Shown here one piece after another: positions 1-64,000 of a stretch of DNA of 64,000 bases. The notes beneath the pieces are model-generated. The model was not told where the DNA came from and searched no databases. It saw only the letters and a list, made by a program, of their open reading frames with translations. Origin of the DNA: a virus; the IMG/VR virus record IMGVR_UViG_3300007640_008134, positions 33,786 through 97,785 of that record. One strand, 5' to 3'. Position numbers and translations under genes: made by a program. Positions within the stretch are counted from its first letter, which is position 1, and every line of letters starts with the position of its first letter.

Positions 1-1
1 T

Positions 2-3000
2 GTGTTGGACAGCAAAACACCGTTGAATAAAGGAAATGTATTTGTTCCTTTTGAAAATTATGATATTAGTTTACGTAAAAGCAGTGTGTTAGATGTTGTA
101 ACTTATAGTGGTATAATAATTGAAAGAGTTAGCGGCGGATATAAAATTAATGGATTTGATGATCAAAATCCAACATTCAAATATTTTGCACATAGAACAA
201 CAGCCAATGATCCTAATTTTAGTGTTGGCGGTATAAGTGAAAGTTTTATTCCTTGGGCAGAAAACAAAATTTATGTTGCTGGAAAAATAGTTCAATACCA
301 AGACAAATACTATAGAGTTAATCAAACACACACTAGTACAAATGATTTTGATAGTTCTAAATTTTCTTTATTATCAAGTTTACCTATTGTCGGCGGTGTA
401 ACTGCAACATTACGTAAAAACTTTGAAAGTCAAGTAAGCGTTTTAGACTATGGAACAATTTTACCGAGTGTGCAAGAAGTAGTTGATTTTATCATTGGAT
501 ATGGTAAACAATTACAAAACCAAGGATTTGTTTTTGATTATTATAATTCTTCAATTAATGCTATAGAAAATTGGAGTTTAAGTGCTAAAGAATTTTTATT
601 CTGGACCACACAAAACTGGTCAGAAAATAGTGTTATAACATTAAGTCCAGGTGCTAATAGATTATTGTTTAGTAGTGAATATTTTGTTGTAGATAATATT
701 TTTGATTCTATTACTGGAGCAGTTTTAAACGAATCAAAAAAACCTATTAAAAATGCAAAGTCTAATATTGCTAGAGACAAAACAAATTTGTTTAGTTTAA
801 AATCTGATAATGAAGGTATCTATTTCTGTAAATTAAATTTAATTCAAAAAGAGCATGTTGTTATTTTAGATAACAAAACGGTTTTCAATGATACAATATA
901 TGATCCTGAAACTGGTTATAGACAAGAACGTTTAAAAGTTGTAGGTTATAGAACAGACGGATGGAACGGTAGCTTAAACATTCCTGGATTTACGTATGAT
1001 GATTCTAAAGTTACAGAATGGAAAAGTTGGAAAGATTACCAAATTGGAGATTTAGTTAAATTTAAAGAATTTTATTATTCTGCAAATGTAAAGCACAGCG
1101 GTACTGAAGAATTTAATTATAGTTTATGGCAACGTTTACCTGAACGTCCTCAAAAATCCTTAACGCCTAACTGGGATTATAAAGCGAATCAGTTTACAGA
1201 TTTTTACGATTTAGATACAGATAATTTTGATAGCGAACAACAAAGACTTGCACAGCATTTGATTGGGTACCAAAAAAGAGATTATTTACAAAACATTATT
1301 CAAGATGATGTTAGTCAGTATAAATTCTATCAAGGTTTTATTCAAGACAAAGGCACAAATAATGCATTAACTAAATTATTTGATAAACTAGGCAGTGCTG
1401 ATAAAGATAGTTTAGAGTTCTTTGAAGAATGGGCAATTCGTGTCGGACAATACGGTGCTACTAGCAGTTATGAAGAAGTTGAATTCCAACTTGATGAAAG
1501 CAAATTTAGAATAGAACCTCAAACTATTGAATTAGTACAAAGTGTTAATAATACTAGAACAGATTTAGTTTACCAGTATCCTAAGAAAGACATATATCTT
1601 TCTACAACAGAGTATAATAACGAACCATTTCCTGTTATTTACAGAGAAGAAGAATATAGCAAAACTGGTGGTTATGTAAAATTAGATCAAATTGATTTTA
1701 TTGCAAAAACTTTTGTAGACATTTTAGCATTAGATGTTGATTCAGTTGACATAGGAGATTATGTATGGGTTCCAGAAAATAACCAGACATGGAATGTATA
1801 CAAGCATATTCAATCTCCTATTAGAATTTTGTCTATTACACAAACAGCCAACGGGTTTGAAGCACAATTTGATAAACCTGTTCCATTTGCAGATGGCGAA
1901 ATTGTAGGTTTTAACAACATAAACGATGAAATAAACGGTTTTTGGTTAGCAAGAAATATTACATATAACAAAATGGAAATATATCTTGATACACCTATAT
2001 CAGATGAGTTTATAGACTTGTCAGATAGCACATTAGGTATTGTTACACAAATGAATTCAAGACGTGTTACAACATCTGAAAATATTAATGATATTGTGCA
2101 AAAATATGATATTACAGATAACGAACGTATTTGGGTAGATGACAACGGAACAGGAAAGTTTGAAGTGTTTGATAACAAACCTGTTTTTGAATTCAAAAAA
2201 GAGTTATTAAACCCTAGAACAGGAGATACTGGTTTTGGTAGCGTTATTGCAGTAAGCGATAATAATACAATAATGGCTGTTGGCGCACCTGAATACGAAG
2301 ATGGCGAAGTTTACATTTATGCAAGACTTAGCGAAGCGTCTGATTTTGTACTAATACAAACTCTATCTCCAGTAGATCAAATTTCTATAGAAATTACAAA
2401 TGCTACTCAAACTAATCCTGTTGTAATTACTACATCGGAAAATCATAATTTAGTTGACGGTAGAAGAGTAAGATTTACAAATGTACCAGGTATGACTGAT
2501 ATTAACGACAACAACTATTACATAGAAGTTGTTGACGATACTACACTTAATTTGTATAATGATGGGGCATTAACATCTTCTGTAGACGGAACTGGATTTG
2601 GTGCATATGTTTACAATCCTTTAGTACATACTACTAGAGGAGATATGGCAAAATTATTATTTGATCCTTTAGGTAAATTTGGTACTAGTGTTTCTATATC
2701 ACCAGATTCAAATTATTTGTTTGTAGGCTCTCCTGATGCATCAAATGTTGCAACAAGATATCGCGGCGTATTAGATCCAGCTGGTGCATATGAAACAGGA
2801 GACATAGTAAGTCAAAAAGGTACTCTTTGGAGAGCCAAAGTAGACATTATTCCAGAAAGTAGCACAATCAATCTTTTAAGTCAAGATTGGGAAGAAGTTG
2901 ATGTTATTAACATTGATGCAGAAGGTTATACTATTCCTTACAATAATATGGGATATGTAAGTGTTTATAAAAAAGATACAAACAATAGTTTTAACTTATT

Positions 3001-6000
3001 AGAAAGATTTGTTTCACCTGAACCTGTTGCAGATGAAAAATTTGGTCTTGCATTAAAGTCAAAAAATATTAGTGATTTTAGATACAGAACTTTTATTCGT
3101 AGTGCTACAGACAATGGTAGAGTTTATTTTACAGAAAACAAAGAAGATGATTATAATAAAATTAAATTCACAAAAGATAAAAACTACAAAGGCGAATGGT
3201 TAACCATATCAAAATATATAGAAAATGAAATTGTATATTATGATGGTGATTTGTATCAAGCAAACACAACGGTATTAGCAGGTGATCCGTTTAATTCTAG
3301 TCAATGGACTTTACTTAGCGCAGGAATAGATTATTTAGGATACATTCCTAGTGCAGGCGACGGAGACTTATTAGATGAAGATAGTAGTGAGTTTGATTTA
3401 GCAACTGCTGTTGGTAGAAATTTTGATGTAAGTAGAAACGGAGATGTTTTAGTAATCGGCGGATACATTACTGCTGCTACAGAATATCGTGTAAGTGTTT
3501 ATAGATATGCTAATAATAGATTTGTTTGGTCACAAAACTTAGATGCACCGTTAGATGATATTTTATTTGGAGCAAGTATTGCAATTAGTGATGACGGATC
3601 AAAAGTTGCAATAGGAGCAATTAAAGCAGACGACACCGGTATTAATAATGGTAAAGTATATGTCTACAAATATAATAACACAGAATTTGTACTGGATCAA
3701 GAGTTACTTTCTCCTGATGGTGAGAAAAATGAAGAGTTTGGTGTAAAAGTAGATTTCTTTGGCAACAAACTTGCAGTTATGAGTGTCAATGGAAATACTT
3801 CATATACTATTGCGTTTGATAGCAATTTAACATATTTTGATAACAAGGCAACAGAATTAACTGATGTAGAATACGACACTGGACAAATTTATGTTTTTGA
3901 ACCATTAAACAACAAATTAGTCTATGCTGAAAAAATGCGTTATGCTAATAATTTTGCAGATGCAAGGAACCCGTTTGTTACCTTTGTTGACAACCATTAT
4001 TATCTATCTGCACCGTTTGCTGAAAATAATACTAAACGTGGTTTTGTCACTGACTTTAGAAGTGAAAGAGGTGCAAATGCATGGATGACAAATAGTGTTG
4101 GTGAAAATTATGTAAACATTGATAAAATTCGCGGCGTCTATTTGTATGATAAAATAACAAGTGACTTAATCACATACTTAGATGTATTAGACCCTATTCA
4201 AGGTAGAATTGCAGGACCTGCAGAACAAGAACTAAGTTACAAAACATACTACGACCCTGCAACTTATAACGTTGGACTTATTACAGATTCAAATATATGG
4301 GATTCAACACAAGTTGGAAAGTTATGGTGGGATTTAAGCACGGTTAAATGGTTTAATCCTTATCAAGGTAATATTGAATATAAATCAAACACTTGGAATA
4401 AAGTAATACCGGGGTTTGAAGTTGATGTTTATGAATGGATACAATCAGATCTTTTACCAAGTGAATGGGATGAAATTGCCGACACGGTTGAAGGATTAGC
4501 AAATAACATAAGCGGTCAATCTAAATACAGCGATAGTCAATACACTACAACCAAAGTTTATGATCCTGTCAGTCAAACTTTTAGTAATCAGTATTTTTAT
4601 TGGGTTAAAAATAAAAAAGTTACTCCTGATGTTGAATCAAGAAAAATTAGTGCTCAATCAGTATCTCAATTAATTTCTGATCCAGCAGGTAATGGATATA
4701 GGTTTGCTTTACTATTAGATCAAAATAAAATATCATTACACAATGTAAGAAGTTTAATAAAAGATACCGATACAATTTTGCATGTTAACTACAATGCTAT
4801 TGAAGATGCGTTAGATTATAATATTCATACAGAATATAAATTACTAACTGAAGGGTTAGCATCAAGCAAACCATCTGATAATACCGTTAGAAAATGGGTT
4901 GATAGTTTAGTAGGCTACGATGCACAACAAAATCAAATTCCGTCACTCGATGTGAGTGTAGGAAGAAGATACGGTATTTTAGATAGCCCTCTACAATCTA
5001 TGTTTGTAAACAAAACAGAAGCATTAAAACAAATAGTAGAAAGAGTTAACAATGTATTTTCAAACAATTTAATTGTTGATGAATTTGATATCTCGCCATT
5101 ATTTTCAATAGATGCTGCACCAAGTAAATTTAGTGGAGCATGGGATACAAAAGTTGCATCTGAAAACTTGTTGAGATTTGTAGGTACTGCAAAAATTACA
5201 CAAGCAAAACTAACACCTACTATAGTTGATGGTGTAATAACAGCAGTTACAATAACCAATAAAGGTAGAGGTTACATCGATCCAAATTATACCACTGGTG
5301 CTAGAAAAGGTCCAGTGGTAGAAATAGTTGGCACAGGCGAAAACGCAGAACTGCAAACTTACATAAATGAAATTGGACAAATTACAAGTGTAGAAGTTGT
5401 AAATGGCGGAAAAAATTATTTAGATACAACTACACTTGTAGTTCGTCCGTTCAGTGTCTTAGTTGAAAACGACAGCACAATTAGCGGTTTTTGGAGTGTG
5501 TACTCTTGGAATAGCTCAACTCGTGATTGGTTTAGACAATATATTCAAAGTTATGACGTAACTAGATACTGGCAATATGTAGATTGGTATGCTACAGGTT
5601 ACAATGCAACAACAGCAATTGATGAAGTTGTGCCTGGTGCATATGCACTATCTTCATTAAACAATAGAATTGGTAGTGTTGTAAAGATAGAAAACATTGG
5701 TTCAGGAGGCTGGTTATTGTTAGAAAAAATTGATAATCAAGCCGAAGTAGATTACACCGTAAATTATAAAACTATTGGTAGACAAAACGGAACAATACAA
5801 ATTAGCCAACTATTATACAACAATCAGACAAGTGGTTTTGATAATCAAGTTTATGATGCAGTTCTTTACGATAGAGAACCGATCAACGAAACACGTATTA
5901 TTATGTACGCTTTACGAGATAATATTTTTGTAGATCAGTTAGAAGTGGAATGGAACAAACTATTCTTTAGCAGTGTTAGATATGCACTTGCAGAGCAACC

Positions 6001-9000
6001 AAGTATTGATTGGATCTTTAAAACAAGTTTAGTTACAGCAAAGCACAATGTTGGAGAACTAGAACAAAAAATTACTTATCAAAACGATAACTTGCCAAAT
6101 TATCAAGATTACGTCAATGAAGTAAAACCATTCTCAACAAAAGTTAGAGAATATATTAGTTCCTATGAAAAAGTTGATCCAACAAGAACTACAATTACAG
6201 ATTTTGATGTTCCTCCTAGATATGATGCAGATAAAGGTAAAATTATCACAGACTTAGTTAAAGTTATTAACAATCAAATTGTTTTCTATGATAATGAAAT
6301 TACAACATATCCTCAAAAACATTGGTTAGATAATGCTGGATATGAAATTACCAAATTTGTAATATCTAATGCAGGAAACTTGTATACGGATACAGCTAAT
6401 GTAATAGTATCAGGTGGCGGCGGTCCTACATTAACAGGTTATGCTAGAGTAGGCGGCGGCAAAATTACCTTAATAGATGTTAATACAACAGGTGCAAAAT
6501 ATTACTCAGCACCTACGGTTGAAATTAACGGAAGTGTTGAAGAAGGCGGTTCATCTGCAAAAGCATACGCTATCATAGGCAACGGTGTTTCGAGAAGGAC
6601 ACATATGTTAGTTAAGTTTGATAGAATTACAGGTAATTACTTGTTCTCTACATTAGACGAAACACAAACATTTACAGGAAATGGTGGCCAAACCGAGTTT
6701 TCAACTAAGTGGCCAATGAGCACAAAAAAGGCAGATACGAAAATCTTTGTCAATAACGAACAGCTACTTACAAATGATTATGTAGTTTCTAACACCTTAG
6801 ATACTTCAAAAGGTTACGATAGATACTTAGGTAAAATTACATTTACAAATGCACCTGTTGATACAAGTACAATCGTAGTTGAGTATAAAAAATCAACAAA
6901 CTTGTTACATGCAGTTGATAGAATTAATTATTTCTATAATCCTAAAACTGGTATGTTGGGAAAAGATTTATCACAGCTTATGGATGGTATTGATTATGGC
7001 GGTGTGCAACTTGATAGTGTTGACTTTGGAACAGACAGAGGTTTTGAAGCTTCTCCATTTGGTTTAGATTTTGATACTTTTGACACAACATTTGAAGATG
7101 AAATTATTACATTAGATGGAAGTACACAAGTAGTAGAGCTTGCCAATGTACTCGAATCAAATGTTCAATATAATGTATATTTGAATAATGTAAGAATAGA
7201 TGATCCAAACTTCGATGGTAGTAGTGCAACAGCTAATCCAAACGCTAAAATGGTAACTATTACAGGTGACGGTATTTCAAATACCGTATTCCTTGATAGT
7301 GATTATGTTACAACTGCTGCAAATGATATTTTAATTGTGCGTAAATCAACTAGTGATGGTAGCTTTACTCCTGAAACAACTGCATATGATGTTAGTTTAC
7401 AAGGCGGTAATTTTGAATATACTACTGCTAACGGTATCGATGCTGGAGATATTGTTGTTGACGGAGATGGATTTGTTACAGAAACAACAAGTAAAGGTCC
7501 CGAAGAACAAGTTCCCGGACAAGTTTTAGACACAATGGATTTGCAAGTTTACAATGTTGTAAATGACGGACAAGGTGTTATAAGTGTTAAAACTCATATA
7601 ACAGATGGCTCAACAATTGAATATGATTTTGTAAAATATCCACAAGCAGATACAAGCATGATTGTAAAATTAAACAATTATGTTATGGATAGTAATGACT
7701 ACACAATTGATTGGGAAACTGCTACAATTAGATTAGCCGATAGTAGTGCATGGGAAGCCAATGCATTACTAAGCATACTAACAATTGGTGCAAATGGTAA
7801 AAATATCATTGACACTGATCAATATATTGCTGTAGATAACACCACTAGACTAGTTCCTACAAATGTTAAATTTGTAAATGACATGAGCGGATTTGTTACA
7901 CTAAATGGTACATTGCAGTTTACAACAGATCCTGCAAATTATAGTTTACAAAAAGATGCAGACGGATTTTGTGTTATAGAATTTCCTGTGCCATTACAAA
8001 CAGGAGATATTGTAAATTATACATTGTATGAAGGTGAAACAAATCAATATAGTCAATTACTTGTTGATCAAACATTTGTATCAGACGGCGTAAACAGAGT
8101 ACACAGGTTTACTACAGATCCTATGGTACCGCTACCTGGTGTAGCAATGCCTTTATCTCATAGAATACTTGTGTCAGTTGATAACAAGTTTTTGAATCCT
8201 GGCTATAAAACAAGACATACATTAACAACAGAACGTGCATATCCAATTGATCTATGGCAATTTGAAGATCCTACTCAAATTAGAAACAGCGATGTTTTTG
8301 CCTACGTAAACGATCAAAAATTAGGACCACAAGATTATTTGTATGATCCAATTAATGGTAGAGTACAATTATTAAGTAACACCGTTGGATTAGCAGGTCA
8401 AGTGCTTGACATATATGTAGTACGTGATGCAGAATATTATTTTGTAGATACCGTTGTTACAATCACTAACGGTGATGCAATTAACAATTACGAGCAAGGC
8501 GATGTTGTTGAATTTGCAACAACTGACGATAGTACAACCCAAGTAGCAACCGTTGAAACTTTTACAAGAAATGGTAGCGAGGTAAAAATTAAACTTCAAG
8601 GATACCTTAGAGACCTAATACAAATTAAAAGTTTAGATGATACACCTCCAGTTATTGCAAGTTCGCTTGTTGATAGTACACAAGTTGTTATTAGCAAAAT
8701 TGAATGTGTGGAAAGTGACAACTTGACATTAGATCAAGTTCCTGCTGCTGGAAGTGATGTAAACATTTATGTGTTTAGTAATCATGACATAAACGATATA
8801 AGAAGAAACACTTACGATGTTGTATACTACACAACACACGCACCAGTTGGTTCAGATGAATATATTGAAAAGAATAGCTTGTCGAGAGGTTATATTAAAC
8901 TTGAAAAAACAGCAGTATCTGCTGAATATGTTTGGGTGTTGAGAAATGGTATTTTACAAACGCCTAATATTGATTACAAGTTAACTCCTGGTTTAGATGC

Positions 9001-9796
9001 TGTGCAATTAATGAGAAAACCTGGCGGTACAGAAACTATTGAAGTAATTCAGTTTGCAGCAATTGTAAGTAAACCTAAGTTTGCATATAGAATATTTAAA
9101 GATATGCTCAACAGAACTCATTATAAGCGTATTAGTAATTCAAATTCATATGAATTAAATCAACCTTTAAATTACTATGATAATAGTATTGTGTTAACTG
9201 ATGCAACGGGTATTCAAGAACCAAATAGATCTATTGGCTTGCCTGGAGTTATTTGGGTAGATAAAGAACGCATTGAATACTATTCTGTTACCGGTAATGT
9301 TTTAAGGCAAATTCGTAGAGGTACATTAGGCACAGGTACACCTAATATAATACCAAAAGGTACAACCGTTTACGGACAAGGTATAGAAGAAAATATACCA
9401 TACAAAGATGCAACATACACAACAAAGTATGTAGGCGACGGTTCAACACATCAATTTGTTTTAGACTTTGTAACTGATACAATCAATTCATTTGATGTCT
9501 TTGTTGGCGGACGTAGATTAAGAAAAAATAGTATTAGTGTGTTTAATCAAACATTAGACCAAGATTCGCCTGACGCAGACGAAACGGTGCCGGCAGAATT
9601 TTCTGTCGAAGTTGTATCTGTAGATGGCACATTGCAAACGGTGTTAACACTTGCAGATATTCCTGCAGACGGAATAAACATTCAGATTGTAAGAAAAACT
9701 GGTAAAGTTTGGTCAGACACTGATAAATCACTTGTAGATAGTAATAATCAAATTGCTAATTTTATAAAGAAATCAACAATATCGTATCCCCGATAA
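2..9796 (+). CDS. Giant virion structural protein (tail/baseplate or fibre), 5' partial
   Basis: The frame is open to the left edge, so at least 3264 residues are present and the true start is outside the window. Residue numbers are from the fragment. No catalytic domain is recognisable. At least four short segments with a W..Y..G..V....YY.a...h pattern (about residues 85-128, 340-385, 920-965 and 1063-1105) resemble the small aromatic carbohydrate-binding modules of chitinases (CBM5/12-like). Between about 730 and 1265 there are FG-GAP-like beta-propeller blades, with repeated FG..v.is.d....avG motifs. The rest is beta-rich, with repeated F/Y-x-V-F/Y-V-N modules near 2250-3250. Its size, composition and place just before collar and fibre genes point to a virion protein, possibly baseplate- or fibre-associated. 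Function is inferred from context; I do not recognise a named T4 homologue. Confidence 0.75.
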   Translation: MLDSKTPLNKGNVFVPFENYDISLRKSSVLDVVTYSGIIIERVSGGYKINGFDDQNPTFKYFAHRTTANDPNFSVGGISESFIPWAENKIYVAGKIVQYQDKYYRVNQTHTSTNDFDSSKFSLLSSLPIVGGVTATLRKNFESQVSVLDYGTILPSVQEVVDFIIGYGKQLQNQGFVFDYYNSSINAIENWSLSAKEFLFWTTQNWSENSVITLSPGANRLLFSSEYFVVDNIFDSITGAVLNESKKPIKNAKSNIARDKTNLFSLKSDNEGIYFCKLNLIQKEHVVILDNKTVFNDTIYDPETGYRQERLKVVGYRTDGWNGSLNIPGFTYDDSKVTEWKSWKDYQIGDLVKFKEFYYSANVKHSGTEEFNYSLWQRLPERPQKSLTPNWDYKANQFTDFYDLDTDNFDSEQQRLAQHLIGYQKRDYLQNIIQDDVSQYKFYQGFIQDKGTNNALTKLFDKLGSADKDSLEFFEEWAIRVGQYGATSSYEEVEFQLDESKFRIEPQTIELVQSVNNTRTDLVYQYPKKDIYLSTTEYNNEPFPVIYREEEYSKTGGYVKLDQIDFIAKTFVDILALDVDSVDIGDYVWVPENNQTWNVYKHIQSPIRILSITQTANGFEAQFDKPVPFADGEIVGFNNINDEINGFWLARNITYNKMEIYLDTPISDEFIDLSDSTLGIVTQMNSRRVTTSENINDIVQKYDITDNERIWVDDNGTGKFEVFDNKPVFEFKKELLNPRTGDTGFGSVIAVSDNNTIMAVGAPEYEDGEVYIYARLSEASDFVLIQTLSPVDQISIEITNATQTNPVVITTSENHNLVDGRRVRFTNVPGMTDINDNNYYIEVVDDTTLNLYNDGALTSSVDGTGFGAYVYNPLVHTTRGDMAKLLFDPLGKFGTSVSISPDSNYLFVGSPDASNVATRYRGVLDPAGAYETGDIVSQKGTLWRAKVDIIPESSTINLLSQDWEEVDVINIDAEGYTIPYNNMGYVSVYKKDTNNSFNLLERFVSPEPVADEKFGLALKSKNISDFRYRTFIRSATDNGRVYFTENKEDDYNKIKFTKDKNYKGEWLTISKYIENEIVYYDGDLYQANTTVLAGDPFNSSQWTLLSAGIDYLGYIPSAGDGDLLDEDSSEFDLATAVGRNFDVSRNGDVLVIGGYITAATEYRVSVYRYANNRFVWSQNLDAPLDDILFGASIAISDDGSKVAIGAIKADDTGINNGKVYVYKYNNTEFVLDQELLSPDGEKNEEFGVKVDFFGNKLAVMSVNGNTSYTIAFDSNLTYFDNKATELTDVEYDTGQIYVFEPLNNKLVYAEKMRYANNFADARNPFVTFVDNHYYLSAPFAENNTKRGFVTDFRSERGANAWMTNSVGENYVNIDKIRGVYLYDKITSDLITYLDVLDPIQGRIAGPAEQELSYKTYYDPATYNVGLITDSNIWDSTQVGKLWWDLSTVKWFNPYQGNIEYKSNTWNKVIPGFEVDVYEWIQSDLLPSEWDEIADTVEGLANNISGQSKYSDSQYTTTKVYDPVSQTFSNQYFYWVKNKKVTPDVESRKISAQSVSQLISDPAGNGYRFALLLDQNKISLHNVRSLIKDTDTILHVNYNAIEDALDYNIHTEYKLLTEGLASSKPSDNTVRKWVDSLVGYDAQQNQIPSLDVSVGRRYGILDSPLQSMFVNKTEALKQIVERVNNVFSNNLIVDEFDISPLFSIDAAPSKFSGAWDTKVASENLLRFVGTAKITQAKLTPTIVDGVITAVTITNKGRGYIDPNYTTGARKGPVVEIVGTGENAELQTYINEIGQITSVEVVNGGKNYLDTTTLVVRPFSVLVENDSTISGFWSVYSWNSSTRDWFRQYIQSYDVTRYWQYVDWYATGYNATTAIDEVVPGAYALSSLNNRIGSVVKIENIGSGGWLLLEKIDNQAEVDYTVNYKTIGRQNGTIQISQLLYNNQTSGFDNQVYDAVLYDREPINETRIIMYALRDNIFVDQLEVEWNKLFFSSVRYALAEQPSIDWIFKTSLVTAKHNVGELEQKITYQNDNLPNYQDYVNEVKPFSTKVREYISSYEKVDPTRTTITDFDVPPRYDADKGKIITDLVKVINNQIVFYDNEITTYPQKHWLDNAGYEITKFVISNAGNLYTDTANVIVSGGGGPTLTGYARVGGGKITLIDVNTTGAKYYSAPTVEINGSVEEGGSSAKAYAIIGNGVSRRTHMLVKFDRITGNYLFSTLDETQTFTGNGGQTEFSTKWPMSTKKADTKIFVNNEQLLTNDYVVSNTLDTSKGYDRYLGKITFTNAPVDTSTIVVEYKKSTNLLHAVDRINYFYNPKTGMLGKDLSQLMDGIDYGGVQLDSVDFGTDRGFEASPFGLDFDTFDTTFEDEIITLDGSTQVVELANVLESNVQYNVYLNNVRIDDPNFDGSSATANPNAKMVTITGDGISNTVFLDSDYVTTAANDILIVRKSTSDGSFTPETTAYDVSLQGGNFEYTTANGIDAGDIVVDGDGFVTETTSKGPEEQVPGQVLDTMDLQVYNVVNDGQGVISVKTHITDGSTIEYDFVKYPQADTSMIVKLNNYVMDSNDYTIDWETATIRLADSSAWEANALLSILTIGANGKNIIDTDQYIAVDNTTRLVPTNVKFVNDMSGFVTLNGTLQFTTDPANYSLQKDADGFCVIEFPVPLQTGDIVNYTLYEGETNQYSQLLVDQTFVSDGVNRVHRFTTDPMVPLPGVAMPLSHRILVSVDNKFLNPGYKTRHTLTTERAYPIDLWQFEDPTQIRNSDVFAYVNDQKLGPQDYLYDPINGRVQLLSNTVGLAGQVLDIYVVRDAEYYFVDTVVTITNGDAINNYEQGDVVEFATTDDSTTQVATVETFTRNGSEVKIKLQGYLRDLIQIKSLDDTPPVIASSLVDSTQVVISKIECVESDNLTLDQVPAAGSDVNIYVFSNHDINDIRRNTYDVVYYTTHAPVGSDEYIEKNSLSRGYIKLEKTAVSAEYVWVLRNGILQTPNIDYKLTPGLDAVQLMRKPGGTETIEVIQFAAIVSKPKFAYRIFKDMLNRTHYKRISNSNSYELNQPLNYYDNSIVLTDATGIQEPNRSIGLPGVIWVDKERIEYYSVTGNVLRQIRRGTLGTGTPNIIPKGTTVYGQGIEENIPYKDATYTTKYVGDGSTHQFVLDFVTDTINSFDVFVGGRRLRKNSISVFNQTLDQDSPDADETVPAEFSVEVVSVDGTLQTVLTLADIPADGINIQIVRKTGKVWSDTDKSLVDSNNQIANFIKKSTISYPR

Positions 9797-9799
9797 ATA
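9792..9799 (+). promoter_or_regulatory. Probable T4-type late promoter (GATAAATA)
   Basis: GATAAATA matches the T4 late box TATAAATA except at the first base. It overlaps the stop codon of the giant structural gene and lies 23 nt before the ATG at 9823, with an AGGAACGG stretch between. The same octamer recurs before the structural gene at 14465 and, on the minus strand, before the fibre gene starting at 26019, at similar distances. Confidence 0.6.
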
Positions 9800-9822
9800 C
9801 AATATAGGAACGGAAAATAAAA

Positions 9823-10431
9823 ATGATTAATGATCAAAGTGGAGTACACATAGAAGGACATATAAAAATATACAATCCTGAATCAGGCTTTGTATTTGTG
9901 AATAAGCGTAATGCTATTCATTATGAAAACATGAGTATTTCACTAGCTGAAAGTTTAGGAAATGCTGGTGAAGGATTTGTGTATCAAATGGCGTTTGGCA
10001 ACGGTGGTACTAGCGTTGATCCGACAGGTATTATAACATATCTAACACCTAACAGCACTGGCACAAATTCAAGTTTATATAACGAAACTTATGCTAAAGT
10101 TGTGGACGACAGAAGTGTTAATAATTCAGATCCTACAAGAAATAAAATTGAAACTAGACATGTTAGTGGTACAAATTACACCGACCTAGTTGTAAGTTGT
10201 TTGTTAGATTATGGCGAACCAGATGGACAAGATGCTTTTGACACAGCAGCAAATACTGAAGATCAATTTGTTTTTGATGAGTTAGGCTTGAAAGCATATT
10301 CAAGTGACACAAACGGTAGTGGCAGATTGTTAACACATGTTATTTTCCATCCTGTACAAAAGTCTTTAAACAGATTAATTCAAGTTGATTACACCGTTAG
10401 AGTGCAAAGCCTTAGCGGAGGGAATAGCTAA
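9823..10431 (+). CDS. Virion structural protein, 202 aa
   Basis: A 202-residue protein rich in Gly, Asn, Thr and Ser, with no signal peptide, membrane segment or enzyme motif visible. It lies between the giant structural gene and the first collar-type fibre gene. Its stop codon shares one base with the next start (TAATG), so the two are probably cotranslated. A late-type promoter box lies 23 nt upstream. Most likely a baseplate or tail-fibre-linked structural component; this rests on position and composition, not on a recognised family. Confidence 0.65.
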   Translation: MINDQSGVHIEGHIKIYNPESGFVFVNKRNAIHYENMSISLAESLGNAGEGFVYQMAFGNGGTSVDPTGIITYLTPNSTGTNSSLYNETYAKVVDDRSVNNSDPTRNKIETRHVSGTNYTDLVVSCLLDYGEPDGQDAFDTAANTEDQFVFDELGLKAYSSDTNGSGRLLTHVIFHPVQKSLNRLIQVDYTVRVQSLSGGNS

Positions 10432-12458
10432 TGGCATATTCAGTACCATTTACAGATGAGGCCAATAAAGGTAATATTACCGTAGAGGATAAATCACCAA
10501 ATAACGAAACAAGTTTAACACTTGTAGGAAGACTTTTAAATGATTACGGATTAATTCTAAACAGCAATTTTTTACATTTACTTGAAAACTTTGCAAATGT
10601 TAATCCTCCTAGTAATCCTGTAGAAGGACAACTTTGGTATGATACAACAGATGGCGTTGATCAGCTGAAAATATATGATGGTACAAGTTGGGTGGCTGCT
10701 GGCGGCCTTAAAAAAGGACAATCAGAGCCCGATGCTGGAAATAGTGTTACAGGAGATTTATGGGTAGATACAACCAATAGTCAATTATATTTGTATAGTG
10801 GCAGCGGTTGGCTACTTGTTGGTCCTACATATTCAGACGGTAATAAAGCCGGCGCACTTCCTGAAACAATTACTGGAACTGATGACGTTGCTTATACGGT
10901 AGTAATTAATTATATTAACAATATTCCTGTTACAATTATCAGTAACGAAGAATTTAGTCCAAAATCTCCAATTGCTGGTTATAGCTCAACGGTTCCAATT
11001 AGAGTTGGAATAAATCCTAGTAAATCTTTATCAAATATAAAATTTAATGGTTTGGCAAAAACAGCAGAAAATTTGTTAATTAGTGGTGCAGAAATAGCAT
11101 CTTCAGAATTTGCACAAGTAAATCTAACAAACCAATTTACAAAAAAACAACAAATTAGAAATAACGGCGGTATTGAAATTGGTACAGCAAAAACATTAAG
11201 TTTAATTGCCGAAGGTACTACAGGTGTTATACAACAAAGTATTTCGGGCGCTAATATTGATATTCGTGTAAACAATGCAGGAAGTACAATATCTCCTATT
11301 AGGATTAAGAGTGATGGTAATATTGGAATTAACAATTTAAATCCAACAGAGAGTTTAGATGTAACAGGTAATATTCAAACTGATAGTAATGTAATTGTAG
11401 GTGGTACAACTGAAAGCACCAGTGCAACAACAGGTAGTTTAAGAGTTGCAGGCGGCGCAGGTATTACAAAAAATTTAAATGTTGGTGGTAGTGCAACCGT
11501 TGATGGTAGTGTTACTGCTGGAAATCTTTTACCTGATACAGCAAATGTAAGATCAATTGGTAGTACGGTTGCGCCTTATGATAGCTTGTATGCTAATCGT
11601 ATCACAGGCAACTTAACTGGTGATGTAACAGGTAACGTAAGTGGTGCAGCAGGTAGAGCAGCAAAACTTAATAGTGCAACGACATTTAATATGACAGGAG
11701 ATGTGTCAGGTACAAGTTTTACATTTGATGGTCAAGTTGGCGGCACATCTAAGACATTTACAACTACTATTGATCCTAGCTTTGTAACTGGCAAACCAGC
11801 AGCAGCAAGTATTAATAGTGCTACAGATGAAATATTAATAAATCAAGGTGGTACATTAGTAAAAGCAACACCTAATCAATTAATTAGTACGGTAGCAACC
11901 AATCCTGTTGGAACGGTTGTTATGTATGGCGGTGCTTCATTACCAACCGGTTGGTTATGGTGTGACGGACAGCCTGCACCTATAAACACTTATGGGTTAT
12001 TACAAAATGCACTTGGTTACGATGCGACCGATACCAACACTTACTATTTTGGTGATCCTGCAGATTTTGGCTTCGACAGAAACCTTTATTTTTGTGTACC
12101 TGATCTTAGAGGACGTTTTCCACTTGGTAGAGGAAGACCAGGCGGCGCAAATCGTATGGAAGTTGGAAGTGTTGAAACAATGGGTGCAGTTGCTGGTGCA
12201 GACAGACGTGCTATTACGGTAGATAACTTGCCAGATCACCAACATGATTTAGTAGATTCAGCAGGTAATCCATATTATGCTACAACTACTGCTACACATA
12301 GTGCAACTGGAACGGTTGCAAATGATGGTGACACATCAGGTACAGGTACAAGAATCGAAAGCACAGGTGGAATAAGAGATTACGCAGGACCTACAGACCT
12401 ACTTGTTGCTAACCCATACTTAGCAATTAACTTTATTATCTGGACCGGAGTATCATAA
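10431..12458 (+). CDS. Tail fibre protein with C-terminal phage tail-collar domain
   Basis: 675 residues. The N-terminal ~130 residues (from MAYSVPF, with GQLWYDT and GDLWVDT motifs) form a module shared with the next two genes, so probably the virion-attachment part. The middle (about 300-480) holds T-G-x-V/L repeats such as GNLTGDVTGNVSG, typical of beta-helical fibre shafts. From about residue 493 there is a phage tail collar domain: GWLWCDGQ, then VPDLRGRFPLGRG, then a His-containing NLPDHQHD segment. Collar domains form receptor-binding tips or metal-binding trimers. The next gene follows with a one-base TAATG overlap. Confidence 0.85.
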   Translation: MAYSVPFTDEANKGNITVEDKSPNNETSLTLVGRLLNDYGLILNSNFLHLLENFANVNPPSNPVEGQLWYDTTDGVDQLKIYDGTSWVAAGGLKKGQSEPDAGNSVTGDLWVDTTNSQLYLYSGSGWLLVGPTYSDGNKAGALPETITGTDDVAYTVVINYINNIPVTIISNEEFSPKSPIAGYSSTVPIRVGINPSKSLSNIKFNGLAKTAENLLISGAEIASSEFAQVNLTNQFTKKQQIRNNGGIEIGTAKTLSLIAEGTTGVIQQSISGANIDIRVNNAGSTISPIRIKSDGNIGINNLNPTESLDVTGNIQTDSNVIVGGTTESTSATTGSLRVAGGAGITKNLNVGGSATVDGSVTAGNLLPDTANVRSIGSTVAPYDSLYANRITGNLTGDVTGNVSGAAGRAAKLNSATTFNMTGDVSGTSFTFDGQVGGTSKTFTTTIDPSFVTGKPAAASINSATDEILINQGGTLVKATPNQLISTVATNPVGTVVMYGGASLPTGWLWCDGQPAPINTYGLLQNALGYDATDTNTYYFGDPADFGFDRNLYFCVPDLRGRFPLGRGRPGGANRMEVGSVETMGAVAGADRRAITVDNLPDHQHDLVDSAGNPYYATTTATHSATGTVANDGDTSGTGTRIESTGGIRDYAGPTDLLVANPYLAINFIIWTGVS

Positions 12459-14434
12459 TGGCATATAAGTTAAACAAAACAGACGGCTCTATACTGGTTG
12501 AATTAGTTGATGGTGTTTTAGATACAACAACACTTAATATTAATTTAATTGGTAAAAACTATCAAGGTTTTGGTGAAAGTATTAATGAAAACTTTATTAA
12601 AATTTTAGAAAACTTTAGTAATAGTGCTGCTCCAAATGCACCTATAAAAGGACAACTATGGTATGATAGCGGAGCAGGCAGGCTTAAAGTTTATGATGGA
12701 TCTACATTTAGAAGTACAGATAGTACAATTTTTTCAAGCTCACAACCAGAGGGATTAATACAAGGTGATATTTGGATCGATGGTTCAAATGATCAACTTA
12801 AATTTTGGAATGGAACAGAAGCAGTTTTAGTTGGACCAATTTATAGTAAAACTCAGCAAAAAACAGGCGATGTTGTTGAAACAATAAAAGATACAGCCGG
12901 ACAAACAAAAGTTGTAATTAAAAAATATATAAACGGTGCATTACTAGGAATATATGCAAAAGAAGCATTTACGCCATTTCCTGCAATTGTAGGTTTTGAT
13001 AGTCTTGTACAAGGATTTAATGTTAATGGAGCATTTCCTAATTATACTATTACTGGTAAAGCATTATATGCAGATCAACTAAATGATGGCGCTGGCGGTT
13101 ATGTTGATGTTGATGCACTTATGAGAACAACACAAGATGATGTTACTACAGGTAGAATTACAATTGCAAATGATGGCGGATTAATTGTAGGTAATGATAG
13201 TGATATAACTTTACGTGTTGAAGGACAAACAACGGTTTGGCAAAATAATATTAGTAATGCTGATCATAAAATTAGCATGAAAGAAAATTACACAAACGGT
13301 GCAGGAAACCAGTACACATTAATGTACTTTGATGCATGGAATGAAAACAGAATAGAACGTGTAAATCCAACAGATCCTCAAGTAGAAGTTGTTGCAGGTC
13401 CAGCAGTTGGTATTTTAACAGATACACCCGCTTATGCATTAGATGTAAACGGTAGCGTAAGAATTACTAAAGATCTTATGGTCGAAGGTGATAGTATTGC
13501 ACTTGATGTGTTTAACTTACGTATTGAAGATAAACAAATTGAACTAGCAATTACTGATGATAGTACTTTACCTACAGATGCAGAAGTTAACGAATCAGGT
13601 ATTGTTGTAAGAGTTACAGGTGATGACAAAGAACTACTATGGTATCAAGCAACTGATTCGTGGACTAGTTCTACTAACTTTAATTTAAAAAGAGATGTTT
13701 TTTCATACAAAATTGAGGGTGTTGATGTTTTAACAAAAGATACTCTTGGAGCAAATGTTGTTAATAGTAGTTTAAGAACTATTGGCCAGTTGAATAGTTT
13801 AGTTGTTGGAGATCAAAATCAAAGTGACACAATGACTTTAACAGAAGACAGGATTTCTACAACTAATAATTTAGAACTTCAATCTGTTGGTAGCATTAAT
13901 TTAATTAACAGACAAAAAATTACAAATGTTGAAAAACCATATAGTGCAAGAGAAGTTGCAATTAATCCACTTTTAACTGAAGGCGACGATTATGATGTAG
14001 CACCTAAAAAATATGTAGACGACGAAATATTAGCGTCACCACTGGTTACAGGTTTGGATGTTACTGGCCTAGGAACAACATATGCTACTGGTACATATGC
14101 CGGCGGCGGCGACCAGACATTGCTTGCAAATGTTGCAACTATCTTAAATGAAATTGCACCTGCTGCTGACAGACCGTCTGGTACACAAGCAAGTATTCAT
14201 GCTTATAGATATCAAGCTGTAACACAAACTATTGACACTAACACTGGTGTTTCTAAAACACTTACTGCTGTTGATAGTGCTGGTGTACAAAACGTTAATG
14301 TTGTTAGTGATTTTACAATTGGTGATACAACTGCAAACATTGATTTTACTATTACAAGATTGACAATCACGATGCAAGTTTCAGCAGGTTTGTGGACTGC
14401 ATCATCTGGGGAGATCGCTGCATCTGCGGTATAA
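12458..14434 (+). CDS. Tail fibre/structural protein, paralogue of the preceding gene
   Basis: 658 residues. The N-terminal ~130 residues (MAYKLNK, GQLWYDS, GDIWIDG) align clearly with the proteins encoded before and after it. The centre has a PAYALDVNGSVRI-type segment common in phage fibres, followed by an acidic beta-rich part with an ELLWYQATDSW motif. The collar-type GWLWCDGQ tip of the preceding protein is absent, so the C-terminus differs while the attachment module is kept. It is translated from an ATG overlapping the previous stop. A late-type box follows directly after its stop codon. Confidence 0.75.
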   Translation: MAYKLNKTDGSILVELVDGVLDTTTLNINLIGKNYQGFGESINENFIKILENFSNSAAPNAPIKGQLWYDSGAGRLKVYDGSTFRSTDSTIFSSSQPEGLIQGDIWIDGSNDQLKFWNGTEAVLVGPIYSKTQQKTGDVVETIKDTAGQTKVVIKKYINGALLGIYAKEAFTPFPAIVGFDSLVQGFNVNGAFPNYTITGKALYADQLNDGAGGYVDVDALMRTTQDDVTTGRITIANDGGLIVGNDSDITLRVEGQTTVWQNNISNADHKISMKENYTNGAGNQYTLMYFDAWNENRIERVNPTDPQVEVVAGPAVGILTDTPAYALDVNGSVRITKDLMVEGDSIALDVFNLRIEDKQIELAITDDSTLPTDAEVNESGIVVRVTGDDKELLWYQATDSWTSSTNFNLKRDVFSYKIEGVDVLTKDTLGANVVNSSLRTIGQLNSLVVGDQNQSDTMTLTEDRISTTNNLELQSVGSINLINRQKITNVEKPYSAREVAINPLLTEGDDYDVAPKKYVDDEILASPLVTGLDVTGLGTTYATGTYAGGGDQTLLANVATILNEIAPAADRPSGTQASIHAYRYQAVTQTIDTNTGVSKTLTAVDSAGVQNVNVVSDFTIGDTTANIDFTITRLTITMQVSAGLWTASSGEIAASAV

Positions 14435-14435
14435 C

Positions 14436-14443
14436 GATAAATA
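14436..14443 (+). promoter_or_regulatory. Probable T4-type late promoter (GATAAATA)
   Basis: GATAAATA lies 21 nt before the ATG at 14465, with an AAGGACGAGGAG purine-rich ribosome-binding region between. The surrounding CGATAAATACAATA is the same as at 9791, supporting a shared functional element. Confidence 0.6.
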
Positions 14444-14464
14444 CAATAAGGACGAGGAGCAAAA

Positions 14465-15991
14465 ATGGCTTATATTGTTAATTTATTTAACGGAACACAA
14501 CTTACCGTAGTTGAAGACGGTACAATTGATCAAAGCACTGACCTAAAATTAGTTGGTAAAAACTATAGTGGGTATGGTGAAGCACAAAACGAAAACTTTG
14601 TGCATCTTTTAGAAAGTTTTGCAGGAACAACTGCACCTAGTAATAAAATTACAGGGCAAGTTTGGTATGATGCAGGAACTACTAAATTAAAGTTTTATAC
14701 TGGTACAGCATGGAAAAATGCAGGCGGTGCAGAAGTTGCATCAAGTGAGCCAGCAGGATTAAATGAAGGTGATTTATGGTGGAGTACCGTAAACAACCAA
14801 TTGTACGGAAAAACAGGGTCAGGAGAATTTGTGCTTGTAGGACCGCAATCAGCAGGTACAGGCACAACACAAATGTTAAGTGCTACCGTCCTAGATAACA
14901 CTGACACTGAAAGAAATATTATTATTGCTCTAATCAATGACGTTCCTTTATATATTACATCTAATGTTGAATTTACATTAAAATCAGAACAGCCAGAAGG
15001 TGTTCCAACATTAACAGGATTTACTCTTGTTAAAAGAGGTGTTACACTAGTAAATAGTTCTAGCGGTCAAACACAAAACAACCTCGGCAACCCAGTTTCA
15101 GGTGATACTAATGAACCTATTATCTGGGGTACAGCAAATGATGCATTAAATTTAGGCGGAAGACCAGCAGCTGATTATAGACTTACATCAGAATCTGTTA
15201 ACTTTAACGATGCTGGATTTACGTTAGGTGATAGCAATGATTTAGAAGTTAAAATTGATACAGATGGTACAAGTCCAATTATTTGGAATAAAAATACAAC
15301 AGCCGGTGATAAACTATACTTAGGTGCAACTAGACCATCAGGAACAGCAACAAAAATTTTAGCAGTCCAAAATACTGATGCTTCTAATACAGGGTTATTC
15401 CCAGTTACTAATGATTTATACAACATTGGTAGTACAACTAAAAAGTTTGCTCAAATTCATGCTACAGCATTTAAAGGTACTGCTGATGCAGCAAATGGTT
15501 TAGTTATTTCTGGTATAACATATGCAGCTAGTATTGCAGTACCAGGAACTTCTGATAAAACATCTATTGTTTCGAGAGACAGCACAGGTGATATTACAGC
15601 AGTTGAATTTAATGGTACAGCTACAAAAGCTCGTTATGCAGACCTAGCTGAAAAGTATACTACAGGTGATACTGATTTAGAACCAGGAACAGCAGTAGCA
15701 GTTGGTGATGATGATTGCTGTGAAGTTGTTCCAGCAAAAAGCAGTTCGATGTGTATTGGTGTTGTAAGCACTGATCCAGCATTTATGATGAACAGCGAAG
15801 CAGAAGGACAATACATTGCACTTAAAGGTCGTGTACCAGTACGTGTAAAAGGACCTGTTAAAAAAGGTCAAGCCGTTTATGCATGGGAAGAGGGCGTATG
15901 CACAACTACAGCAACCACAGGACTAGTAGGAGTGGCGCTTGAATCAAATGATAGCAATGATGAAAAACTAGTAGAGTGTGTGCTTAAATGA
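14465..15991 (+). CDS. Tail fibre/structural protein, third member of the tandem family
   Basis: 508 residues. The N-terminal module (MAYIVNL, GQVWYDAG, GDLWWS) matches the two preceding proteins. Near 210-230 a GTANDALNLGGRPAADY segment is fibre-like. The C-terminal ~120 residues begin with DLAEKYTTGDTDLEPGTAV and continue through a Cys-Cys containing strand; similar DLAE.Y...PGT modules end tail-fibre proteins of marine T4-like phages (from memory). It has its own late-type promoter and a strong ribosome-binding site. Receptor binding is the likely role by inference. Confidence 0.75.
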   Translation: MAYIVNLFNGTQLTVVEDGTIDQSTDLKLVGKNYSGYGEAQNENFVHLLESFAGTTAPSNKITGQVWYDAGTTKLKFYTGTAWKNAGGAEVASSEPAGLNEGDLWWSTVNNQLYGKTGSGEFVLVGPQSAGTGTTQMLSATVLDNTDTERNIIIALINDVPLYITSNVEFTLKSEQPEGVPTLTGFTLVKRGVTLVNSSSGQTQNNLGNPVSGDTNEPIIWGTANDALNLGGRPAADYRLTSESVNFNDAGFTLGDSNDLEVKIDTDGTSPIIWNKNTTAGDKLYLGATRPSGTATKILAVQNTDASNTGLFPVTNDLYNIGSTTKKFAQIHATAFKGTADAANGLVISGITYAASIAVPGTSDKTSIVSRDSTGDITAVEFNGTATKARYADLAEKYTTGDTDLEPGTAVAVGDDDCCEVVPAKSSSMCIGVVSTDPAFMMNSEAEGQYIALKGRVPVRVKGPVKKGQAVYAWEEGVCTTTATTGLVGVALESNDSNDEKLVECVLK

Positions 15992-16014
15992 TAAGTAAAT
16001 AAAAGGATAGTTTT

Positions 16015-16929
16015 ATGGTTAACCAAATCATTTCAGCAGCAAGGTACAATCAGTTACAAGGAAAAATAGCAGCATTATTAGGTACAGGAGCAGGTGACAA
16101 AGGATACAATAACGTTGTGTCTAGTAGTTCTGTTCCTATTGGAGAAACGGTACAAGCATCACATATGAATGCATTGTATACAGATTTTCAAAAAGTTTAT
16201 TTTCATCAAAACGCTCCTGATCTTGCCACAACAATTACACAAGTAACTACAACAGCAGAAATTACAGAAGCATTACATGCAGCATACGAATTACTGATTA
16301 CCGATCTTGAAACAAATAGATTTGTTGCTGACCCAGATGCCATGTTACAAACTAATGCCGGCATAAACAGCACTCGCACAAATAATTGGGGTGGTACAGC
16401 ATTACCACAAAGTATATATCATCGTTTTAGCGCAGGGTTTACATCTCCAAATGCACGTAGAGGATTTTTTAATGCAGGCGGATTGATACAATTTAATGCA
16501 ACTTTTGCAAGAGATGTTTCGAATACAGATCCTGTTATTGTTTTGAAAAACCAAAACTGGGAAACAATTCTTACAAACATGCAAAGAATTGATTTTGGCA
16601 GAACAGAAACAACTAATACTAATCCAGGAAGTGGTACCGGTTCTGCAATTGGTAATGAAGACTTGACAACAAGTTATCAAGTTGTATTCACAAAACAGGG
16701 TACGGCTGATTATACAGAAAATGAATATATCATTAGAGCAAAAGCGCCTAATGATTCTACAATTGATTTTGAGATTGAATTTAGTGACGCTGATGTAGGA
16801 ACAGGCGGCGGCGACGAATACGTAGATGGAGAACTAGTAAGTGAAGTTCTACATTATAGACCATATGATGCAGACGGATTATATGTAAATAACCCTGCTC
16901 CTAACTTCCAAAAAACTCAAGATTTATAA
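16015..16929 (+). CDS. Virion structural protein, 304 aa
   Basis: 304 residues with no enzyme motif. It is paralogous to the next gene: both start with a short helix containing AA.EYN/ARYN, then an SHMN../YFDLWKDLQ region, an NNWGG or SWGG turn, an FNAGG or FLAAGGEI beta segment, and an FEIEF.D.D.G.gG motif near the end. The ATG is preceded by AAAAGGATAG. A weak late-like box (AGTAAATA) overlaps the upstream stop. Probably a tail or baseplate decoration protein, inferred from the neighbourhood. Confidence 0.6.
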   Translation: MVNQIISAARYNQLQGKIAALLGTGAGDKGYNNVVSSSSVPIGETVQASHMNALYTDFQKVYFHQNAPDLATTITQVTTTAEITEALHAAYELLITDLETNRFVADPDAMLQTNAGINSTRTNNWGGTALPQSIYHRFSAGFTSPNARRGFFNAGGLIQFNATFARDVSNTDPVIVLKNQNWETILTNMQRIDFGRTETTNTNPGSGTGSAIGNEDLTTSYQVVFTKQGTADYTENEYIIRAKAPNDSTIDFEIEFSDADVGTGGGDEYVDGELVSEVLHYRPYDADGLYVNNPAPNFQKTQDL

Positions 16930-16933
16930 AGGC

Positions 16934-16962
16934 TTGACAAATGGAAAACTATATATTATAGT
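16934..16962 (+). promoter_or_regulatory. Sigma70-type promoter TTGACA-N17-TATAGT
   Basis: A perfect -35 box (16934-16939) and a one-mismatch -10 box (16957-16962) are separated by 17 nt. They lie in the short gap before the ATG at 16983, which has an AAAGGGAG ribosome-binding site. This is a host-type promoter rather than a late box. Confidence 0.7.
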
Positions 16963-16982
16963 AGATTAAAAGGGAGTATTTT

Positions 16983-18026
16983 ATGCCACTAATAGCTGCT
17001 AGTGAATACAATAATGTTAGACAATCAATTGCTCAAAGAGTAGGCAATTTTGGTGTATGGGCCGATCATAGTATTGCAACAAGTACCACATCTAGTGGTT
17101 ATGGAAGAAATTTTACAAGTGGACTAGTTGTTGGTGGTAACACCCCTGGTGTAAGTGATACCGTAACTGAACAACAATACTTTGATTTATGGAAAGATTT
17201 ACAAGCAGCTCATGTACATATTTTTGGAAGTGTAAACGCTACTATTGATCCAACAGCATTTGAACAAGGCGTAGATCCTGTTGATATTCAAGAAATAACA
17301 GATTTTAACACTATTGGTACTGCTATTTTAGGATTTAATCATGCTACTACTGATTTTAGTTCAACAAGTTTTACAACAGCAGGCTTATTAACAACAGGCG
17401 CCGCAAGTACATCTTCTACTAGAAGCACCAGTTGGGGAGGTGCAAGTGATGCAGTTAAAATTATTCGACATGAAGTTTCTGTAAACTTTTCTAGTCACAA
17501 TGCTCTTTTGTATTTTCTTGCAGCAGGCGGAGAAATTAGATTTGACGCAAGTGCAACAGGTGGTACTACTGGTACAGCTGGTACAAAAGATTATAACTGG
17601 GCACAAATGTATACAGACATGGGCACAATTAGATTTGGTAGAATAGCAAATACAACATGGAGAAGTGAATCAGTTGGCGGCACTGGAACCGGATTTAGCG
17701 GTGCTAATATAGCAGATGCAAAAGCCAGTAAAACTTTGATATTTGAAAAACAAGGCGGCGGTTCTATCTATAACGACAACTATACAAGAATTTATGCATG
17801 GACAAATGGTGCATTTAGTAGCACTACACAATTAAATTTTGAAATAGAATTTGATGACGGAGATACAGGTACATCAGGCATTGATCCAATCGACGAATCA
17901 GTAACAGCATCAATTACAAGCAATTTATATACATACACACCTGATAGTGATTTTAGTTACAATAGCATAACATATGATGCTATTACTCAATCACCACCTA
18001 CAGGCACCGTTGTAAGTAATTTATAA
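16983..18026 (+). CDS. Virion structural protein, paralogue of the preceding gene
   Basis: 347 residues. It shares the NWGG/SWGG turn, the FLAAGGEIRFDA segment, the G.IRFGR motif and the terminal FEIEFDDGDTG motif with the protein encoded at 16015. No catalytic residues or membrane segments are apparent. It is preceded by a host-type sigma70 promoter and a purine-rich ribosome-binding site. Role inferred as structural. Confidence 0.6.
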   Translation: MPLIAASEYNNVRQSIAQRVGNFGVWADHSIATSTTSSGYGRNFTSGLVVGGNTPGVSDTVTEQQYFDLWKDLQAAHVHIFGSVNATIDPTAFEQGVDPVDIQEITDFNTIGTAILGFNHATTDFSSTSFTTAGLLTTGAASTSSTRSTSWGGASDAVKIIRHEVSVNFSSHNALLYFLAAGGEIRFDASATGGTTGTAGTKDYNWAQMYTDMGTIRFGRIANTTWRSESVGGTGTGFSGANIADAKASKTLIFEKQGGGSIYNDNYTRIYAWTNGAFSSTTQLNFEIEFDDGDTGTSGIDPIDESVTASITSNLYTYTPDSDFSYNSITYDAITQSPPTGTVVSNL

Positions 18027-18027
18027 G

Positions 18028-18056
18028 TTGACAACAACATAAAAATTAGTTATAAT
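18028..18056 (+). promoter_or_regulatory. Consensus sigma70 promoter TTGACA-N17-TATAAT
   Basis: Both hexamers match the bacterial consensus exactly (18028-18033 and 18051-18056) with the ideal 17-nt spacer. It lies between the structural module and the accessory island and reads into the island. A strong AGGAGG ribosome-binding site (18068-18073) precedes the ATG at 18079. It probably drives early expression of at least the glycosyltransferase genes by host RNA polymerase. Confidence 0.8.
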
Positions 18057-18078
18057 TTAACCATAGTAGGAGGATTCT

Positions 18079-18426
18079 ATGGACGAACGTCTCGAAAAAG
18101 CACTCGATATCAGTAACTATATGGTTACATTAAACAATCAAAAAAGATTACTAAATGAAAAGTATAAAGAAAATTTAGTATATTACTACAATGGCGGACA
18201 ATTTTCTATCACACATGATTTGATTAGTTTTTGCCAAAGTTTAACAGCAATGAATGTTGATACCACTATTTTAGTAGATGACAACGATATTCCTATTGTT
18301 GTTGAAGATTTAGAAAAATTTAATACTGAAGTATATTCAAAATACTTTGAAGCATCAAATGAATACTTGTTTGGATATAACGAACTAAAAAATAATAGAT
18401 CAGTAGAAAGTATTATGAATCTATGA
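18079..18426 (+). CDS. Hypothetical protein, 115 aa
   Basis: A small, mostly helical, acidic protein without a recognised family. It is the first gene after a consensus promoter and strong AGGAGG site, so probably highly expressed. Its stop overlaps the next ATG (ATGA), linking it to the glycosyltransferase genes downstream. No signal peptide or Cys cluster is visible, and no leader/core pattern that would mark it as a modified-peptide precursor. Confidence 0.55.
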   Translation: MDERLEKALDISNYMVTLNNQKRLLNEKYKENLVYYYNGGQFSITHDLISFCQSLTAMNVDTTILVDDNDIPIVVEDLEKFNTEVYSKYFEASNEYLFGYNELKNNRSVESIMNL

Positions 18427-19262
18427 CAAAAGGTGTACTATTATTTGCAAGTAATAACCAGTCTATGAACTATGTTAAACAAGCAAATTTTCTTGCCAAA
18501 CGAATAAAAAAATATATGGATTTACCAGTAACTTTAGTTACAGATGTAAAAGTAAAAGAAAAATATCCCGAATATGTAGAAAATTTTGATAACATTGTTT
18601 TTGCAATGCTAAAGCAAAACAGCTCTAGTCGTAGACATTATGACGGAGACTTACATAATCAAGTTTTACCATTTCATAATAAACACCGAGCATCTGCATA
18701 TGATTTAACTCCATATGATCAAACAATTATTATGGATACTGACTACATTATATCAAACGATATTTTGAATAATTGTTTTACACAACACAAAGATCTAATG
18801 TTGTATAAAGATGCAACACATTTAGGTATTCATGATAAAACTCCAGAGTTTCAACACATCAGTGACACAAGTGTAGATTTTTATTGGGCAACGGTTTGCT
18901 TTTTTAGAAAAACCAAAGAAACAAAAATATTTTTTGATCTAGTTAAACACATAGAAGAAAATTACTGGCACTATAGAAATGTATATCAGTTTACTAGTAG
19001 TGTGTTTAGAAATGATTTTGCATTTAGTATTGCAGCACATATTATGAACGGATATCAAGCAGGCAATTTTGTAGGAAAGTTACCAGGCAAAAAATATTAT
19101 ACAATTGGTAAAGATGTTGCACTTGATATTAAAGATGACGAAATTAAAGTATTAGTTCAAAAAACAAATCGGTTTGGCGAGTACACAGGAGTGCGGATGA
19201 AAGGATCAAACGTGCATATTATGAACAAATTTAGTTTGGAGAGAATCATTGACAACGAATAA
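18423..19262 (+). CDS. GT-A glycosyltransferase-like protein (GT8-like)
   Basis: 279 residues. An N-terminal Rossmann-like strand (VLLFASNNQ) is followed by VTLVTD and then an IIMDTDYI motif with a DxD pair at about D105/D107, the nucleotide-sugar and metal-binding signature of GT-A enzymes. The C-terminal SNVHIMNK segment resembles the late His-containing motif of GT8 proteins. It is smaller than typical bacterial GT8 enzymes (~300-340). It overlaps its neighbours on both sides and is related in layout to the next gene. Sugar donor and acceptor are unknown. Confidence 0.65.
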   Translation: MTKGVLLFASNNQSMNYVKQANFLAKRIKKYMDLPVTLVTDVKVKEKYPEYVENFDNIVFAMLKQNSSSRRHYDGDLHNQVLPFHNKHRASAYDLTPYDQTIIMDTDYIISNDILNNCFTQHKDLMLYKDATHLGIHDKTPEFQHISDTSVDFYWATVCFFRKTKETKIFFDLVKHIEENYWHYRNVYQFTSSVFRNDFAFSIAAHIMNGYQAGNFVGKLPGKKYYTIGKDVALDIKDDEIKVLVQKTNRFGEYTGVRMKGSNVHIMNKFSLERIIDNE

Positions 19263-20094
19263 CTTTACAATGTTGGCACAAAATTCTACAACAGATTATG
19301 TTCAACAAGCATGTCTTGCTGCTATGAGTATTAAAACTACAAATAGTAACGCAAGTATCTGTCTTATTACAAATGATCAAGTACCAAACAAATACAAAGA
19401 TCTTTTTGATCACGTAGTTGAAATACCTTGGGGAGATCATGCTGCGGATGAAGATTGGAAAATCAGCAATAGATGGAAAATATATCATGCTATTCCTTAT
19501 ACTGAAACTATAGTAATGGATACTGATATGCTTGTATTAGAAGATATGAGCGATTGGTTTGATTTTTTAAACAATTATGATTTATTTTTTACTAGTAATG
19601 TTTATACATACAGAGGAGATAAAGTAACAAGTAATTATTACAGACGTAGTTGGGATACATATAATTTGCCTAATTTGTATTGTGGATTACATTACTTTAA
19701 AAAGTCAGACTTAGCACATGAGTTTTATACATGGTTAGAAATGATTAATAATAATTGGATGACATTTTATAAATCAGTAGCAAATGGTAAAAAAATACAA
19801 AGATGGTGCAGTATGGATTTGAATGCATCTATTGCTGCAAAAATTATGGATGTAGAAAATATTATTACCAACAGCAAAACACAATATCCTAGCTTTACAC
19901 ACATGAAACCTAAAGTGCAAAATTGGAACAAGAATTTTTCAGACAACTGGCAATCTCGTGTAGGTGTGTATTTAGATGAAAATTGTAAATTAACAATTGG
20001 TAACTATCGTCAAAGTGGTGTGTTTCATTATACTGAAGATGATTTTGTAACAGACGATATTATAAAAAAGTACGAAAAACTATTAGGAATCTAA
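19249..20094 (+). CDS. GT-A glycosyltransferase-like protein (GT8-like), TTG start
   Basis: 281 residues. The same layout as the preceding gene: an N-terminal AMSIKTT..ASICLITND strand region and an IVMDTDML motif with a DxD pair at about D91/D93. The TTG at 19249 is chosen because GGAGAG (19238-19243) stands 5 nt upstream; a later in-frame ATG at 19270 is the alternative. The gene overlaps the end of its neighbour by 14 nt. Likely transfers a sugar to a phage or host surface component; substrate unknown. Confidence 0.65.
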   Translation: MTTNNFTMLAQNSTTDYVQQACLAAMSIKTTNSNASICLITNDQVPNKYKDLFDHVVEIPWGDHAADEDWKISNRWKIYHAIPYTETIVMDTDMLVLEDMSDWFDFLNNYDLFFTSNVYTYRGDKVTSNYYRRSWDTYNLPNLYCGLHYFKKSDLAHEFYTWLEMINNNWMTFYKSVANGKKIQRWCSMDLNASIAAKIMDVENIITNSKTQYPSFTHMKPKVQNWNKNFSDNWQSRVGVYLDENCKLTIGNYRQSGVFHYTEDDFVTDDIIKKYEKLLGI

Positions 20095-20095
20095 C

Positions 20096-20650
20096 ATGGA
20101 CTTAAAAGTTAAAAAAACTAGAATGATATCTTTTGATAACGATGGCAATATTTTATCAATTGGTAAAAAAATTGTGCAAGATTCAAATACTATAGAAGTA
20201 AACATTGATGACGTAAAAGATTTACTTTCAGGAAAATATTCATTTGCAAGTCATAAAGTACAATATGATTTTTTAGAAAAAAAGTTTGTGTTAAAAAATC
20301 AAACACAATTACAAGAAGAAAGTCATGTTAATTCTTTTTTGTTTGAAATTGAAACAAATGTCGAAAATCCTCAAATAAAAATTATTCAAGATAAATCAAA
20401 TTATCAATGGGTATTAGAGATTGATAAAGAATTTGAAACACAAATGCTTGAAAAAAATATACCTGTTGATACAAGTAAACACTTTTATAGTATAACAAAA
20501 AAAGGTGATCCTAATATTCTATATAGAATGATACAATTTGAAACAAAAACTATTCCGTTTGCATACGATTTTGAACTTGACGATAACCCATTTTCAATCT
20601 ATACTACTAAAAAGTTTCATTCTTATGGATATGAGGTAGTTGATGGATAA
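20096..20650 (+). CDS. Hypothetical protein, 184 aa
   Basis: Not recognised. It is Lys/Asp/Asn-rich, with predicted alternating beta strands, no cysteine cluster and no membrane segment. It lies between two glycosyltransferase genes, starting one base after the upstream stop and overlapping the next gene by 8 nt, so it belongs to the same transcription unit. Confidence 0.5.
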   Translation: MDLKVKKTRMISFDNDGNILSIGKKIVQDSNTIEVNIDDVKDLLSGKYSFASHKVQYDFLEKKFVLKNQTQLQEESHVNSFLFEIETNVENPQIKIIQDKSNYQWVLEIDKEFETQMLEKNIPVDTSKHFYSITKKGDPNILYRMIQFETKTIPFAYDFELDDNPFSIYTTKKFHSYGYEVVDG

Positions 20651-21566
20651 TGTTTTTAGAGTTGTTGATTATGATATCATTTATTTAAGTTATGATGAAC
20701 CTAATGCAGAAGAAAATTATTCTGATTTATGTAGAAAAGTTCCGTGGGCAAAACGTGTTCACGGTGTAAAAGGTAGTGATGCTGCACATAAAGCATGTGC
20801 AGAATTAAGCGAAACTGATAGATTTATAACCGTCGATGGTGACAATAAAATTAATGATGAGTTTTTACAACAAGTTATTAATTTTGATGTTAATGCTGAT
20901 TTAAGTAACAAAGTTATTAGTTGGAAAGCAAAAAACAAAATTAATGGATTAATGTATGGAAACGGCGGACTTAAATGTTGGCCTAAAATGCATGTTTTAA
21001 ATATGCGTACACACGAAAATGCAGATCCTGATAATCCACATGCACAAGTTGACTTTTGTTGGGATACAGAATATGTACAAATGGAAGGTGCATTTAGCAC
21101 AATTTATAATAACGCTACACCCCAACAAGCGTGGCGGGCAGGTTTCCGCGAAGGTGTAAAAATGGCATTGGACAGAGGTATACGTCCAACACTAGAAAAT
21201 TTTAGATTAAATCATTGGAAAAATTTACATCGTCTGTATGTGTGGTTAATGGTTGGTGCTGATGTAGAAAACGGCGATTGGGCTATCTACGGCGCACGTG
21301 AAGGATTGTACAAAACAATGTGTACTGATTGGGATTTTGTTAATGTACGTGACTTTGAATGGTTAAATGAATATTGGAATAGCAAAGATCTCAACGAAGA
21401 CGAAATGGAAGATAATACATTATCGCTTGGTTATAGTTTGATTGAAGAACTTGATTTGCCAATTGCAGCTGAGCCATTAAATGGTAATCAAAGTCGTTTC
21501 TTCAAAACGGTATATATTAATCCAGATAGATCAAAAGGTCAAAACTTTTTAGATAGAGAGCAATAA
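20643..21566 (+). CDS. GT-A type glycosyltransferase-like protein
   Basis: 307 residues from ATG 20643 (a TTG directly before it is less likely; GAGGT lies 5 nt upstream of that). The N-terminus YDIIYLSYDEPNAEENY and a later FITVDGDNKI (DxD at about D65/D67) fit a nucleotide-sugar-binding GT-A fold. An NGLMYGNGGLKCWP motif follows. The C-terminal half of the protein encoded at 26092 is clearly paralogous. The stop overlaps the start of the first radical SAM gene (TAATG), coupling the two. Confidence 0.65.
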   Translation: MDNVFRVVDYDIIYLSYDEPNAEENYSDLCRKVPWAKRVHGVKGSDAAHKACAELSETDRFITVDGDNKINDEFLQQVINFDVNADLSNKVISWKAKNKINGLMYGNGGLKCWPKMHVLNMRTHENADPDNPHAQVDFCWDTEYVQMEGAFSTIYNNATPQQAWRAGFREGVKMALDRGIRPTLENFRLNHWKNLHRLYVWLMVGADVENGDWAIYGAREGLYKTMCTDWDFVNVRDFEWLNEYWNSKDLNEDEMEDNTLSLGYSLIEELDLPIAAEPLNGNQSRFFKTVYINPDRSKGQNFLDREQ

Positions 21567-22939
21567 TGGAGCGTAGCGAAAGCGAAGAAATTAAACGCAT
21601 CGATGGTATAACACAAGAAATATCACCAACGTTTTGTTTTGCAAAATGGTATCATGCCAACATATATTTTCAAACAGGTGAAACACATAGTTGTTATCAT
21701 CCTGCTCCCCATAAAATTGACACAGCACCATTATTAGAAAATCCAAGTGCAATACACAACACAGCACAAAAGAAACAAGAACGTGCTGCTATGATGCGTG
21801 GCGAACAGCCTAGTGGTTGCAACTATTGCTGGAAAATTGAAGCACTTGGCAAAGATTATGTTAGTGATAGGAAACAGCGTAACCAAACTATTTTCTTCAA
21901 ACATAGATTAGCAGCAGTAAAAGAAGGCGGTGCAGAGTTTGACGTAAATCCAGAATACTTAGAAGTATCATTTGGCAACGAGTGTAACTTCCGTTGCGGT
22001 TATTGTCATCCTAAAGCCAGCAGCAGATACTATCAAGAAATTAAACAACATGGCCCGTACACAAATGTAAAAAATCACAGATGTGATATTGATTGGTTTC
22101 AAATATTTGAAGAAGAAAACAATCCTTATTTAGATGCATTTTGGCGATGGTGGCCCGAGCTTAGTAAAGAACTGCACATACTGCGTATTACTGGTGGAGA
22201 ACCTACTATACAACAAAGCACATACCGGTTGTTTGATATGCTTGATGCTGATCCTAAGCCTGACTTAGAGCTTAATTGCAACAGCAATTTAGGTGGAAAA
22301 CCAAAGCAGTTAGAAAAGTTTACAAACCGTGTAAATGATTTGTTAACAAACAACAAGATTAGACGCTTTAAAATGTTTACTAGTATTGACACTTGGGGCA
22401 AACGTGCAGAATACATACGAGACGGATTAGACATTGAAGTGTTTGAACGTAACTTGGATTATTTTATGCGTAATTGTCAAGCACCAATGGTACTAATGAT
22501 TACGTTCAACATTTTCAGTGTAACAACATTTCGCACACTACTAGAAAAAATATTAGAATGGCGTAAAAAATATAATGATGTAGAAACACACAGATGGCAG
22601 CGGTTAGGTTTTGATACACCACATCTTAAAGAGCCGTTACAATATGATATTAACATTTTGCCTAATAACTACATGAGTTATATGCGTGATCATTTGCAAT
22701 TTATAAAAGAAAATGTAGATGATAATCGTAAAGATGCATTTAGTACAATTGAGTATGAAAAGTTTAGACGTGTTGTTGACTATATGGAAACAACTGAATA
22801 TCCATTAGATAAAATTATTCAAGGACGTAAAGACTTTCACAACTTTTTTGCAGAACAAGGTCGTAGACGTGGAGTCAATCACGAAGAAGTGTTTCCAGAA
22901 ATGTCAGACTTTTTTGAACTCTGCAAGAAATACGTTTAG
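21566..22939 (+). CDS. Radical SAM protein with N-terminal twitch-type region (1 of 14)
   Basis: 457 residues. The radical SAM motif C140-NFR-C144-GY-C147 binds the [4Fe-4S] cluster that cleaves S-adenosylmethionine, and TGGEP follows in the core. The N-terminal region has C24, C43 and a C85..C88 pair, an arrangement like the auxiliary-cluster region of the twitch-domain family (N_twi_rSAM in NCBIfam, from memory), but the usual CC dyad is a single Cys here. It is translationally coupled to the glycosyltransferase before it. Its 3' end overlaps a minus-strand gene by 36 nt. Substrate unknown. Confidence 0.85.
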   Translation: MERSESEEIKRIDGITQEISPTFCFAKWYHANIYFQTGETHSCYHPAPHKIDTAPLLENPSAIHNTAQKKQERAAMMRGEQPSGCNYCWKIEALGKDYVSDRKQRNQTIFFKHRLAAVKEGGAEFDVNPEYLEVSFGNECNFRCGYCHPKASSRYYQEIKQHGPYTNVKNHRCDIDWFQIFEEENNPYLDAFWRWWPELSKELHILRITGGEPTIQQSTYRLFDMLDADPKPDLELNCNSNLGGKPKQLEKFTNRVNDLLTNNKIRRFKMFTSIDTWGKRAEYIRDGLDIEVFERNLDYFMRNCQAPMVLMITFNIFSVTTFRTLLEKILEWRKKYNDVETHRWQRLGFDTPHLKEPLQYDINILPNNYMSYMRDHLQFIKENVDDNRKDAFSTIEYEKFRRVVDYMETTEYPLDKIIQGRKDFHNFFAEQGRRRGVNHEEVFPEMSDFFELCKKYV

Positions 22940-23518
22940 TGCAAGTTCTGTTTCAGGCCACATATTTTCTTTTAGTTTTTTAATATAAAAATCTACATCT
23001 ACACGCCAAAATGTTTGGAAAGTGCCTTTGTATTCTAGTTCAATAGGGTCTTTTAAATATCCTTGATTGTGCATTATTTTAGCCCAAATGCGATGTACTT
23101 TGTTTTGGCTTCCAACTTCGTTTGTGTTTGTGCTAATATACATAGGTTTTTCTAATCCTACGTAATGCATACAAACTGGAGTCAGCATTTGACTAGTCCA
23201 ATGATTCATTGGCGAGTGTCGATAGTTATGCACAGCATGAGCACGATTGCCATCGATTAAATCATTTAATACGCAGGTCCTTGCACTAATACGATGTGCG
23301 TTTTTTCCTAATATACCCAATTGTCGTAGACTATGACTTATACTTGTTCCAACTACTTTATCTTTGTAATACATTAAAAATAGTGTAGCATCTTCGTGTT
23401 TGTCAATGTAGTCAATAAGTACCGTTTTATTATGATTATTGTAAAAACCTTTTGCTTCTGCGCCAGCATAAAACTCTGTCAAATCCTGTGTGCCGTTGTA
23501 TATTTCTAGTCTATACAA
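22904..23518 (-). CDS. GNAT-like acetyltransferase candidate, 204 aa
   Basis: A 204-residue protein whose middle (ATLFLMYYKDKVVGTSISH) looks like the beta2-beta3 hairpin of GNAT N-acetyltransferases. The acetyl-CoA-binding Q/RxxGxG/A loop is not obvious, so the assignment is tentative. The start is a TTG that overlaps the stop of the adenylation gene by 8 nt, placing the two in one minus-strand operon. Its 3' end runs 36 nt into the convergent radical SAM gene. Confidence 0.4.
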   Translation of the reverse strand: MYRLEIYNGTQDLTEFYAGAEAKGFYNNHNKTVLIDYIDKHEDATLFLMYYKDKVVGTSISHSLRQLGILGKNAHRISARTCVLNDLIDGNRAHAVHNYRHSPMNHWTSQMLTPVCMHYVGLEKPMYISTNTNEVGSQNKVHRIWAKIMHNQGYLKDPIELEYKGTFQTFWRVDVDFYIKKLKENMWPETELALNVFLAEFKKV

Positions 23519-24572
23519 AAGTTTGTGTCCTTATAATCTTTTTCAAGTTATCGTCAATTTTTATTTCATTTACTGCTCGCAATCTAAAGCGAGGAATATA
23601 TCTAAATTCTTCTACAAATTCCGCCATATATTTTATATGTCCGGTGTAATGGACCACGCATTGATTTCCTACTTGCCGACATAATGCAAGTTCTGCGCCT
23701 GCTGCTACTGCTGCTTTTTCTATTTGTTCTGGATACACTCTAATTGTATCTTGCTTAAACATATTTGGCATTCGTCCGTTAAGTGTAAAACGATTTCTAT
23801 CACCTTGTACACAATCACCACTTACCCATATATTAGGTTGACTACTCCATTTACAGCATATTTGATTATTTACAATATCTAGTTCTGCACCTGGTGCAAT
23901 ACTTTCTGCTGTATAAGTATTTTCTTCTTCGCTGTATAAAACAATAGGAGGTACTTCTGTGCTACCATACACATTGTAAACTTTATTTGGGCCATGTTCA
24001 CGTAATTCGTCTAGCATTCCTATTGGTGTAAAATCACTTCCTGTAATAAGTGTGTTTACACTGCTGTAATCTAATGTCTGCCATTTTTTGTGTTTGTATA
24101 AAGTTTTCCAAACATTAGGTAACAACAGCGTATGTGTAGGACGGATATCATGTATACGATTTACATAATCAATTCCTTTAAAAGTTTCAATGTAAAGTTC
24201 ACAATTTAATTTAAGAGCGAGATATACACTTAATACACTGAATGCAATACCACGAGGTGAATAGTAACTAAGTATTTTACTATTTTTTTCTAAATTTAAA
24301 ATTTTTATATTTGCATTTACTGCTTGCTCAATAGTTTCTTTACTATGACCGATATGTTGTGGAAATCCTGTAGTGCCACTTGTACTTAGATTTAAAAATT
24401 TATCGCCTCTATAGCCATAACTATATCCACTTTGCCAGTACCAGTTGTGTAGTAGTTTTAATACATTCTGTTCCCAGTCAGGCTTATCACTAAAACAATC
24501 TACAGGATTGCTCAGTGTATAATCGCTAATCCATTGTTCAGAGATTTGTTCACCATCTATGTAAATTTTCAT
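23511..24572 (-). CDS. AMP-forming adenylation enzyme (acyl/aryl-CoA ligase-like), compact
   Basis: 353 residues, against 500-600 in typical ANL-family enzymes. The core motifs are present in order: STSGTTGFPQ (P-loop, ~63-72), VYGSTEVPP (~201-209), SGD (D253) and GRMPNMFK (~266-273). A shortened C-terminal lobe ends with NLKKIIR, where a Lys could serve as the adenylation lysine. It should activate a carboxylate as an acyl-AMP. No acyl-carrier protein or phosphopantetheine transferase is visible nearby. It has a minus-strand promoter that predicts a leaderless transcript, and it overlaps the GNAT-like gene downstream. Confidence 0.8.
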   Translation of the reverse strand: MKIYIDGEQISEQWISDYTLSNPVDCFSDKPDWEQNVLKLLHNWYWQSGYSYGYRGDKFLNLSTSGTTGFPQHIGHSKETIEQAVNANIKILNLEKNSKILSYYSPRGIAFSVLSVYLALKLNCELYIETFKGIDYVNRIHDIRPTHTLLLPNVWKTLYKHKKWQTLDYSSVNTLITGSDFTPIGMLDELREHGPNKVYNVYGSTEVPPIVLYSEEENTYTAESIAPGAELDIVNNQICCKWSSQPNIWVSGDCVQGDRNRFTLNGRMPNMFKQDTIRVYPEQIEKAAVAAGAELALCRQVGNQCVVHYTGHIKYMAEFVEEFRYIPRFRLRAVNEIKIDDNLKKIIRTQTFV

Positions 24573-24577
24573 GCTTT

Positions 24578-24605
24578 ATTATAACACAATTTTAGTGTAA
24601 GTCAA
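24578..24605 (-). promoter_or_regulatory. Minus-strand sigma70 promoter TTGACT-N16-TATAAT, leaderless start
   Basis: Read on the minus strand, TTGACT (24605-24600) and TATAAT (24583-24578) are 16 nt apart. The adenylation gene's ATG begins 6 nt after the -10 box, about where transcription should begin, and there is no room for a ribosome-binding site. The promoter overlaps the 3' end of the minus-strand fibre gene. Confidence 0.7.
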
Positions 24606-26019
24606 CCCACGCAGAACCTGTGTATCCTTGGAATTTATTATTACTTGTATTGAAAATAATCATTCCTGCTTCAGCAGTCATACTATCTCTTGCTGCAAAA
24701 TTTGTACCACGGGCTTTAAAAACAGGAACTTCTAAAACACCTGCACTATTAAATTCTAAATTCATGCTTTGATTTGCTATAGGAGTTGCAGATCCTGTTC
24801 CTAGTGCAACACTAAACCCTGTTTTTACACTACTATCAGTTGAAGTAGGAGCAGTGTTTCTGTCAACAAAGAATCCAAAATGTCCTGCATCAACAAATCC
24901 TGCACCATTATAACCAAGAGCTGCAACCATAAGCATTGGATCTGATGTTTGTAATGCTGTTTTTGCTTCTGGTGTTCCTCTAAAAGCGTTGACTAATTCA
25001 GTTGCATCTCCGTCAGATATATTGAAGTTTTTAACAATACTTTCTGCATTAAACTCAATATCACTTGTGTAATCCATACCAAGTTGTAGTACACCGTTAT
25101 TAGCATATATCGAAGTTGTGCTACCAACCCATGTCATAATGTCAGTTGTTCCATCCATTAGCCTGCCTTGTACAGCACCAAAGTAATTACTTTTTACAAT
25201 GTCTGCTTCTAGACCGTAGTCTTCTGTTGGTGTTAAAGTTAGCTGTGGAGTGCCATCATATGCAACTATATCGGCTTTTAAATATGCATCTGTGCGTGTA
25301 GCACCAATTCCTAAAATAGGTCCCTTTCCAGCATTATCAATATGAGAAATACCGCCTCTCATTTCCCATTGTCTATGAGCTGCATGTTCGTTGTAAGCAA
25401 TCAGTACGGTTGGATCTGTTTCATCTCTTTGTACAGCCATAATTTGTCCGTACAAATCTCCGGTAACGTTACCAGTAACATCACCCGTAACATTACCGTC
25501 TACATTACCAAAGTGATGTCCGGTTGTATTTCCAGTAACTTCTCCAGTAACATCGCCAACAACATTACCAATTAAGTTACCTCTAATTGTACCTGTTGTG
25601 TTAAGAGTTCCGTAAAACGTACCAGTAATACTATCAGCTACAATTGTTGTTGCATCTATTGATTTTGTAGTATGGTTAATCATGACAACACCTTCGCTGT
25701 CATACATATTACCTTGCATGTTGCCTACCAGTAGTGCTTGTTCGCTGTTTAAAACAATATTACCATTTGTGTTACGTACATCACCTTTAATATCAGTAGT
25801 AAATAAACGTAGATCGTTATTAAAGATAGTGTTACCGGAAATATCTTCAATATCTCCTACTAATGGACCATATATTTTTCCGTTTGTTGTGTCAACTTGT
25901 AAAACACCGTCACGTGTTACAACATTGCCTTTAACTTGGCTTGTCCAGCTGTCAACGATAACTTGTTCATCAGCGCCTACAACATCAATTCTATATGCGT
26001 CACCTGGTATAATTGTCAT
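24592..26019 (-). CDS. Tail fibre-like structural protein embedded in the accessory island
   Basis: 475 residues. From about 150 to 190 it has a run of short repeats of the G-[NDE]-V-T-G type, a beta-helical shaft as in other phage fibres and in the protein encoded at 10431. The N-terminal part has repeated V.GDI.D..GN..F.. units. The C-terminus ends with EAGMIIFNTSNNKFQGYTG, a tip motif common in phage fibre and decoration proteins. It lies on the opposite strand to most of the island and has a late-type promoter plus GGAGG site. It probably forms an additional fibre or surface protein; receptor unknown. Confidence 0.75.
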   Translation of the reverse strand: MTIIPGDAYRIDVVGADEQVIVDSWTSQVKGNVVTRDGVLQVDTTNGKIYGPLVGDIEDISGNTIFNNDLRLFTTDIKGDVRNTNGNIVLNSEQALLVGNMQGNMYDSEGVVMINHTTKSIDATTIVADSITGTFYGTLNTTGTIRGNLIGNVVGDVTGEVTGNTTGHHFGNVDGNVTGDVTGNVTGDLYGQIMAVQRDETDPTVLIAYNEHAAHRQWEMRGGISHIDNAGKGPILGIGATRTDAYLKADIVAYDGTPQLTLTPTEDYGLEADIVKSNYFGAVQGRLMDGTTDIMTWVGSTTSIYANNGVLQLGMDYTSDIEFNAESIVKNFNISDGDATELVNAFRGTPEAKTALQTSDPMLMVAALGYNGAGFVDAGHFGFFVDRNTAPTSTDSSVKTGFSVALGTGSATPIANQSMNLEFNSAGVLEVPVFKARGTNFAARDSMTAEAGMIIFNTSNNKFQGYTGSAWVDLH

Positions 26020-26038
26020 GGTAATCCTCCGTACAAAC

Positions 26039-26046
26039 TATTTATC
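26039..26046 (-). promoter_or_regulatory. Probable late promoter (GATAAATA, minus strand)
   Basis: The plus strand reads TATTTATC, that is GATAAATA on the minus strand, 19 nt before the ATG at 26019. A GGAGG ribosome-binding site lies between. It is the same octamer as at 9792 and 14436, so this fibre gene is probably expressed late with the other structural genes. Confidence 0.6.
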
Positions 26047-26056
26047 AATTCTAAAC

Positions 26057-26085
26057 TTGACAAGCTAGTTATATTATCATATAAT
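26057..26085 (+). promoter_or_regulatory. Consensus sigma70 promoter TTGACA-N17-TATAAT, leaderless start
   Basis: Both hexamers are perfect (26057-26062 and 26080-26085). The ATG of the glycosyltransferase gene begins at 26092, 7 nt after the -10 box, about where transcription should start, with no ribosome-binding site. It is back to back with the minus-strand late box at 26039, forming a divergent early/late control region. Confidence 0.8.
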
Positions 26086-26091
26086 TATAGT

Positions 26092-27150
26092 ATGTATGAT
26101 ATATTTTTTATAGGTCAAAAACATTGGAGTGGCTACAAAGCCTTAAAAGAAAGATTTCCTATGGCTCGCTGTGTAGAAACGGTGCCAGAAGCAAAACAAA
26201 AAGCACTTACAAAACATTTATGGATTGTGTATAATGACGTTGATTTGGTTGATGATTGGAAATTTGATTACAAAGTAGATGAGTATAGTAAAGAATACAC
26301 ACATGTATTTTTGAATGAAAGATTATATTATAAAGAAGAATATTATGATGGCGTGTGTTTAATGCCGAAAGATAGTCATCACGGGCCAGGCGAATTACAA
26401 GCAAGATATTACATTAATAAAAAGTTTGTTCCTGTTGTTGCAAGCAGGCCAAAAATTGATCAGTATGATGTTGTGTTTATTAGCTATAAAGAACCTAATG
26501 CAGATGAAAATTTTGAAAAACTTCTCGAAAAAGCACCTCATGCAAAACGTGTACATGGAGTAAAAGGTATTCACCAAGCGCATATTGAAGCAGCAAAATT
26601 GTGTCAATCTAAGATGTTTTTTGTTGTCGACGGCGATGCCCAACTTACAGACTATTTTAAATTTGACACCTTTGTTCCTGAAACACATAATAAAGATGCA
26701 GTTCACGTATGGAGATCACAAAATCCAGTAAATGGATTAGTTTATGGTTACGGCGGTGTTAAGTTGTTGCCAAGGCAACAAACGCTTGATATGGATGTAA
26801 ACAAGCCTGATATGACAACAAGCATTAGTAATAAATTTGTTGCTGTGCAAAAAATTTCAAACATTACTGCATTTAACACTAGTCCATTTGAAACATGGAA
26901 AGGTGCATTTAGAGAATGTGCTAAATTAAGTAGTAAAGTAATTGATAGGCAAAAGGATCAAGAAACAAATCGTAGATTAAGAACTTGGTGCACATACACA
27001 GAAGATGATGCAGAATTTGCAGAGTATGCAATTATTGGTGCTAAAGCAGGTGCAGCATATGGTGCTAGAAATCAAGGTAAACCAGACGAGCTTAAAAAGA
27101 TAAATGATTTTGATTGGTTGAAAGAAAAATTTGATGCTGGAAATTTTTGA
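26092..27150 (+). CDS. Two-domain glycosyltransferase-like protein
   Basis: 352 residues from ATG 26092. The open frame extends to 25936, but the extra 52 codons run through the promoter and the opposite gene, so they are rejected. The N-terminal domain (YDIFFIGQKHW, LWIVYNDVDLV) and the C-terminal domain (YDVVFISYKEPNADENF, FFVVDGDAQL) look like two copies of one unit; only the second keeps the clear DxD (VDGDA). The second copy is close to the protein encoded at 20643, including the NGLVYGYGGVKLLP motif. Donor and acceptor are unknown. Confidence 0.65.
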   Translation: MYDIFFIGQKHWSGYKALKERFPMARCVETVPEAKQKALTKHLWIVYNDVDLVDDWKFDYKVDEYSKEYTHVFLNERLYYKEEYYDGVCLMPKDSHHGPGELQARYYINKKFVPVVASRPKIDQYDVVFISYKEPNADENFEKLLEKAPHAKRVHGVKGIHQAHIEAAKLCQSKMFFVVDGDAQLTDYFKFDTFVPETHNKDAVHVWRSQNPVNGLVYGYGGVKLLPRQQTLDMDVNKPDMTTSISNKFVAVQKISNITAFNTSPFETWKGAFRECAKLSSKVIDRQKDQETNRRLRTWCTYTEDDAEFAEYAIIGAKAGAAYGARNQGKPDELKKINDFDWLKEKFDAGNF

Positions 27151-28177
27151 AATATTAGATAGATTTGAATTAATTCATGCTGACGATTCTCGCTTTAGTA
27201 AATTACGTAGATTATACATAGATAAAGATTACACTAGTTTATTTGAGTTAGTTGAAAAGGATGAGTTACGGCGTGCTATTTTAGAAGAAAATTGGCATAG
27301 TATATTTAGGCTTGTAACTAACAAAAGAATTATTGGCGATATTGAAGATTTAAGGAAAGCAATTCTTGAGCAAAATATTCATAGTTTGTTTAGATTACTA
27401 GCAGGAAACGATAGTTTAAAACTTGCTATTATAGAAAAAGATGAAAATTCAATTTTTAAATGTGCTGGTAATGATGATATACGTAAACTTGTTTTAGACG
27501 ATAATCTTTTTAGTTTGTTTAGATTACTTGCAGAATATTCAGATTCAACTCTTGTAAATGCACTAAAAAATTTAATTACAAACGATATAGAGTTTGATAA
27601 AGATTGTTTAAGTAGAGGTCAATTACAAAGTAAACTCTGGCTTATAGATGAACTTAAAAAATTAAATTTAGATTTAGGAATAGTTTTTTTATGTGCAGGC
27701 TGGTATGGTATTTTAGCAACTATGATGTTAGATGCAAAATTAAAAATTGATAAAATTACAACATTTGATGTAGATGAGTCTTGCGAAAAAATTGCAAACA
27801 TTATTAACAAGCCTTATATTTTAAACAATTGGACATATAAACATTGCATACAAGATATACATGATATTAGATTTGATGGACATATTTACGATGTAAATAA
27901 ATTTGACGGAACCCAAGAAACAATCTGGGAAACACCTAACACCGTTATAAACACAAGCACCGAGCACATTGAAAATTATCATGTATGGTATCATAAAATT
28001 CCAGAAGGAACAATTTGTATTTTGCAAGGTAATAATTATTTTGAAATACCAGAGCATGTTAATTGCTGCAACACACTAGAAGAGTTTAGCAAGTATTCGC
28101 CTATGGCACAAACTTTATATGAAGGCGAATTAAATTTAGGAAAATATACAAGGTTTATGAAAATTGGAATTAGATGA
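27134..28177 (+). CDS. Helical-repeat + class I methyltransferase-like protein
   Basis: 347 residues from ATG 27134 (a TTG at 27131 is the alternative). The first ~140 residues hold four or five imperfect helical repeats, each with an [RK].[AL]I[LI]E.[ND]..S[LI]F[RK] core at spacings of roughly 25-35 residues. The second part has VFLCAGWYGILA, a glycine loop like motif I of SAM-dependent methyltransferases, then an FDVDE acidic strand end and NTVINTSTEHI. The repeats could bind a partner protein. It overlaps the previous gene by 17 nt. Methylation substrate unknown. Confidence 0.6.
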   Translation: MLEIFEILDRFELIHADDSRFSKLRRLYIDKDYTSLFELVEKDELRRAILEENWHSIFRLVTNKRIIGDIEDLRKAILEQNIHSLFRLLAGNDSLKLAIIEKDENSIFKCAGNDDIRKLVLDDNLFSLFRLLAEYSDSTLVNALKNLITNDIEFDKDCLSRGQLQSKLWLIDELKKLNLDLGIVFLCAGWYGILATMMLDAKLKIDKITTFDVDESCEKIANIINKPYILNNWTYKHCIQDIHDIRFDGHIYDVNKFDGTQETIWETPNTVINTSTEHIENYHVWYHKIPEGTICILQGNNYFEIPEHVNCCNTLEEFSKYSPMAQTLYEGELNLGKYTRFMKIGIR

Positions 28178-28388
28178 TCTAAGTGTAAGACAATTACAAA
28201 CGGAAAGTGCAAGAGCATTGAGTACAATGCAAGCAACAAACAATAACATATGGCAGTTTAATAAAAAAGCTCACCATAATAGTCAAAATTGGTATAAAGC
28301 TGTTATTGAATGGTATGTAGAACAATACGGAGATTTGCCAAGCAAAGTAGGCCCTGGTAAAGATGTTAAATTGGTAATGGAGAATTAA
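28164..28388 (+). CDS. Small hypothetical protein, 74 aa, TTG start
   Basis: An open frame of 74 codons beginning at a TTG that overlaps the end of the methyltransferase gene; it ends one nt before the next ATG. The protein is helical, with several aromatic residues and no Cys. It fills the only space here, consistent with a real gene in an otherwise gapless operon. I do not recognise it. Confidence 0.45.
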   Translation: MELDDLSVRQLQTESARALSTMQATNNNIWQFNKKAHHNSQNWYKAVIEWYVEQYGDLPSKVGPGKDVKLVMEN

Positions 28389-28389
28389 A

Positions 28390-29328
28390 ATGAGTGATCT
28401 AAGTATCCTAATAGAAAATAAAAAGCGTTTATTAAACAATGCTGTATCTTATATGAAACAACATCATCCTGAGCGAACGCAAGAACCAGAAAAATGTTTT
28501 AGAGATTTAGGATACATTATTGATGCATTTATTCATGATGTTGAAAACAACACTAATACTAATACAATATACATTGGTAACAAATTTTGGGTAAGAGGCA
28601 AAAGACAAATTGTTAGTACCGAAGTTGAATTTGCAGTATACGATTGGATAGTAGATTTTATACAAAATCAACTAATGTGCTCAGAAGATTTTTCTAATCA
28701 AATTAGTGATTTGAAAAATACTTTAAAAACTATTATTGAAAGAGGACCGATTGAACAGCCTAATACATGGCATCGTGCAGCACAACAAAGAGTTAACACT
28801 TATAATTGGACAGACGCAGTTCCGCCAATTGATATGATAAAAGATATTATTAGTGATGTGCATAATTTTTCACCTAGCAAGCAGCGTGTCACACGTTATA
28901 GTATTGAGATATACAGAAACGACAATGAAGAAAAACGTAACAAAATTTATAGAGCCGGCGCTGCAAGTAAAAGTGAAACGGCTAGACACAACCCTCAAAT
29001 GCTTGCTCCATACTTATTATTCTTTAAACCTAGAGTAATTAGTGATGATTATAGCATGACGGATTTTTATATGGATGTAGGAATTGCAACTGCTACTATA
29101 ATTTATAGTGCAGCAGATAAAGGTTTATATACTGGATTATGTCGGTGTGTAAATTATCCTGATCTAATAAAGGAAGCAATTGGCTTTTTTCCAGAAATGA
29201 CAATCGGTATAGGTTACAAAGATCCAGCAGAAGAATATTTCTGTCCGTATTATCAAAAAATGGTTCCAATTCCAAGAAGTGATCACGACACAAAACCAGA
29301 TTTGGATGCATATGTAAGTTATGTCTGA
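28390..29328 (+). CDS. Nitroreductase-like protein with an N-terminal helical extension
   Basis: 312 residues. The first ~110 form an unrecognised helical region. The C-terminal half resembles FMN-dependent nitroreductases: MLAPYLLFFKPR, then MDVGIATATIIYSAADKGLYTG (the helix that packs on the flavin), then FPEMTIGIGYKDP. The usual N-terminal R..R.F FMN motif is not evident, so flavin binding is unproven. It overlaps the next radical SAM gene by 8 nt. A second nitroreductase-like gene at 60116 also stands directly before a radical SAM gene. Confidence 0.55.
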   Translation: MSDLSILIENKKRLLNNAVSYMKQHHPERTQEPEKCFRDLGYIIDAFIHDVENNTNTNTIYIGNKFWVRGKRQIVSTEVEFAVYDWIVDFIQNQLMCSEDFSNQISDLKNTLKTIIERGPIEQPNTWHRAAQQRVNTYNWTDAVPPIDMIKDIISDVHNFSPSKQRVTRYSIEIYRNDNEEKRNKIYRAGAASKSETARHNPQMLAPYLLFFKPRVISDDYSMTDFYMDVGIATATIIYSAADKGLYTGLCRCVNYPDLIKEAIGFFPEMTIGIGYKDPAEEYFCPYYQKMVPIPRSDHDTKPDLDAYVSYV

Positions 29329-30394
29329 CACATTCTGTGTCTTACCTTGGATAGGTGCCAGTAGTATTACAGGTACTGGCGCTTATCGACCTTGTTGCGT
29401 ATACAATCCTAGTAACGATGCTCACTGGTCTGATACAATAGAAAACAACAATAGTAAATTTGATGATTTACGAAAAGATTTGTTAAATGGAGTTCGTAGA
29501 AAAGAATGCACTACATGCTGGAACCATGAAGATTTAGGAAAATTTAGCAGACGTCAAAGTGTCAATTACAAATTTCAAGATTACATTGAAGAAATAAAAA
29601 CTAATACTACAAAAACTGGTTCAACAAAAATTACTCCATTTTACTTTGATATGAAAATGAGTAGTTTGTGTAATTTAGGCTGCCGTATGTGTGCACCTGG
29701 AATAAGCAGTGTTTTAGAAGCAGAAGTTAAAAATAATCCTAATGAAAATTGGCTTAGAGAAGAATATAGATTTCCTGCAAATGTTGGCACATGGGAACAA
29801 AATGCTTTTGATCAAATTCAAAAGCAAAATGTAAAAGAATTAAAATTTACAGGCGGCGAACCTTTTGCAAATCCTAAAATTTTTGAATTTTTAGAATCAT
29901 TAAAAAATAAAAAAGAAATAAGTTTAAAATTTATTACCAACGGCTTGTTATTAAAACAAAAGCATTTTAAGTTGTTAAACAAGTTTAAAGATTTACACAT
30001 TAGTATAAGTTGCGACGGAATTGAAGATGTTTACGATTATATCAGATGGCCAGGTAAATGGAAAAACTTTGAAAAAGCATATAATACTATAAAAGATAAT
30101 AGTAACATGAATGTTGTTTGTGTTGTTAGTGCATATAATATTTTTAAGTTAAATAACATAATTGATTATTTTGCCGATACAGAGTTTCATATGACACCTT
30201 TAATTACACCTAATTACATGTATCCTTTTGTGCAAGGTAAAAATTACAACTTAGATCCAAATAAGCACAAAGATATGCCTAGTGTTATTGCTACAAAAAA
30301 ACCGTTTGACCAACATTTGTATGATATGTTTGTTGAGCAAACAAAAATAAGAGATAAATTAAGAAAACAAAATTTCTGGAATGTACAAAATTAA
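29321..30394 (+). CDS. Radical SAM protein, N-terminal twitch type
   Basis: 357 residues. The N-terminal region carries FCVLPW (C6), a CC dyad at 25-26 and C63..C66 with the family's following EDLG..S.RQ motif, together able to ligate an auxiliary Fe-S cluster. The radical SAM core motif is C117-NLG-C121-RM-C124, then FTGGEP and the ISCDGIEDVYDYIRWPG strand-loop region. It is coupled to the nitroreductase-like gene before it and overlaps a SPASM-type radical SAM gene after it by 14 nt, suggesting that the two act in sequence. Substrate unknown. Confidence 0.9.
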   Translation: MSDTFCVLPWIGASSITGTGAYRPCCVYNPSNDAHWSDTIENNNSKFDDLRKDLLNGVRRKECTTCWNHEDLGKFSRRQSVNYKFQDYIEEIKTNTTKTGSTKITPFYFDMKMSSLCNLGCRMCAPGISSVLEAEVKNNPNENWLREEYRFPANVGTWEQNAFDQIQKQNVKELKFTGGEPFANPKIFEFLESLKNKKEISLKFITNGLLLKQKHFKLLNKFKDLHISISCDGIEDVYDYIRWPGKWKNFEKAYNTIKDNSNMNVVCVVSAYNIFKLNNIIDYFADTEFHMTPLITPNYMYPFVQGKNYNLDPNKHKDMPSVIATKKPFDQHLYDMFVEQTKIRDKLRKQNFWNVQN

Positions 30395-31208
30395 CGAAAT
30401 CCAAACATTACATTTAGAAGTTACTGAACGTTGTCAAGCAGCCTGTCCTCAGTGTGGAAGGACAGGTATAAATATCATGCAAGCAGAATTAAATTTAGAA
30501 GACTGCAAAAAATTATTTTCTCAAAGTTTTATTAAACAATTAGAAGTTATGTACATGTGTGGCAATTTTGGAGATCCTATTATTGCTCATGATACGTTGG
30601 AAATATTTGAATATTTTAAAAGTATAAATCCTAATATACATTTACGCATGGTAACCAACGGCGGTGCAAGAGATACAGCATGGTGGGAGAAAATAGCAAA
30701 AGTTGTTGATGTAGTTACATTCAGTATAGATGGACTTAATGATACAAATCATTTGTATAGAAAAAATGTAGTTTGGAACAAAGTTATTGAAAATGCACGA
30801 ACTTATATTACCAATGGTGGATATGCAAGATGGGATTATTTAATATTTGATCATAACAAGCATCAAGTCAAGGACGCCGAAGCATTGGCAGACATGTTAG
30901 GATTTAAAGAGTTTGTAACCAAAGAAACAACTAGGGGTAAATCTTTACCAAAAGTTCCTAAAGGTGTAGAATGTAAAGTACAAAAAGAACGCAGTATATA
31001 TGTTAGCGCCGAAGGCAAAGTTATGCCTTGTTGTTGGATAGGCAGTACAAGATATAAAAAAGAATGGCAAGATTGGGATAAGAATTTTGATGCAAAAAGG
31101 TTCTCAGATATAATAGATAATCCGTTAGAAGTTTGTAAAAGAAAATGTAGCATATATTACAAACCATATGAATCTCAATTTATAGACAGGAAGTATAATG
31201 AAGCATAA
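30381..31208 (+). CDS. Radical SAM protein with SPASM-like tail, 275 aa
   Basis: The cluster motif C18-QAA-C22-PQ-C25 is at the very N-terminus, unlike the twitch-type genes. The core has MCGNFGDP where most radical SAM proteins have GGEP, and FSIDGLNDTNHLYR. The tail has VSAEGKVMPCCWIG and a C..KCS end, a SPASM/twitch-like auxiliary cluster region. SPASM enzymes commonly modify peptides or sugars. It is closely related to the proteins encoded at 31785 and, more distantly, 33939 and 45613. Substrate unknown. Confidence 0.85.
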   Translation: MYKINEIQTLHLEVTERCQAACPQCGRTGINIMQAELNLEDCKKLFSQSFIKQLEVMYMCGNFGDPIIAHDTLEIFEYFKSINPNIHLRMVTNGGARDTAWWEKIAKVVDVVTFSIDGLNDTNHLYRKNVVWNKVIENARTYITNGGYARWDYLIFDHNKHQVKDAEALADMLGFKEFVTKETTRGKSLPKVPKGVECKVQKERSIYVSAEGKVMPCCWIGSTRYKKEWQDWDKNFDAKRFSDIIDNPLEVCKRKCSIYYKPYESQFIDRKYNEA

Positions 31209-31764
31209 TGATATTCCTAGTTTTAAAGATCCGTCAATTGACTTTAATCTTTCTAACGCAATTAAAAAATATAATCCAAAAAAAATACTTGAAGTAGGAG
31301 TTGGATTAGGTAGTAGTACTTGGAATATACTTGATAGTGTATCCAACACTATAGTTTATGCTTTAGATAAATTTGAATTTAATACAGAACCATATAGAAT
31401 AGAAAAAATTAAAGAACATAAATTTTATTATGAAAAAGCAAAACAAGATAAACAAATTGTTAATGATGCATATGAACATTACAATATATTTTGCTGGTTG
31501 ATTGATCAACATCAAAACCCTTGTTTTGTAATTAAACAAGATATATGGGATTTTATAGAAAATGAAAAAAACACTTTTGATTTTGTATTTTTAGATAATC
31601 AAAAACATCTGCCAGTTTTGTTAAAACAACTAGAATTTTTTGCAGATAGTGTTATTTGTGGAACTGGCTATACTAATGAACATAATAAAAAAGATGTTGA
31701 CTTATTTTCTGTTGATAAAAAATTATTTGTTGATAATGATTTTTGGATTATTGACAAAAACTAA
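31198..31764 (+). CDS. Class I SAM methyltransferase-like protein, 188 aa
   Basis: KILEVGVGLGSST (~29-41) is a good motif I for SAM binding, followed by an acidic strand end VYALDKFEF and FDFVFLDNQKH as motif IV. A short enzyme of the type found in glycan and small-molecule clusters. It starts 11 nt before the end of the upstream radical SAM gene. The next gene has its own promoter, which begins inside this gene's last codons. Confidence 0.7.
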   Translation: MKHNDIPSFKDPSIDFNLSNAIKKYNPKKILEVGVGLGSSTWNILDSVSNTIVYALDKFEFNTEPYRIEKIKEHKFYYEKAKQDKQIVNDAYEHYNIFCWLIDQHQNPCFVIKQDIWDFIENEKNTFDFVFLDNQKHLPVLLKQLEFFADSVICGTGYTNEHNKKDVDLFSVDKKLFVDNDFWIIDKN

Positions 31765-31778
31765 AAAGGTGTTATAAT
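31751..31778 (+). promoter_or_regulatory. Consensus sigma70 promoter TTGACA-N16-TATAAT, leaderless start
   Basis: TTGACA (31751-31756) lies within the end of the methyltransferase gene and TATAAT (31773-31778) lies just beyond it. The ATG of the next gene is at 31785, 7 nt after the -10 box, with no ribosome-binding site. It probably restarts transcription for the middle of the island. Confidence 0.78.
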
Positions 31779-31784
31779 AAAACA

Positions 31785-32867
31785 ATGTACAAGTATGAAG
31801 ATATAAAAGTAGTTCATTTAGAAGTTACACAGCGTTGTCAAGCAGCATGTCCTATGTGCGATCGTAATATGAACGGTGGTGCTGATAATCCACACATTAC
31901 AAATGCTGAACTAAGTTTAGAAGATTGCAAACGTATCTTCAAACCAAAATTTATTGCACAACTTAACACAATGTTCATGTGTGGTAACTTAGGTGATCCT
32001 ATTGTAGCACGAGATACTTTAGAAATATTCCGTTACTTTAGAGAACATAATGCAGACATTTGGCTCTCGATGAACACAAACGCAGGAGCAAAAGATGAAA
32101 CATGGTGGCGTGAACTTGCCCAAGTCTTTGGTAGAATGGGTGCTGTTATTTTTAGTGTGGACGGTCTTAGTGACACTAATCATTTATACAGGCAGAATGT
32201 TGTCTGGAACAATGTAGAACGCAATATGCGGGCGTTTATTGATGCAGGCGGCAGAGCACGTTGGGATTTTCTTATTTTTCAACATAACGAACATCAAGTA
32301 GAAGAAGCAGAAGCATTAGCAAATGCGTGGGGTTGTGAACGATTTATTAAAAAGAAAAGCGGAAGATTTGTTACTAGCAATATTGTACCAAAAGAATCTC
32401 ATCAAGCAGTTGATAGAAAAGGCAATGAAACTGCTAAACTTGAAAAACCTAAAGACGAAAAAAATAACAATTTAGCATTGTTAAAACAAAAAGAAATTGA
32501 GAAATCATACGGAAGCATGAAAGAATACTTTGATAAGTGCAGTATCAAATGTAAAGTAGCAGAAGAAGGTAGTGTGTTTATCACTGCTGAAGGACTATTA
32601 ATGCCATGCTGCTGGACTGCTGGACGTATGTATAAATGGTGGCATCCTGATCCTAGAGTTGAACAAATTTGGGATCATATTGACAATGCTGGAGGAAAAG
32701 AAGGCATTGACATAATTGAAAATGATATTAAGGACGTTGTCAACGGAAAGTTGTTAAAAGGTATTACAGATAGTTGGAATCTTCCTAGCGTCAAAGATGG
32801 TAAACTAGGAGTTTGTGCTCAAAAGTGTGGTTCAGAATTTGATCCATTTGCGGAGCAATTTAAGTGA
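31785..32867 (+). CDS. Radical SAM protein with SPASM-like tail, 360 aa
   Basis: C18-QAA-C22-PM-C25 is the radical SAM cluster motif, followed by FMCGNLGDP in place of GGEP and FSVDGLSDTNHLYR. A Lys-rich insert (~195-245) separates the core from a tail with CSIKC, FITAEGLLMPCCWTAG and a final C..KCG, so a full set of auxiliary-cluster cysteines is present. It is the first gene after a strong promoter with a predicted leaderless mRNA. The next gene starts inside its stop (GTGA overlap). Confidence 0.87.
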   Translation: MYKYEDIKVVHLEVTQRCQAACPMCDRNMNGGADNPHITNAELSLEDCKRIFKPKFIAQLNTMFMCGNLGDPIVARDTLEIFRYFREHNADIWLSMNTNAGAKDETWWRELAQVFGRMGAVIFSVDGLSDTNHLYRQNVVWNNVERNMRAFIDAGGRARWDFLIFQHNEHQVEEAEALANAWGCERFIKKKSGRFVTSNIVPKESHQAVDRKGNETAKLEKPKDEKNNNLALLKQKEIEKSYGSMKEYFDKCSIKCKVAEEGSVFITAEGLLMPCCWTAGRMYKWWHPDPRVEQIWDHIDNAGGKEGIDIIENDIKDVVNGKLLKGITDSWNLPSVKDGKLGVCAQKCGSEFDPFAEQFK

Positions 32868-33964
32868 AATGCATATTAGCATATGAAGAAATTGATTTTT
32901 CAAGACCTTTTGCAAGTCCATGTTGCCACATAATGCCAGATGAAGAAAATTTACACATAAAAAATATTATAAATTTAAACGATTTGTTGCATAGTAAAAC
33001 ATACCAACGGGTAAGAAATACTATGCTTGAAAATAAAAAAGATTCTATTTGTGATGTGTGTTGGAATATTGAAAACATCAATGGCGTAAGTGATAGGCAA
33101 ATTGAAAATCATATACGTAAAGATAGAGAAACTATAGAATTACGCAGTTTAAAAATTGCTCTTGATTACACATGTAATATGATGTGTAGAATTTGCACTC
33201 CTATGTTAAGCAGTAAATGGAATTCAGCACATCAATTAAAAAAAGAAATAAATCACATAGACGACTATAGTGTTGCATATCCCAAGTATGATGTTAAACA
33301 AATCATAACAAATAGCGATATTAGTAAATTAGAAAGAATAAAAATTTTAGGAGGCGAACCATTTTATAGTAAAAAACTAGAATGGTTTATAGAATACTTA
33401 CAACAAAAAACTGATTACAAAAATTTACAAATTTATATAACAACAAATGGTAGTGTATTTCCTAATAAAAAATTATTAGAAAAATTACTTGCTTGTAAAA
33501 AATTACATATAGAATTTAGTATTGATGCTGTAGGCGATCTTTCTAAATTATGTAGATGGGGCGTAAATTGGAATATAATAGACACAAATTTAAAACAATG
33601 GGCTGCTACAAAAGATGTAATTAATAGTGTTCATTGTTCTGTAAGTGTGTACAACATAAACAAATTATCTGATTTAATAACCTATTGTAATGAAAACAAA
33701 CTATGGTTAAATTTTAATAAAGTTAGATATCCTAAGCATTTATCAATTGATATGATTGATATTGATACAAGAAAAAATTGGATGCTTAAATCAAATGATG
33801 TAATTTCACAACAAGCAAATAAAATAATTATATTACAAGAAGAAGATAATACATCATTAAAAAATAAGTTTATAGAATTTAATAATTCTTTAGACAAATT
33901 CCAAAAAGAACAATTGAAAGATTTAAACAAAGAAATATATGAATACTTCTATCAAAAAAGTTGA
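32864..33964 (+). CDS. Radical SAM protein, N-terminal twitch type, GTG start
   Basis: 366 residues, starting at a GTG that overlaps the upstream stop by 4 nt. N-terminal cysteines: C3, a CC dyad at 20-21, and C63..C66. The radical SAM motif is C104-NMM-C108-RI-C111, then LGGEP and a FSIDAVGDLSKLCRWG segment. It sits between two SPASM-type radical SAM genes (31785 and 33939), which suggests that paired action of the two classes is a theme of the island. Substrate unknown. Confidence 0.87.
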   Translation: MKCILAYEEIDFSRPFASPCCHIMPDEENLHIKNIINLNDLLHSKTYQRVRNTMLENKKDSICDVCWNIENINGVSDRQIENHIRKDRETIELRSLKIALDYTCNMMCRICTPMLSSKWNSAHQLKKEINHIDDYSVAYPKYDVKQIITNSDISKLERIKILGGEPFYSKKLEWFIEYLQQKTDYKNLQIYITTNGSVFPNKKLLEKLLACKKLHIEFSIDAVGDLSKLCRWGVNWNIIDTNLKQWAATKDVINSVHCSVSVYNINKLSDLITYCNENKLWLNFNKVRYPKHLSIDMIDIDTRKNWMLKSNDVISQQANKIIILQEEDNTSLKNKFIEFNNSLDKFQKEQLKDLNKEIYEYFYQKS

Positions 33965-34997
33965 ACTAGAAATTACCAGTGATTGTAATGCAGCATGTCC
34001 AGGTTGTGCTAGAACACTTAACAAAGAATTGTTGCAAATAAATTCATTTACGTTGCAAGATTTGCAACGTATTTTTCCTGTTGATGATTATACAGGAGTA
34101 GAATTTAAGTTTTGCGGTGTTTTAGGAGATCCTATTGTAAATCAAGATTTTTTAGATATGGTTAAGTATCTTACCGATTTAGGTGGTTATTGTGAAGTTA
34201 GCACCAATGGCGGATACAACACAGGTAAATGGTGGAACGAATTAGGCTCAATAGCAACAAAGCACCCAGGAAAATTGCATATTCATTTTTGTATAGATGG
34301 ATATGAAGAAACAAATCATATTTATAGAGTTAACACCAAGTGGAAAACTATTGAACGTAATATTAATGCCTTTGCGCAAACTGCACCTGATAAACATGCT
34401 ACTTGGATTTTTATTGTATTTGATCATAACGAATATGAATTAGCAAAAGCCAAAGCACACGCTAATATTTTAGGTTTTGAATTTGCAACACGTACAGGTA
34501 TGAGAAATAGTTATCATCAATGGATATCTCAACTAGGCAAAAAAAATAAAAAAGTTGAACAAAAAATTACAACTACAGGTAAAAAAGAACATAGCAAAAA
34601 AGATATTGTAAAAGATCTAGATAAATTTATTACTGAATATAAATCTAATGTTGTAGACAAGGAAAAAACACAAAACATTGTAAACAGCATTGTTTGTAAA
34701 TATATACATGAGCAAGAAATTTTTATTGCAAGTGATCAGACCATGTGGCCTTGTTGTTTTTTGTGGGATAGCGCATTTAAAAATAAAGAAGATATTTTAT
34801 ATAAACTAAATCAATTTGAACCAAATTGGAATAGTTTGAAACATCATACTATTGAACAAATACAAAAACACAAATGGTTTGAACACCTTTTAGAAGCAAG
34901 TTGGCAACCAACACACCCGTTGCATTTTACAAGATGTATTCGTACTTGTGCTAAAAACAAAGCATATCATAACGAGATTAATTATGAACCAGTTTGA
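33939..34997 (+). CDS. Radical SAM protein with SPASM-like tail, 352 aa
   Basis: C16-NAA-C20-PG-C23 is the cluster motif near the N-terminus; FKFCGVLGDP replaces GGEP, and HFCIDGYEETNHIYR follows. A Lys-rich insert lies at ~195-240, as in the protein encoded at 31785. The tail has FIASDQTMWPCCFLWD and CIRTC, fitting an auxiliary cluster. It overlaps the upstream radical SAM gene by 26 nt and the next gene by 14 nt. Substrate unknown. Confidence 0.85.
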   Translation: MNTSIKKVELEITSDCNAACPGCARTLNKELLQINSFTLQDLQRIFPVDDYTGVEFKFCGVLGDPIVNQDFLDMVKYLTDLGGYCEVSTNGGYNTGKWWNELGSIATKHPGKLHIHFCIDGYEETNHIYRVNTKWKTIERNINAFAQTAPDKHATWIFIVFDHNEYELAKAKAHANILGFEFATRTGMRNSYHQWISQLGKKNKKVEQKITTTGKKEHSKKDIVKDLDKFITEYKSNVVDKEKTQNIVNSIVCKYIHEQEIFIASDQTMWPCCFLWDSAFKNKEDILYKLNQFEPNWNSLKHHTIEQIQKHKWFEHLLEASWQPTHPLHFTRCIRTCAKNKAYHNEINYEPV

Positions 34998-35808
34998 CAT
35001 TGACTTTGAAAAATTTATTCATCCTTACAATGTAGAAAATGGAATAGATTCTGCAAAAGTAAAAAAATCTACAAAGAAGCAATACAAATTTATGTTTGAG
35101 CAATCTAAAGTAGAATTTGTATATTATAAAACACATGAATGGTATGATCAGCACAAGTATGTAAAAGGAAAAGAATGGCTCGATCCGCCACACAAGTATT
35201 TAGGTTATACAGACATGAAATTATTTAAATGTTTTGTAGCTGACGAATGTCAACGGCGTGCAACCCAAATAATTGAATTATGCTGTGATTTGTATAAGAA
35301 TTCTGTAAATGTTTATCCAGTATACATTTGGCCTAGTAGAGTTCATCCTGGTAACACACTTATGAACTCATTAATTTGGCTTAACAAGCCTTGTTGTGTA
35401 ATTAGAGTAGTTCCACAATTTTTTAATGATAATGGCAAAGTTTTAAAAACAATAAAAAGTTTACAAGACATACAGGACATATATGCAGATAAAAAATTAT
35501 ATGCATTTTTTGTTGGAAAAGAAAAACATCATGGACTACAATGTATGGTAAAACATGGTAACTTTAATAGATGGGATCCTAACGGATATTTAAGATGGAA
35601 TAGTGATGTACCAGAAGACCGCTTTAGGATCGATTTATTTTTAGAAAGGTTACAAAAACACACACAAGATTTAGATGGAGAAAAAGTTAGCATACCTTTA
35701 AACGTCAAATATCAATTTCAAAAATTTGAAATTACTATTCCTAATAGTAAAGAAGTTGAAAATAAAATAATGTTTGAAATGTTTGAATGGGGTAGTAACA
35801 ATTTGTAA
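34984..35808 (+). CDS. Hypothetical protein, 274 aa
   Basis: Not recognised. It begins at ATG 34984 after a GAG-containing upstream region; the frame could begin at 34948, but that would lengthen the overlap. It contains many aromatic residues, several Cys (FVADECQRR, LCCDLY, KPCCVIRVV) and a VYIWPSRVHPGNTL segment. Its stop overlaps the start of the asparagine-synthase-like gene (TAATG), so the two are probably cotranslated and may share a pathway. Confidence 0.5.
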   Translation: MNQFDIDFEKFIHPYNVENGIDSAKVKKSTKKQYKFMFEQSKVEFVYYKTHEWYDQHKYVKGKEWLDPPHKYLGYTDMKLFKCFVADECQRRATQIIELCCDLYKNSVNVYPVYIWPSRVHPGNTLMNSLIWLNKPCCVIRVVPQFFNDNGKVLKTIKSLQDIQDIYADKKLYAFFVGKEKHHGLQCMVKHGNFNRWDPNGYLRWNSDVPEDRFRIDLFLERLQKHTQDLDGEKVSIPLNVKYQFQKFEITIPNSKEVENKIMFEMFEWGSNNL

Positions 35809-37082
35809 TGTGCGGATTTTATTTTAGTAACCAGCATCCAAAATTTGATTATGATTTTAAAGATGTTTTGCAACGTGGAATAGATGATAGGGTTTTTATA
35901 GACAAAGATTATTTTGCTATTCAAAGTGTGCTACCTTGTGTAAATGATATAAATTTTGATTTATATGAAAATGATAATTTTTTATTTTTGTACACAGGTG
36001 AAATTTACAATTACAATAGAAAGTTTACCTGCGATACAGAAATGTTTTTCCATGATTTAGTAAATGGTAATTCTATATCTCATTATAACGGAATGTATGC
36101 CTATGTATTTTATAATAAAAAAACTAAAGAAATAAAGTATGGTAGAGATAAAACTGGACAAATACCTTTATTTGTATATAACAAAGACGGACATTTTGTT
36201 ATATCTAATACAATTAAAAGTATAGTAAAAACTACAAATACATGTATTAATAAAAATGCTTTACATTTATGGAAACAATCTAAACATTATATTTTTAATG
36301 AAACACCGTGGCAAGATATTTATAGTGTAGAACCTTATAGTGTTGAACCATGTTATGAAGATGTGCCTGTGTATACAACGTTCCATAACATGATAATTGA
36401 TTATTCTAGTAAACTTAAAAGTGCAAGTATAAACAGCGGTGGAGTTGATAGCGGTTTAGTAAGTAAATGGTTTGGTGAATTTCAAGTGGCACTCAATCAT
36501 ATTGGAAAAGATTTTGTTAGTAATGACTTAGATTTTGCATATAATATCACAGAAGAAGAATGGTGTAATTATACAGATGAATTTATTGAAGCAACATATT
36601 TGTTTCCATATACATGGAGTTGGATAGGGTACTATATTTTAGGTAAAAAATTACAAGGAAAAATTAACATACTTTACACAGGTGAAGGTGCGGATGAAAT
36701 ATTTGGCGGTTATCCTGGGTATAGTTTAAAACAAAGAACTCCTTATTCTGATTATTTTGAGATTGACAAATCTAACTTTTTAGTTAATAATAAGTTAAGT
36801 GATCAAAAGTATTTTATTCCAGCTGCATGTATGGGTGCAAATTTAGCATTAGGATGTTTTACTATTGAATCAAGAGCACCATTTCTAGATAGAAGGTTTA
36901 TGAATAGCAAGCAATACTTAGCAGAAGCAGACAAGCAAACGTTAAAAGACTATTATAAATTCATGTATAAAAAAACACCAGCTCCTAAACAAGGATTTGC
37001 TGGATTTCCTGACGAATATGGTAAAACATCGAGTTGGAAAGACGCATGTTTTCAAACATTAATTAAATACGCAGATAATTAG
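35808..37082 (+). CDS. Glutamine-dependent asparagine synthase-like amidotransferase
   Basis: 424 residues, shorter than the usual 500-650 of AsnB-family proteins, but both domains are present. Glutaminase domain: catalytic Cys2 exposed after Met removal (MCGFYF), TGEIYN (~63-68) and RDKTGQIPLF (~113-122). Synthase domain: pyrophosphate loop INSGGVDS (~208-215), YTGEGADEIFGGY (~290-302), ESRAPFLD and KQGFAGFP. It should activate a carboxylate with ATP and amidate it with glutamine-derived ammonia. Relatives in surface polysaccharide and peptide clusters amidate acids other than aspartate; the substrate here is open. Confidence 0.85.
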   Translation: MCGFYFSNQHPKFDYDFKDVLQRGIDDRVFIDKDYFAIQSVLPCVNDINFDLYENDNFLFLYTGEIYNYNRKFTCDTEMFFHDLVNGNSISHYNGMYAYVFYNKKTKEIKYGRDKTGQIPLFVYNKDGHFVISNTIKSIVKTTNTCINKNALHLWKQSKHYIFNETPWQDIYSVEPYSVEPCYEDVPVYTTFHNMIIDYSSKLKSASINSGGVDSGLVSKWFGEFQVALNHIGKDFVSNDLDFAYNITEEEWCNYTDEFIEATYLFPYTWSWIGYYILGKKLQGKINILYTGEGADEIFGGYPGYSLKQRTPYSDYFEIDKSNFLVNNKLSDQKYFIPAACMGANLALGCFTIESRAPFLDRRFMNSKQYLAEADKQTLKDYYKFMYKKTPAPKQGFAGFPDEYGKTSSWKDACFQTLIKYADN

Positions 37083-37093
37083 GTAAGTACAAT

Positions 37094-38494
37094 ATGAGCA
37101 AAGTTTCCGATACATTCTGCATCCTACCATGGGTGCATCTAAGCACAAGACCAGATGGCAGCATGAGAGTATGTTGCACAGCCAATGCATCAAGTGTTGG
37201 TCCAACAAATGACAAAGAACATGGTGGACAAGTTGGCATCTTAAAAACAGATGATGGTAAACCCAACAATTTGAATGTTACTGATTTCCAGACTGCTTGG
37301 AATAGTGATTATATGAAGAATGTGCGCAAGCAAATGATGAATGGCGAAAAGCCTCCTAGTTGTTTAAAGTGTTATAAAGAAGAAGCAGCAGGACACAATT
37401 CAAAACGTATGTGGGAAACAGCATACTGGAGTCAGCGTGTTAATGTAAATGACTTAATTGCAAATACAACAGAAGATGGAGAAGTACCTCCTCAACTAGC
37501 ATACATTGATTTACGTTTTGGAACAAAATGTCAACTTGCTTGTGTTATGTGTAGTCCGCATGATAGTAGTGGCTGGATTAAAGATTATAAAAAGATTTTT
37601 CCTGCTGTTCAAAATGAATCTCTTAAAGAAACTATGCAATGGCAAGATAAAGGAAGTACAAATGGCAGTAGTTACAACTGGCACAAACAAAATGATGTGT
37701 TTTGGAAGCAGTTTTACGAACAAATGCCAAATATGCAACAGATATATTTTGCAGGTGGCGAAAGTCTTATTATTGAGGAGCATTATGAAATACTTGAAGA
37801 AGCAATTCGACAAGGTATTGCAAAAGACCTTGAACTACGTTATAACTCAAATGGAGTCGAATGGAGAGAAGATTTATTTGATCTATGGAGAGAATTCAAA
37901 CTTGTGCGTTTTCACTATTCGGTAGATAGTATACATGAAATGAACAGCTATATACGTTATCCAAGTGAATGGAAACGCACAGAAGAAGTGTTTCATATTT
38001 TAGATAAAGAAACAAGCAATAATGTAGAAGTTACGGTTGCTTGTGCAGTACAAGCATTAAACATCTATTATTTGCCTGATTTTATCAAATGGAAGTTAAC
38101 ACAAAAGTTTAACAAAATAAACATGTGGCCATTTGGCGCAGGAGGTATTAACTATCACTTTGTGTATCATCCGCCACACCTTAATGTAAAAGTGTTACCA
38201 GAATGGTTTAAAGCAGAAGTGCGTAAAAAGTATGAGGAGTTTTATCCTTGGTGGGAGGAAAACTGGGAACTTGGTGTGCCCAGTTGGCACAAAGGTAAAG
38301 TCACAAAAGAAATGTTCGATAACGCACCTTACGGCTTAAAACGTTTAGAAGGTATGTTATCATTTATGGAAAGTGAAGACTGGAGTAGACGTTTACCAGA
38401 GATGCAAGAATTTTTACAAAGATGTGATGCTCAGCGTGGTAATAGTTTTGCAGAAGTATTTCCTGAAATGAAGGACATATTTGATGGACGATAA
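37094..38494 (+). CDS. Radical SAM protein, N-terminal twitch type, GGES variant
   Basis: 466 residues, the longest of the set. N-terminal cysteines: C9 in FCILPW, a CC dyad at 27-28, and C90..C93. The radical SAM motif is C146-QLA-C150-VM-C153. The GGEP motif reads AGGES. The next gene is a PP-loop ATPase overlapping it by 11 nt, and the same gene pair is repeated immediately downstream with another altered motif (GGEV). This suggests a shared specialised reaction. Confidence 0.88.
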   Translation: MSKVSDTFCILPWVHLSTRPDGSMRVCCTANASSVGPTNDKEHGGQVGILKTDDGKPNNLNVTDFQTAWNSDYMKNVRKQMMNGEKPPSCLKCYKEEAAGHNSKRMWETAYWSQRVNVNDLIANTTEDGEVPPQLAYIDLRFGTKCQLACVMCSPHDSSGWIKDYKKIFPAVQNESLKETMQWQDKGSTNGSSYNWHKQNDVFWKQFYEQMPNMQQIYFAGGESLIIEEHYEILEEAIRQGIAKDLELRYNSNGVEWREDLFDLWREFKLVRFHYSVDSIHEMNSYIRYPSEWKRTEEVFHILDKETSNNVEVTVACAVQALNIYYLPDFIKWKLTQKFNKINMWPFGAGGINYHFVYHPPHLNVKVLPEWFKAEVRKKYEEFYPWWEENWELGVPSWHKGKVTKEMFDNAPYGLKRLEGMLSFMESEDWSRRLPEMQEFLQRCDAQRGNSFAEVFPEMKDIFDGR

Positions 38495-39335
38495 AAATTA
38501 TTTAAAGCACTTAGATAATCTTTACAAAAATAAAAAAGAAATTGCAAAATATGAACTTTTGTACAGGAGAAAATATCCTGACTTGATTTATATCAACGGA
38601 TTACCTATCCATTTTGATAGCAGTTTTGATAAAATACTTATTAGTTTAAGTGGTGGTGCTGATAGTGCTATATTAGCATACATGTTGTTAGATTATATAA
38701 AAACAAATAAGATTGCTACCAAAGTACATTTTTTTAGTGCAGTAAGATTTTGGAATTCAAAGCCATGGTTAGAACGCAATGCACAAGAAGTAGCAAGTTA
38801 TTTAAAAGAAAAGTTTGGAGATATAATTGAAGAACATCATTGGGGATTTGTTCCGACGGAGTTAGAAGATGTTTATGTTTCACAACTTAACAAACCTTTT
38901 TTAGAAAAAATATATCCTAAGTATTCAAAGTGTGATACTATTTGTGTTAATGAGTATGAGCATTTTTTAATGAAAAAACACAAAATAGATTTTATGTATA
39001 CAGGAACTACAATGAATCCACCTTTAAACACTGAAGATCAGCCCAAGTTTAGAGACGAAGAATTAATAAAAGACAACCTTGAATGGGTATTGTCTTTAAA
39101 TAATTGTAATCCGTTTGGCCTTGTAAGAAAAAGTTTTACAATGGCTCAATACAAAAATTACGATTTAGATGACTTATTAAGTCTTACAAGAAGTTGCGAA
39201 GCAGATGTTGTAAAACTAGGTAACATGTGGATTAAGAATGGCTTAATGCCGCCTGTTTGTGGAGATTGTTTCTTTTGTCAAGAGCGTCAGTGGGGTATTG
39301 ACAATAGTGAAGGATTTTTATTGGAGAATTTATGA
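38484..39335 (+). CDS. PP-loop ATPase (QueC-like), 283 aa
   Basis: Starts at ATG 38484 (a TTG at 38481 is possible). SLSGGADSAILAYM (~53-66) is the pyrophosphate-binding PP-loop of the adenine nucleotide alpha-hydrolase superfamily, which activates carboxylates, amides or thiol acceptors with ATP. The C-terminus has LTRSCEAD, then CGDCFFCQER, a four-Cys pattern resembling the zinc site of QueC (7-cyano-7-deazaguanine synthase). No other queuosine/deazaguanine gene is seen here, so a different substrate is likely. It is coupled to the radical SAM genes on either side. Confidence 0.75.
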   Translation: MDDKNYLKHLDNLYKNKKEIAKYELLYRRKYPDLIYINGLPIHFDSSFDKILISLSGGADSAILAYMLLDYIKTNKIATKVHFFSAVRFWNSKPWLERNAQEVASYLKEKFGDIIEEHHWGFVPTELEDVYVSQLNKPFLEKIYPKYSKCDTICVNEYEHFLMKKHKIDFMYTGTTMNPPLNTEDQPKFRDEELIKDNLEWVLSLNNCNPFGLVRKSFTMAQYKNYDLDDLLSLTRSCEADVVKLGNMWIKNGLMPPVCGDCFFCQERQWGIDNSEGFLLENL

Positions 39336-40660
39336 GTCTCGATTGCTATTACACATTAGGTGGTTTAAATTATAAAAATGGATTTGTAACAAGTTGTCCA
39401 CAACAGCATGAAAAAATGCAAATTATGGATGAAGCCTATTTACCGTCTGAAATATTTAATAACGAGTATTTTAAAAAACACAGACTTGAAATGATGTCAG
39501 GAAAATGGAGTAAAGGCTGTGATATGTGTGAGCATGTTGAACATGTAAATGCTGGTAAAAGTATGAGACAGCAGTTAGATGCTGACACTTCTTTTTATAA
39601 CAAAGAAACTGGAGAAAGTAGTTTTGAAGGTTTAAAAACCGTAGAAATACGTTTCAGTCATAGTTGTAATATGGCTTGTTTGCATTGCAGTCAAGTGTTT
39701 AGCAGTGGCTGGTTAAGTAAACTCAAAAGATATACACCTGACGAAGAAGTTGAAAAATATGATTTATTACAATTAGCCGGTAAGATGCATAGACAAGATA
39801 CAAATGATGATCTGACTATGCAACTATCTTTGCCTAGAGCGTTAGAAATTGTCGATGACTTGAATGCTAATTTTCCTAATTTAGAACGTGTTGATTTTGC
39901 AGGCGGCGAAGTATTGTATCAAAAACAATTTTTTCCAACATTAGAAAGATTAGCTCAACACCCTAATGCAAAAAATATTAAAATTATTTTTCATAGTAAC
40001 TTTAATGCTGATTTTGATCCTGTAAAATTAAGTGATGCTTTGAGAAAGTTTGGATATGCACATATTATGATGAGTATTGATGCAGGGCCACGTATCTATT
40101 CGTATTTTAGAGACGGTGATTGGGACGTATTAAAACGCAATATTGATAAATTTAGAGAAGTCAATCAAGGACACACAGAAATGAATGTTGTGTGTACTAC
40201 AGGTACATATCAATTAATGGAAATAAAAGATGCTTTTTTAAATTTCTTGGATTTAAATTGTAATTTTATAGATGCAAGTATTATATACACACCCTTCTAT
40301 CTTAATCCTGCTGTTATGATGCTAAAATTTAGAAGTAAAGTTCTAAATGACATTGAAAATACACGTAATTCAATTTTTGATTTGCAAAAGCAGAGAGAAT
40401 TAGATTTAGAAAATACTAAAAAGTTAGAATCATATTATTGGGATGATGTTTTAAATATACACGTATGGCAAGATATATTAAGTGCTATTCGTGCATTAGA
40501 AGATATACGTAAGTATATTCTCAATTATTCGGCTAAACGTAGTCATTGGAAAAGTTTTTGTAAGTATATAGAAAAAACTGACGTGATATGGAAACAAGAT
40601 TTTAATAATTATTTTGAAAATTATAAATTTTTAAATGGAGATATTGTAGCAAATGTTTAA
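39332..40660 (+). CDS. Radical SAM protein, N-terminal twitch type, GGEV variant
   Basis: 442 residues. N-terminal cysteines: C5, a lone C22 in place of the CC dyad, and C63..C66. The radical SAM motif is C112-NMA-C116-LH-C119, followed by FAGGEV instead of GGEP and MMSIDAGPRIYSYFRDG. It overlaps the PP-loop gene before it by 4 nt and the PP-loop gene after it by 8 nt. With 37094/38484 it forms a tandem duplicated gene pair. Substrate unknown. Confidence 0.86.
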   Translation: MSLDCYYTLGGLNYKNGFVTSCPQQHEKMQIMDEAYLPSEIFNNEYFKKHRLEMMSGKWSKGCDMCEHVEHVNAGKSMRQQLDADTSFYNKETGESSFEGLKTVEIRFSHSCNMACLHCSQVFSSGWLSKLKRYTPDEEVEKYDLLQLAGKMHRQDTNDDLTMQLSLPRALEIVDDLNANFPNLERVDFAGGEVLYQKQFFPTLERLAQHPNAKNIKIIFHSNFNADFDPVKLSDALRKFGYAHIMMSIDAGPRIYSYFRDGDWDVLKRNIDKFREVNQGHTEMNVVCTTGTYQLMEIKDAFLNFLDLNCNFIDASIIYTPFYLNPAVMMLKFRSKVLNDIENTRNSIFDLQKQRELDLENTKKLESYYWDDVLNIHVWQDILSAIRALEDIRKYILNYSAKRSHWKSFCKYIEKTDVIWKQDFNNYFENYKFLNGDIVANV

Positions 40661-41477
40661 AGTTAACAATAGCATGTATCAAAATGTGCCTAAAGATATT
40701 TTATTATCTGAATTTTCAAATTTAATTATTCCTTTTGATAAAAATTGGAATAAAATTGGCGTCAATCTAAGTGGTGGTGCTGATAGTGCATTGCTTACCT
40801 TTTTGTTATGCACAATTATTGATACTAACGAACTTGATACAAAAATTGATATTATTACATATCAACGTTGTTGGGAAACTAGACCTTGGCAAGGATACAT
40901 AGCACATCAAGTTTACACATGGTTAGCAAATAGATTTCCTAATATTATACAAGAAAGACATTTATGTTATATTCCACCCGAATTAGAGCATGGAGTTATA
41001 GGACCAATTGTTGACGGACGTAGTGGTGATCAAATTATTGTAGGAAGTTACAATAAGTTTGCTGCATGGCAGTATAACTTAGATGCTGTATACAATGCTA
41101 CTAGTAAAAATCCTGATGATTTACGTGAAGATCGTATGACAAATAGAGATAAAGATGCCGAAGACGGAAACATTACTGATTTATGGATGCAAAGTAAAAA
41201 GGCCGAAAGTATATTTGTGCATCCTTTTAGATTTGTAAAAAAAGATTGGATAGTTGCTCAATACTACATTTTTAATATTGGTGATTTATACAGACTTACA
41301 AGAAGTTGTGAAGGAGATATCAATCATCATGACAATGTTAAAGAGGCATGTAGCCATTTTAAGGATTATAAAGAAGGAATGACTATTCCTATTTGTACAC
41401 AATGTTGGTGGTGCGAGGAAAGAGCATGGGCAGAAAGAAAAGTTGTAGAAACAATTAAGGAAATAAATGAGTTTTGA
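40653..41477 (+). CDS. PP-loop ATPase (QueC-like), second copy, 274 aa
   Basis: LSGGADSALLTFLL (~39-52) is the PP-loop. LTRSCEGD and ICTQCWWCEERAW give the same four-Cys C-terminal pattern as the protein encoded at 38484. The two copies share the RPW/KPW..YI/NAQEVAxYL-type region after the loop but differ in the middle, where this one has ATSKNPDDLREDRMT. The divergence suggests related but distinct substrates. It is coupled to a radical SAM gene on each side (8 and 11 nt overlaps). Confidence 0.75.
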   Translation: MFKVNNSMYQNVPKDILLSEFSNLIIPFDKNWNKIGVNLSGGADSALLTFLLCTIIDTNELDTKIDIITYQRCWETRPWQGYIAHQVYTWLANRFPNIIQERHLCYIPPELEHGVIGPIVDGRSGDQIIVGSYNKFAAWQYNLDAVYNATSKNPDDLREDRMTNRDKDAEDGNITDLWMQSKKAESIFVHPFRFVKKDWIVAQYYIFNIGDLYRLTRSCEGDINHHDNVKEACSHFKDYKEGMTIPICTQCWWCEERAWAERKVVETIKEINEF

Positions 41478-42621
41478 TACAATTGACCTGTTAACAGGCA
41501 AAGTTTTTCAAGTTACATGGGATACTGGACGTAGATGCAATTATGATTGCACATATTGTCCAGCGCATAGACACGATAATTTTAGCAAACATGCAACTTT
41601 AGAAGAATTAAAAAACAATGTTGACTTTTTGTTTGAATATGTTGACTTGTATATGACGTATAGGAATTTTAAAGAAGCAAATTTTGGATTTACAGGAGGC
41701 GAACCAACGGTTAATCCTAATTTTATACCATTTGCGCAATATTTACGAGATACATACGAAAAGAAATACTCAGATAAATGGGAAGCTGGATTTGCACTGA
41801 CAACAAATGGTGCTATGAGTGAAAAAATGGGTTATGCTGTAATGAACAATTTTGGTCATGCAACGGTAAGTTATCATGCAGAAAGCGATGATAAGCTCAA
41901 AGAACAAGTTAAAGATAGAATTTTACAATTTCATTATCAAGGAGATATGCTCGACTTTACTTGTAGTGTAAATGTTATGTTTCATGCTGAATATTTTGAT
42001 GAATGTGTTGAACTTGTTGAGTTTTTACAGAAGCATAATGTTGATTTTGTACCAAGAGTAATAGGTGAAGAGCCAGATAGTAAACCTACATTTGCACATA
42101 AGTATAGCGAAGAACAATTAGCATGGATGAAAAACTACTGGAAACAAAAAAATGATGCAACATATGCTAATAGTGCTGCTGGTGATGTGGTAAAAAATGC
42201 AAAAAAATTGGGCAACAGCATTGGAAGACCCTGTTGTGGCAGTAGAGACATGTTGTTACACAACGGCAGTGAGTCACGCAAAAGCAACTTTGTAGACTTT
42301 AGAGAATTCAAAGGTTGGAATTGCAGTGTGAACTGGTTCTTTTTGCATTTAGAACAACAAACAGATCAAATATATCATCATCAAACATGTCAAGCACGTT
42401 TTGACGGTAAGCGTGGATCTATAGGACGTATCAGTGAAGGAAAAAAATTAATTGCTGACTTAAAAAAACAAATGGAAAGCAACTCATTGCCTACAATTGT
42501 TTGTCCTAAACAAACTTGTGGCTGCGGATTGTGTGCGCCAAAAAGTATGCAACAAGATAGATTTTTTGATGTACTAGGCAATCATATTGAGTTAGGGGTA
42601 ATGAATGATTATAACAGGTAA
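41467..42621 (+). CDS. Radical SAM protein, third type (N-terminal core, C-terminal Cys-rich)
   Basis: 384 residues. C24-NYD-C28-TY-C31 with a preceding FQVTWDTGRR, then FTGGEPTVNPN. The C-terminal half has WNCSVNW, YHHQTCQARFDG and CPKQTCGCGLC, consistent with an additional Fe-S cluster of the SPASM kind. It is related to the protein encoded at 60810 (same VTWDTG/VSWLLG entry and WNC region), not to the twitch-type proteins. It overlaps the preceding PP-loop gene and the following dehydrogenase gene. Substrate unknown. Confidence 0.86.
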   Translation: MSFDTIDLLTGKVFQVTWDTGRRCNYDCTYCPAHRHDNFSKHATLEELKNNVDFLFEYVDLYMTYRNFKEANFGFTGGEPTVNPNFIPFAQYLRDTYEKKYSDKWEAGFALTTNGAMSEKMGYAVMNNFGHATVSYHAESDDKLKEQVKDRILQFHYQGDMLDFTCSVNVMFHAEYFDECVELVEFLQKHNVDFVPRVIGEEPDSKPTFAHKYSEEQLAWMKNYWKQKNDATYANSAAGDVVKNAKKLGNSIGRPCCGSRDMLLHNGSESRKSNFVDFREFKGWNCSVNWFFLHLEQQTDQIYHHQTCQARFDGKRGSIGRISEGKKLIADLKKQMESNSLPTIVCPKQTCGCGLCAPKSMQQDRFFDVLGNHIELGVMNDYNR

Positions 42622-43165
42622 TAAAGACGTAGGAGTAGCAGGAGCACTTGCTAAACTATATCCAGACGCTGAATTTATTAGTAGAGATACAGGTTACGAC
42701 TTTGGTAAAAAACTTGACATGGAACGTTGTGCTGAAGCTGTGTTACGTCATGATGTTTTTGTTAATTGTAGTGCATTATTTAGATTTACACAAACAAGTT
42801 TATTAGATATTGTTTACAAAAAATGCATTTTAGAAAAACATAATTGTCATATTATTAATATTGGTAGTACAACTGATCGTGTAAAAAAAGGCGGAGCGTG
42901 GTTGTACAATGCGGAAAAGAAAGCGTTGCGTGATTATTCAAATACATTAGGGTTAACTGGTGTTTGGGCAAGTGGTCCAAAAGTAACTTACATTAGTTTT
43001 GGTACACTTAGTAATAATCAAGAAAAGCACCCTGACAGAAAGTGTATGGATATTGATGTTGCTGCTGAATACATTAAATGGATAGTTGATCAACCTAAAC
43101 ATTTGAATATAAATGAACTTAGTATTGATCCTATGCAACCGGAGATTTGGTATGACGCTTCGTAA
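42605..43165 (+). CDS. Short-chain dehydrogenase/reductase (SDR), 186 aa
   Basis: TGNKDVGVA (~4-12) is the NAD(P)-binding TGxxxGxG-like loop, FVNCSA (~52-57) stands where SDRs have NNAG, and S88 with Y101-x3-K105 (YNAEK) supply the catalytic residues. At 186 residues it is shorter than the usual ~250. It would reduce or oxidise a sugar or other hydroxyl/keto group. It overlaps genes on both sides (17 and 14 nt). Confidence 0.75.
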   Translation: MIITGNKDVGVAGALAKLYPDAEFISRDTGYDFGKKLDMERCAEAVLRHDVFVNCSALFRFTQTSLLDIVYKKCILEKHNCHIINIGSTTDRVKKGGAWLYNAEKKALRDYSNTLGLTGVWASGPKVTYISFGTLSNNQEKHPDRKCMDIDVAAEYIKWIVDQPKHLNINELSIDPMQPEIWYDAS

Positions 43166-44300
43166 ACATGGATGTGATTTGCCATTTCATCATATGGCAA
43201 TACGTCCTGATGGACAAATATTTCCGTGTTGTTATTTTAGGCAAGAAGTTGTTCCTAAAGATTTAAACATTAGTCATCCAGATCCATTTAATCATCCTTA
43301 CCTAAAATATATAAGACAACAAATGCGTGAAGACGCTTATGTAGATGGATGTGTAGGCTGTTACAAAGATGAAGAATTAAGTGGTAGCAGTATGCGTACA
43401 CGTATGAATCAAAGTTGGGAATTTGGATTACCATTTCCTCCTGAACGTGGTAATACGGAAAAACTTACAAACATAGATTTAGCATTTAGTAACAAATGCA
43501 ACAACAAATGTAGAATGTGCGGTCCTGATCTCAGCACACATTGGTATAGTGATGCTAAAAAATTAGGATATCAAATACCAAGAGGTGTTGTAGCAAAAAA
43601 TAGTATTATTGAAAATTATGATTTAACCGATTTACGTTTCATAAAACTAATCGGCGGCGAGCCTTTGATGGAGCAAGAACAATTTATAAAAATACTTAAG
43701 AAATGTAATCTTCCTAAATTAGGTATTTTATTAGTTACAAATGGTAGTTTAGTTCCTAATAAAGAACTTTTAGATTTGTTACTACAATGTGAAAATGTAA
43801 GTTTACATTTAAGTATTGATGCATATGGTTCATTAAATGAATTTTTACGTAAAGATAGTGTATGGAAAAATGTAAATTCTAATCTTCTTTGGTATAAAGA
43901 AAACTTAGTAAGTAAAATTGATAAGCCATTTGGCATAGATAGTGTGTGTAGTTTTTATAATGTTAATGTGCTTGATAAATTAATTGATTATGCAGATAGT
44001 GTAGAAGCAGATTTAAAAATAGACATGCTAGACGGTCCTACTTGGATGGCTGTAAAAAATTTACCAGATAAAGTAAAACCAAAAATTTATGATATAATTA
44101 CTATGCAACAACAAAAGTATGAATATAGAAATTTAAGTATATGGAAAAAGTTGTTAAATGAATTGGAACAGCCCGGTGATTTTGGCATGTTTGTGCGCAA
44201 TGATGCTGAATTTAATAAGATAAGAAAAGAACATTGGCTTACACACAATACAGAACTATGGAATATGATTGAACCGTATATTGTACCGGAGATATTTTAA
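43152..44300 (+). CDS. Radical SAM protein, N-terminal twitch type
   Basis: 382 residues from ATG 43152, which has GGAGA 6 nt upstream; the frame extends to 43113. N-terminal cysteines: C8, a CC dyad at 26-27 and C67..C70. The radical SAM motif is C116-NNK-C120-RM-C123, then IGGEP and LHLSIDAYGSLNEFLRK. The stop overlaps the next start (TAATG). Substrate unknown. Confidence 0.88.
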   Translation: MTLRKHGCDLPFHHMAIRPDGQIFPCCYFRQEVVPKDLNISHPDPFNHPYLKYIRQQMREDAYVDGCVGCYKDEELSGSSMRTRMNQSWEFGLPFPPERGNTEKLTNIDLAFSNKCNNKCRMCGPDLSTHWYSDAKKLGYQIPRGVVAKNSIIENYDLTDLRFIKLIGGEPLMEQEQFIKILKKCNLPKLGILLVTNGSLVPNKELLDLLLQCENVSLHLSIDAYGSLNEFLRKDSVWKNVNSNLLWYKENLVSKIDKPFGIDSVCSFYNVNVLDKLIDYADSVEADLKIDMLDGPTWMAVKNLPDKVKPKIYDIITMQQQKYEYRNLSIWKKLLNELEQPGDFGMFVRNDAEFNKIRKEHWLTHNTELWNMIEPYIVPEIF

Positions 44301-45616
44301 TGATAAAAGGTGAAAAAACATTTTGCCCTATACCTTGGATATTTCAAGCTGTGCGCAGCAACGGTGATATACGTGTTTGTTGTCAAGCAAATGTAACAAA
44401 AAATAGAGGTGTTGTACGGAAAGAAGACGGCACAGCTTACAACGCCGGCGTAGACGACCTAAGCGAAGCACGTAATGCTCAATTAATGAAAGACATACGC
44501 AAGAACATGTTAAGCAGTAAATGGAGCGATGAGTGTGGCAGATGTAGGCAAGAAGAAGAAAATAAACTTACAAGTAGAAGACAATACGAACGTGTTCAGT
44601 GGAAATTTAGTATCGTAGACGCACTTAAAAGTACAAAACCAGATGGAAGTATTGATGTAAATAAATCTCCTACACGTTACTATGATTTACGTTTTGGCAA
44701 CTTTTGTAATTTGAAATGTAGAATGTGCGGACCTAGTGATAGTAATGCATGGTTTGAAGATTGGCTTAAATTAACTGGAAAAAATACTTTTAGAGATACT
44801 AGCGGCGAAATTACTATAGAAGAAGTAAATGGCAAACTTTGCGCTGCTGATTTTGATTGGCCAAGTAGCGAAATGTTTTGGACACAACTAGAAAACAACA
44901 TTGAATACATGGAGCATGTTTATTTTGCAGGTGGCGAACCAATGTTGATTGAGCGTCATTACGAATTTTTACAAAAATGTATTGATAGCGGCTACGCAGA
45001 AAAAATTATGTTAGAATATAATACTAATGGAACAACCTTGCCACCTAGAGTTGTAAAACTATGGACACAATTTAAGGAAGTTAGATTAGGTGTTAGTATC
45101 GACGGCATGGGTTCTGTATTAGAATATCAAAGGCATCCAGTAAAATGGACAAAAGTTTTAAAAAATTTAAAAACCATTGACGAACTTCCAAAAAATATTA
45201 AAGCATGGATAGCGTTTACCGTTACTGCATATAATGTAGAACATATGATTGATTTTATGAAATGGAAATTAGAAAAAAGTAATTTTGTAAAAATTAATAG
45301 TAGTGCTATTAAGCCTATTATTACATATCATGTAGCACACAACCCTCCCCATTTGAACATAAGAGTATTACCAGACGAATACAAACAAGAAATAACACAA
45401 AAATTTGAAGATTTTGTTCTTTGGGTTGCAGAAAAAAATTATGATAGGAAATATGTTATTGCTGCAGAGAGTGTTAAAAATGGTGTTTGTAATTATATGA
45501 ATAGCGAGTCGTATAATGAACAATGGGATGAATTTTTAAATTATACCTACTCACTTGACAAAATTAGAAACGAAAGTATAATAGAAGTAGTGCCAAGTCT
45601 TGGAAAATATCTATGA
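44300..45616 (+). CDS. Radical SAM protein, N-terminal twitch type
   Basis: 438 residues. N-terminal cysteines: C9 in FCPIPW, a CC dyad at 27-28 and C79..C82. The radical SAM motif is C136-NLK-C140-RM-C143, with an AGGEPMLIERHYE region and a VSIDGMGSVLEYQRHP segment. It resembles the proteins encoded at 37094 and 56363 most (shared RHYE/EHYE, PPHLNIRVLP and related stretches). It overlaps a SPASM-type radical SAM gene by 4 nt. Substrate unknown. Confidence 0.9.
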   Translation: MIKGEKTFCPIPWIFQAVRSNGDIRVCCQANVTKNRGVVRKEDGTAYNAGVDDLSEARNAQLMKDIRKNMLSSKWSDECGRCRQEEENKLTSRRQYERVQWKFSIVDALKSTKPDGSIDVNKSPTRYYDLRFGNFCNLKCRMCGPSDSNAWFEDWLKLTGKNTFRDTSGEITIEEVNGKLCAADFDWPSSEMFWTQLENNIEYMEHVYFAGGEPMLIERHYEFLQKCIDSGYAEKIMLEYNTNGTTLPPRVVKLWTQFKEVRLGVSIDGMGSVLEYQRHPVKWTKVLKNLKTIDELPKNIKAWIAFTVTAYNVEHMIDFMKWKLEKSNFVKINSSAIKPIITYHVAHNPPHLNIRVLPDEYKQEITQKFEDFVLWVAEKNYDRKYVIAAESVKNGVCNYMNSESYNEQWDEFLNYTYSLDKIRNESIIEVVPSLGKYL

Positions 45617-46605
45617 GTTTTTCTTTTGAAACAACAACATCTTTGGCTATTGATGTTACTAGCTATTGCAACAGCTTTTGCGGCGAATGCAGTAGAAATG
45701 TTCAAGGTGGCGAAAATCATCCACGGTTGGAACTACATCATATGCAACCAGCTACATGGTTTAAACTAGCTACAGAAGATAATTTAAGAAATATTAAACA
45801 AATTATTTTTAATGGAAATTACGGTGATGCAACAATGCATCCATTATTGCTAGAATTTTTAGAACACTTAGCACAAGTTAAAGATAAAATGTTTGTAAGT
45901 ATACACACTAATGGCGGTGCGAGAACTCCAGAATTTTATAAACAACTTAGCAAAGTTTTAAACAAGTTTGCTTTGCACAATATAACTTTTGGAGTAGATG
46001 GTTTAGAGGATACTGCACCGCAATATCGCAGAGGTGTAAATTTTAATAATGTAATTAGCAATGCAAAAAGTTTTATTGATGCCGGCGGGTATGCTGTATG
46101 GCGTTACATTGTTTTTGATCATAATATAGATCAAGTAGAGCAGGCAGCAAAACTAGCAAAAGAATATGGTTTTAAAGAATTTAAATTAAATCGTAGTATT
46201 TCAAAAACAATTGAAATGAAACTATATAAAGATTTTCCTGCACAAACTATAACTGCACCAGAAAAAAATGTTGTTAAAGATTTGTCAGATCGTTTTAACT
46301 TTCAACCTGACGTACAAGTAGATTTTATAAAAAGCAAAAGTGTTTGTCCGTGGGCACAAGATAATAGAGTACAAATAGACATGTATGGAAGAATATATCC
46401 TTGCTGTTACTTTACATTAGATATCTTTGGTAATATGGAACGCAAAGAAAGACTTACAGATTTATGGAAATTTAATTCTATTAACAAAAATAAATTACAA
46501 GAAATTCTTAATAATACATATTATACAGATATATTACCAAAAAAATGGAAAGATAAAGAAATTGTTCGATGTGTAAGTTGTCAAGGATATAACAAAATTG
46601 AGTAG
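45613..46605 (+). CDS. Radical SAM protein with SPASM-like tail, 330 aa
   Basis: C19-NSF-C23-GE-C26 is the cluster motif; FNGNYGDA replaces GGEP, and FGVDGLEDTAPQYRRG follows. The tail has CPWAQDN, IDMYGRIYPCCYF and RCVSCQG, a clear SPASM-like cysteine set. It overlaps genes on both sides (4 and 8 nt). Of the four SPASM-type proteins here it is the most divergent. Substrate unknown. Confidence 0.87.
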   Translation: MSFSFETTTSLAIDVTSYCNSFCGECSRNVQGGENHPRLELHHMQPATWFKLATEDNLRNIKQIIFNGNYGDATMHPLLLEFLEHLAQVKDKMFVSIHTNGGARTPEFYKQLSKVLNKFALHNITFGVDGLEDTAPQYRRGVNFNNVISNAKSFIDAGGYAVWRYIVFDHNIDQVEQAAKLAKEYGFKEFKLNRSISKTIEMKLYKDFPAQTITAPEKNVVKDLSDRFNFQPDVQVDFIKSKSVCPWAQDNRVQIDMYGRIYPCCYFTLDIFGNMERKERLTDLWKFNSINKNKLQEILNNTYYTDILPKKWKDKEIVRCVSCQGYNKIE

Positions 46606-47743
46606 ATGTTGGTTAAGCGAAACACACTTAGCAATTACTCCTGTAGGCAAAGTTTTACCTTGCTGTAGATTCAAGCAGAACAAATGGAATGTTAATTTTG
46701 ATGATAAAATAAAAAATATATTCCAAAATGAAGAACTTGAAGAACTAAGAAATAGTTTACGTAATGGTAATAAACACAAACGTTGTAGTAAATGTTGGAT
46801 GCAGGAAGAAAACAACATTTTAAGTATGCGTGTTCAGTATAATAAAGAACGTGACTTTTCTTTATTAGAAAATTATTCAACATATGAAAAAATACATAGT
46901 TTAGAAATTGCATTTAGTAATCATTGCAATTACAAATGTAGACATTGCAATACTTTTAATAGTAGTCGTTGGAAAGAAGATGATATAATGCTGGGTAATC
47001 CTGTACCAGAACGATTACTGCTTGAACCAGATGTAGAAAGTTTAGAATTAGATAAACTTGTAAACTTAGAACACATAAAAATGCTTGGCGGCGAACCTCT
47101 GCTTAGTAAACAACATAAAAAATTATTACAAAGTATAGACATTGAAAATATAAATTTAGAATATGTTACAAACGGTAGTATATGGCCAGACGACGAAATT
47201 GTAGAATTATGGAAACGTGCAAAAAGTTTACACATAATTGTAAGCCTTGATGACATATTTGATAGAAGCGATTATTTTAGAACAGATAGCAACTTTAACA
47301 CAATACAAGATACTATGCATAAGTTTGAAGAACTACGTCAACAGCACCATTACATGTGGTGTAATATACATTGTTGTATTAATGTATTAAATTTGTATAA
47401 CCTAGATGAAATTGTGCAGTTTATGTTAGACAATTTTCCTAATTGGCATTTTACATTTGATAAAATTATACATCCTGCATACTTAGATATTTCGCAGTGG
47501 AGTCATCAACATGCTGGACACCAAATATATAAACTTCAAGAAATAGATAAAAGCATACCGTTAGATAGTTTGTTAAATGATCATAAAAAACGTAACATAA
47601 GTAAAATTGTAAAATTATTAAAAGCGTCTTGTACTAGTGATAAATGCAACTTTACAAGATTACTTGAAACAAACCAATTACTAGACAAAAGTAGAAATAC
47701 ACATTTACTTGATGTTCATCCTTATTTTGAGAGATATCTATGA
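46598..47743 (+). CDS. Radical SAM protein, N-terminal twitch type, TTG start
   Basis: 381 residues. The TTG at 46598 is supported because the encoded N-terminus (MSRCWLSETH) lines up from residue 1 with the ATG-started paralogue at 47740 (MTRCWLSENH). N-terminal cysteines: C4, a CC dyad at 22-23 and C63..C66. The radical SAM motif is C110-NYK-C114-RH-C117, then LGGEPLL. It forms a tandem duplicate pair with the next gene, overlapping it by 4 nt. Confidence 0.88.
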   Translation: MSRCWLSETHLAITPVGKVLPCCRFKQNKWNVNFDDKIKNIFQNEELEELRNSLRNGNKHKRCSKCWMQEENNILSMRVQYNKERDFSLLENYSTYEKIHSLEIAFSNHCNYKCRHCNTFNSSRWKEDDIMLGNPVPERLLLEPDVESLELDKLVNLEHIKMLGGEPLLSKQHKKLLQSIDIENINLEYVTNGSIWPDDEIVELWKRAKSLHIIVSLDDIFDRSDYFRTDSNFNTIQDTMHKFEELRQQHHYMWCNIHCCINVLNLYNLDEIVQFMLDNFPNWHFTFDKIIHPAYLDISQWSHQHAGHQIYKLQEIDKSIPLDSLLNDHKKRNISKIVKLLKASCTSDKCNFTRLLETNQLLDKSRNTHLLDVHPYFERYL

Positions 47744-48813
47744 CACGCTGTTGGCTAAGTGAAAATCACGTTGCTGTTACTACTTCTGGCAGAGTATTAC
47801 CTTGTACTCGTTACAAAAAAACTGAAGGTCCTAATATTGCAGATGATAATTTACATAATATTTTTAATGGACCTTGGATAGGAGAAATACGATCTCAGTT
47901 ACAGGATGGTATAAAGATTGACGGTTGCAGGAAGTGTTGGCATGATGAAGATGCCAATGTAGAAAGTATGCGGCAACAATTTTCGTCTAAAGGCAAATGG
48001 AAATCAAAATTACAAAGTATAGAACTTGCATTTAGTAACCATTGTAATTATTCTTGTAGACATTGTAATAGTTTTAGTAGTAGTAAATGGTATGAAGACG
48101 ATAAATTGTTAGGTAGACCTTTGCCTAATAAAAAATTAGTTGTATTTGATATTGAAAAGATTAATAACCTAGATGATATAAAATACTACAAATTTTTAGG
48201 TGGTGAACCATTACTTAATAAATCTCACGATGAATTATTGTTAAGAATAAAAAATGTTGAACAAGTTACATTTGAATATACAACAAATGGAAGTGTGCTG
48301 CCAAAAAAAGAAATATTAGATATTTGGAAACGTGCAAAAAATGTTATAGTAAGTGTAAGTTTAGATGATGTATTTGAAGGATTTGAATATTTTAGAACAG
48401 GTGGAAACTTTGAACAAGTTATAAACACCTGTAATAAATTAAATGAATATAATTTTATATTGACATTTCATGTTGTATTAAATGCATTAAATTTACACAG
48501 AATGCCAGAAATATTAAATTTTATAAAAAATAATTTTCCAAATTGGAATGTGCATTTTGACACGGTTAATTTACCTAAATATTTACGCACAGGTCAATGG
48601 AGTAAATACGAGGCAGAGCAAATTTTAAAACAAATTTCAAACGATAGGCTTTCAAAATTAATTAAAATTGAATGTACAAATGAATACACAAATTTAGAAG
48701 AATTTTTTAAAGTAAATAAAATTTTAGATAAAAGTAGAAAAACTAACCTTTTAAATGTTCATCCAGTATTTCAAAAATATGTTGATTACCAAGACTATTG
48801 TAATGATTTATAA
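47740..48813 (+). CDS. Radical SAM protein, tandem duplicate of the preceding gene
   Basis: 357 residues. C102-NYS-C106-RH-C109 and LGGEPLLNKSHDE match the preceding protein closely, as do VSVSLDDVFEGFEYFRTG and the LDKSRKTNLL end. The N-terminal CC dyad is reduced to PCT (C22 only), so one possible auxiliary-cluster ligand has been lost. Its last 71 nt overlap the 3' end of a minus-strand gene, so this stretch codes on both strands. Confidence 0.87.
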   Translation: MTRCWLSENHVAVTTSGRVLPCTRYKKTEGPNIADDNLHNIFNGPWIGEIRSQLQDGIKIDGCRKCWHDEDANVESMRQQFSSKGKWKSKLQSIELAFSNHCNYSCRHCNSFSSSKWYEDDKLLGRPLPNKKLVVFDIEKINNLDDIKYYKFLGGEPLLNKSHDELLLRIKNVEQVTFEYTTNGSVLPKKEILDIWKRAKNVIVSVSLDDVFEGFEYFRTGGNFEQVINTCNKLNEYNFILTFHVVLNALNLHRMPEILNFIKNNFPNWNVHFDTVNLPKYLRTGQWSKYEAEQILKQISNDRLSKLIKIECTNEYTNLEEFFKVNKILDKSRKTNLLNVHPVFQKYVDYQDYCNDL

Positions 48814-49297
48814 ATCCTCGATTACTTAGCCAATACTTATGAAAGTCTATATCTACATCAATAGGTATATTTAAATGTTTTATGTGTACACAATTATTAA
48901 AAGATTTAAGTTTTTCAAACCAACATTGATACATATCTAAATAATAAGTTTCGTCAAAATGATATTTTAAAAATTTCTTAATTATAAACGCACTAAAATT
49001 ATGTTTTGAATATAAATCATTTAACACAATATCACTATTATATCTAAGAGGATCTTTTCTAGTAAAGGGATTTACTTTTGTGTATATCCTAAAAGGATTA
49101 GTGTGTGATATTATAATTTTATCATAGGAATCTGTATCTACACTTTTTATTTGTTTGTAAATTTTGTATTCACTTACACCTGCTTGTGATAAGTTTGTAA
49201 CATTATATTTGCTTGCTAATAAATTAGGCCATCCTCTGCCTTTGTGTTTTATAGTCCAGTCTGCACTAAAACTATCTCCTACTATTAATATTTTCAT
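48743..49297 (-). CDS. SGNH hydrolase-like protein, 184 aa
   Basis: MKILIVGDSFSADW has the GDS block I of SGNH/GDSL hydrolases (Ser as nucleophile). NLSQAGVSEYK could provide the Gly block and IIISHTNPFR a following strand; the distal D..H pair is not certain. Such proteins remove or transfer acyl groups on glycans. AAGGA lies upstream of the ATG. Its gene ends 71 nt inside the convergent radical SAM gene, and it is the last of three minus-strand SGNH-like genes. Confidence 0.6.
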   Translation of the reverse strand: MKILIVGDSFSADWTIKHKGRGWPNLLASKYNVTNLSQAGVSEYKIYKQIKSVDTDSYDKIIISHTNPFRIYTKVNPFTRKDPLRYNSDIVLNDLYSKHNFSAFIIKKFLKYHFDETYYLDMYQCWFEKLKSFNNCVHIKHLNIPIDVDIDFHKYWLSNRGFINHYNSLGNQHIFEILDEHLKG

Positions 49298-49946
49298 TTA
49301 TTAAATCCTTAAAATAGTTTTGTGCCATATGTTCCATAGCAGCATCGTCTGGATGATGCCCATCGCATGTTTGTAAATTATTATCTTCAATATAATCATG
49401 CATAGGATAATATTTGTAAGTATTATCCCAAACACTTGTTCCCCAAATTGCATAGGGCAAATTTAATACGTTGCACAATTCAACACTTTGTATAATATTT
49501 AGATTACCTTTGTATTCATGAAATTTGCTTTCATAATCTATAAAATACCCAACATCTTTCCAAATTTTTATTTTGTTATCTGGAACATCTACTAGTACAC
49601 TACTATCACATTTTGTGCGTAAAAATGTAGAATATTTTGTATGATTATATATGTAATCTTTATAATCCTTGTTATGCATATATTTCTCGCCTCGAGGATA
49701 TTGTGTATTACTTTTATCTGTTTGTATATCTAACAACAACAAATCAATATTATGATTATTATGTAGTTCTAAAATACAACTAAGATATCTTTCACTGCCA
49801 GTACCGCTACTACTAAGATTTATAAATTCATAATTTGGCATTGCTTTTTTCAAATGCCATTCAAATGGTTTTGTAAATTTTGCTGTATTGTTTATTTCTT
49901 GCTTGCCTTGAGCAAAACTACCACCGACTATTCCTATTTTATACAT
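49272..49946 (-). CDS. SGNH hydrolase-like protein, 224 aa
   Basis: MYKIGIVGGSFAQGKQE gives block I (GGS), FINLSSSGTGSERYLSC the Gly block, and CDGHHPDDAAMEHMA a distal D..H-type region. It aligns throughout with the next gene upstream (FEWHLKKAMPNYEFINL against FEQHLKNAMPQHEFINL), a clear tandem duplicate. It overlaps both minus-strand neighbours (26 and 13 nt). Likely an acyl-ester hydrolase or transferase on a glycan; inferred. Confidence 0.6.
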   Translation of the reverse strand: MYKIGIVGGSFAQGKQEINNTAKFTKPFEWHLKKAMPNYEFINLSSSGTGSERYLSCILELHNNHNIDLLLLDIQTDKSNTQYPRGEKYMHNKDYKDYIYNHTKYSTFLRTKCDSSVLVDVPDNKIKIWKDVGYFIDYESKFHEYKGNLNIIQSVELCNVLNLPYAIWGTSVWDNTYKYYPMHDYIEDNNLQTCDGHHPDDAAMEHMAQNYFKDLINENINSRR

Positions 49947-50632
49947 TGTTCTACCAACGGCTTAAAAAAGTTGTGTGCTGCTAGATTATATACTTTGTCA
50001 TTACTATGATAACCATCACATAATTCGGCTTGTAAATTATTTTCTTTTATATACTGCAACATTGTTTTTACATATTCTCTTTTTATTGGAATTTCTGTGT
50101 AGGTGTACTCCCATGGTATAAATTTTATATCTAATAGTTTACAAAGTTGTAGTGATTGATAAACATTTTTTATCCCCATAGTAATAACATATTTGCTTTC
50201 TCTAAAAATTATTGAATTTACTTCTTTAAATATTTCAAATTTCTTTTGAGGAATATCTTTTAATATTCCTTCGTTATCTTCTTTAATACCTTGTAGGCTA
50301 CGTATATAACAATGAGTATCTTCAATCAGTTCACTAGCAATTGTTTTTGCATCTTTTAGTTTATCAATTGCAGATTCGTTATACCAATAATGATTACTTG
50401 ATCTATCTGCTGCGTACTCTATTAGTATAGCATCTACATTATATTTTTCTTTTGCAGTTACAATACAATCTAAATATCTTTCACTACCTCTACCTGCTTT
50501 TGCCAAATTTATAAACTCGTGTTGAGGCATTGCATTTTTTAAATGCTGTTCAAAAGGTAATGTTCTTTTTACGCTACCTGTATATTGAATATTGCCTTCG
50601 CTGTGACTAGTTCCGATGATACCAATTTTCAT
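49934..50632 (-). CDS. SGNH hydrolase-like protein, 232 aa
   Basis: MKIGIIGTSHSEGN has block I with GTS, FINLAKAGRGSERYLDC follows as a Gly block, and CDGYHSNDKVYNLAAHNF matches the distal region of its paralogue at 49272. It is the first gene of the minus-strand trio. A TATAAATA late box lies upstream on the minus strand; no convincing ribosome-binding site is seen. Confidence 0.6.
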   Translation of the reverse strand: MKIGIIGTSHSEGNIQYTGSVKRTLPFEQHLKNAMPQHEFINLAKAGRGSERYLDCIVTAKEKYNVDAILIEYAADRSSNHYWYNESAIDKLKDAKTIASELIEDTHCYIRSLQGIKEDNEGILKDIPQKKFEIFKEVNSIIFRESKYVITMGIKNVYQSLQLCKLLDIKFIPWEYTYTEIPIKREYVKTMLQYIKENNLQAELCDGYHSNDKVYNLAAHNFFKPLVEQCIK

Positions 50633-50657
50633 AACAATAAACTACGCATATTATAAG

Positions 50658-50665
50658 TATTTATA
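50658..50665 (-). promoter_or_regulatory. Probable late promoter (TATAAATA, minus strand)
   Basis: The plus strand reads TATTTATA, that is the exact T4 late box TATAAATA on the minus strand, 25 nt before the ATG at 50632. A TATAAT on the same strand (50655-50650) with a poor -35 could also act, so the control of this trio is uncertain. The box touches the ATG of the divergent radical SAM gene. Confidence 0.45.
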
Positions 50666-51861
50666 TGACATGTCCATTACCGTTTGTGCATATGAACATC
50701 AAGCCAGATACAAGTGTTACAAGTTGTTGGCGTTGTTTAGAAGTCCATGGAGATTACACACAAAAAGGTTTGCTTGAAATATGGCATAATTCTGCTTGGC
50801 AAAAATTTAGAGAACAACATCGAAACAATAAACAACCAGCAGGATGTCGTAGTTGTTGGGAAACGGAAAAAAATGGTGTATTAAGCACTAGACAAACAGC
50901 CTTAAAAGAATATTCAGTTGATTATGATAATCCAAATATACAAGAAGTAGAAATACGTTTTGGAAATTTGTGTAATTTACAATGCAGACATTGTTCTCCT
51001 AAATATAGCAGTCAATGGATGAAGCAAATTAAACAAAATAAAAATTTGCTTGAAGAAATGAAAAAATTTGATGATAGTAGTACAAAATTGAGTATTACAG
51101 AATTGCCAGATAATATTATAGAAGAATTTAAAACAATTGCTCCTACACTAAAACGTATAAAGATAACTGGCGGCGAACCTCTGATGCACCCTAAGCATAA
51201 AGATTTGTTACAAAGTTTACGTGGACATGAACATAATATATGGCTTGAATATAATACTAATTTACATATTATTGATGATGTGATCGATTACTGGAAAAAA
51301 TTTAAAAAAGTTACATGTAGAGTTAGTGTAGATGCAGACGAAAAAACTTTTAGTTATGTAAGAACAAATGGTGATTACAATAAATTAAAAAATAATTGGT
51401 TTGCTATAGAATCGGCTATGCAAGACAGAATAGAAAATAGAACACTTGATTTACATGCTACTTGCACCGTAAATGTACTAAACGTTTTTAACATTCCAAA
51501 AATTATGCAAGAGTTTACTGATTTAGGCAGTAGATTTCATGTAAGTTTTGTACAATATCCTAAAATGATGAATATTAAAAATTTACCCGAATGGCAAAAA
51601 CAGCAGCTTGTAAATAAATTATCAAAAATTGATTTGCACTATGATCACTATAAGTTTGATAACATCTATTACCAAGAATGGGTTGAAAATCAAAACGGCG
51701 CTAACTTACAAAAGGTAATAGATTGGCTGCAACAACCTGCTGATATTGATTATAGTGATCAATTTGTTGCATGGATGCGCATTCAAGACAAAATTAACAA
51801 AACTTGCTTGTTTGATTACTATGAAGACTTTGATTATTTAAAGGAAAAATATTATGCGTAG
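50665..51861 (+). CDS. Radical SAM protein, N-terminal twitch type
   Basis: 398 residues. The N-terminal cysteines are arranged differently: C3, C21..C24 (SCWRC) instead of a CC dyad, and C61..C64. The radical SAM motif is C103-NLQ-C107-RH-C110, then TGGEPLMHPKHK and VSVDADEKTFSYVRT. It is the first gene of a cassette with an FkbM methyltransferase and an SGNH-like protein, and overlaps the methyltransferase gene by 8 nt. The same order recurs at 56363-58915. The gene diverges from the minus-strand SGNH trio with only 32 nt between. Confidence 0.88.
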   Translation: MTCPLPFVHMNIKPDTSVTSCWRCLEVHGDYTQKGLLEIWHNSAWQKFREQHRNNKQPAGCRSCWETEKNGVLSTRQTALKEYSVDYDNPNIQEVEIRFGNLCNLQCRHCSPKYSSQWMKQIKQNKNLLEEMKKFDDSSTKLSITELPDNIIEEFKTIAPTLKRIKITGGEPLMHPKHKDLLQSLRGHEHNIWLEYNTNLHIIDDVIDYWKKFKKVTCRVSVDADEKTFSYVRTNGDYNKLKNNWFAIESAMQDRIENRTLDLHATCTVNVLNVFNIPKIMQEFTDLGSRFHVSFVQYPKMMNIKNLPEWQKQQLVNKLSKIDLHYDHYKFDNIYYQEWVENQNGANLQKVIDWLQQPADIDYSDQFVAWMRIQDKINKTCLFDYYEDFDYLKEKYYA

Positions 51862-52477
51862 ACATTGGATGCATCACCATTATTCAACTTACTTATTTTA
51901 TAAATTTGGTATAGATCCTCATACTATTATTGATGTAGGGTTATATGATTATAGTTATGCTCAACGTTATAACGATGTGTGCGAAATGGTGTATGCATAT
52001 GAGCCCAATAAAACGCTATTCAATAAAATTTTAGAAAAACAAAAACAAACTGAAACACAGACGTATTATTTAAATAATATTTTCTTAGAAAACAAAGCAA
52101 TTAGCAATTTTGTAGGTACTGCAAAATTTAATGAGGACTTGGAAAATGCAGGTTGTTCAAGTTTATTAGATAACATTCCAGACAATCATAGTTTTACGAC
52201 ATATGAAGTTGAATGCAACACGTTAGACAACGAATTTGTTGAATATGATTTCAAAATTGATTATATAAAAATAGATACAGAATGGAATGATATTTTTGTA
52301 TTACAAGGTGCTAAAGAAATTATTAAAAAACATACTCCTATAATTCAAGTTCATCATTACGAAACAGCAATGGATGAAGTATTTACAGAACTTGAATATC
52401 AAAAAGTTGAAACACCATCTAATTTTTTTAAATTTTACTTTGTACCAAAAAAAATTTGGGAGAAGCATTATGCCTAA
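51854..52477 (+). CDS. FkbM-type SAM methyltransferase, 207 aa
   Basis: IIDVGLYDYSYA (~25-36) occupies the motif I position and VYAYEPN the acidic strand, followed by FLENKAISNFVGTAKF and YIKIDTEWNDIFVLQGA, the D.E..e..vl.GA signature of FkbM-family O-methyltransferases. These methylate hydroxyls of sugars or small molecules. It is coupled to the radical SAM gene before it and the SGNH-like gene after it. Confidence 0.75.
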   Translation: MRRHWMHHHYSTYLFYKFGIDPHTIIDVGLYDYSYAQRYNDVCEMVYAYEPNKTLFNKILEKQKQTETQTYYLNNIFLENKAISNFVGTAKFNEDLENAGCSSLLDNIPDNHSFTTYEVECNTLDNEFVEYDFKIDYIKIDTEWNDIFVLQGAKEIIKKHTPIIQVHHYETAMDEVFTELEYQKVETPSNFFKFYFVPKKIWEKHYA

Positions 52478-53234
52478 GGTATGGGGATTTGGATGTAGTC
52501 ATGTTCAAGGAGCCGAATTAGGTGTAAGTGAGCATATGGATACAGATGCATGGATGAAGGAACGTGTTGGGCATACAGATATCATGCATTTGGATACTAA
52601 TTCAAGAGAAAAATTACAAGACGAATGGCATAATATATTAGAAAACTTAAGAGCAAATACTGACATTGCCCAAAAGGAACGTGAATTAAGTTTTGTGGGT
52701 AGGTTGGCAAATAAATTAGACTTTGATTTAGAAAATCATGGCATTAGAGGAAGCGGTGCTGATAGAACACTTTACATGTTATATCAATATGCAGATAAAA
52801 TAAATTGGGATACTGACATTGTATTAGTATCGTATACATTTGCACATAGATTTATGTTTGATGAAACACGATTTGATGGTAATAGAAATCTCAACTATGT
52901 TGCAGGAAAAAGTGCAGATGTAAAGCAATTTATAAAACTTGCACACATGCATGGCCCAACAGACTTTAGTTGGTGTGCTTTTAATGCAGGAATATATTTT
53001 TATATAAAAAGTGTATTTCCTAAAGTACATTTAATTAATATTGCAGATAAAATGAATAGTAAAGTAACAGGGCAAGAGCTAACAAAAATTGCTTCTAACA
53101 AAAAAAGATTGCAAGATTTTGCAAAGTATAGTATAATAAAAGAAACAAAATATTACGATCTATATCCGCAATATCATTTTAAAGAATATGCTCACGATGC
53201 ATTTGCAGAATATTTAAAGGAGACACTATGTTAG
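52470..53234 (+). CDS. SGNH-like protein, 254 aa
   Basis: From ATG 52470 (GGGAGAAG upstream; the open frame reaches 52374). MPKVWGFGCSHVQGAE has a GCSH block in place of GDS, and ENHGIRGSGADRT supplies a Gly block. The N-terminal insertion (~20-70) is longer than in the other SGNH-like proteins here. Third gene of the radical SAM/FkbM/SGNH cassette, overlapping both neighbours by 7-8 nt. Catalytic role is plausible but unproven. Confidence 0.5.
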   Translation: MPKVWGFGCSHVQGAELGVSEHMDTDAWMKERVGHTDIMHLDTNSREKLQDEWHNILENLRANTDIAQKERELSFVGRLANKLDFDLENHGIRGSGADRTLYMLYQYADKINWDTDIVLVSYTFAHRFMFDETRFDGNRNLNYVAGKSADVKQFIKLAHMHGPTDFSWCAFNAGIYFYIKSVFPKVHLINIADKMNSKVTGQELTKIASNKKRLQDFAKYSIIKETKYYDLYPQYHFKEYAHDAFAEYLKETLC

Positions 53235-54109
53235 TAAACATGGATCAAATTGAAGAATTACAAGAATATAAAAAGTACAGGTTAGAATACGAACACCATC
53301 TGATGGATTTAAGCAATGAAAAAGTTATTGCAGATATGGCTCAAAATTTTCAACCTGTTGGTGTTTTTGATAATCAATTTACTGAAGAAGAATTAAAATG
53401 GATGTATGGTTATGCATTTGCAAATTGCGGATGTGTTCGTCATAATCCTAACGGTACTATTTTTATAAGTGGTAATTTAGAAGGTGTATATCGTAAGTTC
53501 AAAGATAAAATTGATGAAATGATTCCAGGAGCAGAAAATTCACCTGTTGTTGGCGGTAACTTTTTTATTACTCCTGATCAATATGGTTTGCATAACGACA
53601 GCACACGTGAAAGTGATTGGCAAAATAGTTTAGAACGTACTCCTTTATTAGCAGAAGGACGTAAATGGGTTCCTTGGAGAAATATAATTATACCACTTTG
53701 GACAAATCCTGTAGGTGTAGAAAGTCATGGTGTATTCTTTAAACAAAGACATGTTGATTTTGCACACGTTTATCATCATGGTAAAAAACCGGAACAAAAA
53801 ATAGCTACTACCTATCCTATTGTTGAAAATCATGGAGATATTGATTTCCATTTACTAGACGGAACCAAGCAAAACAGAGATGATAACCTAACTCCGTATG
53901 ATAAAGAACATCACGAAAAATACTTATATTATACGCCTTATAGACGTTTAACAGGACTTGCACCTGAAACTACTTGTGAATGGAAGCCTGGTTGTCCTAT
54001 TGTTTTTGATGCAGTACAATTACACGCTACTAATAAAGGATTTACAGACAACCATTGGAGTAACAAAATGGGCTTATTGCTAACGTTTCTAAGAGAGGTA
54101 AATGTCTAA
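53228..54109 (+). CDS. 2-oxoglutarate/Fe(II) oxygenase-like protein, 293 aa
   Basis: NFFITPDQYGLHNDS carries H122-x-D124, VFDAVQLHATNKG carries H266, and K280 (WSNKMGLLLTF) stands where an Arg or Lys binds the 2-oxoglutarate carboxylate. This His-Asp/His iron triad and strand order fit the double-stranded beta-helix oxygenases, which hydroxylate peptides, sugars or small molecules. Such enzymes are common in marine T4-like phages (from memory). It overlaps the next radical SAM gene by 8 nt. Confidence 0.6.
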   Translation: MLVNMDQIEELQEYKKYRLEYEHHLMDLSNEKVIADMAQNFQPVGVFDNQFTEEELKWMYGYAFANCGCVRHNPNGTIFISGNLEGVYRKFKDKIDEMIPGAENSPVVGGNFFITPDQYGLHNDSTRESDWQNSLERTPLLAEGRKWVPWRNIIIPLWTNPVGVESHGVFFKQRHVDFAHVYHHGKKPEQKIATTYPIVENHGDIDFHLLDGTKQNRDDNLTPYDKEHHEKYLYYTPYRRLTGLAPETTCEWKPGCPIVFDAVQLHATNKGFTDNHWSNKMGLLLTFLREVNV

Positions 54110-55286
54110 AACTATTTGTCCTGCTGTATGGCATCATTTGTGTATTAACACACGAGGATCAAATAGATTATGTTGTAATGCAGTAACTCAGAATGAGGAT
54201 TGGTATCTAACTAATTTTAAAAATCACTGGCATGGCTTGCGATCAGAAGTCAAGCAGCAAATGCTCAACGATGAAAGACCAGAAATATGTCAATCTTGTT
54301 GGAATAAAGAAGATTTAGGTATACAAAGTTTACGGCAAGGGTTAATACACAAATACAAAAAAAGTGGACGTTGGCAAGATTATATTGATAATTTGCATAC
54401 TACCGTTGAAACACCTTTAGAATTAGATTTAAAACTAGGTAATTACTGCAATTTAAGTTGTAGGATGTGTAATAGTTACAGCAGCAGCAAAGTACATGCA
54501 GAAAATGTTAAAATATATAACGAAACAGGTATTAATTTAGCAAGTAAGCAAGATAATGAACTTAATTATAAACAAGATAAATGGTATTTAGATCCTGTTT
54601 TTGTTGCAAGAGTAAAACATTACATAGACAAAGGATTATTAGAATTAAAGTTTACTGGCGGCGAACCTATGATGGTTCCAGGAGTGAAGGAAGTTATAGA
54701 TTATTGTATTAAAACAGATAGAGCAAAAGAAATTACAATACAATTGATAACAAATGGTACTTTGATTACACAAGAATGGATTGATTTATTAAGCAAGTTT
54801 AAATTATGTATTTTAAGTTTTAGTATTGATGGTACAAAAGAAACTTATGAGTACATTAGATATCCTACAGATTGGAAAGATACTTATAATAGATTGAAAA
54901 TTTCTCATAATTCAGGTTATCAAAACATAGTATGTAATTTAACTTTTACTTTACAAATTTACAACATGTTAGAAATAAAAAATATGTTACATTTAACACG
55001 TAATTTAAAAAGTAAAATTAATTGTATACCTTTGGATAATCCGTTATACTTAGATGTGAAAAATGCGCCAATAAGTTTAAAAAATGATGCATTAAATGAA
55101 ATACAAAAAATTAAAGTTTTAAATAATAACGAAAAAACATTCATAAACGATATAAAAAATAAAATTAAACAAAAACCTGAAGACGAGTTACAACAAAAAA
55201 ACAAATTTTTACTTTACACAAAAATAAGAGATCCTTATAGAGACCAAGATTTTACAAAGCAAAAGGTATACAAGTACTATGAATGA
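54102..55286 (+). CDS. Radical SAM protein, N-terminal twitch type
   Basis: 394 residues. N-terminal cysteines: C6, a CC dyad at 24-25 and C63..C66 (plus C14). The radical SAM motif is C116-NLS-C120-RM-C123, then FTGGEPMMVPG and LSFSIDGTKETYEYIRYPTDW. It belongs with the two genes that follow in a run of three twitch-type genes, each overlapping the next by 8-14 nt. Substrate unknown. Confidence 0.9.
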   Translation: MSKTICPAVWHHLCINTRGSNRLCCNAVTQNEDWYLTNFKNHWHGLRSEVKQQMLNDERPEICQSCWNKEDLGIQSLRQGLIHKYKKSGRWQDYIDNLHTTVETPLELDLKLGNYCNLSCRMCNSYSSSKVHAENVKIYNETGINLASKQDNELNYKQDKWYLDPVFVARVKHYIDKGLLELKFTGGEPMMVPGVKEVIDYCIKTDRAKEITIQLITNGTLITQEWIDLLSKFKLCILSFSIDGTKETYEYIRYPTDWKDTYNRLKISHNSGYQNIVCNLTFTLQIYNMLEIKNMLHLTRNLKSKINCIPLDNPLYLDVKNAPISLKNDALNEIQKIKVLNNNEKTFINDIKNKIKQKPEDELQQKNKFLLYTKIRDPYRDQDFTKQKVYKYYE

Positions 55287-56376
55287 TTGTTATAGTTTAC
55301 ATCATAGTATTTCTATTGATCCTAATGGTTATGTAAGACCTTGTTGTAAGTTTAGAGACACTTTTGATATGCTTATGGATTATAAAAGTGTGGACAATAT
55401 TTTTTCTAGCAAACAATGGAAAAAAACAAAAAAATTATTACAAAACGGATATTGGCCTGACGGATGCAGTAGTTGTAAATTTGCTGAAGAAAATAATTTG
55501 CTAAGTCGTAGACAAAGTTATGACTATAGATTTGAGTATGGTGATTTTTTATTAGACATAAGTTTAGGTAATTTTTGTAATTTAAAATGCAGGATGTGTA
55601 ATGAACATTTAAGCACTAGCTGGTTTGCAGACGCAATAAAGTTAGGAAGAAAGAAACAGGTTCAATGGCAAATTACCAAAGAAGAAATTGATAAAATTTT
55701 AAATTATATAAAAAATCAAAAACGTATTGTAGTTGAACTCAAAGGCGGCGAGCCCTTAATTAATCCCAATGCACAATACTTTTTAGAAAAAATAAGCAAG
55801 TTAAACATTCCTGTGAAACTTGTAGTTATTTCTAATGGTACCAAACTTCCTCAATGGTTTATTGATTTATCCTCGCATATTGAAATTGATTACCAGCTAA
55901 GTATAGACGGAGTAGGCAATACATACGAATATGTGAGAGGTGATAATACATTTAGTTGGAAACAATGTTTGGAAAGAATCAAACAAATTGAAGAATTAAA
56001 CTTTACAAGTTTTAGTTATAACTATGTTGTTCAAAATTTAACCATACACAATATGTACGAATTTACTAAAATTGTTAACCATAGAATTAATTGGATAATA
56101 TTAGATAATCCAAAATATTTGGTATGTAATTTGATGCCAGAAAAAAGTAAAAAGTCGATTATATCAGATATTGAAAAAATTGAAGATATATACAACAATG
56201 ATCCTACAAAATTACACGGTATAAAAACTTTGTTGCAGCAACCTACTGATCTCAAAATGTATAATAACTTTATAGTTAGTACTGCTAGATTAGATAAAAT
56301 AAGAAATCAATCTTTAAAACAAGTTTTGCCTCATTTATTAGATGAAAAGGGAATAGAAATTTATGACTCAATCTAA
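55279..56376 (+). CDS. Radical SAM protein, N-terminal twitch type
   Basis: 365 residues. N-terminal cysteines: C4, a CC dyad at 22-23 and C63..C66. The radical SAM motif is C100-NLK-C104-RM-C107, then KGGEPLINPN and YQLSIDGVGNTYEYVRG. The N-terminal layout (C4, CC22) is the same as in the pair at 46598/47740. It overlaps genes on both sides. Substrate unknown. Confidence 0.9.
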   Translation: MNDCYSLHHSISIDPNGYVRPCCKFRDTFDMLMDYKSVDNIFSSKQWKKTKKLLQNGYWPDGCSSCKFAEENNLLSRRQSYDYRFEYGDFLLDISLGNFCNLKCRMCNEHLSTSWFADAIKLGRKKQVQWQITKEEIDKILNYIKNQKRIVVELKGGEPLINPNAQYFLEKISKLNIPVKLVVISNGTKLPQWFIDLSSHIEIDYQLSIDGVGNTYEYVRGDNTFSWKQCLERIKQIEELNFTSFSYNYVVQNLTIHNMYEFTKIVNHRINWIILDNPKYLVCNLMPEKSKKSIISDIEKIEDIYNNDPTKLHGIKTLLQQPTDLKMYNNFIVSTARLDKIRNQSLKQVLPHLLDEKGIEIYDSI

Positions 56377-57526
56377 AACATTTTGCGTATTACCATGGAT
56401 GAGTTTAGCTACAAGTGCAAGTGGCATTATGAGAGTATGCTGTAATAGTACACCGGGTAAGAATTTTATTATGAAAGATGATGGCAATGCTTACCGTGTC
56501 AACAAAGACAATATAGAAGAAGCATGGAATAGCGAAACCTACAAAAAAATTAGACAAGAAATGCTCAACGGCGAACGTCCTGAAATGTGTACACGTTGCT
56601 TTAGAGAAGAAGATGCTGGTATAACAAGTACTAGACAAAACTGGAATGAAAAATGGGCTCAAGATAGAGATTATCCAGTTGAAGCACCTTTTACAATACG
56701 TTATGTTGATATACGTTTAGGTAATCTATGTAACTTAAAATGCCGTATGTGCAATCCGTATGCAAGTAATCAATGGGTAAAAGAATGGCATTTAGTAAGT
56801 GATGCACTAGAAGAAAGTGAATACAATAGATTAAAAAATATGGATTGGCCAGAACACGAAACGGTATGGGATAATCTTTTTAAAATTGCAGATACGGTAG
56901 AGGAAATATATTTAACTGGTGGCGAGCCAACTATTATCAAAGAACAACATAGATTATTAGATTATTATATTGATAGCGGTAAAGCAAAAAAAATTAAATT
57001 AAAATACAATACTAATCTTACAAATGTGCCTGCAGAATTGATGCAAAAATGGAGTCATTTCAAACGTGTACAGCTAAATTGCAGTATTGATGCTACAGGT
57101 GAGTTAGATAGATATATTAGATATCCAAGCAACTGGGATAAAATTGTAGAAAACTTTGAGGCAATAACTAAACTTGAAAATGCATTTGTAGAAATTCATT
57201 GTACGGTACAAATGTACAATATATTAAAACTAAATGACTTTATAGAATGGGCATTGCCTTATGACTACAAGATTTACTTTAATATTCTTAATCATCCTGA
57301 AGAACTTAACATTAGAGTTCTACCAAAAGAATTAAAAGATCTTGCAGCAAAACGTTTAGAACCATATACTTGGTTACCTAAAGTGCAAGGTATAATTGAT
57401 TATATGTATGCAGAAGATTGGTCAAATAAATATAATAAGTTTGTTGATTATACAAAAAATTTAGATATTAGTAGGAAAGAAAATTTAATTGAAATTATTC
57501 CCGAGTTTGCCAGTTATTCACCTTAA
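56363..57526 (+). CDS. Radical SAM protein, N-terminal twitch type
   Basis: 387 residues. N-terminal cysteines: C8 in FCVLPW, a CC dyad at 26-27 and C76..C79 followed by REEDAGITSTRQ. The radical SAM motif is C123-NLK-C127-RM-C130, then TGGEPTIIKEQHR and LNCSIDATGELDRYIRYPSNW. It shows the complete twitch-type motif set and is a good reference for the group. It leads the second radical SAM/FkbM/SGNH cassette. Substrate unknown. Confidence 0.92.
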   Translation: MTQSKTFCVLPWMSLATSASGIMRVCCNSTPGKNFIMKDDGNAYRVNKDNIEEAWNSETYKKIRQEMLNGERPEMCTRCFREEDAGITSTRQNWNEKWAQDRDYPVEAPFTIRYVDIRLGNLCNLKCRMCNPYASNQWVKEWHLVSDALEESEYNRLKNMDWPEHETVWDNLFKIADTVEEIYLTGGEPTIIKEQHRLLDYYIDSGKAKKIKLKYNTNLTNVPAELMQKWSHFKRVQLNCSIDATGELDRYIRYPSNWDKIVENFEAITKLENAFVEIHCTVQMYNILKLNDFIEWALPYDYKIYFNILNHPEELNIRVLPKELKDLAAKRLEPYTWLPKVQGIIDYMYAEDWSNKYNKFVDYTKNLDISRKENLIEIIPEFASYSP

Positions 57527-58208
57527 CCATATAGAACTAGTTAGAAATATTACAAGAGATGAATTTATACTAGGAAAAAAGCAATACGATAACTATCATA
57601 TAGGTTATGCAATTGCAAAACATTATAAAAAACTAGGAACATATATAAATGTTGGTTTACATTATCCGACGTCTATGGGTGTATGTTCGTGGCATGATTA
57701 TGTTTATGGTTTTGAACCTGATTTCACAATTAATGAAATTAAAAAATGGTGTGTACAACAAGGATACGAAAATTTTACCTTAGTACAACAACCCTTATAC
57801 TCTCACAGAAAACTTACAGAATTTTATGTTGTTCCTGAAGAATATAGAGCTAAAAATCCAGAAAAAATGGGAGGTAACACCCTAGACAGATTTAGATGGA
57901 AAGAAGATTTTGAACCAAAAGTCTTAAATGTACAAACCAACACAATAGACAAATTTGTTAGAATAAAAAATATAAAAAACATAGACTTTATAAAAGTTGA
58001 TGCAGAAGGTGCAGATGCTAAGATTATTTTAGGAGCAGAATGGACGGTAAGTAAATATAAACCTATAATACAAATTGAATGTCCTCAGAATATAGTGGTT
58101 CCTTTGCTCCGTGAGAATAATTACTATAGTGTACAATTTAAAAGTGCTATTACTAGGACACACGGTCCTGTAGATTATTGGTTTATACCAGGAGAGTTGA
58201 TTACATGA
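57489..58208 (+). CDS. FkbM-type SAM methyltransferase, 239 aa, TTG start
   Basis: TYINVGLHYPTS occupies motif I, VYGFEPD the acidic strand, and IDFIKVDAEGADAKIILGA the classic FkbM D.EG.e..il.GA motif. A TTG start at 57489 with AGGAAAG 9 nt upstream gives a 38-nt overlap with the radical SAM gene; no in-frame ATG is available before the conserved region. It is the counterpart of the gene at 51854 in the duplicated cassette. Probably an O-methyltransferase on a sugar or peptide; inferred. Confidence 0.72.
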   Translation: MKLFPSLPVIHLNHIELVRNITRDEFILGKKQYDNYHIGYAIAKHYKKLGTYINVGLHYPTSMGVCSWHDYVYGFEPDFTINEIKKWCVQQGYENFTLVQQPLYSHRKLTEFYVVPEEYRAKNPEKMGGNTLDRFRWKEDFEPKVLNVQTNTIDKFVRIKNIKNIDFIKVDAEGADAKIILGAEWTVSKYKPIIQIECPQNIVVPLLRENNYYSVQFKSAITRTHGPVDYWFIPGELIT

Positions 58209-58915
58209 AGATCGGTGTTTTTGGAGATAGCTTTGCAGGACATACTGGCGATTTGGAAGCGAAACAAAAACGTTGGACAGAGCATTTACAAGAAATGCGT
58301 CCAGATTGGTATATTGGCAACCATGGATTTGCAGGTAGCAGTTTGTATTGGACATACAACCAAATTAGACAACACGAAGCTGCGTACGATAAATTGATAG
58401 TAATTTATACTAATCCTAATCGTTTATGGTTACCAAAATTAACTGACTACAATATTGAACATTGTTATGGATATCATTATATAATGCGCAGAGAAAACAG
58501 ATCAGATTGGGATCCAAAATCAATACTAGCAAAAAAGATGGCACCAGGATTGAAATTTTATTATCAATATATTTGTGACGAACGTGAACAAAACTTGTAC
58601 TGGAAATTGTTGGTTGAAGAAATTAGGAATATGCCAAATGTTGAGTTGTGTATTCCTGCTATGACAAGAACAGCAAACGAACCTATTAAAGCTTCTATGA
58701 CACGGATAGCAGATATAGATCATGAAATTTTTAAGGTAAATGTTATGAAAGACGATTTTGCTGATTTAAGAGCATGTCATATGAATCAAAAAAATAACAT
58801 ACAATTTGCCAAACGTATTTTAGAACATTTTGATGATATACGTGAATTTGATATAAATTTAAAAGAGTATGGTCCGCCAGATGCAGATGAACTCGTTATA
58901 GGATCCTATAAATGA
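58205..58915 (+). CDS. SGNH-like protein, 236 aa
   Basis: From ATG 58205 (GGAGAG upstream; the frame reaches 58178). MKIGVFGDSFAGHTGD is block I with GDS, NHGFAGSSLYWTYNQI the Gly block, and IVIYTNPNRLW the strand seen also in the protein encoded at 48743 (IISHTNPFRIY). DLRACHMNQKNNIQFA is a possible distal D..H. Third gene of the second cassette. It overlaps the preceding and following genes by 4 nt each. Likely acyl hydrolase or transferase; inferred. Confidence 0.6.
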   Translation: MKIGVFGDSFAGHTGDLEAKQKRWTEHLQEMRPDWYIGNHGFAGSSLYWTYNQIRQHEAAYDKLIVIYTNPNRLWLPKLTDYNIEHCYGYHYIMRRENRSDWDPKSILAKKMAPGLKFYYQYICDEREQNLYWKLLVEEIRNMPNVELCIPAMTRTANEPIKASMTRIADIDHEIFKVNVMKDDFADLRACHMNQKNNIQFAKRILEHFDDIREFDINLKEYGPPDADELVIGSYK

Positions 58916-60129
58916 AACATATGGTTTGTAGTAAAATGTGGACAGATATTAACATTCGTGTGCCACAGCAGTCTATAGTCAATTGTTGTAAAAAAACTAA
59001 TCAAAAAGTAACCATAGATGAAATTGATGAAAAAGGCACTCAAGTTTTTTTACATAGAAAAAAAGAACAAAAAGAAAAAAAGTTTTTTGTAAAACAAAAT
59101 AATTTTCCTGATGGATGTAAAGAATGTGCTTTAAATCATCCTGATAGTTTGTGGAGCGTTTGGAATACATGGAAAAATTATAATTTTACACAAAGTGATT
59201 TAATAAAACTGCAAAATCCTAATTATGATACTGGAAGACATATTGAAATAATGCTTAGTAATACTTGCAATATGACATGTATGTATTGTAATGGTTATGT
59301 AAGTAGTATGTGGTCAGATATTGATGGATTAAAAAACAATAATACAGATGAAGATATTTGGAAAACAAAAATCTTAGACAACTTGTACAAATATATTAGA
59401 AAATCTGAACAATGGTTAGATTATAATTTTATTGGTGGAGAACCTTTACTTGATCCTATGTTTACAGATGTTTTTAAAAATATCATCGATGCACATAAAA
59501 ATTCAAATGCTAAATTTGGTGGAATAAGTTTAACAACAAACCTAAATGTAAAACCAAAGGTTTTAGAAAACTTTTTAGATATGTGGAAAGATAGTGGATT
59601 AAAAAATCTACGTATTTGTCCTAGTATAGATGCCATGGGTAACGAAGGAAGTACAATACGTGAAGGATTGATATGGGAAAGATTTTGGAAAAATGCAGAA
59701 ACTATTTTGCAAGATAGTTCTGTAACAAGTGTTAGCTGGCTTCCTACTATAAGTGCATTAAGTGTGCCTTATCATTATAATATGATAAAAACTATTACAG
59801 ATATTTCAATTAAAAATAGAGGTAATGATAAATGGGAACTAGGACATAATTATGTTAATGAACCTGCTGCAATGAGTCCTCGTATTTTGCCGCTAAAATA
59901 TAAAACAGAAATCAACAAGACAATAGATTACTTAGAAAGTTTGAACATAAAGCATAACATACATCATATAAATTTATGTAAAAATGTTGCAGCAATGCTA
60001 GGAACAAACAGGAAATTAGACCAATTACAAAAAGCTAAAGATTGGTATATTTTACAAGGAGGAATGAAGCAAAAAGATTATTTTGTTGAATTTCCTTGGT
60101 TAGGAGAAGTATTAAATGGACTGGAATGA
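58912..60129 (+). CDS. Radical SAM protein, divergent N-terminal twitch type
   Basis: 405 residues. N-terminal cysteines: C6, a CC dyad at 25-26 and C69..C72, so the pattern is kept although the surrounding sequence is unlike the others (Lys-rich 45-65). The radical SAM motif is C119-NMT-C123-MY-C126, then FIGGEPLLDPMF and ICPSIDAMGNEGSTIREG. It overlaps the nitroreductase gene after it by 14 nt. Substrate unknown. Confidence 0.86.
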   Translation: MKHMVCSKMWTDINIRVPQQSIVNCCKKTNQKVTIDEIDEKGTQVFLHRKKEQKEKKFFVKQNNFPDGCKECALNHPDSLWSVWNTWKNYNFTQSDLIKLQNPNYDTGRHIEIMLSNTCNMTCMYCNGYVSSMWSDIDGLKNNNTDEDIWKTKILDNLYKYIRKSEQWLDYNFIGGEPLLDPMFTDVFKNIIDAHKNSNAKFGGISLTTNLNVKPKVLENFLDMWKDSGLKNLRICPSIDAMGNEGSTIREGLIWERFWKNAETILQDSSVTSVSWLPTISALSVPYHYNMIKTITDISIKNRGNDKWELGHNYVNEPAAMSPRILPLKYKTEINKTIDYLESLNIKHNIHHINLCKNVAAMLGTNRKLDQLQKAKDWYILQGGMKQKDYFVEFPWLGEVLNGLE

Positions 60130-60778
60130 ATTAATTTATTCACGGCACAGCTTTAACAATTTTAATATGAATGAAGTTATACCCGAAGAACATGTTGAAA
60201 AACTAATGAATGATTTATGTGCAACATTGCCTAGTAAGCAAGGAAGATATCCATACTTTATAGATGTTTTCAATTGGAGCAATAAAGATTTAAGATTATG
60301 GATGTATGAATATTGTACTTGGATTGATCAAGATAGTTCTAATCATAAACCATTTAACAAACAACCCCAAATGGCAGCACCATTGCTTATAACTTTTACC
60401 GTTCCTACTACACCTATTACAGACTTACCAGTTCCTGAAACAGATTGGCCTATTGGAGTTATGATAGACAATGTTGCACAATCACATATGGAAGTAGGAA
60501 TGGCTGCAATGCACCTAGTACATGCTGCATATGATTTAGGATACCAAGCAGGATTTTGTGGTTGTATTCCTGACCCTAGTTATTTTGCTAAAAAAATTGG
60601 TTATGCCAATCATCAAACATGGGTTTGCTTGGGTATTGGAACAAAACCAAATTTTGATCATAATCCTGAAGCCGAAGGATATTGGAGATGCCCGGTTGAT
60701 GGTATTGTATACAAACGTGGTGTGCATTCAAATCAGCCTAGACCGGAAGTAGGAAAATTTATAAAATATCATAATTGA
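60116..60778 (+). CDS. Nitroreductase-family flavoprotein, 220 aa
   Basis: LIYSRHSFNNF near residue 6 matches the R-x-S/R-x-x-F FMN-phosphate motif, MAAPLLITFTVP is the central strand, and HMEVGMAAMHLVHAAYDLGYQAG is the flavin-facing helix, followed by WVCLGIGTKPN. Length and motif order fit the FMN nitroreductase family, which reduces or dehydrogenates substrates with NAD(P)H. It is more complete than the related protein encoded at 28390. It stands directly before a radical SAM gene that has its own promoter. Confidence 0.75.
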   Translation: MDWNELIYSRHSFNNFNMNEVIPEEHVEKLMNDLCATLPSKQGRYPYFIDVFNWSNKDLRLWMYEYCTWIDQDSSNHKPFNKQPQMAAPLLITFTVPTTPITDLPVPETDWPIGVMIDNVAQSHMEVGMAAMHLVHAAYDLGYQAGFCGCIPDPSYFAKKIGYANHQTWVCLGIGTKPNFDHNPEAEGYWRCPVDGIVYKRGVHSNQPRPEVGKFIKYHN

Positions 60779-60803
60779 CAAAAACAATAAATGAGTATAT
60801 AAT
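60775..60803 (+). promoter_or_regulatory. Consensus sigma70 promoter TTGACA-N17-TATAAT, leaderless start
   Basis: Both hexamers are perfect (60775-60780 and 60798-60803). The -35 box overlaps the nitroreductase stop. The next ATG is at 60810, 7 nt after the -10 box, with no ribosome-binding site. The geometry is the same as at 26057 and 31751. Confidence 0.8.
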
Positions 60804-60809
60804 ACTAAT

Positions 60810-61931
60810 ATGACAGAAGATTTAAAATGGTCAAACTATGACTTTACTAAAATACCTTTTAACGACATTGTCCAAGTGGGACAACGAACGCTGCTCTACA
60901 GAGATATCTTTACGGTATCTTGGTTACTAGGTAGATTTTGCAATTATCGTTGCAGTTATTGTTGGCCTTATGCCAGGAGTGACCGAAAAGACCACAGACC
61001 GACTGAACTCTGTCTTAAAACAATTGATGAAATAAAGAGGCAAGCACGTGATAACGGATTTAATAGCTTTCATTTTAGTTTGTCTGGGGGCGAGCCTACC
61101 TTTCATCCAGGGTACTTGGACATACTTGGTCACTTGGCTGATGATGTCGATAATACTAATTATACTTCTGTCCATATGACATCAAACTGCTCACGCCCAA
61201 TGAAGTGGTTTGAGGATTATGTAGAACGTGTTAAGCCGTTTCATAGAGCAAGTATTACAGCAAGTCTTCATACAGAGCATTTAGACACAAAGGAGAAAAT
61301 GCAGGATTTTGCAGATAAACTAATCCTGTGTCAAGAACACGATGTACAAGTTACAATTAATATGGTTATGGTTCCTGAATGGTTTGAGCGAGATTGGGAA
61401 AACGCCTTATTCTTCCATGAACAAGGAATTAATGTTACTCTTAAGCCCCAGTCCGATCCAACGGCCTCCCGTGTTGTGGATGGGTATAGTGACGAAATGC
61501 TTAAAAGACTCTGGAACGGTATGCCACAAAGAGCCTACACAGAATCAAAAAGAAAATTTGTAGATAGGCCAAAACCAAAGTTTGAAATACCTACTGACAT
61601 TATGTACAAGCATGATGCAAGTGTACCTTGGCATATGCAAGTTGAATTTAGAGATAGTACTGGTAAAGCATGGTATATGGATCAAGCAGAACGTTTTAAT
61701 GCGTTTAACTTTAATAAATTTAAAGGGTGGAATTGCAATGCAGGATATCAAGGAATTATTATTAGAGAACCAGACGGTAGTATTAAGCGTAGTTATAGCT
61801 GTCATGACGTTCCACTTGGCAATATAGAAACAGGATTTAAATTGTTTGATAAACCGATGCCTTGTATGACTGAAAGTTGTGTTAGTTCAGCAGATAGTAA
61901 AATTCCCAAAAGAAAATATGATAACGTATAG
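60810..61931 (+). CDS. Radical SAM protein, third type, 373 aa
   Basis: C44-NYR-C48-SY-C51 with the preceding FTVSWLLGRF entry, then LSGGEPTFHPGY. The C-terminal part has WNCNAGY, an IIIREPDGSIKRSYSCHD stretch, GNIETG and PCMTESC, a SPASM-like set. It is related to the protein encoded at 41467. The coding sequence has patches clearly richer in G+C than the island (about 48% and 55% in the 60-base rows at 60961 and 61081, 57% at 61441, counted by hand), then returns to about a third. Expected to be transcribed from its own promoter as a leaderless mRNA. Confidence 0.87.
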   Translation: MTEDLKWSNYDFTKIPFNDIVQVGQRTLLYRDIFTVSWLLGRFCNYRCSYCWPYARSDRKDHRPTELCLKTIDEIKRQARDNGFNSFHFSLSGGEPTFHPGYLDILGHLADDVDNTNYTSVHMTSNCSRPMKWFEDYVERVKPFHRASITASLHTEHLDTKEKMQDFADKLILCQEHDVQVTINMVMVPEWFERDWENALFFHEQGINVTLKPQSDPTASRVVDGYSDEMLKRLWNGMPQRAYTESKRKFVDRPKPKFEIPTDIMYKHDASVPWHMQVEFRDSTGKAWYMDQAERFNAFNFNKFKGWNCNAGYQGIIIREPDGSIKRSYSCHDVPLGNIETGFKLFDKPMPCMTESCVSSADSKIPKRKYDNV

Positions 61932-62760
61932 AGCTGAAGGAATAAAAGATCCAAATTTTGAATATGATTTAGTTGCAAAATGGCATAATATTGAAACTTT
62001 TATTGTAACATATAAAAACTGGATTATAACAAGCAAAAATAATTGTGTAACTGGATTAAATAATTTTAGTGCATATGTCACTGATGGAGTTACAAGTGCA
62101 TTTAGCGATTTTGAAAAAAGCTATAAACATTTAGAAACATGTGTATTTAGAGGTGAATATCCTTATCATCATACTTTAGGAATAAAATCAATCGATAACT
62201 TAAAAGAGTTATCTAAACAAAATAAATTGATTATAAGTTATCCATTTTCTGCCCATGGAAACAAACACGAACATTTTGATGACATAATCGATTATTGTAA
62301 TTTGTGTGATATTCCTGTCTTTTTAGATATGGCCTTTTTTGGAACTTGTGCTAATGTAAATATAAATGTACATCAACCTTGTATTAAATTTGTTGCGTTT
62401 AGTTTAAGCAAAACATTTGTTACTGGATTTTGTAGAACAGGAATATGTTTTACCAATGAACAAAATATTGCAATGAAATTAATTAATGAATACTATTATG
62501 TAAATCATGTAAGTTTAGGAATGCATACAAACTTGCTTAAAAATTTTTCAGCAGACTATGTGTATAACAAATACAGAAGTAAACAAATAAAGATATGCAA
62601 TGAAATAGATTTTGAACCAAGTGATACGGTATTTTTAGGATACAGCTTTACAAACAAAACATTTGGTAAAAAATATTCAAGAGAAGGGTATGTAAATAGA
62701 GTAGGTTTAAATTATGCTTTGTTAGAAGACAATTATAATCTTAAACCTATTCCTTTTTAA
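61918..62760 (+). CDS. Shortened PLP-dependent aminotransferase-like protein, 280 aa
   Basis: From ATG 61918 (the frame reaches 61879). The fold-type I landmarks are visible: LIISYPFSAHGN, PVFLDMAFFGTC with D137 (pyridine-nitrogen Asp), FVAFSLSKTF with K165 (Schiff-base Lys) and R173 in FCRTG. At 280 residues it lacks about 100 found in class I aminotransferases, mainly the small domain, so it may be a reduced enzyme or act on an unusual substrate. Its stop shares TTAA with the stop of the convergent protease gene. Confidence 0.7.
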   Translation: MITYRAEGIKDPNFEYDLVAKWHNIETFIVTYKNWIITSKNNCVTGLNNFSAYVTDGVTSAFSDFEKSYKHLETCVFRGEYPYHHTLGIKSIDNLKELSKQNKLIISYPFSAHGNKHEHFDDIIDYCNLCDIPVFLDMAFFGTCANVNINVHQPCIKFVAFSLSKTFVTGFCRTGICFTNEQNIAMKLINEYYYVNHVSLGMHTNLLKNFSADYVYNKYRSKQIKICNEIDFEPSDTVFLGYSFTNKTFGKKYSREGYVNRVGLNYALLEDNYNLKPIPF

Positions 62761-64000
62761 CGTCCTCTATCAAACTTGTTAATATAGTTTATAGTTATTC
62801 CACTTGTTTGCAACCCGTTTGAAATTTTACTTTGACGTTTAGGAAATGTAGTTTGATTAATCAAATTAGCATCTTGGTACATAACGGTTGCTCTTCCACC
62901 TTCTAAACCATCATAGTCTAGCCAGTTAGCATCAGTTGCACTAGTCGACACGCTACCTTTGTAAAAATTAGCATCACTTTGTTCGTTCAAACTTTCAAAA
63001 TAATCTTTGACTTCACGCCAACCCCAGTTTCTATTTAAACCTACAAGTGTAGAAATAAAACCAGCTGCGACAGGACATGCAGCACTAGTACCACTAAATC
63101 CAGTTTCTTCAGGAACACCTGCACCTGATCCGCTGTTTGCTGTGAATCCAGGATACGTGTCAGGGTATCTACCTTCTGGAGTATAACTTCTATTTGCTGC
63201 TAGTGTACCATCAGCAGGTGCATATACGTCTATGGCATTTCCTCTATCACTATAGCCAACTTTTCTTTCTTTAGGACCTGTAGCATGTTGATCATTTAGT
63301 GCACCAATGTTGATTGTTTTATATGCAACTTCTCCATTGCTAATAAGCGGTCCATTGTTGTATTCAGGGTCCTGCGTACTTCCGTTACTTACAACATATC
63401 CTGATACACCTGCTAGACTTGGATCGTCTTGTTCTGGTGTGTTGCCATCTTGGAATATGCTTCTAATAGTAGCAAGCGATGGCTTACTAATAACCGGAGC
63501 AATCCAAGTATTATGGAAAGCATAACCCAATGGATTATTTGCTTGAATGCCTGCTTGGGTACGCATATCGTCTGTCCATTCAGGAGCAAGACTTCCGCCG
63601 TCCCATAATTCTGTGTATTCAAACATACAAAAGTTTAGCAGATACAAATATTCTTTTGCTGCTACTTCAAATGCATCTGCATCAGTCTTCCAAGCATTTC
63701 CGCCATATCCCGAACTATCCCACTTGCCTGCATCATAGGCTTCTTCCATTGCCGCATACAAATCACCTGACTGCCAATCAGGGGCCAAGAACTGATATAG
63801 TTTTATATCATCTGCAGGTAACCCGTGCATGTGTAGTGTGTGGAATACGTGTTCAATAACTTCTTGTGCATCGTTGTCACCATCGCCATACCCATCACCG
63901 GTTGAATTCAAATACCAAACCATATCGTTTGCTACATGGCTATCAAATAGTGGTGATAGATTCCAAAAAGTAATACCATCATCTGTTAAGAAGTTTGTGC
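62757..64000 (-). CDS. Subtilisin-like (S8) serine protease, N-terminal part outside the window
   Basis: An ATG lies at 63923, but the frame stays open to the window edge (upstream codons read TNFLTDDGITFWNLS...), so the start is outside. Near the C-terminus, FSGTSAACPVAAG holds the catalytic Ser of subtilases, and INIGALNDQ plus YSDRGNAIDVYAPA are the usual preceding strand and G.DV.APG segment. GYVVSNGS may carry the oxyanion Asn. The catalytic Asp and His should lie upstream and are not visible. Possible roles are virion maturation or host-surface attack; it could also be a virion-borne protein. Confidence 0.75.
   Translation of the reverse strand, partial: TNFLTDDGITFWNLSPLFDSHVANDMVWYLNSTGDGYGDGDNDAQEVIEHVFHTLHMHGLPADDIKLYQFLAPDWQSGDLYAAMEEAYDAGKWDSSGYGGNAWKTDADAFEVAAKEYLYLLNFCMFEYTELWDGGSLAPEWTDDMRTQAGIQANNPLGYAFHNTWIAPVISKPSLATIRSIFQDGNTPEQDDPSLAGVSGYVVSNGSTQDPEYNNGPLISNGEVAYKTINIGALNDQHATGPKERKVGYSDRGNAIDVYAPADGTLAANRSYTPEGRYPDTYPGFTANSGSGAGVPEETGFSGTSAACPVAAGFISTLVGLNRNWGWREVKDYFESLNEQSDANFYKGSVSTSATDANWLDYDGLEGGRATVMYQDANLINQTTFPKRQSKISNGLQTSGITINYINKFDRGR

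Follow-up and report, generated by a model that had tools for sequence, protein, structure and literature searches.

Twenty radical SAM genes in a tail-fibre-adjacent island of a T4-like marine jumbo phage, possibly a glycan-tailoring pathway

The clustering of twenty radical SAM genes in one stretch of phage DNA raises the question of what they modify. The window (the whole stretch of 64,000 nucleotides that was analysed) belongs to a 97.8 kb fragment of a large uncultivated marine bacterial virus with T4-like portal, capsid, and tail genes, in agreement with the phage origin and multi-enzyme pathway proposed by a first-pass annotation; its closest isolates are jumbo T4-like phages (portal 49-53% identical to Phosso, Atu_ph07, and PA5oct). 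The island (18079-62760, ~45 kb) is a hypervariable region directly behind the tail-fibre genes, and it is as nearly gapless as had been described, with 47 genes, 99.1% coding sequence, and 51.6% of its bases in radical SAM genes. An assembly artefact is excluded, since a separately assembled 57-kb contig (G015) carries the same island at 100% identity. The genes are as follows:

10431..18026, +, tail-fibre/virion gene block (10431, 12458, 14465, 16015, 16983), immediately to the left of the island; the first three match PHROGs tail/collar fibre and virion structural families
18079..18426, +, 115-aa conserved protein, island head (33-69% in relatives)
18423..19262, +, GT8-type (glycogenin-like) glycosyltransferase, anchor (profile A10 matches glycogenin, E 1.8e-5; position conserved)
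19249..20094, +, GT8-type glycosyltransferase, anchor (same profile A10, DTD motif)
20640..21566, +, divergent GT-A-like glycosyltransferase, anchor (model and weak Foldseek)
21566..22939, +, radical SAM, N_Twi, anchor (NF033640 298.6 bits; dN/dS 0.037 vs relative G034)
22904..23518, -, possible N-acyltransferase, FeeM-like, very weak (PF21926 E 0.039)
23511..24572, -, AMP-forming ligase (PF00501 E 1.8e-17)
24592..26019, -, fibre-like protein, repetitive (weak matches to PHROGs families of no known function)
26092..27150, +, divergent GT-A-like glycosyltransferase, anchor, same family as 20640 (mechanical ORF from 25936; likely start 26092 from promoter and homologue lengths)
27131..28177, +, conserved repeat and putative methyltransferase-like protein, anchor (31-59% in relatives, fixed position; no Pfam match, fold judged by eye)
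28390..29328, +, nitroreductase-like protein (PF00881 E 0.0034, below cut-off)
29321..30394, +, radical SAM, N_Twi (NF033640 254.2 bits)
30381..31208, +, radical SAM, core first, SPASM/twitch-like tail (PF04055 E 3e-10, PF13186 E 0.009)
31785..32867, +, radical SAM, core first, Cys tail, anchor (46-82% in 12 relatives)
32864..33964, +, radical SAM, N_Twi (NF033640 204.2 bits)
33939..34997, +, radical SAM, core first, Cys tail (TIGR04317-like, below cut-off; dN/dS 0.09 vs G034 orthologue)
34948..35808, +, protein without Pfam or PHROGs match
35808..37082, +, asparagine-synthase-type amidotransferase (PF13537 E 2.5e-10, PF00733 E 7.6e-10)
37094..38494, +, radical SAM, N_Twi, most widespread anchor (NF033640 423.6 bits; 60-95% in 13 relatives; dN/dS 0.043)
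38481..39335, +, PP-loop ATPase, ligase-type (PF01171 E 0.013, below cut-off; SGGADSA loop, C-terminal CxxC)
39332..40660, +, radical SAM, N_Twi (NF033640 194.8 bits)
40653..41477, +, PP-loop ATPase, paralogue of 38481 (same protein cluster)
41467..42621, +, radical SAM, third type (PF04055 E 5e-9; 92% in G034, dN/dS 0.048)
42605..43165, +, SDR-like protein (PF00106 E 0.0018, below cut-off; dN/dS 0.054)
43152..44300, +, radical SAM, N_Twi (NF033640 232.1 bits; ORF opens mechanically at 43113)
44300..45616, +, radical SAM, N_Twi (NF033640 387.2 bits)
45613..46605, +, radical SAM, core first, SPASM-like tail (TIGR04317 70.5 bits, below cut-off)
46598..47743, +, radical SAM, N_Twi, tandem paralogue of 47740 (NF033640 228.6 bits)
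47740..48813, +, radical SAM, N_Twi, tandem paralogue of 46598 (NF033640 230.7 bits)
48743..50632, -, three SGNH-like hydrolase genes (48743, GDSL E 0.029; 49272 and 49934 by sequence reading)
50665..51861, +, radical SAM, N_Twi (NF033640 278.3 bits; N-terminal TIGR04085 SPASM-like match)
51854..52477, +, FkbM-type methyltransferase (PF05050 E 6.3e-13)
52374..53234, +, SGNH-like protein (sequence reading only; no Pfam match)
53228..54109, +, putative 2OG oxygenase, semi-conserved (no Pfam match; ~70% in four relatives)
54102..55286, +, radical SAM, N_Twi (NF033640 282.4 bits)
55279..56376, +, radical SAM, N_Twi (NF033640 204.2 bits)
56363..57526, +, radical SAM, N_Twi, anchor (NF033640 404.8 bits; 64-77% in relatives)
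57489..58208, +, FkbM-type methyltransferase (PF05050 E 2.8e-15)
58178..58915, +, SGNH-like protein (as read from sequence; no supporting Pfam match)
58912..60129, +, radical SAM, N_Twi, divergent (NF033640 168.2 bits)
60116..60778, +, nitroreductase-like protein (PF00881 E 4.4e-6)
60810..61931, +, radical SAM, third type, most conserved anchor (84-89% in 10 relatives; no match in PDB, none in phage isolates)
61879..62760, +, PLP aminotransferase-like protein (PF00155 E 0.019, below cut-off)
62757..63923, -, subtilisin-like protease, right border of the island in the window (PF00082 E 1.1e-6)

All 20 radical SAM genes announced by the first-pass annotation are intact plus-strand ORFs with one CxxxCxxC each, against a chance expectation of 0.19 such genes on average and three at most (500 within-protein shuffles). 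A PF04055 search recovered 19 of them plus one gene outside the window, 30381 was also matched by hmmscan, and every one of the 20 combines the motif with a PF04055 match. The proposed division into three architectures was borne out by NCBIfam and Pfam profiles: 14 genes have NF033640 (N_Twi_rSAM) as best family, with the four-Cys twitch domain placed before the core (13 above the curated cut-off of 170 bits, 58912 just under it); four begin with the core and end in a Cys tail (30381, 31785, 33939, and 45613), reading GNxGD or similar at the SAM site; and 41467 and 60810 form a third type. The AMP ligase, Asn-synthase type, FkbM, nitroreductase, and SDR labels of the companion genes stood, as did SGNH and PLP in weak form, while the oxygenase label had no Pfam match behind it. 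A further radical SAM gene, the 21st of the record, adjoins the capsid gene, and neither an A-type carrier nor IscU was found in the sequenced part of the record.

The N_Twi enzymes share invariant C8, C26, C76, and C79, the CxxxCxxC triad, GGE, and S241/D243, with 21-38% identity to one reference member. Twelve of the 14 are separate lineages and the sole tandem duplicates, 46598 and 47740, are sisters with support 1.0; these are old, separate lineages barring one pair, and 14 paralogues in one island set this locus apart from other NF033640 settings. Moreover, N-terminal profile positions 4-70 match residues 187-257 of BtrN (2-deoxy-scyllo-inosamine dehydrogenase), its twitch domain, which is C-terminal in that enzyme, so that the domain order is permuted here; the N_Twi core best matches enzymes other than BtrN. 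The solved folds closest to the model of 56363 (pLDDT 92.3) are mostly peptide maturases (SkfB, CteB, SuiB, and anSME), and also BlsE and viperin.

The 'exceptional' density claimed for one phage is unsupported, because each of the related virus records has 12-25 such genes and similar cases were already published. The T4-like environmental marine genome TARA_ERS488813_N000010 was reported in 2017, in a tally of Fe-S genes, to have 12 radical SAM genes together with one for an Fe-S carrier (PMC5332604), compared with 21 and no carrier found here; among isolated phages, KVP40-like Vibrio phages have N_Twi-like radical SAM relatives at 1-5 places per record (<27% identity). Anchor order is conserved in ~16 virus records: tail fibres, two GT8, two divergent GT-A-like glycosyltransferases, and five core radical SAM genes (21566, 31785, 37094, 56363, and 60810). 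Between anchors the radical SAM and tailoring cassettes vary, hence relatives share the order of the anchors but not the same sets, and the refuting case named by the first-pass annotation, equal numbers in one order, is borne out only by half. Copies in relatives are not broken: nearly all are free of internal stops, among the matches listed. Core enzymes are 58-89% identical in relatives versus 30-50% for tail-fibre block proteins in most of them, and dN/dS is 0.04-0.07 for four radical SAM genes versus 0.24-0.33 for tail fibres, values that are rough because dS is near or above 1. The core radical SAM genes are under strong purifying selection.

Regarding the other anchors, 18423 and 19249 combine the GT8 sequence profile with a DxD motif (DTD), and the pair 20640 and 26092 has an invariant DxD, viral matches that, where named, are mostly glycosyltransferases, and top PDB matches that are consistently GT-A glycosyltransferases, but weak (Foldseek E 7e-4 to 1e-3, TM ~0.3; pLDDT 88.9 for the 20640 AlphaFold model). 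Several anchors, and also 45613, have predicted promoters:

18028..18056, +, sigma-70 consensus promoter, island head (TTGACA-17-TATAAT, 0 mismatches)
26057..26085, +, perfect sigma-70 promoter, leaderless, 6 nt before ATG of 26092
31751..31778, +, perfect sigma-70 promoter, 6 nt before ATG of 31785
45555-45582, perfect sigma-70 promoter of 45613
60775..60803, +, perfect sigma-70 promoter, conserved, 6 nt before ATG of 60810

Three of these are leaderless (26092, 31785, and 60810). The island-head promoter has 0-2 mismatches in 11 of 12 orthologues (random background 2.5% at two or fewer), and that of 60810 has 0-1 mismatch in 10 of 11, 5-6 nt before the ATG (random background for sigma-70 matches, 0.5-2.5%); those of 31785 and 45613 are not conserved among relatives. 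Tail-fibre operons carry instead a late-type motif, TAAATA[CT], which is also found upstream of the fibre-like 24592 in four of six cases. This separation argues mildly against a purely virion-assembly role, although the product of a gene with a sigma-70 promoter could still be used late.

We tentatively propose that the island encodes a combinatorial pathway that tailors a glycan within the infected cell, a reading that is quite possible but short of probable. Host RNA polymerase would transcribe it apart from the late virion genes; glycosyltransferases would build or extend a saccharide; conserved radical SAM enzymes would perform steps common to all these phages; and variable ones, through epimerisation, dehydrogenation, methylation, or C-C bond type reactions, may act with ligases, FkbM methyltransferases, and SGNH proteins to yield a decoration specific to each phage. 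The target would likely be the envelope glycan of the infected cell, whose altered surface competing phages would no longer bind, and selection may maintain decoration diversity as in O-antigen clusters. This reading draws on the conserved anchor order, the GT8 and GT-A-like anchors, sugar-type companions in relatives (UDP-glucose dehydrogenase, epimerase, DegT, and carbamoyltransferase) and the asparagine-synthase-type and FkbM genes here, the twitch match to an aminocyclitol dehydrogenase, the low dN/dS relative to tail fibres with 12 separate N_Twi lineages, and the distinct promoters. It further draws on pelagimyophage host-recognition clusters, which contain radical SAM cassettes along with GT8 genes and for which a role in remodelling host O-chains was put forward (PMC7029224). 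Both are ~45 kb hypervariable islands beside tail-fibre genes of T4-like phages, but here 20 radical SAM genes make up half of the bases, core anchors are fixed, and promoters are described; the pelagimyophage cluster sits between VrlC and gp14; this record ends right of the island, and the ORF on the left has 3264 aa. Since the portal is nearest to jumbo phages, we term the island similar to that cluster, not one itself. Against the glycan reading stand the lack of a complete sugar-nucleotide pathway in this record, the peptide maturases among fold neighbours, the weak Foldseek scores behind the GT-A call, and the unshared promoters of 31785 and 45613. In bacteria, too, the genes flanking N_Twi members do not clearly point to glycans (near versus far, 105 genes: GT2 2 vs 0, DegT 2 vs 0).

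Tail proteins or a surface polymer had both been suggested as targets and both are possible, the polymer being favoured because of the glycosyltransferase anchors and sugar-type companions. Modification of the phage's own tail-fibre or virion proteins, or of a glycan that these carry, with consequences for stability or receptor binding, is a less likely but plausible rival; it would fit the tail-fibre block preceding the island in nearly all relatives covering that side, the peptide- and protein-modifying fold neighbours, and Asp/Asn hydroxylase-family companions in six protein clusters of relatives. It fits poorly with separate sigma-70 promoters, with the rarity of the late-type motif on radical SAM genes (7 of 156, close to the background of 2%), and with fibres diverging far more than the core enzymes, which would be odd if these were tied to one protein substrate. 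Besides, genes beside the fibres in T4-type hypervariable regions are often unrelated to them. The AMP ligase, asparagine-synthase-type enzyme, and nitroreductases resemble secondary metabolism and TokK-like cobalamin radical SAM methylases occur in 11 relatives (7kdx, 261 bits), as would suit a small natural product or RiPP-like peptide, released or used inside the host; a tryptophan halogenase, read from sequence in the record and present in one relative, points the same way. We nevertheless regard this as less likely still, though plausible: four gaps exceeding 20 nt, the largest 212 nt, leave no room for a precursor gene and none was found, no island radical SAM protein reached an NCBIfam cut-off for known RiPP maturase families, the N_Twi domain order differs from that of SPASM/twitch maturases, and the most constant neighbours are glycosyltransferases.

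Nucleotide chemistry, either 7-deazaguanine DNA modification (QueE/QueC-like) or viperin-like antiviral nucleotides, is very improbable. Although 60810 has a weak QueE-like PHROG match, the PP-loop genes 38481 and 40653 are present, and QueC matches occur among bacterial neighbours, the best viperin score (NF038283) was 46.9 bits against a cut-off of 180, no radical SAM protein passed the QueE cut-off, QueD was not found in this record or in five of the relatives tested, and 20 divergent enzymes exceed what such a pathway would need. Selfish or neutral hot-spot passengers without a common pathway would explain the variable content between anchors, but this is the least credible reading, being contradicted by dN/dS and promoter conservation, and at odds with intact frames and fixed anchor order.

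In brief, an anchor order with variable cassettes, old and separate N_Twi lineages, a permuted twitch domain, and sigma-70 promoters on anchors are newly described here. Related viruses share a skeleton with changing enzyme sets, and the island looks like a virus-encoded maker of unusual decorations, most likely on surface sugars.

The first-pass annotation had placed 20 radical SAM genes in the island (window 18079-62760), and all of these open reading frames were recovered on the plus strand, intact and with one CxxxCxxC motif apiece. Chance occurrence of the motif was ruled out by within-protein shuffles (500), in which a mean of 0.19 genes and a maximum of 3 carried it. The proposed division into fourteen N_Twi enzymes (NF033640 family, with the twitch domain N-terminal to the radical SAM core), four core-first enzymes with a cysteine tail and two of a third type was likewise borne out by NCBIfam family search. 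NF033640 took 14 of the 20 proteins, 13 passing the curated cut-off and 58912 scoring 168.2 against a cut-off of 170, and the core-first and third-type enzymes matched no NCBIfam family above cut-off; therefore, the 14/4/2 split is correct. The island comprises 47 genes and is 99.1% coding, with radical SAM genes making up 51.6% of its bases, and it recurs at 100% identity in a separately assembled 57-kb contig. One more such gene lies elsewhere in the record (L009), outside window and island:

L009:986-1840, minus strand: 21st radical SAM gene, adjoining the major capsid gene

The source is an IMG/VR virus record of 97,785 bases, classed as linear, of which the window takes bases 33786-97785; the remainder was read as carrying T4-type head, tail, gp46/47-like and sigma-like genes. 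Its portal protein is closest to those of the jumbo phages Phosso, Atu_ph07 and PA5oct (49-53%), and some relatives retrieved with the portal or radical SAM queries are 236-330 kb long; the record is therefore likely to be part of a jumbo genome. Tail-fibre and collar-like genes lie directly left of the island, and its right border is marked by one gene:

Window 62757-63923, minus strand: subtilisin-like protease

A putative tryptophan-halogenase-like flavoprotein was also noted at L009:13972-15615 (minus strand), as was a Pfam Trp_halogenase match in the island region of one relative.

The number of radical SAM genes, which had been considered exceptional for one phage, is not so within its group, where PF04055 counts reached 25, 22, 21 and 20 in related virus records G067, G064, G066 and G058, respectively, and 19-20 in the window record by the same search. 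Six of 14 portal relatives, all of them fragments, had no radical SAM gene. The search of phage isolates gave N_Twi relatives in Vibrio phages and in a single further marine phage only, at one to five places per record. An island of this kind is already known. One T4-like marine virus has been reported to carry 12 radical SAM genes (PMC5332604), and the host recognition cluster of pelagimyophages holds radical SAM cassettes (PMC7029224). Our literature search found no account of a cluster of this degree, of its anchor-and-cassette structure, of the permuted twitch match or of the promoter pattern.

In about 16 virus records a common gene order was detected, running from the tail fibres through 18079, the GT8 genes 18423 and 19249, 20096, 20640 and radical SAM gene 21566 to 26092, 27131 and radical SAM genes 31785, 37094, 56363 and 60810; variable genes lie between these anchors, and anchors are occasionally lost. 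Core identity in relatives was 60-95% for 37094, 46-82% for 31785, 84-89% for 60810 and 64-77% for 56363, and tail fibres mostly shared 30-50%. Against related record G034, dN/dS was 0.037 for 21566, 0.043 for 37094, 0.048 for 41467 and 0.073 for 44300, and 0.24-0.33 for five fibre-block genes; these values are rough, because dS is about 1 or higher. Furthermore, in a tree of 226 N_Twi proteins, 12 of the 14 window members were placed beside another virus or a bacterium and only 46598 and 47740 were sisters, which rules out recent gene amplification except for that pair; therefore, the set was gathered from old lineages rather than by recent copying. Collections were searched with a closer subset of the N_Twi paralogues, since the 14 together formed too diverse an alignment to serve as query. 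A pattern search of sequenced bacterial genomes detected no relative of 60810, and none was detected in isolated phages. Two loci labelled as bacterial MAGs with phage-like islands, L154 (Gammaproteobacteria MED685) and L175 (Halobacteriovoraceae SAT179), have genes up to 86% identical to the phage core set; they are probably misbinned phage contigs and were excluded. Radical SAM arrays were also seen on Bdellovibrionota contigs L159, L172 and L174 (one of 936 kb), with genes 54-68% identical to virus G001, and this resemblance suggests gene exchange between Bdellovibrionota and these phages.

Regarding enzyme identities, positions 4-70 of the N_Twi profile, at its N-terminal end, align with BtrN 187-257, the twitch domain that BtrN carries at its C-terminus; therefore, unlike in BtrN, the auxiliary-cluster domain stands on the opposite, N-terminal side of the core. 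The N_Twi predicted structure (pLDDT 92.3) has SkfB, CteB, viperin, anSME, BlsE and SuiB as closest folds, some of them peptide and others small-molecule enzymes, and this mixture does not settle the substrate. Viperin-like and QueE readings were ruled out on scores. Radical SAM enzymes use up SAM and need Fe-S clusters. Viral Fe-S assembly was rejected as a constant partner, with an A-type carrier in 8 of 23 records, IscU in 4 of 23 and neither in the window record; a Fer2 ferredoxin occurred in 1 of 12. For the family of 18423 and 19249, the match is to glycogenin (GT8). No Pfam match was found for the family of 20640 and 26092, whose confident model has weak PDB neighbours that are consistently GT-A glycosyltransferases; the named viral neighbours of this family are mostly glycosyltransferases. 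At L133:9862-12432 (minus strand) lies a relative of the glycosyltransferase-like 26092 protein, 857 aa long, whose N-terminal region has several tandem repeats. Moreover, the island encodes an AMP ligase, an asparagine-synthase-type enzyme, two FkbM methyltransferases and nitroreductase-like and PP-loop proteins, and relatives add UDP-glucose dehydrogenase, epimerase, DegT, carbamoyltransferase, and Asp/Asn hydroxylase-type and other oxygenases. Eleven related virus records have between them 21 TokK-like methylases, a type absent from the window, for example:

L127:11373-13439, minus strand: TokK-like cobalamin-dependent radical SAM methylase

Upstream of 60810, TTGACA-16/17-TATAAT with at most one mismatch was present 5-6 nt 5' of the ATG in the window record and 10 of 11 orthologues, and the island head 18079 had a sigma-70 promoter with at most two mismatches in 11 of 12 (random 75-mers reached one mismatch in 0.45% and two in 2.5%). 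Perfect sigma-70 promoters stand 6 nt before the ATG of 26092 and 31785, the latter not found in its orthologues. Strict promoters in the window record and relatives numbered 86, versus 13 in shuffled sequence. The distribution of promoter-to-ATG distances was bimodal, with 19 promoters at 5-6 nt and 39 at 18-42 nt but none at 7-17 nt (window genes 26092, 31785 and 60810, and related loci L117-L153). By promoter geometry, a -10 box as close as 5-6 nt to the ATG implies that one class of transcripts of these phages is leaderless. A search for T4-type TATAAATA gave few sites; the motif actually in use is TAAATA[CT], which resembles T4-type late promoters, about 30 nt upstream of tail-fibre operons (14465 in 7 of 13) and upstream of 7 of 156 radical SAM genes (background 2%). 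Thus, with sigma-70 promoters on the island versus TAAATA[CT] on fibre operons, the two are probably under different transcription programmes.

The anatomy, conservation and promoters of the island are observed, and its substrate, target and timing are inferred; we tentatively favour a glycan-tailoring pathway acting in the infected cell. Glycosyltransferases and core radical SAM enzymes would supply its constant part, and the variable radical SAM and decorating enzymes would give a product particular to each phage. Its main rivals are decoration of phage tail proteins, which is less likely, and a natural product or peptide, which is slightly less likely again. Comparing near and far neighbours of bacterial N_Twi genes did not separate these three readings: many Bacteroidota N_Twi genes are solitary, those of Marinifilum adjoin acetate-kinase genes, and some in Bdellovibrionota and Jettenia loci adjoin GT2 genes.

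In brief, half of a 45-kb region given to radical SAM enzymes is rare in phages; several dozen related records have such regions and the core set is under strong purifying selection, therefore the product matters to the virus. It is conceivable, if short of an even chance, that this marine jumbo phage clade runs a modular, combinatorial radical-chemistry pathway, in which interchangeable radical SAM cassettes on a constant core place phage-specific marks on a biopolymer via undescribed reactions, the permuted-twitch enzymes being a new class of polymer-tailoring catalysts. The records offer more than 100 uncharacterised radical SAM enzymes in defined genomic order around an invariant core (37094, 31785, 56363 and 60810). 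If the host envelope is the target, this would be a phage-borne route to diversified surface chemistry, and if the virion is, viral proteins would be modified in a new way; in either case, the role of N_Twi radical SAM enzymes would become testable.
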